DNA of 33,846 nucleotides from a virus: the IMG/VR virus record IMGVR_UViG_3300032053_000279, positions 1-33,846 of that record. One strand, 5' to 3'. Shown here piece after piece: positions 1 through 33,846 of the stretch (the stretch's first letter is position 1; every line of letters starts with the position of its first letter). The notes under the pieces are model-generated. The model was not told the origin of the DNA. It saw only the letters and a program-made list of their open reading frames with translations, and searched no databases. Both the position numbers and the translations under genes were made by a program.

Positions 1-42
1 CTTGATGCCGGAGACTGTCAGGATGCCTTTCGGTCGATTCAT
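1..42 (-). CDS. Partial CDS at window edge, N-terminus only
   Basis: An ATG at 42 overlaps the TGA stop of the zinc-ribbon gene in an ATGA arrangement, like many junctions in this genome. It opens a frame that runs off the left edge after 14 codons (MNRPKGILTVSGIK). It is probably the next gene of the tail operon. The overlap is the main support, and the fragment is too short for a function. Confidence 0.5.
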   Translation of the reverse strand, partial: MNRPKGILTVSGIK

Positions 43-440
43 GCTTGCTGTTCAACTTCGGGGTTGTCTACACCCACCCCTTCCACATCGACAATCTTGC
101 GGAACAGGTCGTAATCGGCCTGATCCAGCCCGGCAACCGGTGCCCGGAGCGGCAGGCGCTCCATGAAGCGAGCCACCCGGCGCTGCCGGTGCTCGCTGAT
201 GCGGCGGATGACTTTCCGCGACACAGACTCCATCCGGGGAGAGAACTCGCACTGGCACTGTGGGCACTTGGCGACTTCGGCGTCCTCAACCTCTTGAACC
301 GCCGCGTCCGCGCAGCCACAGGCCGGACACGTACAAGCGCCCTGCATATCGAAGCTCTCCGCCGGGGGAGCTTCCAAAGGCACTTCCGGCGCAGCCGGAA
401 GCACCCGCAATACAGCAGCCTTGTAAACGTCGTAGCTCAC
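39..440 (-). CDS. Small zinc-ribbon protein downstream of tail tube
   Basis: This 133-residue protein has two paired-cysteine knuckles in its middle third, CTCPACGC and CPQCQC about 20 residues later, which is a treble-clef or zinc-ribbon pattern. A basic helical segment follows (SRKVIRRISEHRQRRVARF), then an acidic C-terminus. Its start overlaps the tail tube stop by ATGA, so translation is probably coupled to the tube gene. Its place after sheath and tube suggests a tail assembly role, for instance a tail chaperone. No specific family was recognised, and the zinc-binding call rests only on the cysteine spacing. Confidence 0.75.
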   Translation of the reverse strand: MSYDVYKAAVLRVLPAAPEVPLEAPPAESFDMQGACTCPACGCADAAVQEVEDAEVAKCPQCQCEFSPRMESVSRKVIRRISEHRQRRVARFMERLPLRAPVAGLDQADYDLFRKIVDVEGVGVDNPEVEQQA

Positions 441-1060
441 GTCGCCAGAACCGGGTTAATCACCATGTCGTTCACGTCCACCGGGTAGTACCGGTCAATC
501 TGGAGGTTGAACATCAAGTTGACGTACCCGCTCTGGGTCATGTCGGCGTCGGAGAACTTCAGCCCTTTGATGATGCAACCTTCGAGGACGTAGGTCAGCC
601 CCTCGTCCATCGTGTTCTCGCCGGGCTGGATGTTGCCACGGATGTCCTGAACCTGCCGCTGCATGTTGGGCACCATCCAGCGCATGTTCCCCTTCGCCTT
701 GACCTGCGTGGTGAGGCCGACGCCACCCGTCTTCGGATTCGACACGAGCCAGTACCACTTCTCCAGCGCCTCGGCCACCTGAACGCCGAACGCGTAGCGC
801 ACGGGGATTTCCACCGCAGGCGTGGGCGTATCCTTGCCGATCAGGTAGTTGGTTTGCTGCATGTACTTGACCTCGATCATCTCGCGGTCACGCGTCGGGA
901 ACGGGAACTTCTCCAAGAGGAATTCCACGTTGTTGCGCCAGTCGATCCCAAGGACTCGTGGAAGGATGATGGACACCTTCCAGAGATCGCTGCGCTGGAG
1001 GTCAAAACCGTTCGCGGACGCAACAGCGCCGAACGTGTTGTTGAAGTTCATCTTTGACAT
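437..1060 (-). CDS. Tail tube protein (T4 gp19-like)
   Basis: Predicted subunit of the inner tail tube through which DNA is ejected. The 207-residue protein sits directly after the sheath gene, the usual sheath-tube order of contractile phages, with only 7 bp between them. Its N-terminus places an aromatic-rich strand (DLWKVSIILP) before a FPFPTRD segment, and the C-terminus carries the strand LMFNLQIDRYYPVD. These features fit the gp19/Hcp-type beta barrel. It is longer than T4 gp19 (163 residues). The call rests on gene order and general sequence character rather than on a catalytic motif. Confidence 0.8.
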   Translation of the reverse strand: MSKMNFNNTFGAVASANGFDLQRSDLWKVSIILPRVLGIDWRNNVEFLLEKFPFPTRDREMIEVKYMQQTNYLIGKDTPTPAVEIPVRYAFGVQVAEALEKWYWLVSNPKTGGVGLTTQVKAKGNMRWMVPNMQRQVQDIRGNIQPGENTMDEGLTYVLEGCIIKGLKFSDADMTQSGYVNLMFNLQIDRYYPVDVNDMVINPVLAT

Positions 1061-1067
1061 AAGTCGT

Positions 1068-3347
1068 TTAGCCTAATGTGTTAAGGACTGCGCCGCTCTC
1101 GCGGACAATCGCGTTGATGAAGATTTTCTCCGCGACATCCGTCGGGATGAGTTCGAGGTCGACGATGACCTCCCGGTTGTTCCGGGTTTCCGGCGTGTTG
1201 TTCCGGTCATCCATGACCAGATTGTAGACCTCGATGCCGCGTTCGTTGACGATGCGGTCCAAGAACTCGCTGAAGGCCAGCTTGAGGGTGATGAGCAGTT
1301 CCGCGTCGTTCGGATCGAACACGTAACGGCGGGCAACCTGCGACATGCCGGTGAGCACCCAGTTGACGAGGATGACGTTGTGGACTGCCGTGAGCTTGCT
1401 CTCGGCGCGTTGCATCGTGCGCTCGCCGTACAGGTAGTGGCGGCCCTTGATCTTGAGGATCGGGTTGACGCTGTTGCCGTTCCCGTACATCGCCTGCTTG
1501 GTGTCGTCGGACACGCGGTCGAACTGAACGCGCTGGGCGATGGGCAGGTAGCCGCGAGTTTCGCCCGCTGCCGCGTACCACGGCTTGTCGTTGTTGAACG
1601 TGAGCGCCATGCAGCGCAGGACACCCAGCGTCGGCGGCACGAACTTGGTTTCCGCGAAGCGGTTCGTCATGACGAACCAGTTCCAGTAGCAAGCCACGTT
1701 GCGGTTGTCGATGCGAGTGCCATCCTGATTCGGCATCTTGCCGTTGTGCCAGTCGATGGCTTGGCGAGCGTTGAGGCCCGCCGGTACGTCGGTGATCGAC
1801 ATGGCGTTGATCTTGGCGCAGGTGCGGCCCATCTGCTCCATTACGGCCAAGCTGACGTTGTCCATCGGTGCGGCGAGGATGTTGATGTCCACGGTGTCGG
1901 TGTCCTCAAAAGCCCGGACGCCGCTCATCGTGTCGGTGGTCGGGTCGAGGTCGCCAATCCAGTCGGTATCCTGCGGATTCTCGCCGTTGTAGCCCTTGGT
2001 GAACTGGCCGCCCGTGTCCTGAACGTTGGCCACGGTGACTGCCAGCCAGCCTGCATTGGTCGCGCCCAGCGGCATCGGAACAGGCAATCCGGCGGTAGCC
2101 GTGCTGCCGAAGAAGCGGGAATCCCACGGGTGAACCGTGTTGGCCGCCGCTTGGTTGTCGGCGTAGGTGACATCGTACTCGACGTAGACGTACTGGCTCT
2201 TGCCCACTGCCAGACGAACGGTCCAGTAGTTGACCGTATCGCTGGGATCACTGGTGATGTTGTCGTGGGTTTCGACCAGAGCCGAATCCCAGTAGACTTC
2301 CAGCTTTTTGGTGCCCCCGTCAGAGCCGGGACGAACCATGAGGTACAAACCTTGTGCGCTGTCCGCGCCGTTGGCCCATGTGCCTTCCGTGGCTGCTTTG
2401 AGGCGCAGGAAAACCAGCTTGCTGTACGGCTTGTATAGGGCTGCCGCCGTGTAGTTGTCCTGCAAGGGAAGCGCCTGATAGCCAATCTGCGAGATGTTCG
2501 TTTTTTCGAGGAAGACCGTGCCGCTAGTGTCCGTGAAGTTGATGAGCGTGCTCTTGACGCGAACTTCTTCCGTGTTGTCCTTGTTGGTCTGCTTGATCTT
2601 GAACACGTCGCCCACCTGAATAGCCGAAGCGTTGGCAGAGCAGTAGAACTGGAAGTCGTTCTTGTACCCGCTGATCGAACCCACGGACGTATACACTGTG
2701 TCGGTAGTCGTGCCGCCACTGCCGTAGGCGTAGGCGTACAGGACGCCCTCGGCGGTGTTGGCCGCCTTGTCGTACACGCTGTAGCTGATCTGGGCATCCG
2801 GGCCGTAAGTCGCCGCCAGCGGGTCGCCCGCGCTGCTGATGCTGATGTTGCTGCCCGTGGCGCTGTCCACTGAGACATTCACCGTTGAAGGCATCCCGGC
2901 TTCAGTCACCCGGATGTAAACGTTGCCGTTGGTCAACAGGGCAGCGATGCGGGGCGCGTTCATCGTGCTGTAAAGCACGAACGAGTTCGTCCCGTAGGAA
3001 AATCCGTCAGCCGGAGCCAGTTCGGTGTAGCGATTGCCCACGCGGACAACCGTCACGGAGTTGGTGTAGTCGGCGATGACATCCACCGCGTCGGCGAGGA
3101 AGTAGCCCTCGCCGTCCGGCGTGGTCAGCCCGGTCGTCGTGTCGGTGGTGTACGTCGTCGTGATCGGTCGCCCAAACTTCTGGACGAAATCCTTCAGCGA
3201 TTGGACTGGCGTCGGGGTGTCAAACGGCCCCTTGGACGCGACTCCAATTAAACCCGGCTTGAAATTACTCGTCGCCGGAGTGAAGAAGGATTTGTCGACA
3301 ATCGTCGTGTAAACCCCTGGAAAGGTTTTTGGAGTGATCGTTGCCAT
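1068..3347 (-). CDS. Contractile tail sheath protein (T4 gp18-like)
   Basis: Predicted tail sheath subunit of 759 residues, larger than T4 gp18 (659). The N-terminus has the typical sheath opening: PGVYTTIVDKSF, then GLIGVASKGPFDTP and a segment on the advancing protein chain (LKDFVQKFGRP). The C-terminal third contains MALTFNNDKPWYAAAG, NPILKIKGRHYLYGERTM and a long conserved helix before IFINAIVRESG, matching the conserved sheath C-terminal domain. The middle is a beta-rich, Thr/Ser/Asn-rich insertion that is probably surface exposed. A GTAGTTA element lies 16 nt before the ATG. The tube gene follows 7 bp downstream. Confidence 0.93.
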   Translation of the reverse strand: MATITPKTFPGVYTTIVDKSFFTPATSNFKPGLIGVASKGPFDTPTPVQSLKDFVQKFGRPITTTYTTDTTTGLTTPDGEGYFLADAVDVIADYTNSVTVVRVGNRYTELAPADGFSYGTNSFVLYSTMNAPRIAALLTNGNVYIRVTEAGMPSTVNVSVDSATGSNISISSAGDPLAATYGPDAQISYSVYDKAANTAEGVLYAYAYGSGGTTTDTVYTSVGSISGYKNDFQFYCSANASAIQVGDVFKIKQTNKDNTEEVRVKSTLINFTDTSGTVFLEKTNISQIGYQALPLQDNYTAAALYKPYSKLVFLRLKAATEGTWANGADSAQGLYLMVRPGSDGGTKKLEVYWDSALVETHDNITSDPSDTVNYWTVRLAVGKSQYVYVEYDVTYADNQAAANTVHPWDSRFFGSTATAGLPVPMPLGATNAGWLAVTVANVQDTGGQFTKGYNGENPQDTDWIGDLDPTTDTMSGVRAFEDTDTVDINILAAPMDNVSLAVMEQMGRTCAKINAMSITDVPAGLNARQAIDWHNGKMPNQDGTRIDNRNVACYWNWFVMTNRFAETKFVPPTLGVLRCMALTFNNDKPWYAAAGETRGYLPIAQRVQFDRVSDDTKQAMYGNGNSVNPILKIKGRHYLYGERTMQRAESKLTAVHNVILVNWVLTGMSQVARRYVFDPNDAELLITLKLAFSEFLDRIVNERGIEVYNLVMDDRNNTPETRNNREVIVDLELIPTDVAEKIFINAIVRESGAVLNTLG

Positions 3348-3363
3348 AATCTTTTCGCTGCTT

Positions 3364-3370
3364 TAACTAC
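3364..3370 (-). promoter_or_regulatory. GTAGTTA element before tail sheath
   Basis: GTAGTTA followed by AAG lies 16 nt upstream of the sheath ATG and downstream of the previous gene's stop, so here it is not part of a coding sequence. It is one of eight exact minus-strand copies, all just upstream of start codons. It is proposed as a late promoter -10-like or translation-initiation element. Confidence 0.55.
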
Positions 3371-3380
3371 GCGCCTGACC

Positions 3381-4592
3381 TCACGAAAGTACGCGGCTCC
3401 ACGCGAACCGATACGTCAGCGTGAGTGTGTGCGTGTTGAGTTTTGATTGAGCCTCGCCGAACACAAAGACCATCGTCGTCCGATTCGACGCAAACCAGTT
3501 ATTGGGAGCGTGCGATCCGAAGCCTATCGAACGAATTGCTGTGCTGTTGCCGTTGCCCACTAGAAACACCCCGGTCTTGTCGACGTACCACGTGCCTGCG
3601 ACGTACGCCGCATTGGTGGTGGCAACGAACCAGTCCGTCAGCCCGTCGTGGCGATTGACCGTCGAACCAAACGAAGCTGGCGCGGACGCGTTGTCGGACA
3701 CGAAAACGCCGTCGCCGCTGCCGTCTGACGGCTCACTCGCCCAGACCGCGTTGTCGTAGCTGCCGGTAAACCCAGAGCCAGAGACAACCGACGCCATACC
3801 GATAAGCTGCCAGCACTCAACGCCAGTCGTGCCCACAGCGGGCGCAACCGGCCAGCCGTTGATGGTCGCCGTTCGGCTGACAGGTGACGCTGGTGTCAGG
3901 GTCAAGTCCAACTCGTAGGTCACGCGTAGCTGCTGGCCTGCGTTCACCGCGACCGGCGCTGCCAGAAGAATGCGGCTGAAGATGTTGGTGCTGCCACTGG
4001 CCGACCAGCCCAGCGCAGCCTCGGTGTAGTTGACGGTGCCAACTTCAGCCGTGAAATCGAAGGTACGCCGAAGCTTGTATACGTTCGAGGCCAGCGAGGT
4101 TTGGCAGTAGGGCGCTCCCGTCAGGTAGGTGTTGGTGCGCTTAACCTGCGTGCCTAACTGGGTCTGGTTCGTCCTGTATACAGTGAACTGGCCCGCCCCC
4201 ACAGAGGTGGAGTTGGACATCACCACAGTTGTCGGGTTGGTGACGCTGGAAATCTGCGACTCTTCGCCGGTATCCCACTTGATGACGTTGCCGCCGTCGA
4301 CAAGCGTGCTGGTGAATGTAAACGACCCGCCGCTGAGCGTGACTCCGGTGCCTACCTGCGTGGCGTCTGTCACACCGCTATCGTCAGATGTCGGTGTGAC
4401 GCCCGTGCCCGCAGAGCAGTAAAGCATGAGGTCAGCCCACAACGTCTGCGCCACCCGGTCCATGCCTTGGTTCAGGATAAGATTGTGCTGGCGCGGGTAT
4501 TCCTTGACGACCTTGCCGGTCGCCGCGTCGACCACGAAACACTGGACAAACCCTTCGGCTTGCTGGTGAAGCGTTTTTATGATCTGGCTCAT
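3381..4592 (-). CDS. Putative tail appendage or fibre-like structural protein
   Basis: A 403-residue protein rich in Gly, Ser, Thr, Asn and Val, with low charge and many short beta-type stretches, typical of phage fibres and decoration proteins. The first 50 residues are more conserved in style (GFVQCFVVDAATGKVVKEYP) and could anchor it to the virion. The ATG overlaps the stop of the upstream repeat-bearing protein (ATGA), so the two are probably made together. It lies upstream of the sheath gene. Function is inferred from composition and location, and no receptor-binding motif was seen. Confidence 0.55.
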   Translation of the reverse strand: MSQIIKTLHQQAEGFVQCFVVDAATGKVVKEYPRQHNLILNQGMDRVAQTLWADLMLYCSAGTGVTPTSDDSGVTDATQVGTGVTLSGGSFTFTSTLVDGGNVIKWDTGEESQISSVTNPTTVVMSNSTSVGAGQFTVYRTNQTQLGTQVKRTNTYLTGAPYCQTSLASNVYKLRRTFDFTAEVGTVNYTEAALGWSASGSTNIFSRILLAAPVAVNAGQQLRVTYELDLTLTPASPVSRTATINGWPVAPAVGTTGVECWQLIGMASVVSGSGFTGSYDNAVWASEPSDGSGDGVFVSDNASAPASFGSTVNRHDGLTDWFVATTNAAYVAGTWYVDKTGVFLVGNGNSTAIRSIGFGSHAPNNWFASNRTTMVFVFGEAQSKLNTHTLTLTYRFAWSRVLS

Positions 4593-6196
4593 ACGTACGT
4601 TCCGTTGTAAAAGCCCACGCTTGTCGTGCCAGCTTCGTAGTGCGTCCCGGCGCTCATGATTTTCGCCGCGTGCGTTCCGCGCTCGAAAGCTTGGCTCGTC
4701 GTGCCGCTTTCGTAATAACTACCAGCGTCGACAACGACAGCGGCGTACGTTCCGATTGAAAACACCATCGCGTTGGTTCCTGTCTCCGTGGTGGTGCCCG
4801 CCGAGACGATAGCGCTGGTGTGCGTGCCCGCCGCAAACGCCACAGCCGTCGTGCCAGCTTCATAGTACGTACCGGCGCTGACCGTGACCTGAAAATAGGT
4901 TCCACTGCTGAACGCGCCTGCTTCCCCCGCCTGCTCGACGTAGATGTACAAGTCCATCGACCCGACATGGAAAGCACTCCGGTTGGTGCCGCTGTCGGAG
5001 AGGGTTCCGCCGTCAACAACCACGATGGTTCCAGCCGAAACGTACGAGCCGTAGTAAAAGCCAACACTGTGGCTTCCCGACTCAGTGCCGGACGCTTCCG
5101 CAGGAGCCGGGGGCGACAAAACGGTGACGGTGCCTCCGCCGAATAATTCGGCTCCAGAGGACGGCAGGTAGCCCGGCGGCTCCAAGGGGCCGGGGAAGGT
5201 CACGATCAGCGACTGGAACAGAATCTCGTGGACTTGCGCGGCTTCGTCGCGGGCCACCCGCAGGGACGTGGCACAAGTGCCGGTCGGCGGCATCACGCTG
5301 ACCGCCTCCTTGTAGCTGATGACATCGCTCTGCGGATTCTCACGCAGGTCAATGGTTCCAACGAACTCAAACGCTGCGTCCACCGCCTCCGGGGGAGCGC
5401 TGCCTTCGCGCACGATGAGCTTCCAGAGCGCCGGGTAAATCTTGTAGTTCAGATCGAGGTCGTAGCCCTCCACGACCACGGTGAAGCTGGTGCGGTACTC
5501 GACATTCTTGCCATCCTCCGGCTCCTCTGGGGTCATGTTCTGGATGTCCCCGTCGATGTAAAGGCGGACCAGCTTGTTCCCGAAGCCGGGGTAGCTGACC
5601 TTGATCCACGTCTGAAGCTGGGGGCCGCCCGTGCGCCAGAACTCCCTGAACAACTGCGCCGTGTAGAACGCCTGCGTGTCGGGCCGGTTGCAGAAGTGGT
5701 CGATCTGAAAGCGGTAGTCAAACGCCATCGGCATCCGGCTCGTGGTGACCTCGGCCAGATTGCATCGGGTCAGGCCGGTCCCCTGCTGGTGCGTCCCGTA
5801 AAACGGCTCCAAGGCGTCGCTGACCGTCGGGTAGTTGATCCAGCGCATCCGGTGGATCGAGAAATTCTGGTACTGGCGCAGCTTCCACCCCTTCCTGTAT
5901 ACACTCATCACCGGATAGCGCACCGGCTGCGGGTAGGGCTGGTAGAGGGGGTTGCCTTTCTCGTCCTTGACATCCAGCAGGTATTGAAACGGGTTGTTGG
6001 CCTCCGACCAAAGTTTGCTGAACAAACTGAACGCGTCCATCGGGCTGCTGAAGACGACCGGCACGGGAACGCCCCAGCGGAGCGTGAAGACCTTGTTGAG
6101 CCAACGTTGGAGCGCCAACTCGTGGTACCTCATGCTGGTGCTGCTGAGAGCACCGGCACTGACATCCAAAGTCTGTCCTACCCAATCGTTGGCCAC
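4589..6196 (-). CDS. Tail/baseplate structural protein with C-terminal 25-residue repeats
   Basis: A 535-residue protein. Residues 1 to about 340 are a mixed domain rich in Trp and Tyr, including FREFWRTGGPQLQTWIKVSY and DLDLNYKIYPALWKLIV, without a family I can name. From about residue 385 to the end it has tandem repeats of about 25 residues built on the pattern SAGTYYEAGTTAVAFAAGT, probably a beta-solenoid or stalk. The start is GTG at 6196, chosen because the GTAATTA element lies 4 nt upstream. The first 19 bp overlap the end of the HNH gene. It is coupled by ATGA to the next structural gene. The virion assignment comes from context. Confidence 0.6.
   Translation of the reverse strand: MANDWVGQTLDVSAGALSSTSMRYHELALQRWLNKVFTLRWGVPVPVVFSSPMDAFSLFSKLWSEANNPFQYLLDVKDEKGNPLYQPYPQPVRYPVMSVYRKGWKLRQYQNFSIHRMRWINYPTVSDALEPFYGTHQQGTGLTRCNLAEVTTSRMPMAFDYRFQIDHFCNRPDTQAFYTAQLFREFWRTGGPQLQTWIKVSYPGFGNKLVRLYIDGDIQNMTPEEPEDGKNVEYRTSFTVVVEGYDLDLNYKIYPALWKLIVREGSAPPEAVDAAFEFVGTIDLRENPQSDVISYKEAVSVMPPTGTCATSLRVARDEAAQVHEILFQSLIVTFPGPLEPPGYLPSSGAELFGGGTVTVLSPPAPAEASGTESGSHSVGFYYGSYVSAGTIVVVDGGTLSDSGTNRSAFHVGSMDLYIYVEQAGEAGAFSSGTYFQVTVSAGTYYEAGTTAVAFAAGTHTSAIVSAGTTTETGTNAMVFSIGTYAAVVVDAGSYYESGTTSQAFERGTHAAKIMSAGTHYEAGTTSVGFYNGTYV
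4595..5050 (-). repeat. Coding tandem repeats, about 75 bp (25-residue) period
   Basis: The 3' end of the structural gene encodes repeated units with AGTxYExGTT and AFxxGTH elements. The last four are well preserved and the earlier ones are more degenerate. Codons differ between units, so the repeat is old and held at protein level rather than recently expanded. Confidence 0.7.
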
Positions 6197-6693
6197 ACCC
6201 TAATTACGTTCGGCTTTGCGAATTCACCGAACAGCCGAAGCGCGGCCTGATCATAGGCCGCCGCAGCTCTTTGCTCGTCAACGAAATAGCCGAGATGGTG
6301 TCTGGAACGCTGGAAATGAATGTACGCCTGCCACTTTCCAAGGTCTTTTCTCCAAGTCACGCCTTTGAACCGGCTCGTGCAGCCTATCTGCTTATGCTGA
6401 TTTTGAAGATTTTGACCGGATGTCGCTGCTCTTAGGTTTTGGCGTTGGTTATCCAGGCCATCCCCATTCTTGTGATCAACTTTCGTGGTCGCGCTCGTCA
6501 CGCTTAGAATTTCACGGTGCATTTGGACCATTCGCCTGCGCCCAATACCAACGCTCTTGTTACGCGCCGCGTACCAGATCGTTCGGCATTTACGTGTGGC
6601 CTTTACGGCAAACCAGTTAAATTTTGAAAGTTCTTCAAAAGCGTCATCATCAACGACAGCGCTCTTGCCTTGGGTCAATGGAATAGTCCGCAC
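6178..6693 (-). CDS. HNH homing endonuclease with AP2 DNA-binding domain
   Basis: A free-standing homing endonuclease that would nick or cut DNA lacking the element. From the GTG at 6693 it has 171 residues. It opens with MRTIPLTQGKSAVVDD, a typical N-terminus of this family. An HNH core (VQMHREIL, KVDHKNGDGLDNQRQNLR) follows, then an AP2-type domain (FKGVTWRKDLGKWQAYI to AAAAYDQAALRLFGEFA). The frame stays open upstream of the GTG to 6840, but that part crosses a hairpin and lacks family similarity, so it was left out. GC content looks lower than in neighbouring genes. It sits between unrelated structural genes, as expected for an invading element. Confidence 0.9.
   Translation of the reverse strand: MRTIPLTQGKSAVVDDDAFEELSKFNWFAVKATRKCRTIWYAARNKSVGIGRRRMVQMHREILSVTSATTKVDHKNGDGLDNQRQNLRAATSGQNLQNQHKQIGCTSRFKGVTWRKDLGKWQAYIHFQRSRHHLGYFVDEQRAAAAYDQAALRLFGEFAKPNVIRVWPTIG
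6201..6207 (-). promoter_or_regulatory. GTAATTA variant element inside the HNH gene end
   Basis: GTAATTA (one mismatch to GTAGTTA) lies 4 nt before the GTG start of the downstream structural gene, followed by GGGT. It falls within the last codons of the HNH gene, so the endonuclease coding sequence accommodates the element. Confidence 0.4.
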
Positions 6694-6730
6694 AGGGTAA
6701 AGAACAGCGTGACTGAGGCGGAAGGAGAGA

Positions 6731-6765
6731 CAACGAGCACGGTGCGTCAGCAACCGTGCTCGTTG
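6731..6765 (-). terminator. Strong hairpin between the SH3-like gene and the HNH gene
   Basis: A perfect 13-bp inverted repeat, CAACGAGCACGGT with its complement, encloses a 9-nt loop. It lies just after the stop of the 6788 gene on the minus strand. The downstream side is pyrimidine-rich (TCTCTCCTTCC) without a pure U run, so it may be a terminator, an RNA-stabilising hairpin, or part of the inserted HNH element. Confidence 0.5.
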
Positions 6766-6787
6766 CGGGGAGGGCGGGGTAAATTGG

Positions 6788-7045
6788 TTAGACGGGAACC
6801 AGCAACGAGGTCTGCATTTTGACCGTCGTGCCGTTTTCAAGTTCCACGTCGCAGAAGCCCGGATTCGAGTCGCTGATGGCTTTGACCTTGCCCTTGGCCC
6901 CGGTCATTCCTGAGATCGGGTCATCGACCACCGCGACCGTTTGACCGGACGTGATGTCTTCACCAAGAATCTGGTTCACAGCGCTGCGCACATAGTCCTT
7001 GCCGCCAGCCTCGACAGACTCCGCGATGATTTTCTTGATATTCAT
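6788..7045 (-). CDS. Small protein with processed-type N-terminus and SH3/KOW-like C-terminus
   Basis: 85 residues. The N-terminus MNIKKIIAESVEAGG contains I-A-E followed by Ser, matching the (I/L)-x-E cleavage motif of T4-type prohead proteases. Residues 33-85 form a compact beta-rich segment (GQTVAVVDDP, GAKGKVKAI, CDVELENGTTVKM, SLLVPV) that resembles a KOW/SH3 barrel. A GTAGTTA element lies 6 nt before the ATG and supplies the TAA stop of the upstream gene. This could be an internal head protein or connector component, but no named family was recognised. Confidence 0.65.
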   Translation of the reverse strand: MNIKKIIAESVEAGGKDYVRSAVNQILGEDITSGQTVAVVDDPISGMTGAKGKVKAISDSNPGFCDVELENGTTVKMQTSLLVPV

Positions 7046-7050
7046 GTGCT

Positions 7051-7401
7051 TTAACTACTGCTTGGGTCCACTAGAATTGCTGCAAAAACAACTTCGTCAA
7101 CTTTTTCCCACGGTTCGTACCAGTCTGATCCGCGCCGCAACTCAGTCATGAACGATTCTGACGAACCGGCTACCTTAACTACGAGCCTTCCGTTCACAAA
7201 GCTGAGGCTCACGCTCTCAGACATCCTCCGGGCTTTTTCCTCGATGCGTTTCAAGCGCTCCGGCAGATCATCCACTGGCTTTTTGCGCAGCGCACCGAAC
7301 CCGGTCATGAGCGCTTCGACCACCTGTTCCCGCTGATCTCGTTCGCGCAGACGCTTTTCCATAACGCCGTCGACGGCCTCGTTGATGGCGTCGGCGATCA
7401 T
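7051..7401 (-). CDS. Hypothetical protein, helical then beta
   Basis: 116 residues. The first 65 are strongly helical and charged (EKRLRERDQREQVVEALM, ERLKRIEEKARRM). The rest is beta-rich (SLSFVNGRLVVKV) and ends in SSS. The ATG overlaps the upstream stop (ATGA at 7398-7401), and its own TAA is formed from the GTAGTTA element of the next gene. This tight packing supports a real gene. It is probably a structural or assembly protein of the neck or tail, judged only by its neighbours. Confidence 0.6.
   Translation of the reverse strand: MIADAINEAVDGVMEKRLRERDQREQVVEALMTGFGALRKKPVDDLPERLKRIEEKARRMSESVSLSFVNGRLVVKVAGSSESFMTELRRGSDWYEPWEKVDEVVFAAILVDPSSS
7052..7058 (-). promoter_or_regulatory. 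GTAGTTA element before the 7045 gene
   Basis: Exact GTAGTTA, then AAGCAC, then ATG, a gap of 6 nt. It overlaps the end of the upstream gene (AGT AGT TAA), so in that gene it encodes Ser-Ser-stop. Confidence 0.5.
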
Positions 7402-7949
7402 ACTTCAGGCAGAGGACGCGTTTGTATACGTTCTGCTGGCGGCGGGTTGCCGGGGTCCACCAACGGGCGGGCGTCGCCGTCGGCAGGGATGCAGGTTTCG
7501 CAGACCAGCCCCAGCCAGACGTTGGTCTGGTGCCAGTACGAGGTCGGCTCCAAGACCACGCTGACGAGCATGTTCCGGTAGCCGTTGAAGTACATGATGT
7601 CCCCGCGCATCGGAAAATACTCGAACTTCTCCAAGAGCAGGTTGGCCATCCAGACCTTGTACTTCTGCTGGGGCACGATCCCCACGCGGGTCAAGCGCCA
7701 GTCCGGGCGCTCCGCCTGAATGATGGCGGGCATCTCGATAACCCTCGAAAATACAGTTCTTTCGTCCAATGACACGTGCCAAAGGTCATCGTACTTTTCT
7801 GACCGCCGGTCGACCTCGTAGAACTTGGGGTAGGGCCGGGGAGACATCGTGCGGACGTACTCGGAGTGGATGCCCAGCGCTGTCTGGGTGTCTGCCAGCC
7901 GGTAGACCTCCGGGTCGTAGTGCCACTCTTTGCGCTCGTTAAACGTCAC
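7398..7949 (-). CDS. Putative neck/head-tail connector-type structural protein
   Basis: 183 residues. An aromatic-rich N-terminus (WHYDPEVYRLADTQ) is followed by KFYEVDRRSEKYDDLWHVSLDERTVFSR in two conserved-looking blocks, then FPMRGDIMYFNGYRNML and YWHQTNVWLGLVC. The pattern of a small beta-rich protein with ordered loops resembles neck or completion proteins of large myoviruses, but I cannot name the family with certainty. The start is GTG at 7949, 4 nt after an ATAGTTA element. It diverges from the plus-strand gene at 7969 and is ATGA-coupled to the next minus-strand gene. Confidence 0.55.
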   Translation of the reverse strand: MTFNERKEWHYDPEVYRLADTQTALGIHSEYVRTMSPRPYPKFYEVDRRSEKYDDLWHVSLDERTVFSRVIEMPAIIQAERPDWRLTRVGIVPQQKYKVWMANLLLEKFEYFPMRGDIMYFNGYRNMLVSVVLEPTSYWHQTNVWLGLVCETCIPADGDARPLVDPGNPPPAERIQTRPLPEV

Positions 7950-7953
7950 ACCG

Positions 7954-7960
7954 TAACTAT
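7954..7960 (-). promoter_or_regulatory. ATAGTTA variant element in divergent gap
   Basis: ATAGTTA, CGGT, then GTG. This 19-bp gap separates divergent genes, so the element is not explained by an upstream stop codon. It shares the 4-nt spacing and GTG start with the copies at 6201, 21010 and 26690. Confidence 0.4.
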
Positions 7961-7968
7961 TCTAGCAG

Positions 7969-8277
7969 ATGAAAAAGCCGAACGCGCTCACCGAGTTGTT
8001 GCTCGAACTCCAGACGGAAAGTCTGAGGTCGGACGTGGAGGTCGTGAAATCCTCCAAGGCCATTATTTTCCTGAACGACGAAGCGGCGAGCGCTGATGAT
8101 GGGGTCGAACTGACGGCCAACGACTGCGTGCTCCTGTTTGCCAACCCGTCCACGGTCCAGCGCATGGTGGACGCCTTGGAGAGCAAAGACGCCTCGCTGG
8201 CCCTGTTCGATGTGACCCCGAACGACGAAGTTTTGGAAGAATTGGAGCGCAACTTCGTCGCTGTGGATGAAGGCTGA
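7969..8277 (+). CDS. Hypothetical acidic protein upstream of baseplate hub
   Basis: 102 residues, acidic and Leu-rich. It starts MKKPNALTELLLELQTESL, which contains possible L-x-E cleavage motifs, then predicts alternating helices and strands (SKAIIFLNDEAA, CVLLFANPSTVQRMVDAL). It lies 14 bp upstream of the hub gene on the same strand and probably shares its transcript. It could be a chaperone or partner of the hub, by position only. Confidence 0.6.
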   Translation: MKKPNALTELLLELQTESLRSDVEVVKSSKAIIFLNDEAASADDGVELTANDCVLLFANPSTVQRMVDALESKDASLALFDVTPNDEVLEELERNFVAVDEG

Positions 8278-8291
8278 CCGTCTGTATACAA

Positions 8292-9611
8292 ATGCCTGCT
8301 ATTGTCCAATCTCTCGAAGGCTACGCCACCGTGCAGTACCAACTGGTGGTTGGCCACAAGCAAACGCTCACTTTCAACGCGGAAGTGGTGACCTTCGTCG
8401 ATGCGGAGATCAAGGACGATGTATACGGCATAGGCACCGGGCTTCACACCTTCCGCACGCTGGACCCTGCCTTCTTGGAGAGCGTGAAGCAGGCCATGAG
8501 CAGTGCCGACCCGGTCATGGACTTCCGGCTTGGCTTTGGGTCGCCGCAACAGACCTACTGGTTGCCGTGGCAGCGCCACATCATCGTCAAGTACTACGCC
8601 AAGTTTGAGGGCATAGCAACGGCTGCCGGGCACCTGCTGGTGTTTCAAACCGCCAACAACCTTGTGCGCCTTGAGCGCTCCAACAAGGTCGTCTCCCGCA
8701 AAGGCGCTATCAGCGAAATCGTCAAGGCCATCGCCGAAGAAAACAAGATGGAATCGGTTGTCGAGCCGACCGAAGGAAAGTTCATGCTCTACCAGTCCTT
8801 CGTGGACGACACCCGCTTCATCCTTGACCGGCTGCTACCGCGAGCTATCAACACCAAAGGCCGGGGCGGGTACTACTTTTTCATACGCGACAACGTGATC
8901 CATTTCCACACGCCGGACTATCAGTCCACGGCCCGGCAAATGAACTACTACGACGTGTTCGGCACCGAATTGGCCATTCACGATGACAGCCAAGACCCAG
9001 CGCTCTGGGACAGCGGACTGGCGGGTATTCGGGTGATCGCGCACGATCCCTACACGGGCCAGACACAGGAGGTCGCGAGCAAACCGGATAAGGCGCTGCG
9101 TCTGGCAGACAGCATCTACCAGTTCAGCAGTGTAAACAACGGCCAGTGGAACATCCCATACCACCTGTCATTCAACCCGCCTTCAGAAACCGACGCCATT
9201 GCCCAGTACCGCTACCAGACAGCACGACAGCACACGTTCCGGTGCGTCACAACGCTCAGCAAGACCATATCGGTACGACACGGCGACCTGCTGAACTTGA
9301 TCGTGACGCAGCAGAGCGACCGCGCCAGCAGCTACGGCGGATACTACTACGTCACGACAGCGGCCCACGTCGTCAAAAAGCAAGCTGTCAGCAGCATGTA
9401 TACACTAGAGCGCGGCGAACTGCGCGGGCAGGACCAGAGCTTTTCCACGCAGGATGCCCAGAAGCAGCTTGTGGCCGACACGAAAGCGCCGGGCCAAGAC
9501 CCGAACATCCTCGAAGTCCAGAGTTCCGAAGTCACCAAGGGGGCTGGAAAGCAATCGTCCGCCACAACCTTTACGGTCGTAGCGGACGCGAATACCGGAA
9601 AGCCGCTCTAG
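8292..9611 (+). CDS. Baseplate hub protein (gp27/gpD-like)
   Basis: Predicted hub subunit at the base of the tail tube, 439 residues. The middle region has the typical hub arrangement: a segment on a repeated search for a partner domain (AISEIVKAIAEENKM), then LYQSFVDDTRFILDRLLPRA and a strand pair ending GYYFFIRDNVIHFHTP. A later part has VRHGDLLNLIV before GGYYYVTTAAHVV, like the beta domain of hub proteins. Unusually, it is on the plus strand inside a minus-strand tail operon. Its TAG overlaps the stop of the convergent gene. The ATG has no strong Shine-Dalgarno site. Confidence 0.72.
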   Translation: MPAIVQSLEGYATVQYQLVVGHKQTLTFNAEVVTFVDAEIKDDVYGIGTGLHTFRTLDPAFLESVKQAMSSADPVMDFRLGFGSPQQTYWLPWQRHIIVKYYAKFEGIATAAGHLLVFQTANNLVRLERSNKVVSRKGAISEIVKAIAEENKMESVVEPTEGKFMLYQSFVDDTRFILDRLLPRAINTKGRGGYYFFIRDNVIHFHTPDYQSTARQMNYYDVFGTELAIHDDSQDPALWDSGLAGIRVIAHDPYTGQTQEVASKPDKALRLADSIYQFSSVNNGQWNIPYHLSFNPPSETDAIAQYRYQTARQHTFRCVTTLSKTISVRHGDLLNLIVTQQSDRASSYGGYYYVTTAAHVVKKQAVSSMYTLERGELRGQDQSFSTQDAQKQLVADTKAPGQDPNILEVQSSEVTKGAGKQSSATTFTVVADANTGKPL

Positions 9612-10066
9612 GTCAGAGGGCCGGGGATGGTCTTGGCTTGGAACAACTGTGGCGGGTAGTACGGATCATCCTTGCCGAACCCAAGCTCACTCCAACGACG
9701 TTGCGAGTCAATCTGCATCCGCAGGTTGCCCGTCGTGGTGCCAGTGCAGTACACTTCGAGGAAATTACGCTTTCCGCTGAGCAACTGTGTCTGCTGGCCG
9801 CCGGGGACAAGGTAGACCGGACTGGTCGTCAGGTTGTAGCGAGTGCCGCTGACGCTTCGGTCGTTTGTTTCGCGCAGGTGAACGGAGAAGAAGGTGTTCC
9901 CTACGTTCTCGAAAGTCACCAGCATGTTCGACGCAGAGACGCCGCCAGAAATCGAGGGCGGCCAGTCATCCTGCGTGTACAGCCGCGAAGTCACGTACCC
10001 AGAAACGACAGGACACTGAACCAGCGTTTTGCGCGGGAGAGGTTGAACGTATTCACCGGGGTTCAT
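9608..10066 (-). CDS. Putative small beta-rich virion protein
   Basis: 152 residues, mostly predicted beta strands. A central sandwich-like run (NMLVTFENVGNTFFSVHLRE, YLVPGGQQTQLLSGKRNF, LEVYCTGTTTGNLRMQID) precedes a Pro/Tyr-rich tail (DDPYYPPQLF). It resembles small decoration or adaptor proteins but matches no family I can name. It shares its last bases (CTAG) with the convergent hub gene and lies 33 bp after the acidic end of the SWIM protein gene. Confidence 0.55.
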   Translation of the reverse strand: MNPGEYVQPLPRKTLVQCPVVSGYVTSRLYTQDDWPPSISGGVSASNMLVTFENVGNTFFSVHLRETNDRSVSGTRYNLTTSPVYLVPGGQQTQLLSGKRNFLEVYCTGTTTGNLRMQIDSQRRWSELGFGKDDPYYPPQLFQAKTIPGPLT

Positions 10067-10099
10067 AGTGTCTCAGGTGTCGGTTAAAGGGTGAACGGT

Positions 10100-10564
10100 T
10101 TACTCGACCTCGTGGCTCTTTTTGCGTTCCTTCTCCTCGTCCGCTTCGGTTTCGTCTTCCTCCTCGTGAGGTTCGCCCTCGTCGTGAGGTTCGCCTTCCG
10201 GCGGGCCGCCTTCGTCTTCGATGTCGGAGGGAGGCTCATCGGGCATCGGCATTCCTTCAACGCCTTCAGGTCCAACCAGGGGTCCACCCGGCCCGCCCAT
10301 GCCCCCGGCACCGGGAGGAAGTTCTTCTACCGGCGCGACTGCGGCGGCAATCTGTTCCAGCGAGATGGACATTTTGCGCAGAAGGCTAAGCGCCGTGTCA
10401 CCTTCTGTGTCGGCTCCGACAGCACTGTCGCTGACCGGCGGCTCGCTCGGTTCGAGCGTTTCTCCGCCAATGTCGTCAAGCGGTGGTGCCCCAGAACCCA
10501 GTTGGCTGAGTTCGTCAGCCTCCATTTCCTCGACAAGTTTGATGGCTTCTTTGATGTTGCTCAT
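10100..10564 (-). CDS. Possible internal translation product, acidic 154-residue protein
   Basis: Within the SWIM gene, an in-frame ATG at 10564 begins MSNIKEAIKLVEEMEADEL. The style matches the N-termini of other genes here, with L-V-E near residue 12. A GTAGTTA element lies 17 nt upstream. The product would be strongly acidic (Glu/Asp-rich with Gly/Pro stretches), unlike the basic upstream half. This is an alternative or additional product, not a separate locus. Confidence 0.4.
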   Translation of the reverse strand: MSNIKEAIKLVEEMEADELSQLGSGAPPLDDIGGETLEPSEPPVSDSAVGADTEGDTALSLLRKMSISLEQIAAAVAPVEELPPGAGGMGGPGGPLVGPEGVEGMPMPDEPPSDIEDEGGPPEGEPHDEGEPHEEEDETEADEEKERKKSHEVE

Positions 10565-11653
10565 ATTGTCACCGTTCGCATTAACTACACTCTCCAAAAT
10601 CAAATCACGCAGGGGTCGGCAGAGGTACGCTTCTTCTGGGCGCACCCAGCCGTACGCGCCGGGCTGCATCGGCTTAACCACACGGTTGCCGATCACGCGC
10701 TTGGGTTTGGAAATTGGTTTTTGCTGAATCCACGTGTACGGTCCAGCAGCCATGCCTTTTGGTATCGCCGTTCTTGCTGCCTGACGCGGCGGACCCGGCT
10801 TCTTCGGCCCGGTCCACGTGTAAGGTTTCTTCGTGGATGTTGGCGTTGGCGCGGCGGGCGGCATCCCGCGACCGCGCTGACCCGGAGGCTTGGCCAGTTC
10901 CGGTTGCGGAAGCGGTTCTGGCTTGATGTTCTTCAAGTCCGCCGTCGACTTGGGCTGCTGCTCCTTGGGCATACGCCCCGGAGCGTTTACACTCGCAGGC
11001 TTCGGCCCCTTGCGCACCGGCTGAGGCGCTTGTGGGGGCGCGACTGGAAGCTGGCCAAGGTTGCGCTGCTCACGGCGGCGACGTAGCTCTGCTTCCTTGG
11101 CTTTGGCCGCCCGCATTTGCCCCTCAAAATCCGTCCAGCGCTTGGTGGCGTACTTGGTCAGCCGGTCCAACTTGTAGGCCGTATCCGGCTCGTCGCCCTC
11201 GAAAGACGAGAGCATTCCGTAGAGATACTGCCGGGTAGCCAGAATGTGTTTACAAAGACCGGGCTTGCCCTTGGGGTTGGTGATCTTGGGCGCTCTATTC
11301 CATGCTTGGTTGAGCGAGTTGCCACCCACGACGCTGCTCTGGCGCTGCTTGTTCGTCCACGCCCAGCGATAGCGGAAATCGGGGCACGTGCAGTCCACCA
11401 AGCACTCCAAGTGCTGGAGCGGGACGTTCTTGGGGTTCTTGTTCTTCGGTTTGAAAAACTTCACGTAACCCCGGTGCCGGAGTCCGGTCGTGCTGGGGTT
11501 GGCCTTGAAGTTGAAGATGTAGTAGACCGCGTCCTGATAGCTGTCGATCTCCAGCGGCGGACCCTTGACTGTAAACGAACGGTAAACCCGTTTCGGCTCA
11601 CTGATCCGAAAGAGCTTGTCGAAGGTCAGGCGCTCGCAGAGGCAAACGGACAT
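10100..11653 (-). CDS. SWIM zinc-finger protein fused to an acidic domain
   Basis: 517 residues. Residues about 25-150 form a compact domain whose zinc ligands fit the SWIM pattern CxC...CxH (Cys88, Cys90, Cys134, His136), a fold used for DNA or protein binding. Residues 175-345 are basic and proline-rich with three Tyr-x-Trp motifs (PYTW, PYTW, AYGW). At 351-355 the sequence L-I-L-E-S fits a prohead protease site. Met364 begins a very acidic 154-residue part that could also be translated separately. The gene starts 1 nt after the PDZ gene stop. It is probably an internal head or DNA-associated protein, which is inference. Confidence 0.7.
   Translation of the reverse strand: MSVCLCERLTFDKLFRISEPKRVYRSFTVKGPPLEIDSYQDAVYYIFNFKANPSTTGLRHRGYVKFFKPKNKNPKNVPLQHLECLVDCTCPDFRYRWAWTNKQRQSSVVGGNSLNQAWNRAPKITNPKGKPGLCKHILATRQYLYGMLSSFEGDEPDTAYKLDRLTKYATKRWTDFEGQMRAAKAKEAELRRRREQRNLGQLPVAPPQAPQPVRKGPKPASVNAPGRMPKEQQPKSTADLKNIKPEPLPQPELAKPPGQRGRGMPPAAPTPTSTKKPYTWTGPKKPGPPRQAARTAIPKGMAAGPYTWIQQKPISKPKRVIGNRVVKPMQPGAYGWVRPEEAYLCRPLRDLILESVVNANGDNMSNIKEAIKLVEEMEADELSQLGSGAPPLDDIGGETLEPSEPPVSDSAVGADTEGDTALSLLRKMSISLEQIAAAVAPVEELPPGAGGMGGPGGPLVGPEGVEGMPMPDEPPSDIEDEGGPPEGEPHDEGEPHEEEDETEADEEKERKKSHEVE
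10582..10588 (-). promoter_or_regulatory. In-frame GTAGTTA element inside the SWIM gene
   Basis: Exact GTAGTTA, encoding Val-Val followed by the first base of an Asn codon, lies 17 nt before the internal ATG at 10564. Its presence inside an open frame supports a function independent of stop codons. Confidence 0.45.
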
Positions 11654-11654
11654 A

Positions 11655-12737
11655 TCAGGTCAGCGAACTGACGTTGGCACCTTGGTTGCCCGTCTCCCGC
11701 GCCGGGGTCTTGGCGTTGGGTATCAGCGGGTGCGGCTTGCTGGGCTGCGCCATCATCTTCGCGAGCCTGCCTTGCAGGTTGAGCTTGGGGCGCTGGCCGG
11801 GCTTGGCGGAGGCGGCCTGTACTTCTGCGGCGGGGATGGTCATTTCTGGTCCTTGCTGTTGAGTTTGTTTGGGCTTGGGTTCCGGCTTAATCGGAATCCA
11901 CATGTCCTTGTCGCCCCGGTGTACTCGAAACGAGATCGGGTACTTCGGGTCGGCTTTGCGCAGCACGTACGACAAGTGATTCGTGTTGTACACGTAGAAC
12001 GGCCCAATCGGCTCACCGCCGTCTGCGGGGGCAAACTTTCCCGTCTGAATGATGATGTCTCCAGCCCGCAAACCCGCCTGCGCCGCCGGGCCGTTGGGGA
12101 TGACCTCCATGACCTGAATCCCCTGCTCACTGTTCATGTCGTACTGAAAGCCTACGTTGACCGGAGCGTTCAAGGGCATCGCCTCGCGCTCCGAGTAACC
12201 GACACCGTGTGCGGGCGCGTTAAAGCCTTCTTCCTCCGGGTCAATCTTGCCCAACTGCTGAGTAGGCACGCTGCGCTGCTCCTTGGCCGTCTGCTCCTGC
12301 GCCTGCTCCTCCCTCTCTGCGTCCTTGCTGCCGTACAGCACCCTGTCGACGTGTAACCGTTTTGGGCTGTCGGTGGTGTGCTTGCGATAGGCCACGGCAT
12401 CGTGCTTTTCGAGGCCCAGCATTTTCTCCGCTTTTTCGGCACCCTCGGGTGTGGTGCGCACTGGAACACTTCGACCGATGACTTCCACGTTACCGGGATG
12501 GTGCTTGATGAGAAAGGTGTAGCCCTTGTCAACAAGAGCGTCGAGCATCCGCACGTCGTCCGGCGTGCCTTTGGGGATGATCTTGAAGTGGCGCAGATGG
12601 ATGATGGCTTGATCGACGCTCTTGGCCACATACCCGTCGCTGGGCAGCCCCGGCCCAAAAATGTATACACCAGTCTGGTCGCCTGCCGACATCTCGTCGG
12701 CTTCGAGCAGCAGGTTGACGATCTCGCGAGCGTTCAT
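11655..12737 (-). CDS. PDZ-domain protein with prohead-protease-type N-terminus
   Basis: 360 residues from the ATG at 12737. The frame extends upstream, but the start was set here because a GTAGTTA element lies 5 nt before it and the gp46-like gene diverges from 12771. The N-terminus MNAREIVNLLLEADEM contains L-L-E before Ala, a candidate cleavage site. Residues about 193-286 are a PDZ domain: GIQVMEVIPNGPAAQAG, the carboxylate-loop-like GLRAGDIII, and the closing strand ISFRVHRG. No protease catalytic triad is present, so it is a binding module rather than a DegP-type enzyme. Residues 20-120 form an unrecognised domain, and the C-terminus is basic and low-complexity. Confidence 0.78.
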   Translation of the reverse strand: MNAREIVNLLLEADEMSAGDQTGVYIFGPGLPSDGYVAKSVDQAIIHLRHFKIIPKGTPDDVRMLDALVDKGYTFLIKHHPGNVEVIGRSVPVRTTPEGAEKAEKMLGLEKHDAVAYRKHTTDSPKRLHVDRVLYGSKDAEREEQAQEQTAKEQRSVPTQQLGKIDPEEEGFNAPAHGVGYSEREAMPLNAPVNVGFQYDMNSEQGIQVMEVIPNGPAAQAGLRAGDIIIQTGKFAPADGGEPIGPFYVYNTNHLSYVLRKADPKYPISFRVHRGDKDMWIPIKPEPKPKQTQQQGPEMTIPAAEVQAASAKPGQRPKLNLQGRLAKMMAQPSKPHPLIPNAKTPARETGNQGANVSSLT

Positions 12738-12742
12738 CGCTT

Positions 12743-12749
12743 TAACTAC
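12743..12749 (-). promoter_or_regulatory. GTAGTTA element before the PDZ gene
   Basis: Exact GTAGTTA, AAGCG, then ATG. It lies in the 33-bp gap between divergent genes, so no upstream minus-strand stop codon explains it. Confidence 0.55.
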
Positions 12750-12770
12750 GCCTTTGCGTTCTATCTCGGT

Positions 12771-14720
12771 ATGGTTGACCTGAAGCTCAAGAACGTGTCC
12801 ATCCGCAACTGGATGAAGTTCCACCATGTTCAGGTGGAATTCCCCGAAAAAGGGCTGGTCCTAGTCCAAGGCGTCAACACCGCCTCCGGCGGGGCACTGC
12901 TCTCCGTCGGCAGCGGCAAAACTGGCATCGGGGAAGCGATCAGCCGCACCCTGCTGGGCGTGCCGGGGCGCTTCACCACGCTGAAGCAGTTCTCGACCGA
13001 CAAAAACGGCAATCTCTACGTCAAGCTGGAGGTCGAACTGCGCGGCAAGACGCTGATCGTCGAGTCCGGCTACAAGTGCAAGGAGATGAGTACCAGCGGT
13101 GAAGCGCTGCGCTACACCTACGACGGCAAGCTGATCGAACGCGGTTTGATCGCCCAGACCCGCGCCGAACTGAGCAAGCTCTTGGGCGTATCGCCACTCT
13201 TGGCCTCGTGGACCGCGTTCATCGACGGGGACAGCATCAAGTTCAACAAACTGGGGCAGGCGGACTCCGTGGAACTGGTCATGGCCAGCCTCAAGCAGCC
13301 GCCGTGGAGTGAGTACCACGAATCCAGCAAGAAGGCGTTGGGCGCTTTCCGGCGCAGCATGGCTGGCTCTGAAGCGACCCACACCAACGCGGCGGAGAGC
13401 GTGCGCACCGTCACCGCCGACGTGGACGTAGCCAAGCGCCAGTTGGCTACGGAGCGCAAGGTATTTGAGCAGGCCAAGCAGGCAAACGACGACCAGATTC
13501 AGCGCTTCAAGCGGGCTGTAAACAAGAAAACCCAACTCATCGACGAGGCCAAGACCGAGATGGAGGCCATCCAGAAGAAGCTGAAGCTCATGGAGGACCA
13601 GCGGGCTGAGGCCAGCCACAATCTGGAGATCAAGCTCCACGAGGTCGACGACGCGCTCCGGGCGGCGGAGGAAGCCCGCCAGCCCTTCAGCGACGCCCGC
13701 GACGCCGCAAACGAGAAAGTCACGGAAGCCCGCACGGCGCACAGCAACTACGCCAGCGCCGCCAAAGAGTGCCCCACCTGTAAGCGCCCGATGGGCCAGA
13801 TCGACGAAAAGCGTCTCGCCTATCTGGCCGAACAGTTGGCCAAGGCCAAAGCGGCTGCCCAGAAAGCCAGCGAAGCATGGACCGCCGCAGAGCAGAAGGT
13901 TGTCACGCTCAACGTCCAGTACCGGGAAATCTCCAAGCAGCACCGGGAGGTCAGCGCCAAGCAGGACGTGGAGAACCTTGCTGACCGGCACGAGGAACTG
14001 AACGAAGGGGTCAACATGGCGCTCAATGAAATCCACGAGTACGAACTGGAGGCTGCCAAGCTCCAGAGCGGGCCGTCGGACAGCGCCGTCAAAACGGCGG
14101 AGGGCAGGCTGACCGACCGCAAAGCGGCCTTGGCGAAGGCACAGGCTGCGCTGGACGAGGCCGCCCACGCGCTGGCAGCCGATCAGGCGACGCTGAAAAT
14201 CTTGGAGTACTGGAACCTCGCCTTCTCCCCCTACGGCATCCCCAACATGGTCCTGCGCGACGCCATCGCTCCTTTGAACAAGGAAGCCCGCCGCGTCAGC
14301 GCCGCCATGACCGGGGGCACCATCGAAGTCCGTTACAGCACCACACGTGAACTGGCCAGTGGCTTGGAAAAGGCCCAATTAAACATTGAGGTTGACAACA
14401 AGCTTGGTGACAAAGACCTCGGCGGCAGTTCCAAGGGAGAGGCCGGGCTGACCAACTTCATCATCGCCGAAACACTCTCGGAAGTGGGTCAGGTGTCCAG
14501 CCGGGTGGGCTATCGCTGGTACGACGAGATCGTGCCCCACCAAGACCCCCGCGTCTGCCACAGCATCTACTCCTACATGAAGGAGGCGGCGCACCGGCTG
14601 GGCATTGTGATCTTCTTGGTCGACCACAACCCAGTGGCCGCCAACTACGCAGACCACGTGCTCATCGTCGAAAAGAAAGGCGAGTCCGGCAAGGTCGCCA
14701 GCACCGTGCGCTGGCGCTAA
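12771..14720 (+). CDS. SbcC/Rad50-like recombination ATPase (T4 gp46-like)
   Basis: 649 residues from the ATG at 12771. This is the predicted ATPase subunit of a Mre11-Rad50-type nuclease complex for end resection in recombination and replication. The P-loop region reads GVN, about ten extra residues, then GSGKT (47-51). Long coiled-coil arms (about 205-335 and 340-500) flank a zinc hook CPTC (334-337). The signature loop is SSKGEA (553), Walker B is WYDEI (Asp585, Glu586), and the switch His is in VDHN (His619). No gp47-like nuclease gene is in the window. The gene runs head-on against the surrounding late genes, and its TAA overlaps the convergent stop. Confidence 0.85.
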   Translation: MVDLKLKNVSIRNWMKFHHVQVEFPEKGLVLVQGVNTASGGALLSVGSGKTGIGEAISRTLLGVPGRFTTLKQFSTDKNGNLYVKLEVELRGKTLIVESGYKCKEMSTSGEALRYTYDGKLIERGLIAQTRAELSKLLGVSPLLASWTAFIDGDSIKFNKLGQADSVELVMASLKQPPWSEYHESSKKALGAFRRSMAGSEATHTNAAESVRTVTADVDVAKRQLATERKVFEQAKQANDDQIQRFKRAVNKKTQLIDEAKTEMEAIQKKLKLMEDQRAEASHNLEIKLHEVDDALRAAEEARQPFSDARDAANEKVTEARTAHSNYASAAKECPTCKRPMGQIDEKRLAYLAEQLAKAKAAAQKASEAWTAAEQKVVTLNVQYREISKQHREVSAKQDVENLADRHEELNEGVNMALNEIHEYELEAAKLQSGPSDSAVKTAEGRLTDRKAALAKAQAALDEAAHALAADQATLKILEYWNLAFSPYGIPNMVLRDAIAPLNKEARRVSAAMTGGTIEVRYSTTRELASGLEKAQLNIEVDNKLGDKDLGGSSKGEAGLTNFIIAETLSEVGQVSSRVGYRWYDEIVPHQDPRVCHSIYSYMKEAAHRLGIVIFLVDHNPVAANYADHVLIVEKKGESGKVASTVRWR

Positions 14721-15592
14721 GGCTCCGTTTCCCCGGTCGGGTTGGACGTGAAGCCTTGGTAGTTCGCCGCGTAAACCAGATCACGTGTGTTGTAGAGCTT
14801 GTTCTTGACTGTGTCGGCAAACGCCTGCCCGCTGCTGGCAACGGTGGGCGGAAACTGGCTATTGGTGACAGGAATGTTGTTCCCGTGCCCCGGACGGTGG
14901 ACGAACACGAAGGAGAAATCTGCTGACGAGGGCAGGTTAAAGCTGCTGTTAGGCCCGCGCAGCCAAGGACCATTGAACTGAACCTTCACTTCGCGCACAT
15001 AGCCTACGGCGGAGATACCGGGCTGGTCGTTGGTCGTCCACATCAGGTGAAGCCAGCAGGTAACCGGATTGAAAATACCACCCGTCTTTGCGTTGGTGGC
15101 TCCGGCGACGCCGTACACCTGATCCTGTGAGGCTCCAGCCTGAAGCTGCGCATCATCCGGTTTCCCGCCGTTTGCTGGTGTCTGCTTTTGCGAAGCCAGA
15201 GGCGATATTTGCACGTTCTTGTCGAAGGTGCTAATCGGCAGGATGAACGAGTGCAGCCGGGCAGCTAGTTGCAGGAGAGTCAGCGCTCCCTTCTTGCAGT
15301 ACTGCTGATCCATCGCGTGCAGCCGGAAACTGAGCGGAATCTCCATTGGCTTTGTGCCTTTGTACTGGTGGATGCCATCAGGCATCACGATATTGGAATT
15401 GACCATGTATTCCGCGCTGCGAGCTAACTCGATGCTGTCCGGCATAGCCGGAAAGTCGATGCTGATGATGTTGGCAAAGCCACGGGTCTTGCCGCCGATA
15501 TTTTCCAAATCCGCCCTTGTTGTCGAAGACGGAAGGGCTACCAGCCTGCCGCAGAGCAGGGATTCGTCGCGTCTGATGGTTGGGTCTGCCAT
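14717..15592 (-). CDS. Tail tube/baseplate adaptor-like protein
   Basis: 291 residues. The N-terminal part follows the pattern of contractile-system tube adaptor proteins: ISIDFPAMPDSIELA, then a proline-containing strand, GTKPMEIPLSFRLHAMD and the helix LTLLQLAARLHSF. The C-terminal half has VREVKVQFNGPWLRGP and ADFSFVFVHRPGHG, probable beta strands. It lies just downstream of the tape measure gene (3 bp gap), where tube-initiator and LysM-like baseplate proteins are normally encoded. I saw no clear LysM repeat, so the exact subfamily is uncertain. Confidence 0.5.
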   Translation of the reverse strand: MADPTIRRDESLLCGRLVALPSSTTRADLENIGGKTRGFANIISIDFPAMPDSIELARSAEYMVNSNIVMPDGIHQYKGTKPMEIPLSFRLHAMDQQYCKKGALTLLQLAARLHSFILPISTFDKNVQISPLASQKQTPANGGKPDDAQLQAGASQDQVYGVAGATNAKTGGIFNPVTCWLHLMWTTNDQPGISAVGYVREVKVQFNGPWLRGPNSSFNLPSSADFSFVFVHRPGHGNNIPVTNSQFPPTVASSGQAFADTVKNKLYNTRDLVYAANYQGFTSNPTGETEP

Positions 15593-15595
15593 AAA

Positions 15596-17947
15596 TCACC
15601 GCCAGCGCCCAAGGCTCTGGTTTTGGAAACTCTGGTACATGAGCAAGCGCTGCTTAGCGCGTTCTTCCTCCTCGCGCTGCGCTTCTTCCTCGGTCTTGGT
15701 GACGTTCTTGCCCATGAGAACTTTGGTGTCCTCGCTGATTTTCACCAGCTTTTCGTTGAGAACCGCCGCCCGGTCTTCCCGGCGTGCCTGCTCCGGCGTT
15801 CTGTCGGTTAGCGTTGTAAACATTCCACTCGTCGTCGCAGCTTTCAGCACATCAGCCATGACTCCCTCTGATTGTTCCTCAAACCACGCTTTCTGAGCCT
15901 TGGCCAGTTCCGCCTTGTCGGCGATCTGCTCCACAAACATCTGGTTGGCTTCTTGGGCCAGATTGGCGAACGCTTTCTCAGCAGCCATCGGGTCGCCGGA
16001 GCGCACGTCGTGATAAATCCGCGCCCGGCGCTTTTCGTTCAGGAGATCACGCTGCGCAATGATGATTTTCTCTTGAGCCGCGCTTTGCTCGTTAAGCCGT
16101 TTCATCTCCAAGTAATGCTTGAGGCCGATGCCTACAGCTATCGTAGTAAGCGTAACCAGCAAACCTAACGGCCCGGTTAGGACAGCGAACCCAGTCCGAA
16201 GGAGAGTGGCAACTCGCGCAAGAGTTCCGCCGATAGTGGCTATTCCACTGCTGATGGTGGGAAACCAACGTGCAAACCAAGAACCAGCCGCAGCCGTTGG
16301 ACCTGTCGCTCTCGTCATCGTGGTCAAGTTTCGCCAAAATGCTTCAGCAGGCGTTGAGACACCAAGGGCAGCGCGAGCCGCTGCGCCTGCGCTAGCACCT
16401 GCCTGAGCCGCTGCCAACCTTCCCATCGCGGCGGTCACTGCGTTTGTAGACATCACCACTGTCCACATCATGCCGACCAGCCTCGCCATGCGAACGCCCA
16501 GCAAAAGAACCACGCCACTCAAGCCAACAGTCACGCCAATGGCCACTTCGCGCCACTTGAGAAGCCACTCCACGAAGTCAGCCACCTTGTTGGCAACAGC
16601 GCCCACAACAAATACAAACGGGTAGAGCGCCCCTTGGAGCAAACCAGTGAGCGAGCTAATGAGCCGCTGAACCCCTTGATCCGTGGCGTGTAGCTGCTGA
16701 CGCCAGCGGTCTTGGAGGCTGATCTGACCCGACTGCTGCGCGTTGGCTCTCTGGATGGCAATGAGCATCTGGTTCGCGTTGTCGGCGGTCGTGTTGAAAA
16801 TCTGGCCCATCATCTGCAACCGGAACTGGCGCTCCCAGCCCTGCGACTGGCCCACCAGCATTTCCCCGTACTTGGCAAAACGGTCCATGACGTTCTGGAC
16901 GCCTTGTGAGGTCGCCAAGAATTCCGGGTTGACGCCCAAAGCCCCGGCACCGACAATGCCTTCCGGGGTGGTCAGGCTGCCCAACAACTGCTGGAAAGCT
17001 CCTGCTTGGCCGCCCACTTCCTTGAGTGCTCCCTCGTAGCGGCCCACCAAGCGCACCACTTCCGGCAAGCCCGCTGCTCCCAATCCGGGGCGAAGCCGAC
17101 CCAACGCCGTGCTGATGTTCGTCGCCAATCGCGCTGCCTCGTCCCCGGCCAAAGCGGTGTCGTTGACGATCTGGGCGATGACGTGCGCTACGCTCTCGAA
17201 GGAGCCTTTGATTTGGCGTTCAACGATACTGGCCAACTGAGCGCTCTGGCTGACCGAAACGCCCAAGCCCTGCTCCATCTGCGCCACCAAGCGCACGTTT
17301 GCGTTGAACGTTGTTTCGGTGTCCAGCCCGTAGTGAACCAGCGCCCGCGCCGCCGCTGTCGCCTTCTCAAATCCGATACCTAGCTGAGCCTGAAGAAGCA
17401 GTGTCTCCCGAAGCAGCACGCTCCGGTGTTCCCACGATGAATTCGCTTCGATCAAATCCTGATTGAACCGGCGTTGGCCTAGCCAGAGATCGGTTCCGGC
17501 AGCAAGCACGGCTCCCATCGCGCCTAAGCCGATCTTGCCTAGCGTATTGATCTCGGCGACCAAAACGCGCTGGTTGCGAAGCTCGCCGAACTGCTTCCTG
17601 ATGACATCCAGCTTCAGGTTTTCTTCCTCGGTGCGGGCGCGGCCATCCAATTTAGCCTGTCGCACGATGACCTGTGCCTCGCCCATCCTCTCTTTGTACT
17701 GACGGACAAGGTTGACGTGGTTTAGCTGCTCAGCACTCCATGCCCGGTTAAGCGCTTGAACCGTCTGACTCCGTTTTACGATGTCGGTGATGATGCTTTT
17801 GATGCTCTCAAACCCGATCACGGTCATCGCCGCAGCCTTGAACGAATTGCTGACCCCGGCGGCAGACTTCTCGTTTCGCGCCATGTCCTCTGCCATGCCG
17901 TGAACTCTGTCGGCTACGTGGTCGATTCCTGCGTCCGTGGCGGCCAT
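15596..17947 (-). CDS. Tail tape measure protein
   Basis: 783 residues, mostly helical and Ala/Leu/Gln-rich. Its hydrophobic segments lie near residues 440-510 (YPFVFVVGAVANKVADF and IGVTVGLSGVVLLLGV) and 585-605 (LTGPLGLLVTLTTIAVGI), the standard makeup of tape measure proteins. The N-terminus is a charged coiled coil and the C-terminus is rich in Glu and Arg. At about 1.5 angstrom per residue the length suggests a tail of roughly 115 nm. No lytic transglycosylase domain was seen. The gene starts ATG at 17947 beside a divergent plus-strand promoter. Confidence 0.85.
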   Translation of the reverse strand: MAATDAGIDHVADRVHGMAEDMARNEKSAAGVSNSFKAAAMTVIGFESIKSIITDIVKRSQTVQALNRAWSAEQLNHVNLVRQYKERMGEAQVIVRQAKLDGRARTEEENLKLDVIRKQFGELRNQRVLVAEINTLGKIGLGAMGAVLAAGTDLWLGQRRFNQDLIEANSSWEHRSVLLRETLLLQAQLGIGFEKATAAARALVHYGLDTETTFNANVRLVAQMEQGLGVSVSQSAQLASIVERQIKGSFESVAHVIAQIVNDTALAGDEAARLATNISTALGRLRPGLGAAGLPEVVRLVGRYEGALKEVGGQAGAFQQLLGSLTTPEGIVGAGALGVNPEFLATSQGVQNVMDRFAKYGEMLVGQSQGWERQFRLQMMGQIFNTTADNANQMLIAIQRANAQQSGQISLQDRWRQQLHATDQGVQRLISSLTGLLQGALYPFVFVVGAVANKVADFVEWLLKWREVAIGVTVGLSGVVLLLGVRMARLVGMMWTVVMSTNAVTAAMGRLAAAQAGASAGAAARAALGVSTPAEAFWRNLTTMTRATGPTAAAGSWFARWFPTISSGIATIGGTLARVATLLRTGFAVLTGPLGLLVTLTTIAVGIGLKHYLEMKRLNEQSAAQEKIIIAQRDLLNEKRRARIYHDVRSGDPMAAEKAFANLAQEANQMFVEQIADKAELAKAQKAWFEEQSEGVMADVLKAATTSGMFTTLTDRTPEQARREDRAAVLNEKLVKISEDTKVLMGKNVTKTEEEAQREEEERAKQRLLMYQSFQNQSLGRWR

Positions 17948-17958
17948 AAATTATCGGG

Positions 17959-17985
17959 TTGACAGACTGCCTGACTTTGTATACG
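17959..17985 (+). promoter_or_regulatory. Sigma70-type promoter, TTGACA-15-TATACG
   Basis: TTGACA at 17959-17964 and TATACG at 17980-17985, preceded by TTG as a partial extended -10. The 15-bp spacer is shorter than the usual 17 bp but equals that of the promoter at 18871. The likely start site is within about 10 nt of the ATG at 17994, giving a very short leader. Confidence 0.65.
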
Positions 17986-17993
17986 TTAGCGCC

Positions 17994-18305
17994 ATGTACT
18001 TAGACCTCAAATCCGTGGTAGTGGGATACGTTGTAGGCTCCAGTACAAGCATTTTCAGCGGCGTAGGCACGCCGGGCAGCGGGAGCGGTTTTCCGAACAA
18101 CGGAAAATGCCATAGCCGTTCCTGCGCCTACCAAATGAAACATCATCCACCGCATATCTGGACCTGTAATTGCGAGCGCCAGCAGGCCGCCAAAGCCCGG
18201 CTCCAAGGCACAGCGCCCCGGATGCCCCGCGAAGAATTGGCATGTAGAATCATCGCTGCTGTTTGTTACGTTGCTCTCGTAGTTCTCGTCACGATTTACT
18301 GGTAG
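17994..18305 (+). CDS. Small Cys-rich protein with C-terminal membrane segment
   Basis: 103 residues from the ATG at 17994, chosen over the upstream in-frame ATG at 17937 because a promoter lies between them. A Gly/Ser-rich N-terminal stretch (VVVGYVVGSSTS) leads to a central Cys/His cluster (CHSRSCAYQMKHHPPH, CNCE). The C-terminal hydrophobic helix IIAAVCYVALVVLVTIYW is a likely transmembrane anchor. It has its own promoter and lies apart from the late operon, so it may be an early host-interaction protein. No family was recognised. Its end overlaps the convergent gene by 10 bp. Confidence 0.5.
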   Translation: MYLDLKSVVVGYVVGSSTSIFSGVGTPGSGSGFPNNGKCHSRSCAYQMKHHPPHIWTCNCERQQAAKARLQGTAPRMPREELACRIIAAVCYVALVVLVTIYW

Positions 18306-18793
18306 CCGTCCAGCATCGCCTTCACCACCTGCTCCGGGGTCCGGCGAACTGAATCCTTGATGGCGCTGGGCACACGTCCTACCGCGTCCTTGCTTTTCAT
18401 CTTGCTACCCGGCTTCTCCCCAGCCAGTTCCGACCGCAGTTTGGCGGAGGTCTTCCACTTGGCATCCGTGCCGCCCGTGGTCTTGAACGCCTGCTTGCTG
18501 GTCATCCGGGCGAACTTCAGCCCGGTCTTGCCCAGTCCCAGCTTGGGCGCGTCGTCCCGGCCTTCCATGAGGCGGTCGCGCTCAAACATGGCGCGGGCGG
18601 TCAAGCGCTCACCCACCTTTTGGGGCAGCCCCTTGCGCTTGGTGGCGGCAAACTTGTGCAGTTCGCCGGTCCCTTTCATGGATTTGAACATGTGCTTGGA
18701 CGCGCCCTTGAGCTTGCTCTTGGGCAGGTCGCCTTTCTCGACGGCGTGGGCAATCCCCGCCGCCGCTTGTTGTGCTTTCGATGTCGCAGGCAT
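18296..18793 (-). CDS. Small basic DUF3008-like protein
   Basis: 165 residues, strongly basic. The first 60 residues (MPATSKAQQAAAGIAHAV, LKGASKHMFKSMK, FAATKRKGLPQKV) match the short phage and bacterial family known as DUF3008, of unknown function. The rest is a longer Lys/Arg-rich extension (TSKQAFKTTGG, KMKSKDAVGRVP) not typical of that family. A GTAGTTA element lies 27 nt upstream in the divergent gap. The charge suggests nucleic-acid contact, perhaps as a packaged protein. Confidence 0.65.
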   Translation of the reverse strand: MPATSKAQQAAAGIAHAVEKGDLPKSKLKGASKHMFKSMKGTGELHKFAATKRKGLPQKVGERLTARAMFERDRLMEGRDDAPKLGLGKTGLKFARMTSKQAFKTTGGTDAKWKTSAKLRSELAGEKPGSKMKSKDAVGRVPSAIKDSVRRTPEQVVKAMLDGYQ

Positions 18794-18820
18794 AGATCGT
18801 CGTATTTTGACCGTTCCACC

Positions 18821-18827
18821 TAACTAC
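18821..18827 (-). promoter_or_regulatory. GTAGTTA element before the DUF3008-like gene
   Basis: Exact GTAGTTA followed by GG, 27 nt before the ATG at 18793. It is in the 168-bp intergenic region, free of coding sequence and opposite the plus-strand promoter at 18871. Confidence 0.5.
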
Positions 18828-18870
18828 CTCCCCTGTCAAAAACCCATGAAAAATTATTTGTAGATTCATG

Positions 18871-18897
18871 TTGACAGCTATCTGGTCATCGTATACA
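18871..18897 (+). promoter_or_regulatory. Sigma70-type promoter, TTGACA-15-TATACA
   Basis: TTGACA at 18871-18876 and TATACA at 18892-18897 with a 15-bp spacer. It closely resembles the 17959 promoter (shared TTGACAG and GTATAC). It would drive the DUF932 gene with a leader of about 58 nt that is A-rich and lacks a Shine-Dalgarno site. Confidence 0.7.
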
Positions 18898-18961
18898 GTG
18901 TCGATAGTTCTGGGACGTATGAACCCCCAGACGCGACAAAAACCAAAAACAAAAACAGAGC

Positions 18962-19753
18962 ATGAAAGAGCTAAACTTGACCCTCCACTGCGGCGGATAC
19001 CGAACTGAACTCGAAGCCGTCGAGAAAGTATTCACCCCCGCGCCCGTTGGCCGTTGGCACCCCATCGCCCACATCGACCTCCACCGCTGCATCGAGAAAG
19101 CGGTCGCCGCCCTGAACCTCCGCATCGTCGCTCAAGTCCACGCCCTCGCCCGGAACGGCAACCACTATTTCGGGATGTACCAAGTCGTGAACGGGCACGC
19201 CAACAGCGAGATGGGCCTCGTCCTCGGCACCCGGAACAGCCACGACAAGACGTTCGTCGCCGGGCTGGCGGCTGGCGACGGCGTGTTCGCCTGCGACAAC
19301 CTCGCGTTCTGGAGCGAAGTGGTGCTGGGCCGGGTCCACACCACGAACATCGTCCGTGACCTCCCCCTCATCTGCAACAAGGCCGTTGGGATGCTGGCGG
19401 ACAAGTGGACCGACATGGAAAGCCGGGTCACCGCCTACAAGGCCCGCGAACTCAACGACGAGCAGGCGCACGATTTCATCATCCGCTCGGTCGACGCCGG
19501 GGCGCTCACCACGACCGGCATCCCCACGGTGCTCAAGGAATGGCGCACGCCCAGCCACGCCGAGTTCTCCGCCGACGGTCGCACCGCGTGGCGGCTCCGC
19601 AACGCCTACACCGAGTCCTACAAGCTGGTCGAGAACCCGGCCATCCTCACCCGGCGCTCGCAAGTTCTCAACGGGATGCTGGACGCGACCTGCGGGCTGC
19701 TCTGCAAGGAAAAGCCCATCATCGAAGTCGACGCCGCCGTCGCAGCCAATTAG
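18962..19753 (+). CDS. DUF932-family phage/plasmid protein
   Basis: 263 residues matching the DUF932 family, found on phages and plasmids and of uncertain biochemical function. Diagnostic blocks are HPIAHIDLHRCIEKAVAAL near the N-terminus, the central LVLGTRNSHDKTFVAGLAAG and VFACDNLAFWSEVV, then HTTNIVRDLPLICNKAV. It has its own promoter and a plus-strand terminator, so it is an independent unit outside the late operon. It is expressed without an evident Shine-Dalgarno site. Early expression is inferred from the host-type promoter. Confidence 0.82.
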   Translation: MKELNLTLHCGGYRTELEAVEKVFTPAPVGRWHPIAHIDLHRCIEKAVAALNLRIVAQVHALARNGNHYFGMYQVVNGHANSEMGLVLGTRNSHDKTFVAGLAAGDGVFACDNLAFWSEVVLGRVHTTNIVRDLPLICNKAVGMLADKWTDMESRVTAYKARELNDEQAHDFIIRSVDAGALTTTGIPTVLKEWRTPSHAEFSADGRTAWRLRNAYTESYKLVENPAILTRRSQVLNGMLDATCGLLCKEKPIIEVDAAVAAN

Positions 19754-19782
19754 CTCGGCGAACTAGGTAATCGTCGAGAAAG

Positions 19783-19816
19783 CGGGGGCTGGCACCCAAA
19801 GGAGGGCCAGCCCCCG
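19783..19816 (+). terminator. Rho-independent-type terminator after DUF932
   Basis: An 11-bp GC-rich stem, CGGGGGCTGGC with its complement, and a 12-nt loop lie 30 bp after the DUF932 stop. They are followed by ACGTTTGT, a modest T-rich tail. It could also act on the opposite strand. Confidence 0.65.
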
Positions 19817-19846
19817 ACGTTTGTAAACAAATCAGTTCTAAGGGGC

Positions 19847-20056
19847 ATGGCTGAAGAAACCCCAGCGCCAAAGCCCAAGCCGACCAAGCTCACGCAGGTC
19901 AGCTACGGGATGACTGTAAACACTGGGAACTACGAAACCGTCAGGTTTGACCTGACGGCTCAAGTAGCGCCGGACGAAGACTGGCGTGACGTTCTGGAAT
20001 CGCTCCGGCGCAAGTCGCGCAAGCTCAAGGAGCGAATCCAGAGCGAAGGGGACTAG
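19847..20056 (+). CDS. Small conserved-type phage protein
   Basis: 69 residues: a Lys/Pro/Ala-rich start (EETPAPKPKPTK), a beta-hairpin core (VSYGMTVNTGNYETVRFDLT) and a C-terminal charged helix (WRDVLESLRRKSRKLKERI). The core resembles a small protein seen in many phages, without known function. A good Shine-Dalgarno sequence (AAGGGG) precedes the ATG, unlike most genes here. It ends in a CTAG shared with the convergent gene. It may be reached by read-through of the 19783 terminator. Confidence 0.65.
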   Translation: MAEETPAPKPKPTKLTQVSYGMTVNTGNYETVRFDLTAQVAPDEDWRDVLESLRRKSRKLKERIQSEGD

Positions 20057-20307
20057 GTGTTGTTGACGCTGCGCGGGGCACCGGCCACGTTGGGGCCGCA
20101 GTTGATGCCATAACGGTTCATTCCCTTCGGAATGCCCGCAGCGCCAAATCCCGCCCTCAGCGGTGCCGCCTGCATCGAGCCGTCAAAATCCAGCCCGGTG
20201 TAGGGAATCGCTGCGTTCAGCACGGCTTGGTTGGAGGACCGGCCTGCGCCTGCGGCGTTGGGACCGTTGTCGTATCTCGCGTTCGGATCGTTGTTCAGAT
20301 CAGCCAT
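20053..20307 (-). CDS. Hypothetical Gly/Asn/Ala-rich protein with internal repeat
   Basis: 84 residues with low charge. Two copies of the pattern GPN(A/V)AGA(G/P)RS(S/V)N lie near residues 15-26 and 71-82. Between them is NAAIPYTGLDFDGSM. A GGAG Shine-Dalgarno site precedes the ATG, and a GTAGTTA element lies 27 nt upstream. It is possibly a minor virion or decoration protein, without family recognition. Confidence 0.5.
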   Translation of the reverse strand: MADLNNDPNARYDNGPNAAGAGRSSNQAVLNAAIPYTGLDFDGSMQAAPLRAGFGAAGIPKGMNRYGINCGPNVAGAPRSVNNT

Positions 20308-20334
20308 AAAATTGCTCCGGTTTTACTGTCACAC

Positions 20335-20341
20335 TAACTAC
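20335..20341 (-). promoter_or_regulatory. GTAGTTA element before the 20307 gene
   Basis: Exact GTAGTTA, whose TAG is the stop codon of the upstream gene, 27 nt before the next ATG. Confidence 0.45.
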
Positions 20342-20604
20342 GAGGGCTGGTGCGTGTTGGCCCCGTACTCCGGCCCCACGCTCCCGGTGGTCGTGACCAC
20401 GACCGCTATCACCTGCGGGTACTTGGTTGGAGGGATAGCCCCGGCGGCGTGCGGCCCCATCGAGGGTATCTGAACGACCGGGACGTTGGTGCCTTGCGTC
20501 ACGCTGGTCGCTGTGAAGTTGTACAGGTCGCGGGCGAAGACCTCCTGCTTGCGCACCTTGGGCTGGGTGGGCCGGGCTGACTGCCAAGGAGTGGGCGTGG
20601 CCAT
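20338..20604 (-). CDS. Hypothetical protein, paralogue B of a TPWQ/NTHQ pair
   Basis: 88 residues, rich in Pro, Thr and Val. It shares its N-terminus (MATPTPWQSA) and C-terminus (VTTTGSVGPEYGANTHQPS) with the gene at 20817-21005, while the middle differs. It begins directly after the TGA of the small HTH gene. No family is known to me. Position among head genes suggests a minor structural role. Confidence 0.5.
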   Translation of the reverse strand: MATPTPWQSARPTQPKVRKQEVFARDLYNFTATSVTQGTNVPVVQIPSMGPHAAGAIPPTKYPQVIAVVVTTTGSVGPEYGANTHQPS

Positions 20605-20820
20605 TCAAGCATCCAGCAAAGCGGTCACAAGCTGCTCTGAAACATGGCGCAGCTTGCCGCCTCGATTGGTAAAACCAGCTTTTTTGATCCAGCGCTTAAT
20701 CGTGCTCGGCGATCTTCCTGCTGACTTTGAGATTTCCCGATCAGTTTGACCCGCCTGACGGCAGCGCACCGCCGCCGCTGTGTTGCAGATGTCGCTGAAT
20801 TTGAGTTTTGCTTCGTTCAT
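20605..20820 (-). CDS. Small helix-turn-helix DNA-binding protein
   Basis: 71 residues from the ATG at 20820, which overlaps the upstream stop (ATGA). A homeodomain-like HTH is clear: DREISKSAGRSPSTIKRWIK, with the recognition helix around SPSTIKRWIKKAG. It is basic and cysteine-poor, with a short helical C-terminus. It resembles the HTH of Hin-type resolvases or transposase N-termini but has no catalytic domain. It may be a phage regulator or a terminase-small-subunit-like protein, though its small size and location leave this open. Confidence 0.65.
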   Translation of the reverse strand: MNEAKLKFSDICNTAAAVRCRQAGQTDREISKSAGRSPSTIKRWIKKAGFTNRGGKLRHVSEQLVTALLDA

Positions 20821-21005
20821 GATTGGTGAGTGTTTACACCGTAAGGTCCGTGCCCTAGCGGTGTGTCCGTGCCGGTGGTGATGACCTCGTAGTGCGGCGC
20901 GTAGGGCCACGGCTCCGTGCCGTGGGTAAAGATCACACGCACGTTAGGCTCTGCCGGGATTTTCTGCCCGGCGCTCGCGATCTGCCAAGGAGTTGCTTCA
21001 GCCAC
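20817..21005 (-). CDS. Hypothetical protein, paralogue A of a TPWQ/NTHQ pair
   Basis: 62 residues beginning MAEATPWQIASAGQKIP and ending TGTDTPLGHGPYGVNTHQS, related at both ends to the 20338-20604 product. The start is GTG at 21005, 4 nt after a GTAGTTA element. The small HTH gene lies between the two paralogues, with ATGA coupling here. Function unknown. Confidence 0.5.
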   Translation of the reverse strand: MAEATPWQIASAGQKIPAEPNVRVIFTHGTEPWPYAPHYEVITTGTDTPLGHGPYGVNTHQS

Positions 21006-21008
21006 GTC

Positions 21009-21197
21009 TTAACTACCGACGCGCTGGATGCGCACACACTGCTCGGCATTGATGTCGAGGGCACAGCCGGGGAGGTACCGCAGCACAGACTCGACGGCTC
21101 GCCGTCGGTGGTTCCCTTCGTGGTTCGTCATCTCGCCCCACACCGTGATAGTGCGCTTGTCGGCAGCTATGACCTTGACCCAGAAACGGAAGCTCAT
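21009..21197 (-). CDS. Hypothetical small protein after the capsid terminator
   Basis: 62 residues with a beta-helix-beta look (FRFWVKVIAADKRTITVWGE, RRRAVESVLRYLPG, QCVRIQRV). It starts 7 nt beyond the terminator hairpin following the capsid gene, so it needs read-through or another promoter. Its TAA is formed within the GTAGTTA element of the next gene. Probably real given its packing, but unidentified. Confidence 0.5.
   Translation of the reverse strand: MSFRFWVKVIAADKRTITVWGEMTNHEGNHRRRAVESVLRYLPGCALDINAEQCVRIQRVGS
21010..21016 (-). promoter_or_regulatory. GTAGTTA element before the 21005 gene
   Basis: Exact GTAGTTA, AGAC, then a GTG start, a 4-nt spacing. It overlaps the upstream stop (GGT AGT TAA). 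Confidence 0.5.
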
Positions 21198-21204
21198 AAC
21201 AAGA

Positions 21205-21231
21205 AAGCCCCGGAGGGTTACTCCGGGGCTT
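21205..21231 (-). terminator. Strong terminator after the major capsid gene
   Basis: A perfect 11-bp stem, AAGCCCCGGAG with its complement, and a 5-nt loop lie 24 nt after the capsid stop. Read on the minus strand it is followed by TCTTGTT. This is the best intrinsic-terminator candidate in the window and would end most capsid transcripts. Confidence 0.8.
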
Positions 21232-21255
21232 CGTGATTCAATCAGACTTCAGCGC

Positions 21256-22731
21256 TTAGCCGATGGTCTGGCCGAAGGCGGTCGGGCTGTTCTGCACGAG
21301 GCCACGGCAGTACATCTTCGAGTTGACCATCTTCCGGGCGAAGCTGGTCGCAAACCCGCGCTGGTGGATGAAGTCCGGCAGGACGACATCGGGCGTGGTG
21401 TACAGTTTTTGGTACTCGGCCAACACGTACCCGGTCGTGAGGAACTGATCGCCCTTGTGGCCGACCAAGAACTCGTTCGTGGGATAGTGCGGGTCAGCGA
21501 AGACCTTCTTGTTGCCCAAGTCGCCGATGTAGGTGATGCCCTGCATCTGCACCCGGTTGTTCTTGGGTACGAACTGCGGCAGCGTCGCAACGACGGTCGC
21601 CGCTTGGAGGCCAAGCAGCAGCCAGTTGCCCGCAACCATGTTCGTCGCGCCGAAGATGAAGTTGCTCGCCGTCTCGAACGCGTCGATGATGGAGAACTTG
21701 TGCGTCTGGTAGTTCACGCCGGTCGGCGCGATGGCATCCCAGACCACGAAACCTGCATCGGCCTTGGCACGCAGGTCGAAGATGACCTGACGGTGCTTCT
21801 GGTACTGCAACGCATTCGTCAGGGCGTTGAGCAACACGCTCTCCGCCTTGATGTTGTACATTGCTTGCAGGTTTTGATCGGCTTCTTCCGACCAGAGCGT
21901 CTTCAGCTTCATCACCTTCGCGGTGACGGGGGTGCTGGAGAGCTTCATCTCGTAATCCTGAATGGCGAGGTTGCCTTCAGAATTGAACGCGTACGTCACG
22001 GTGTACGCAGCGGTCTGATACGCGACGCCGCCCGCCGTGAAGTCCACGGTGCCAGCGCCAGTACCTTGGTAGGTGATGGTGCCGACTGCCGCGTTGGTCG
22101 CCACGTTGACGATGACGCCGTTGCCGTCGTCAGCCACGTTCGCCGCGCCTACCGTGCCGCTAAAGGTGCCGGGGCGGATCGGGGTCCACTCCAGAACCAT
22201 GACGCCGGAACCATTGGTGGTGCCAGCCTCGTCTTGGATGACTTCGTCGCCGTCGTCATCGCGGTCCACTGCGCCTTGCAGGGCACGCCACATGGGCGCT
22301 CCAGCAGGCGTGCGGCCCTTGCGGCGACCGGTCACGATGTCCATGTACACGATCTGCGACACGGGTCCGGCCATCGGTTGCAGGGCAACCAACTGGTCGA
22401 TCACGTCGTTCTCGGACATGTTCGCGATGATCGGGAAAATCCACTTGTCGAACGTTCCCAGCGACGTTGTGCGCGTCACTTCATCGAGCCGCCCGAAGCG
22501 GTTGCGGCAGTTCTCCAGCATGATCGCTGCGACTGCGCGTTTGTGCTCAGGCATGTGTTGGACGAATTCCTTCCAGCCCTTCGCTTCCCAGAGGCCGCGA
22601 GAGTTCTTTTCAGGAATGCCCAATGATGTTTCAGCGAGGCGATAGCCCCACTCCAGAACGTCCATGAAACGGGAGATGTGCCCGCCATCGGACGCCAGTA
22701 CCGGTCTTCCACTTTCAGTCAGGATAACCAT
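21256..22731 (-). CDS. Major capsid protein (T4 gp23-like)
   Basis: 491 residues, the main building block of the head shell. The conserved gp23-type core is visible: RTTSLGTFDKWIFPIIANM (87-105), then QLVALQPMAGPVSQIVYM. A later helical region (TKVMKLKTLWSEEADQNLQ) leads to the peripheral domain, and the C-terminus has VGHKGDQFLTTGYVLAEYQ. Roughly residues 185-250 are a Gly/Ala/Thr/Val-rich beta insertion. The N-terminus contains L-T-E followed by Ser, a possible protease site, though T4 gp23 is cut much further in. The gene follows the protease-scaffold gene, as in T4-type head clusters. Confidence 0.93.
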   Translation of the reverse strand: MVILTESGRPVLASDGGHISRFMDVLEWGYRLAETSLGIPEKNSRGLWEAKGWKEFVQHMPEHKRAVAAIMLENCRNRFGRLDEVTRTTSLGTFDKWIFPIIANMSENDVIDQLVALQPMAGPVSQIVYMDIVTGRRKGRTPAGAPMWRALQGAVDRDDDGDEVIQDEAGTTNGSGVMVLEWTPIRPGTFSGTVGAANVADDGNGVIVNVATNAAVGTITYQGTGAGTVDFTAGGVAYQTAAYTVTYAFNSEGNLAIQDYEMKLSSTPVTAKVMKLKTLWSEEADQNLQAMYNIKAESVLLNALTNALQYQKHRQVIFDLRAKADAGFVVWDAIAPTGVNYQTHKFSIIDAFETASNFIFGATNMVAGNWLLLGLQAATVVATLPQFVPKNNRVQMQGITYIGDLGNKKVFADPHYPTNEFLVGHKGDQFLTTGYVLAEYQKLYTTPDVVLPDFIHQRGFATSFARKMVNSKMYCRGLVQNSPTAFGQTIG

Positions 22732-22770
22732 AATGTTTCGTTGTTTCTGTGGTTGATGGCTTTGGTTTGC

Positions 22771-23715
22771 TTACTTGGTGGCGGGTGCGGGTGCTCCGCT
22801 CAGACGACGCACCAGTTCCACGGACTCGTTGATTGCCCGGACAGACAGGTCAACGCGTTCGGTTTTCAGCACTTTGGCCTCAGCAACGGGCTGAGCGCCT
22901 TCTTTCTTGCCCTCGGTCACGGATTCGTGTGCAACGGCTCCGGGTTCCTTGGCAACCTTGTCGGCATCAGGGCTGCCAGCGCCCTTCTGCTTCTCGTCCT
23001 TGATGGCTTCTTTGCCGGGCTGCTCGCCTTCCTTCGGCTGGGTGAGCTTGCCTTTCTCGGCTTCTTCCTCTTGGACAGTCTTCTTGGGTTTGCCTTCCAG
23101 CTTCTCGCGGATGGCAACGATGTGACGGAGACGGGACGCTTCCTTCAGCGACTTCTGAATCTCCGGTGTCTGGGCCTTGTCCTTGAACTCAAGGACGATC
23201 AGGCGACGACCCAACTCGGTCACGTCTTCGTGATAACGGTTGGCCATGAGGTCGAGAGCTTCGCAGGAAGTGTCGAAGTCCTTTTCCAAGGTCACGGACT
23301 TCTGCTTGCGGCTCTCGGCGATACGCTGCCAGCCTTGGCCGCGACGGGTCAGTTCTTCGAGCATCTTGACCCGGCTGCCATCAGCCTTCAGCGACTCACC
23401 CAGCTTCTTTTTGAAGGTGACGGCGGTAGAAGCGACCGCGTTGATGACCCGCATGAGCTTTTCGTTCTGCTCACCGAGACGTTTTGCCTCTTTGGCAGGC
23501 AACTTGATGGTTTCGGTGAAGCCCTTGGACACGTCGTCGAGGGTGTTGTGGAGCTTCTGCGCTTCCCAAGACCGCTTGGGATCGGCAGCCGCCCACTCTG
23601 CAACATTCTGGTGCAGTTCCTCGACTTGTGTCATGGACTCAGCGAACCGTGTCGGCTTGGCTGAATCGGCACTCCGTAGAGAGTCAATCCGGCTTTTGAT
23701 CTCGTTCAGTTCCAT
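22771..23715 (-). CDS. Possible nested scaffold product from an internal start
   Basis: An in-frame ATG at 23715 (Met249 of the fusion) begins MELNEIKSRIDSLRSAD. An A-rich stretch (AACAAAAACAACAAGACT) precedes it, similar to leaders of other genes in this window. It sits at the linker-scaffold border, so internal initiation would give a 314-residue scaffold without the protease, as with lambda C and Nu3. No direct proof. Confidence 0.4.
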   Translation of the reverse strand: MELNEIKSRIDSLRSADSAKPTRFAESMTQVEELHQNVAEWAAADPKRSWEAQKLHNTLDDVSKGFTETIKLPAKEAKRLGEQNEKLMRVINAVASTAVTFKKKLGESLKADGSRVKMLEELTRRGQGWQRIAESRKQKSVTLEKDFDTSCEALDLMANRYHEDVTELGRRLIVLEFKDKAQTPEIQKSLKEASRLRHIVAIREKLEGKPKKTVQEEEAEKGKLTQPKEGEQPGKEAIKDEKQKGAGSPDADKVAKEPGAVAHESVTEGKKEGAQPVAEAKVLKTERVDLSVRAINESVELVRRLSGAPAPATK

Positions 23716-24459
23716 AGTCTTGTTGTTTTTGTTGGTTTCGCTGGCAGGTTTGGCCACACCAGTTGAAGGTGACGATTCCTTCAAAACGACAGAGGTTGCT
23801 GCGGTCGTCGGGGCCGCAGGTTTTTGCACAGATTCAGCTTGGGGGTTCGGGGCGACTGGTTCAGCCATCTGTGCGACGGTTGAACTCCGGTTGGGGGTTA
23901 GCTCCGCCTGCTCAAAGCTGGGCTTGATTACCACGTCCCAGCCTTCGCAAACGTAGTCCTCTTGGACATCATCCACTCCATCCGTCGCCTTGGACAACGA
24001 GCCGTAGCCACGGCTTGATACCAGCGGGTTGTAGCCTCCTTCGATCAACGCCTTCAGCTTCCTGCCTTCCTCGGTGTCCAGCAGAGCGATGTCGCCCACG
24101 ACCTCATAGACCTTCTGGCCCTTGGCGTCGGTGGACTCGATCATCTCGGCGTTGGTGACGTGGTGGGAGATCGGGGAGAGAAGGGTTACGATACCGTCCT
24201 TGGGATGTTCCAGAAGACCAAAAGCCGCGTTCCGCTTGATAGACTCCTTCAAGATGGAACCCGGTTGCAGATTCTTCTCCCACACTCTCCGACCGTAACG
24301 GCGGTTGTTGCCGTTAACGCAGTCACAAACGCTGAAGCGTCCGGGTATGCGCGTAAAGCTACTCCCGTTCGGGCGACTTTCAGCGACAGGAGTTTTGGTC
24401 CTGTCGACAATGAAAGGGAAAGCGCCCGTCACGCCTTCAATCAGGTATTGTCGCATACG
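22771..24459 (-). CDS. Prohead protease fused to scaffold domain (gp21/gp22-like)
   Basis: 562 residues from the ATG at 24459. The frame is open to 24510, but the extra codons run into a hairpin and MRQYLIEGVTGAFPF is a natural start. Residues 35-180 are a gp21-type serine protease: NGNNRRYGRRVWEKNL, the catalytic His region GLLEHP (His84), and LVSSRGYGSL with Ser147 or Ser148 as nucleophile. Residues 190-248 are a Pro/Ala linker. Residues 249-562 are a charged helical scaffold (many Glu/Lys heptads) with an acidic C-terminal linker. The protease would digest the scaffold during head maturation. L-I-E at residues 5-7 fits self-cleavage. Confidence 0.88.
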   Translation of the reverse strand, partial: RMRQYLIEGVTGAFPFIVDRTKTPVAESRPNGSSFTRIPGRFSVCDCVNGNNRRYGRRVWEKNLQPGSILKESIKRNAAFGLLEHPKDGIVTLLSPISHHVTNAEMIESTDAKGQKVYEVVGDIALLDTEEGRKLKALIEGGYNPLVSSRGYGSLSKATDGVDDVQEDYVCEGWDVVIKPSFEQAELTPNRSSTVAQMAEPVAPNPQAESVQKPAAPTTAATSVVLKESSPSTGVAKPASETNKNNKTMELNEIKSRIDSLRSADSAKPTRFAESMTQVEELHQNVAEWAAADPKRSWEAQKLHNTLDDVSKGFTETIKLPAKEAKRLGEQNEKLMRVINAVASTAVTFKKKLGESLKADGSRVKMLEELTRRGQGWQRIAESRKQKSVTLEKDFDTSCEALDLMANRYHEDVTELGRRLIVLEFKDKAQTPEIQKSLKEASRLRHIVAIREKLEGKPKKTVQEEEAEKGKLTQPKEGEQPGKEAIKDEKQKGAGSPDADKVAKEPGAVAHESVTEGKKEGAQPVAEAKVLKTERVDLSVRAINESVELVRRLSGAPAPATK

Positions 24460-24507
24460 CAGTTTACCGCGATATACGTAAAAAACCTGAGAGCACGGTG
24501 CTGTAGA

Positions 24508-24535
24508 CAATCGTCTTTCGCACCTAAGACGATTG
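24508..24535 (-). promoter_or_regulatory. Hairpin upstream of the protease gene
   Basis: A perfect 10-bp inverted repeat, CAATCGTCTT with its complement, has an 8-nt loop. It lies between the stop of the 24563 gene and the protease start. On the minus strand a T6 run occurs about 20 nt downstream. It could be a weak terminator, an RNA-processing site or a translation-control hairpin. Confidence 0.4.
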
Positions 24536-24562
24536 GCCGTTCAATCAAAACCCGGACGGGCG

Positions 24563-24844
24563 CTAGATGTCAGGCGCGTAGGGAAGCTTGGTAACCGGAG
24601 GCTCCTTGGGATTCTCGATTTCAACCTCACCCCGCTGAAAGTTCCAGACGTGATCCAACATTTTTTCGATCACGTCCATGTTGGCTCCACGGACCTTGAA
24701 CCACGTCCTAGTTTCTTCAGGATCAAGTTCTTCCGTCTGTCCGTTATCCAGCGTAAGCGTGAAAAACTCGCCCCACATCGGGCGCGTAATCACCACGTGG
24801 AGAATGTCACTAATCTTAGGTTCTGGGCCAACGCTGATCGGCAT
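24563..24844 (-). CDS. Hypothetical protein in the head gene cluster
   Basis: 93 residues, acidic. A beta-rich part (LHVVITRPMWGEFFTLTLDN) is followed by EELDPEETRTWFKVRG and the helix NMDVIEKMLDHVWNFQ. It overlaps the upstream gene by 29 bp and precedes the protease gene. It could be a head-assembly factor, by position only. No family was recognised. Confidence 0.55.
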   Translation of the reverse strand: MPISVGPEPKISDILHVVITRPMWGEFFTLTLDNGQTEELDPEETRTWFKVRGANMDVIEKMLDHVWNFQRGEVEIENPKEPPVTKLPYAPDI

Positions 24845-25559
24845 AAGCTAAAACGTTTCGGAGGACCGTGTTGAATGTGTCGATGTCAACAACCTCATTT
24901 CCAGATGCTAAGTGGGAGTTGTTTACAACTTCCTCCACAGCCGCCTCGGCCATCTCGGGGTAGTTGTCATCGTTTACGAGTCCACTTTCGACCTGACCGG
25001 CAAAGATTTTTGTTGCCTGCTCCGTGGCGTTGTCCACAGCAGAGGGCAGCCCGTCCACGTACCGCCGGACATCTGCGTCCCCTTCCATTTCGCTCAGGAT
25101 GCTCTCCAAGACGCCGGGGTTGCCGGTGACATGAAAGTACTCCGGCTCGCCTTCGCACTCGTCAAAGGGCGCGTACGGCTCACTGACGGTCAAACGGGTG
25201 AGGTACCTCTTGAACAGCTTGTGGTAAACAGTCAGCTTGTGGGGAATGTAGCTGCCGATGTACAGGTCGCCGTGCTGCTTGATCCAGTTGGCGACTGTAT
25301 GCAAAAGCTCGAAGCGGTGGCCAAGGGCGTGGGTGCTTCCGGGGAACTTCTGGCGCTGGCTCTCCGGGTCGAACTTGCGGCCAACCGCGTTCAAGCTGAC
25401 CTCGTTGAACTTGATCGGCTGGCCCTTGATGTGCGCCCGGCCCTGCCAGAGCTTCAGTTCGTAGTCGCCGACCTGAGCCGTATCCAGCAGGTGGTAGCCC
25501 TCGGGCGTATAGTCGCCCTCAGCATCCAGCAAGCAGTATACAAGCGCTCCTGCATTCAT
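24816..25559 (-). CDS. Hypothetical protein in the head gene cluster
   Basis: 247 residues. The N-terminal half is rich in aromatic residues and resembles a compact enzyme or binding domain (GDYELKLWQGRAHIKGQ, HALGHRFELLHTVANWIKQHG). The C-terminal half is acidic and helical (DVRRYVDGLPSAVDNATEQA). The ATG overlaps the upstream stop (ATGA), so it is co-translated with the core-type proteins. I see no catalytic signature. A head-associated role is inferred from context. Confidence 0.55.
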   Translation of the reverse strand: MNAGALVYCLLDAEGDYTPEGYHLLDTAQVGDYELKLWQGRAHIKGQPIKFNEVSLNAVGRKFDPESQRQKFPGSTHALGHRFELLHTVANWIKQHGDLYIGSYIPHKLTVYHKLFKRYLTRLTVSEPYAPFDECEGEPEYFHVTGNPGVLESILSEMEGDADVRRYVDGLPSAVDNATEQATKIFAGQVESGLVNDDNYPEMAEAAVEEVVNNSHLASGNEVVDIDTFNTVLRNVLAYADQRWPRT

Positions 25560-26281
25560 CCGTTGAACCGACGGAAGGCGCTCATGATCTTCGACCCGTC
25601 CCCGATGGGCGCTGGGTCTGGCATGGCGCTGCCGCCGTCTTTGGCCGCGACCAGCAGGTTGGCGGCCTTGGCGGCTGCTTCCTCTGCGACCGGGCTGACG
25701 CCCATCATCGCCGCAGCCTGTTCCTCGGTCACGGCGGTTCCGGCGTTCTGGAAGCGTTCCAGTTCACCCTGACCCTGCTCCGCTGCGGGCTTGGAGGGCC
25801 GGTTCTTGCCCAAGAGCACGTCCATCGCCTTGGCGGCCACATCCCCAACCGGTGACTGGGACGGTTGCGCCCGCTCCAAGTCGGCGGCAGTGAACTTCTC
25901 CGGGCCGGTGGCACCGGGAACTTGAGAGGGATCAATGGGCTGGGTGGACTGCGGGGTCACGTCAGGTGCGGTCAAGGCCGAGTACGGTGTGAGGTACTTC
26001 TCCTTGTCCGCCTGCGGGTGCGACGGCTCCTGTACCACGTCCTTGGTGGGGCGCAGCGGCTTGCCGACGGTCATCTCCGACGGGTCCACAGGCTCGGCAT
26101 CCTTGGGAATGACTTCTTCCTTCTCATCTGCTTCACCGACCATGCGCCGCACGCTATCGTCAGGACCATCCTCGTCGGCACCCCGGCGGTTGCGGCTGCG
26201 AAAGGTTTTTCGAGGAACCCCCGCAAGCACGGGGACCACGTCGTCTTCGCCCAACAAGCGGCTCATCATCGTATTCCTCAT
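25556..26281 (-). CDS. Candidate prohead core protein, RLLGE type
   Basis: 241 residues, low-complexity, Pro/Ala/Glu-rich and probably disordered. The N-terminus MRNTMMSRLLGEDDVV has L-G-E before Asp, matching the T4-type cleavage motif and resembling the next gene upstream (RLLGEA). The C-terminal third is Ala-rich helical (AEEAAAKAANLLVAAKDGG) and ends SKIMSAFRRFNG. It is ATGA-coupled on both sides. It may be an internal core or packaged protein. Sequence composition alone cannot prove this. Confidence 0.55.
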   Translation of the reverse strand: MRNTMMSRLLGEDDVVPVLAGVPRKTFRSRNRRGADEDGPDDSVRRMVGEADEKEEVIPKDAEPVDPSEMTVGKPLRPTKDVVQEPSHPQADKEKYLTPYSALTAPDVTPQSTQPIDPSQVPGATGPEKFTAADLERAQPSQSPVGDVAAKAMDVLLGKNRPSKPAAEQGQGELERFQNAGTAVTEEQAAAMMGVSPVAEEAAAKAANLLVAAKDGGSAMPDPAPIGDGSKIMSAFRRFNG

Positions 26282-26685
26282 ATCACGTTTTCTTCCTCGG
26301 CATTGCCTGCGTGTTGAAGCGCACTCTGGTACTCGGGGGGTGTCGTGGGTGGCTCGATACCTTCGGTGTCCGCCAATTCGTCGAGCATCTGGCCTAACAT
26401 GCGACCCTGCTCATGTCCGATGGCAAAAAGCATATCCACGAAATCCGCGTAGCTGGCCTCTGTAAACATCAGCCGGGCAGCTACCGCCATGTGGTCACCG
26501 GCCTGCCACTGCCGGATCAACTCCTGCATGTTGGGCGCGGCGGTCGGCGGAGCTTGGGGTTCCGCTTCCGGGGGCGCGTCGGCTTCCTTTGAAGGCTCCA
26601 GTTCAGTAGGCGTCGCTAGTTCTGTGGCGGCGTCCTGCTCGGCAGCTTCACCCAGTAACCGCTTCAAATACGGGTTCGATGTCAC
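26278..26685 (-). CDS. Candidate prohead core protein, RLLGE type
   Basis: 135 residues. The N-terminus MTSNPYLKRLLGEAAEQ carries L-G-E before Ala, followed by an acidic Pro/Ala-rich linker. A helical segment follows (MQELIRQWQAGDHMAVAARLM, DMLFAIGHEQGRMLGQML). The start is GTG at 26685, 4 nt after a GTAGTTA element, and the stop overlaps the next ATG. The similar start of the downstream protein suggests the same processing. Function inferred. Confidence 0.55.
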   Translation of the reverse strand: MTSNPYLKRLLGEAAEQDAATELATPTELEPSKEADAPPEAEPQAPPTAAPNMQELIRQWQAGDHMAVAARLMFTEASYADFVDMLFAIGHEQGRMLGQMLDELADTEGIEPPTTPPEYQSALQHAGNAEEENVI

Positions 26686-26689
26686 ACCC

Positions 26690-26696
26690 TAACTAC
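26690..26696 (-). promoter_or_regulatory. GTAGTTA element before the head cluster
   Basis: Exact GTAGTTA, GGGT, then a GTG start. Its TAG is the stop codon of the glycosyltransferase gene. It is the first copy upstream of the run of genes leading to the protease and the major capsid protein, so it could drive head-gene expression. Confidence 0.55.
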
Positions 26697-27616
26697 ACCA
26701 GCGAGGTCGCGAGCTTGTACCCGATCTGCTCAAGCTGGCGGCAAGGAATGCCTCCGCCAAAATAGCCACCAGCCGTCAGTGGGTAATCCAGACGGTACGG
26801 GCGGTAGTAATGGCGATTACGATATTCCCAGCCAGCCCGGTGCATGATCGCGCTGGCTTCTGAGTCCGCTTGGCGGCGGGCGGCCCCTGTGACGCTGGTT
26901 TCAACGTCCTGATGGCCTAAAAGCTCGTGCTCCAGATCGAGGCAGTTCATATCCTGCCCTTCGCACTGGATACCGCCAGCCAAGCGGCAGCGATGGGTGT
27001 AGTCGCAGTGTTCCTCACCAAACTTCCCGAACTCTGCGTCGAAGTACCCGACCTTTTCCACCAGTTCCCGCGTAATCGACATCATGATCCCAGTCATCCG
27101 GGGCAGGAACTTGATGCCGTAGCCGCGCCAGCGGTAAGTCGTCCACTTGTACGACTCCGGGGTGCCGGAGATCGCGGGCGACGCCTTGACGAAGTCGCAG
27201 AAGCAGAACAAGCCAATGCTGAGGTCTTTGTGGGCCTGCCCGTAGAACTTCACGAAGTCACCATTTACAACCATGTCGTCGTTGCACAGGACCAGATGGT
27301 CGCAGTCGCCGTCCATGAAAATTTTCAAAATACGATTGCTGTTACCCGCCACGCCCAAATTTCGGTCGCCCATGTATACATCCACATTGGGATAATTGGC
27401 AGCCATAGGTTCGTCCGGCATCCACTTGGTCGCCATTAGTTCCGGGCACGGTGAAGGTTTTCGCCCGGCCTGTAAAAAATCGCTCGTGCCATCTCTTTGG
27501 CCACAATCTTCAGCGACCACGCAGGCGTACTGAGGACAATGCTTCTCCACGCCATCAAGCATGGCTCTGAGCGCGTGCAACCGCCGATAAGTTAAAATTC
27601 CTATCAAACTTTTCAT
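26693..27616 (-). CDS. Glycosyltransferase, GT-A fold (family 2-like)
   Basis: 307 residues. The N-terminus MKSLIGILTYRRLHALR is the first beta-alpha unit of a nucleotide-sugar-binding fold. GVAGNSNRILKIFM follows, then the metal-binding region HLVLCNDDMVV, where NDD serves as the DxD-type motif. Acceptor-side blocks include MTGIMMSITRELVEKVGYFD and FGEEHCDYTHRCRLAGG, with Glu/Asp candidates for the base. It probably transfers a sugar to a virion protein, phage DNA or a host surface component, and the substrate cannot be read from sequence. The ATG overlaps the stop of the truncated copy upstream. Confidence 0.85.
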   Translation of the reverse strand: MKSLIGILTYRRLHALRAMLDGVEKHCPQYACVVAEDCGQRDGTSDFLQAGRKPSPCPELMATKWMPDEPMAANYPNVDVYMGDRNLGVAGNSNRILKIFMDGDCDHLVLCNDDMVVNGDFVKFYGQAHKDLSIGLFCFCDFVKASPAISGTPESYKWTTYRWRGYGIKFLPRMTGIMMSITRELVEKVGYFDAEFGKFGEEHCDYTHRCRLAGGIQCEGQDMNCLDLEHELLGHQDVETSVTGAARRQADSEASAIMHRAGWEYRNRHYYRPYRLDYPLTAGGYFGGGIPCRQLEQIGYKLATSLV

Positions 27617-27747
27617 AAACCAGTATAGTCAGGCATAAACCAAATGAAACGCATTGATTTAACCGGAAAACGATTCACTCGCTTATGCATCAAAGTGTGC
27701 AAGGCGTGAAGCCGACGATAGGTGATGATGGCAAAGGCACTTTTCAC
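27613..27747 (-). pseudogene. Truncated glycosyltransferase N-terminus copy
   Basis: From a GTG at 27747 this 44-residue frame reads MKSAFAIITYRRLHALHTL, strikingly similar to the first 17 residues of the intact glycosyltransferase directly downstream. It then diverges and ends in a TGA that overlaps the intact ATG. DNA between the copies has diverged at wobble positions, so the duplication is not recent. It may be a remnant of a second glycosyltransferase, or a short leader peptide coupling translation. Confidence 0.6.
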
Positions 27748-27832
27748 GCCACTAAGAACAGAGAACCACACCAAGCGAAATCCACACACTCCAGCAGCGG
27801 GTAGCGTATGGCAAGGTGCGGCTCTCTGCAAA

Positions 27833-28126
27833 TCACTCAGGATTGAGCTTGTCGAACAGTTGCTTGCCCACGCGAAAGCGCACCATGCGCCGGGCTGGTA
27901 TCTGGTACTGGCCTGCGCCGGGGTTGCGCGGGTTGCGCCCGATCTTGGGCTTGCGATGGACGACATCGAAGATGCCAAAGCCGCGAAATTCGATCTTCTT
28001 CTCGGCAGCCAGCGCTTCGGTTAAAATCTCCAAGGTCTGGTCTACAATGCCCTTGGCTCTGTCAACAGGAATAGCCAGTTTGACACCCAGTTCTACCGCA
28101 AATTCGTTGCGAGTGAAGTTGTTCAT
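27833..28126 (-). CDS. HU/IHF-family DNA-binding protein
   Basis: 97 residues, the standard length for HU. The N-terminal helices (FAVELGVKLAIP, AKGIVDQTLEILTEALA) lead into the conserved core KKIEFRGFGIFDVVHRKPKIGRNPRNP, and the arm tip contains the conserved NP. The C-terminal VRFRVGKQLFDKL closes the fold. It bends and compacts DNA nonspecifically and could organise phage DNA or help late transcription complexes. The ATG overlaps the upstream stop (ATGA). Confidence 0.93.
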   Translation of the reverse strand: MNNFTRNEFAVELGVKLAIPVDRAKGIVDQTLEILTEALAAEKKIEFRGFGIFDVVHRKPKIGRNPRNPGAGQYQIPARRMVRFRVGKQLFDKLNPE

Positions 28127-28458
28127 TTACGTCGGCCTTCCCAGAACCCCAGCACGATCCGCGCTGCGGCTTCCGGCATGAGGTTGATGTCTGCCTGAAC
28201 GTCGAGGATGAATACCAACACGCGGTACACTAAGACGAGCAACCAGCACTGGACCAGAAAAATGTTTACAACAGCCAGCGCAATCAGATGGATCGGCTCC
28301 GGGTTGCCGAACAGCTTCCAGAAGCCCAGCGTGACCCAGACCATGGCGATCAGGCCCAGCATCACGTAGTCGTGCGGCGCGAAAAGACCAAGCTTCCGCT
28401 GAGCTTCCCAGCGCGTCAGCGTCTTCTCCGGCCCGGTTACATCGGGTGGCTGTGTCAT
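28123..28458 (-). CDS. Small membrane protein, two helices
   Basis: 111 residues from the ATG at 28458, which follows the sigma-like gene stop by 1 nt (TGATATG). An in-frame ATG at 28491 is less likely. A polar N-terminus precedes two hydrophobic helices, YVMLGLIAMVWVTLGFW and HLIALAVVNIFLVQCWLLVL, with a short loop between. The C-terminus is basic (EGRRK). It sits between transcription and DNA-binding genes, with no family recognised. A holin role is possible from topology but unsupported. Confidence 0.6.
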   Translation of the reverse strand: MTQPPDVTGPEKTLTRWEAQRKLGLFAPHDYVMLGLIAMVWVTLGFWKLFGNPEPIHLIALAVVNIFLVQCWLLVLVYRVLVFILDVQADINLMPEAAARIVLGFWEGRRK

Positions 28459-28459
28459 A

Positions 28460-29983
28460 TCACTCAAAGGTTTCCCTGCCGTGCTGCTCAATCAGCGCGA
28501 TGATCTCCGACAGGGGAGCCTCGTCACGCGGAAACCAAGTTTTCTGCTTACCAACGAGCCGCTTTTTCAGGTTGTCGCTGGGGTTGCTGAACCGAAGCTT
28601 GAGCGGCGACTCCCGCTCGACGTAGATGACGAACCGGCGCTTTTTGTCGTCGCCGATATGATGGTAGTAGCAGGTCTGGCCCTGCCGCACAGCCTTCTTG
28701 AAAATCTCGTCGAGATGGCTCAGGATTTCGGCCTCGTCGGCGGTGCTGATGGGCTGGGAAACGTCGCTGCTGGTGCGCGGAAGGAAAGCGGGGATGCGGG
28801 GCTGTCTTCCGCCCAATAGGCGCGGGCTTTGCACCATCTTGGTCAGGCCAAGGTTGGCGGCCTCCACCGCGCAGGAGTGGCGCAGGTCGCACATGTTGCA
28901 CTGGCGGCAGTTCTTCTGGTAAAGCACGCCGTAGCACGCCAGCTTGTCGTCGCCGATGCAGCGGGGCACTTTGGCCCCAACTCCCTCCAGCATCTCGCAA
29001 ATCTGCGCGTTATCCTTCACCTTGTCGAACTGGTCCCGCGCCGCCATCGTGAGCATTCGGCGTACGATCATGTCGTCGATGTCACTGGGTATCTGCAAGC
29101 CAAAGACTTCCTTGAGTTGCGCCACTATCGCGCTGCGCCGCGCCATGCTCTCGTGTTCTGTGTCAGTTGCCATACGGTACAATTTGATCTTGTTCCGTAT
29201 AGATAGAACGGCTTCGTCGAAAAGTTCAGGTGACAGGCCCAAAGCTTCCGCCATGTGGGTGAACTTGATCTTGATGTTCAGCCGGTCGTAGTTGGCCTTG
29301 CGCATCGCGTCCTGCTCCGCGTAGCACCGGGCGTGCGGACTGGGCCGGATCATCTCATGGTAAACCAAACGCTCAGCCGAAGTGAGCGTGTGGGTGTACT
29401 CGGCAGACGTGTGGCTGAAACCCCAGTCGATGTCCCTGTCCTCGTCCTCGCCGGAATGGCCGTGATCGCTCACCTGCAAACCCAGATCAGGGTCGTCGAG
29501 GCTCAGGTCGACGTTCTTGTGGTACTCAACCTCTGGCTCATCTTCGTGGTCACCGGGCTTGGCTGAAGGAACAAAGCGCTGCTCGCGGGGCGGAGGCTTT
29601 TGCCCGGTGCGCTTTTCCGTGAACCGGTACTTCTGGACCCGGCTTCGTGCGTTATTGTTTACAACGGTCGCGAAGAACTTGAAGAAGGTGGCGCGGGTAG
29701 GGCACCTGTCGCTGTCCAGCAGCCCCTTGGTGATGACCTCGGCCAGCTTGAGGTTGCCCTCGCCCATCAGTTCGTCAAACTGTAGGTGCGGCGTGGTTGT
29801 GTCGCAGTACTTCTGGGAGGCGGTGGCGATGACCCGCTGCAAGTCCGGCATCATTTCGTCCAGAACCGGCGGGCGCAGTTCCGGGTCTTTGAAGATCAGA
29901 AAAAGACTTCGGCGCTGCGGGCGCAAACGCGCCACCATGTCATTCGTCAGCGGAATCTTCGTGAAAAATGCTGTGCTCTCCAT
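28460..29983 (-). CDS. Sigma-like factor with C-terminal cysteine cluster
   Basis: 507 residues (a second possible ATG at 29938 would remove 15). Residues about 58-120 resemble sigma70 region 2: LQFDELMGEGNLKLAEVI, then TFFKFFATVVNNNARSRVQK. An acidic linker (145-190) leads to a region-4-like helix-turn-helix (SAERLVYHEMI and HMAEALGLSPELFDEAVLSI). Residues 342-371 hold six cysteines spaced C-x7-C-x8-C-x2-C-x2-C-x5-C, a likely zinc or iron-sulfur site. The gene overlaps the end of the intein-bearing sigma by 44 bp. It probably directs the phage or host polymerase, with unknown promoter specificity. Confidence 0.6.
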   Translation of the reverse strand: MESTAFFTKIPLTNDMVARLRPQRRSLFLIFKDPELRPPVLDEMMPDLQRVIATASQKYCDTTTPHLQFDELMGEGNLKLAEVITKGLLDSDRCPTRATFFKFFATVVNNNARSRVQKYRFTEKRTGQKPPPREQRFVPSAKPGDHEDEPEVEYHKNVDLSLDDPDLGLQVSDHGHSGEDEDRDIDWGFSHTSAEYTHTLTSAERLVYHEMIRPSPHARCYAEQDAMRKANYDRLNIKIKFTHMAEALGLSPELFDEAVLSIRNKIKLYRMATDTEHESMARRSAIVAQLKEVFGLQIPSDIDDMIVRRMLTMAARDQFDKVKDNAQICEMLEGVGAKVPRCIGDDKLACYGVLYQKNCRQCNMCDLRHSCAVEAANLGLTKMVQSPRLLGGRQPRIPAFLPRTSSDVSQPISTADEAEILSHLDEIFKKAVRQGQTCYYHHIGDDKKRRFVIYVERESPLKLRFSNPSDNLKKRLVGKQKTWFPRDEAPLSEIIALIEQHGRETFE

Positions 29984-32021
29984 AACGTCGCGGGTCTATC
30001 TGTTCTACCATTTCATTGAAAACTTCCTGCGCCGTACGCGGCGTCTTCTTGTGCTTGCGAGCGATCTCAGCCACAGCGTCAGGATCAAGGTCGCTGCGTT
30101 CGATGTCGCGAGCAAGCAGGTGATTTTCTCGCAGCTTTGCGAGGTACTGCAAGGTTGGAAATTTCACGCGCTGGCCACCCAGCTTCGTGCAACCTTCCAG
30201 AGTTTTTTCGATACCGAAGATGTTTACAAACTCAGGTAGAAAGGTATAACTCTCTGACGCCATCATCAGGTCATGCCCCGTGAACGGGACGTAGACCTTT
30301 TCGTAGAAGGCATGGCGCAGGTTTACAATCGACCAGTTGTAGAAAAACTTCGATAGCTCGAAGCTGATACCAAACGCATAGGAGGCGCTTTTGATGGCCG
30401 CTTGCTTGTCGTGCTCGTCGTCGATGATGCAGAGGGTCAGAAAACGGATGGCCCCGATCTCCTGCGGGTCGCCCCAGCGGACGGTCAACTCGTCGAGCTT
30501 GCAGCGCAACTCCTCGGCGATGTCGTGCTTGTCAACCTCGTGGTCCTCAACGCCGTAGAACTTCTCCAAGTGGTCGCTGGTGACGTGGTAGCGCTTGCGG
30601 TACTGGTTGACTTTGACCAGTTCCGACCGGAAAGCGTTCTTGGCGCAGTTGTGGACCACAACACCTTCTGCCACAAAGTTCCGAGTACCCGGAACGGTGA
30701 TGTCGTACTTTTTAGAAAAGTCAGGAGTAAACCAAGTGCCGGGACCGTTTCTCCCGTTGCGAATGTTGGTATGCCCAATAATTCCCCGACTTTTGAATGA
30801 ACAGGGCACGCGCCGGTAGGCTACTAAAGGCGGGCACACCGACGGCCCTCTCCAACTGCCCGGCATTTTGTAACGAAAGCCGTCCAGCACGTAAGGACCG
30901 ATAAGCTCGAACAAACGCTGGCGGCTTTCAGCTTGAACTTGAAGGTAACCGTAGTTCTTGCCCTTGCGCTGATGATAATGGGTAACGACGCCGTAGCGGA
31001 ACTCCAGAACCGTCTTAAGCGACAAGCATTCACGGCGGCTAAAGCCGTCTGTCGCGAACTTAACAGCGCCGCGCTTGGCGTCAAAACTTCCGTCATCCAT
31101 AAACCAGTAAGCAAGAGCCAGCGGCGTCAAATGCGACAGCACGAACTGATTTACGCTTTTTCGACGCGGAAGTTGTTTGTATTCAGGCCACGCGGCTCGC
31201 AGCGGAATGCACACAGAATTAGAGTAATAACGCTTACCTTTGATAACGCACTCTCCATCGTAAACATTCTTGTCGAATTGCGCGGCCAGATATTCGACGT
31301 AGAACTTCTGCTTGCGGCCATGCCCTGCCACGAGCGCGTGCTTACAGTTGATGTGGCCGTCACCCAGATACATGCCGACGACGGCTTCAATTCCGGCGGC
31401 GGTCAGGCGCGGTGTCCGCAGGTACAACAGGTCCGTTGACTGCAAATCATCGACGGCGACCCAGCCGCGCTGTGTTTGAAACTCGTGGTCATGAGTGGCA
31501 AACAGCACGCGGTTGAATCCTGCTGGATGCTGAACCGAAACCTTTCGCCAACTGCTGCGCAGAGCCTCGGAAACAATCCAGTCAGAGACGCTTCTAGCCG
31601 TAAAAGCGCCCATTTCTTCGTCCCAAGTCACCACAGACACCGGCAGGCGATTACGAACGATAGCATCAATACGCATCGTAGTGCCGTCTGCCAGCATAAC
31701 ACGAGAATCCCCTGACAGGGACTTGCTGAACCACGAAAACAACCTCCCCTTTTTCGGCTGCCACTTGGCCAGCCACTTGATGACCTTTTCCTGCGCGGCA
31801 CTGACAAGGATCGGCAGGTCGACCGTGTAGTGAAAGTCCTCGAACTGGGCCAGTCTCTCGAACATCGCCGTGGACCCCTCCACGATCTGCTCAAGCACAA
31901 GCATCGCCTCCTTATGCCGCCCGGCAGAACTGAACTGCTTCCACTGGACGGCGAGGGGCGTTAGCTGGCTCGCTGGGAAAATGTGTTCCCCGTCAGCCTG
32001 TTGTGGATTCCTTTTCGGCAC
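29940..32021 (-). CDS. Late sigma factor (T4 gp55-like) interrupted by an intein
   Basis: 693 residues from a GTG at 32021, of which 358 are intein (see separate entry), leaving a 335-residue mature protein. The joined exteins around residue 100 read KKGRLFSWFSK then CAKNAFRSELVKVNQY. This matches the region 2 helix of gp55, whose T4 counterpart carries NPHAYITQACFNAF and a basic tail. Upstream helices (ILVSAAQEKVIKWLAKW) match region 2.1-2.2. The C-terminal part is helical with no recognised gp33-like tail. It would direct RNA polymerase to late promoters. The start overlaps the upstream stop by 29 bp. It is longer than T4 gp55 (185 residues). Confidence 0.65.
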   Translation of the reverse strand: MPKRNPQQADGEHIFPASQLTPLAVQWKQFSSAGRHKEAMLVLEQIVEGSTAMFERLAQFEDFHYTVDLPILVSAAQEKVIKWLAKWQPKKGRLFSWFSKSLSGDSRVMLADGTTMRIDAIVRNRLPVSVVTWDEEMGAFTARSVSDWIVSEALRSSWRKVSVQHPAGFNRVLFATHDHEFQTQRGWVAVDDLQSTDLLYLRTPRLTAAGIEAVVGMYLGDGHINCKHALVAGHGRKQKFYVEYLAAQFDKNVYDGECVIKGKRYYSNSVCIPLRAAWPEYKQLPRRKSVNQFVLSHLTPLALAYWFMDDGSFDAKRGAVKFATDGFSRRECLSLKTVLEFRYGVVTHYHQRKGKNYGYLQVQAESRQRLFELIGPYVLDGFRYKMPGSWRGPSVCPPLVAYRRVPCSFKSRGIIGHTNIRNGRNGPGTWFTPDFSKKYDITVPGTRNFVAEGVVVHNCAKNAFRSELVKVNQYRKRYHVTSDHLEKFYGVEDHEVDKHDIAEELRCKLDELTVRWGDPQEIGAIRFLTLCIIDDEHDKQAAIKSASYAFGISFELSKFFYNWSIVNLRHAFYEKVYVPFTGHDLMMASESYTFLPEFVNIFGIEKTLEGCTKLGGQRVKFPTLQYLAKLRENHLLARDIERSDLDPDAVAEIARKHKKTPRTAQEVFNEMVEQIDPRRYGEHSIFHEDSADE
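30648..31721 (-). mobile_element. Intein with LAGLIDADG homing endonuclease
   Basis: The element spans residues 101-458 of the sigma gene. Block A begins Ser101 (SLSGDSRVMLADG), with Ser instead of the usual Cys. Block B has THDHEF with the conserved His. The endonuclease motifs are VVGMYLGDGHI and LALAYWFMDDGSFD. Block F is KYDITVPGTRNFVAEG, and block G ends VVVHN (His457, Asn458) followed by Cys459 as the +1 nucleophile. All self-splicing residues appear present. GC content looks lower than in the flanking gene. The insertion site is in the DNA-contacting helix, so splicing is needed for sigma activity. Confidence 0.93.
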
Positions 32022-32787
32022 TAGGCAGCACAGTACGACAGTGTACCTCGTCGATCAAATCGTCGAGCTTATGGCAAATATCCTTCGCTTCCGGGTCGGA
32101 AGCGATGAACGGTTCCATCAACTGCCTCGCCCCGTACAGGCAGTTCATCATGGCGACGCCGGGAACGTACGGGAAGGAGGGCCGAATGAAAGCTGGTGGA
32201 ACTTTGGGAGGCGTCGTAACGACACCGCTCTCCTGAGTTCCGCCCGTGCTTTTCGGTTCGACTGCTGCCGGGCTTGTGTCAGCAGTCGCCGAGACTTTTG
32301 GGACCGAAACCTTCGGCTTGGGCTTCTCCTTTGGCGCTTTGGGCACCTTGGGGAGCTTGGGCACCTTGGGGAGCTTGGGAGCTTTGGGCACTTTGGGCAC
32401 CTTTGGCGCTTTGGGCACCTTTGGCGCTTTGGGCACCTTTGGCGCTTTGGGCACCTTTGGCGCTTTGGGCACCTTGGGCGGCTTGGGCGGCTTGGCTTCT
32501 GGTGGAGGAAGAACGATAAGCAGATCAGGAACGGGGTTCGCTACCAGCAGCCGATGCGCGGTGTTGATGATCTCGCGCTTGGCCAGCGTGGAAGCGTCCA
32601 AGCCCTGCTTGTGAATCTCCTCCGTAACGTAGACAACCTCGACCGGAAACTCCTCGTGGGTCTGGTCGGGGCGACAAACGGCAGACATGTTTTTGCTCAA
32701 GCGGCGCTTGAGCGCATTGTCGGCCTGCAAAATCTCACGCACGCGGCTATACCGCATGAAACTGGGTCTTTTTGTCGTAGCAGGCAT
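31993..32787 (-). CDS. Lys/Pro-repeat protein, histone H1-like tail
   Basis: 264 residues. The N-terminal 95 residues are a charged domain (SFMRYSRVREILQADNALKRRL, EVVYVTEEIHKQG) of unknown type. Residues about 98-160 are a run of PKAPKV and PKLPKV units, like the tails of histone H1 and bacterial AlgP-type proteins, likely to bind DNA nonspecifically. The C-terminal 60 residues form a separate small helical domain (MMNCLYGARQLMEPF, KLDDLIDEVH). An AAGGA Shine-Dalgarno site lies 12 nt before the ATG. It overlaps the sigma gene start by 29 bp, suggesting a transcription or nucleoid role. Confidence 0.65.
   Translation of the reverse strand: MPATTKRPSFMRYSRVREILQADNALKRRLSKNMSAVCRPDQTHEEFPVEVVYVTEEIHKQGLDASTLAKREIINTAHRLLVANPVPDLLIVLPPPEAKPPKPPKVPKAPKVPKAPKVPKAPKVPKAPKVPKVPKAPKLPKVPKLPKVPKAPKEKPKPKVSVPKVSATADTSPAAVEPKSTGGTQESGVVTTPPKVPPAFIRPSFPYVPGVAMMNCLYGARQLMEPFIASDPEAKDICHKLDDLIDEVHCRTVLPSAEKESTTG
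32401..32472 (-). repeat. Four perfect 18-bp tandem repeats
   Basis: The unit ctttggcgctttgggcac on the plus strand occurs four times without change and encodes PKAPKV-type residues on the minus strand. Degenerate units flank it on both sides (about 32330-32490). Identity including wobble positions points to recent slippage, so copy number may vary between phages. Confidence 0.9.
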
Positions 32788-32805
32788 GGCGAACTAGGTT
32801 CCTTT

Positions 32806-32858
32806 ATTGTAGACGCCAGTGAATGACTTCACAACAAAATTTACAAAAAGTCATTCAC
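32806..32858 (-). promoter_or_regulatory. Hairpin and possible promoter upstream of the Lys/Pro gene
   Basis: A perfect 11-bp inverted repeat (32819-32829 and 32848-32858, GTGAATGACTT with its complement) has an 18-nt A/T-rich loop. It may end the upstream transcript. On the minus strand a weak promoter candidate overlaps it: TTGTGA, 17 bp, TACAAT at 32811-32806. The promoter half is less certain than the hairpin. Confidence 0.4.
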
Positions 32859-32872
32859 CAGCTATTCACCGG

Positions 32873-33550
32873 TTACTCATCGACGGCTTCTGGTGGTTCA
32901 TCCGTCACCGCAGGCTTGGGATCGTCTGGAATTTTACGCGCCGGGCGCAGCGGCTTGTCGTCGTCTTCGACCGGCTTGGCCGGTTTCTTAGGCATAGGAC
33001 GGGCGACAACACGTGGCGGCTCGGCGTCCGGGTCTTCCGGCTCCGGCTCCGGTTTCGGCTCCGCTTTTCTACGGATATGAGACGAAGTCATGCTGGTCAG
33101 CAAATCCGCCAAGTTGTTGCTGGGTTCGTCAAAGCGCCCGTAACGCACGATGGCTTTGCTGCTTTCTTGAATGTCAAACTGAGTCTTCTTCAACACCAAG
33201 CCGTCGTCCGTCTTCTGAATCTCGATGCGATACAAGTAGCGGCCAACGGCACCTTCGCGGGTTTTATCCGGCGAGTTGTCCCACCAGTGCTTGTCCACGA
33301 CCAAGATGAAGCTTGGCTTGATCTTACCGGCCATGAAGACCTGAAGTGCAGGCGGAACCTTGACGATCTTCACGGGAGCGCCTTTCGGCGGAATCGTTTC
33401 GTCGTCATCGTTCATGCGGATCACGAAGCACGCGGCCACGCGAACCTCGCCGTCTACCAGTGGAATGAAGTCCGGGTTGTTCCCGATGATTTTCTCCAGC
33501 GCAGCGTCCAGTTCCTTTTCGCTGCTGTATTCGATGTGCGTCTTGGCCAT
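32873..33550 (-). CDS. Putative phage metallopeptidase-like protein, active site lost
   Basis: 225 residues. The central part (PSFILVVDKHWWDNSPDKTR, then YLYRIEIQKTDDG and FDIQESSKAIVRYGRFDE) follows the layout of the putative phage metallopeptidase family. There, a strand and Trp precede an HELCH helix, and a D-x-E-F...RHG block follows. Here the HExxH is absent and reads VGRYLYRI, so catalysis is unlikely. The N-terminus has EKELDAALEKIIGNNPDF. The last 60 residues are a Pro/Lys/Glu-rich disordered tail. The family link is tentative. The gene is 2 bp from the upstream stop, at the start of the sigma cluster. Confidence 0.45.
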   Translation of the reverse strand: MAKTHIEYSSEKELDAALEKIIGNNPDFIPLVDGEVRVAACFVIRMNDDDETIPPKGAPVKIVKVPPALQVFMAGKIKPSFILVVDKHWWDNSPDKTREGAVGRYLYRIEIQKTDDGLVLKKTQFDIQESSKAIVRYGRFDEPSNNLADLLTSMTSSHIRRKAEPKPEPEPEDPDAEPPRVVARPMPKKPAKPVEDDDKPLRPARKIPDDPKPAVTDEPPEAVDE

Positions 33551-33552
33551 AG

Positions 33553-33846
33553 TCAGTCTTCTTCAGTTGGGATTGGGGTGTCTTCTTCGGCAACCTGTAC
33601 GCCGCCTTCCAAGCCCTCGGTGGCCATCGCGTACTCCACGGCGGCCTTCCAGAGCTTGTCCACGTCCTCCTTGTGGTCCGCATAGAACTGCGGCCACTCA
33701 GAACGAAGCTTGAAGCCGGGGTCTTTGCCACGGCCACTGCCACGGCGTACCGGAGCGTCTTCGTCCTCCTCCAGAGTCGTTTCGAGCTTGGACGGCTCGA
33801 ACGTTGTCGGCACGATGCCGTGCTTCTTGAACTTCAGGGTGTAGCC
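33553..33846 (-). CDS. Partial CDS at window edge, acidic C-terminus
   Basis: The frame has a GTG at 33813 but remains open to the right edge, and the extra codons (GYTLKFKKHGIVP) look like coding beta strand. The gene therefore probably starts outside the window. Visible residues form an acidic, partly helical protein (EWPQFYADHKEDVDKLWKAAVEY) ending TPIPTEED. It lies 2 bp before the next gene. Function unknown. Confidence 0.55.
   Translation of the reverse strand, partial: GYTLKFKKHGIVPTTFEPSKLETTLEEDEDAPVRRGSGRGKDPGFKLRSEWPQFYADHKEDVDKLWKAAVEYAMATEGLEGGVQVAEEDTPIPTEED

Follow-up and report, generated by a model that had tools for sequence, protein, structure and literature searches.

GTAGTTA as a probable T4-type late promoter for leaderless messages in an uncultivated lineage of T4-like phages

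The window, i.e. the whole stretch of DNA analysed here (33,846 nt), is a 33.8-kb fragment of a T4-like myovirus, with homologues of the gp23 capsid, gp18 sheath and gp21 protease all present. We propose that the heptamer GTAGTTA, which recurs on its minus strand (Table 1), is very probably a T4-type, -10-only late promoter for leaderless or near-leaderless mRNAs in an uncultivated T4-like lineage, read most likely by the sigma-like protein SigB. In the mechanism we envisage, a phage sigma factor, SigB being the likeliest, would bring RNA polymerase to the element GTANTTA-ARGYR with no need for a -35 element. The first base of the RNA would be the purine 4 nt past the box, with the box spanning about -11 to -5. 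Since the start codon would lie at or just downstream of the first RNA base, leaders would be absent or a few nucleotides long, with a minority of 11–24 nt or more, and the late mRNAs would be translated without a Shine-Dalgarno site.

GTAGTTA occurs ten times on the minus strand of the whole window and not once on the plus strand, against a chance level for both strands of 0.76 (100 dinucleotide shuffles; sd 0.97, maximum 4). When the strand was simulated with Markov models of order-2 to order-4, the means were 0.26–0.8 (0.8 at order-4) and the maximum 5, and the motif outranks every other 7-mer of the minus strand in over-representation (p about 4e-10 before correction). An earlier note on this DNA had listed eight exact copies and variants at 6201 and 7954 on the minus strand, 4–27 nt before start codons, and none on the plus strand. 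Each of these lies where it had been placed and the plus strand is indeed empty, but the list of exact copies fell short by two (4716–4722 and 7176–7182). Both sit in reading frames, which is what can be said for an artefact of chance or codon usage. The former is possibly a chance occurrence, while the arrangement of the latter is kept in relatives, and it is possibly an upstream tandem promoter or conserved coding sequence. For the motif as a whole, however, such an origin is refuted by the counts in the relatives and has a next to negligible probability, given the excess over expectation, the empty opposite strand, the recurrence of the box in relatives and its start-codon-specific position.

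Table 1. Candidate promoter elements and selected genes of the window
Feature	Position	Strand	Start codon and gene led	Remarks
Tail sheath protein (gp18-like)	1068-3347	-		boxed, putative late gene; phrog_23 E=1.3e-40
Candidate late box GTAGTTA	3364-3370	-	ATG 16 nt downstream; tail sheath 1068-3347	
GTAGTTA	4716-4722	-		within gene 4589-6196; YR present; no start codon nearby
Candidate late box, variant GTAATTA	6201-6207	-	GTG 4 nt downstream; 4589-6196	
Candidate late box GTAGTTA	7052-7058	-	ATG 6 nt downstream; 6788-7045	
GTAGTTA	7176-7182	-		within gene 7051-7401; YR present
Candidate late box, variant ATAGTTA	7954-7960	-	GTG 4 nt downstream; 7398-7949	
Candidate late box GTAGTTA	10582-10588	-	internal ATG; nested gene 10100-10564 (154 aa)	within ORF 10100-11653
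SbcC-like gene	within 12378-14720	+		
Candidate late box GTAGTTA	12743-12749	-	ATG 5 nt downstream; 11655-12737	divergent gap to SbcC-like gene
Sigma70-like promoter TTGAC...GTATAC (putative)	17959-17985	+	ATG about 35 nt from TTGAC	
Candidate late box GTAGTTA	18821-18827	-	ATG 27 nt downstream; 18296-18793	
Candidate second-class box GTTCTAA	19835-19841	+	ATG at offset 12; 19847-20056	
Candidate late box GTAGTTA	20335-20341	-	ATG 27 nt downstream; 20053-20307	GGAG within leader
Candidate late box GTAGTTA	21010-21016	-	GTG 4 nt downstream; 20817-21005 (62 aa)	
Major capsid protein (gp23-like)	21256-22731	-		exact box absent directly at start; phrog_138 E=1.7e-28
Prohead protease	22771-24510			
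Candidate late box GTAGTTA	26690-26696	-	GTG 4 nt downstream; 26278-26685	YR present
SigA, second sigma-like protein	28460-29983	-		overlaps SigB; extra C-terminal domain
SigB, sigma-factor-fold protein	29940-32021	-		LAGLIDADG intein (about residues 101-457)

Contigs of relatives were collected via the capsid protein, and eleven viral records were read as long pieces; duplicates were removed from the final counts (G003 duplicates G002, and G005 duplicates G004). The motif search in relatives for which the earlier note had called turned out in its favour. Thus, the same box was found in nine non-duplicate related viral records, the strand bias is repeated in close relatives (e.g. 36/11, 18/2, 19/6 and 11/0), and in several records GTAGTTA ranks near the top of the strand-specific 7-mers relative to a second-order Markov expectation. 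Within at most 60 nt upstream of the starts called by a simple home-made gene caller, the seven closest records, which include one overlapping pair from the same virus, hold 111 copies against 5.7 expected. Upstream regions that lack the exact box are enriched in TATTTA and TAATTA at the equivalent place, which implies that the fourth base is free and the motif is GTANTTA; with the bases that follow on its 3' side (A, R, G, Y, R), the consensus becomes GTANTTA-ARGYR. A start codon stands at offset 11, counted from the first box base, after 22–50% of GTANTTA copies in nine of ten clade records and after 7% in G012, the most divergent one, as compared with 0–3.5% in T4, Listeria phage LIS04, Maribacter phage Colly_1 and distant kin. 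The free fourth base and the leaderless geometry are additions to what the earlier note had described. A search of the literature for GTAGTTA yielded nothing beyond primers and unrelated hits. As regards the host, the capsid gene is 78% identical on a metagenome-assembled contig labelled Flavobacteriales, which is only 3.8 kb long and may reflect a binning error; TTGAC -35 elements and a GC content of 50–60% are not suggestive of a Bacteroidetes host.

The spacing between box and start codon has a sharp edge. Among 191 exact copies in ten non-duplicate records, the commonest place for the first box base is -11 from the start codon (47 copies, against 0.11 expected per position); other exact boxes follow at -12 to -16 and almost none lie at -10 to -1. 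GTA[ACT]TTA variants likewise peak at -11 (29 copies), as do those of the form [ACT]TAGTTA. To separate the effect of the box from that of the start codon, deduplicated copies were binned by start-codon distance. A YR step, which typically marks a transcription start, occurs at offsets 10/11 in 37 of 53 copies with the start at 13–16, in 19 of 28 with the start at 17 or beyond, and in 17 of 28 with no start. Pooled over starts at offset 13 or beyond and absent ones, it is present in 73/109 against a background of 25% (p=5e-20); in the window, the box at 18821 alone is devoid of it. In 28 of the 194 copies, a start codon is missing within 45 nt, a point against the promoter reading. Furthermore, GTG accounts for 35 of the 57 start codons at offset 11 (the other 22 being ATG) versus 8/75 at offsets 12–16, and offset 11 is the place of the box's own purine preference. 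No conserved -35 element is seen, the base frequencies of 164 copies showing the box and its 3' extension only. This geometry is best read as leaderless initiation, with the mRNA probably beginning at the start codon itself.

The same spacing has another possible reading, namely that GTAGTTA is a translation-initiation element, a non-Shine-Dalgarno site for the ribosome or a protein in longer mRNAs, which was the second of two options in the earlier note. The usual gap of 4–9 nt between box and start codon is indeed like that of ribosome-binding sites, and these phages lack Shine-Dalgarno signals: cores before genes are at or near the level of a control stretch in nearly all records, with a modest excess in two, and the interval from box to start is free of them in all 132 close-spaced copies (offsets 11–16). 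We nevertheless consider such an element improbable. First, the spacing is not bell-shaped but peaks at the shortest distance, breaking off abruptly at -11. Second, the YR step keeps its distance from the box whatever the distance to the start codon, and GTG is common at offset 11 only. Third, across the relatives where they are boxed, the sheath gene keeps 15–16 nt and the nested gene 17–23 nt between box and ATG; such conserved longer leaders fit a promoter and are awkward for a ribosome-binding site. Fourth, only part of the gene set carries the box. For the first three reasons, and because the box is used by virion genes and no late box was found on or upstream of the sigma genes in the window, we prefer the late promoter, a reading which the sequence data strongly support and much better than they do the initiation element.

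The earlier note had the motif occurring in divergent gaps and inside an open frame, among other settings, and an instance of each of these two is seen here. The former, at 12743–12749, faces the SbcC-like gene, whose true start is probably near 12771, since this is where the match to the SbcC profile starts, as does the shorter homologue in G004; this would place the box in a divergent gap rather than antisense within a gene. The latter, at 10582–10588, and its nested gene are kept together in G011, G004, G003, G001 and G014. A boxed gene in G014 also begins with a peptide similar to that of the gene at 20817–21005. The divergent gap has a bearing on whether the box might be an endonuclease processing site that yields near-leaderless 5' ends from longer late mRNAs. 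Processing would likewise put 5' ends near start codons and at a fixed distance from the motif. However, divergent-gap copies such as the one at 12743–12749 would then need a separate upstream promoter, and the motif is similar to the T4 late box, with fitting geometry, and has a sigma-fold protein conserved alongside. We regard processing as highly improbable and retain the late promoter.

Two sigma-like genes lie in the window, and the pair is kept throughout the records searched, the one exception being G007, where the contig stops close to the site at which the pair would be expected; the intein is missing from the relatives' SigB. A model of a SigB homologue, built from seven sequences, is of modest confidence overall (pLDDT 65.5, pTM 0.35), with pLDDT values of 75–89 over residues 21–110. 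In a Foldseek search with this model, sigma factors made up all 50 matches listed, with weak E-values (best 0.014), and its residues 18–119 superpose on sigmaE region 2 with -10 DNA (Z 11.5, 91 aligned, 2.2 A). By sequence, SigB matches Sigma70_r2 weakly and below the cut-off (E=0.025). From the model, it is well supported that SigB has the fold of sigma region 2, which recognizes the -10 element. With shallow alignments, hhalign places SigB collinear with gp55 profiles over about 98 columns, a match that is not significant (E=0.15, probability 0.4%). No match to SigB or SigA was returned by tblastn from 50,697 phage records even at E=1, and a PDB sequence search with the sigma profiles gave no sigma matches. 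SigA shows a weaker sigma layout (residues 33–272) and, as a separate domain, a C-terminus similar to YjbR proteins; a Foldseek match of this domain to MotA was weak, the YjbR-like fold scoring better.

The earlier note had named a gp55-like sigma factor in the window as the obvious reader. This finds support in the fold, the gene context and the collinearity, though in no significant sequence match to gp55, and there are two sigma-like genes rather than one. Instead of SigB, the reader might be SigA or the host polymerase assisted by a phage activator. SigA adjoins SigB in nearly all relatives, has its own sigma layout, and a second box class (below) also requires a reader. Nevertheless, the -10-recognition domain is better supported in SigB, and it is SigB that aligns with gp55, weakly but collinearly, over the conserved helices. 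We thus think it rather unlikely that the reader is other than SigB, which is plausibly the best candidate on the strength of its modelled fold.

In the textbook system of T4 late transcription, messages have leaders and often Shine-Dalgarno sites. In a comparable count over the T4 late region, we found Shine-Dalgarno cores at 25 of 42 genes, and late boxes that end mostly 24–28 nt before the ATG, usually with such a core in the interval, as opposed to the usual 4–9 nt here. T4 late promoters have 8-bp boxes at -13 to -6 and are devoid of a -35 element (PMC2988020, PMC1524935). What the T4 late promoter (TATAAATA, gp55/gp33/gp45) shares with the proposed one is a -10-only box with no -35, its use by virion genes and a phage sigma factor, here a putative reader. 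The differences here are the sequence GTANTTA, the conserved ARGYR extension, the absence of Shine-Dalgarno sites, and a predicted start about 1 nt nearer the box. Between TATAAATA and GTANTTA, only the T/A at two TA positions is common. This divergence is comparable to that of Aeh1, whose box is CTAAATA beginning at -12 and is paired with a diverged gp55 (PMC1524935). Aeh1 thus also has a divergent T4-family late box; it differs from ours at three of seven positions, and the available text of that report does not describe a leaderless geometry for it. GTANTTA would fit into the T4/Aeh1 series by its position and its T/A positions.

A -10 motif next to the ORF is known to drive leaderless expression in Deinococcus (PMC12340547). 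The Deinococcus-Thermus TANNNT motif likewise stands directly before the ORF, gives leaderless mRNA and can be mistaken for a ribosome-binding site (PMC12340547); it is, however, cellular and lies 6–7 bp before the ORF, whereas here the last box base is 4 nt before the start and the element is confined to one phage lineage. Middle and late mRNAs of Thermus phage phiYS40 are leaderless, and the accessible part of that report mentions no phage late box of the GTANTTA type (PMC3594737); as far as tested, the two systems are unrelated. The late promoters of phiKZ (TATG) and AR9 (AACA-N6-TA/G) are also short boxes near the start site, but are read by phage-encoded multisubunit polymerases, and AR9 leaders are 26–491 nt long (PMC5312081). 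Among the open-licence papers searched, we found none that combines a T4-type late box with leaderless geometry. It appears that the T4 late architecture has moved beside the start codon in a Shine-Dalgarno-free lineage, which, if true, would show a sigma/box pair adapting to leaderless translation. The precise prediction is that 5' ends lie 4 nt after GTANTTA, and the box would allow late genes, nested genes and true start codons to be annotated in uncultivated genomes.

The genes that carry the box suggest late timing. In G011, they include those for portal, sheath, baseplate J and tail fibre. Among ten large boxed proteins tested, six had no PHROG match and one was radical-SAM-like; with few boxed genes identifiable, the label 'late' rests on a handful of genes. 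The Pfam models Terminase_6N and DNA_pol_B had zero matches in the relatives, so terminase and polymerase genes were unusable as class markers. A second box, GTTCTWA, has its own spacing edge at -12 and precedes replication genes, among them helicases, DnaB-like helicases and the SbcC-like gene; six of the ten large proteins tested behind it are DNA-metabolism proteins. In a third arrangement, GTATAC or GTTTAC stands between the start and a TTGAC about 35 nt ahead of it, and the genes led encode an ATP-dependent protease, a phosphohydrolase and unknowns; this class looks early, all such labels (early, middle and late) being deduced from the functions of the genes led. We tentatively suggest, as something that may or may not hold, that the whole T4-like lineage runs a leaderless T4-type cascade, with early, middle and late programmes from TTGAC/GTATAC, GTTCTWA and GTANTTA, most messages starting at or beside the start codon, and two adjacent dedicated phage sigma factors, one per phage-specific box. 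The two diverged sigma factors and their candidate boxes offer material for specificity studies.

Among the proteins whose genes are led by the late box (GTAGTTA, relaxed form GTANTTA; an inferred late promoter), 32 of 191 carry a short N-terminal peptide ending in (L/I/M)(L/I/V/M)E, as opposed to 84 of the 1453 others (p=1e-6). These peptides are similar to the capsid-targeting peptides that are cut by the T4 head protease. The late box also occurs within coding sequence: a nested gene possesses an internal ATG and a late box of its own, and this arrangement is kept in five relatives (related uncultivated viral records).

Besides the late box, a second promoter-like box, GTTCTWA, was observed in the window and in relatives; it leads replication genes, and its spacing to the start codon shows a hard edge at -12.

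The palindrome TGTWWACA (forms TGTATACA, TGTTTACA and TGTAAACA) is strongly over-represented in the window and in all relatives. Much of the set lies within genes, and some sites coincide in part with early-type promoters (the TTGAC...GTATAC class). It is possible that the palindrome is an operator or protein-binding site.

Features of the window and their coordinates
Feature	Position	Strand	Remark
N-terminal peptide, example	11655-12737 (boxed gene)		MNAREIVNLLLEADE
GTTCTWA	19835	+
Nested late gene	10100-10564	-	in frame, 3' part of ORF 10100-11653
TGTWWACA	4175, 8283, 12662, 19822, 29656		examples from 18 sites
9-nt repeat array	32312-32518	-	coding; in ORF 31993-32787
LAGLIDADG intein	about 30651-31721	-	inside SigB, 29940-32021
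HNH endonuclease-like ORF	6178-6840	-	between two boxed genes

The sigma factor SigB, the best candidate reader of the late box, harbors a LAGLIDADG intein that was not found in the relatives searched. The HNH endonuclease-like ORF overlaps one of its boxed neighbors (4589-6196). Lastly, the 9-nt repeats encode a lysine-proline-rich stretch (K-V/A-P).
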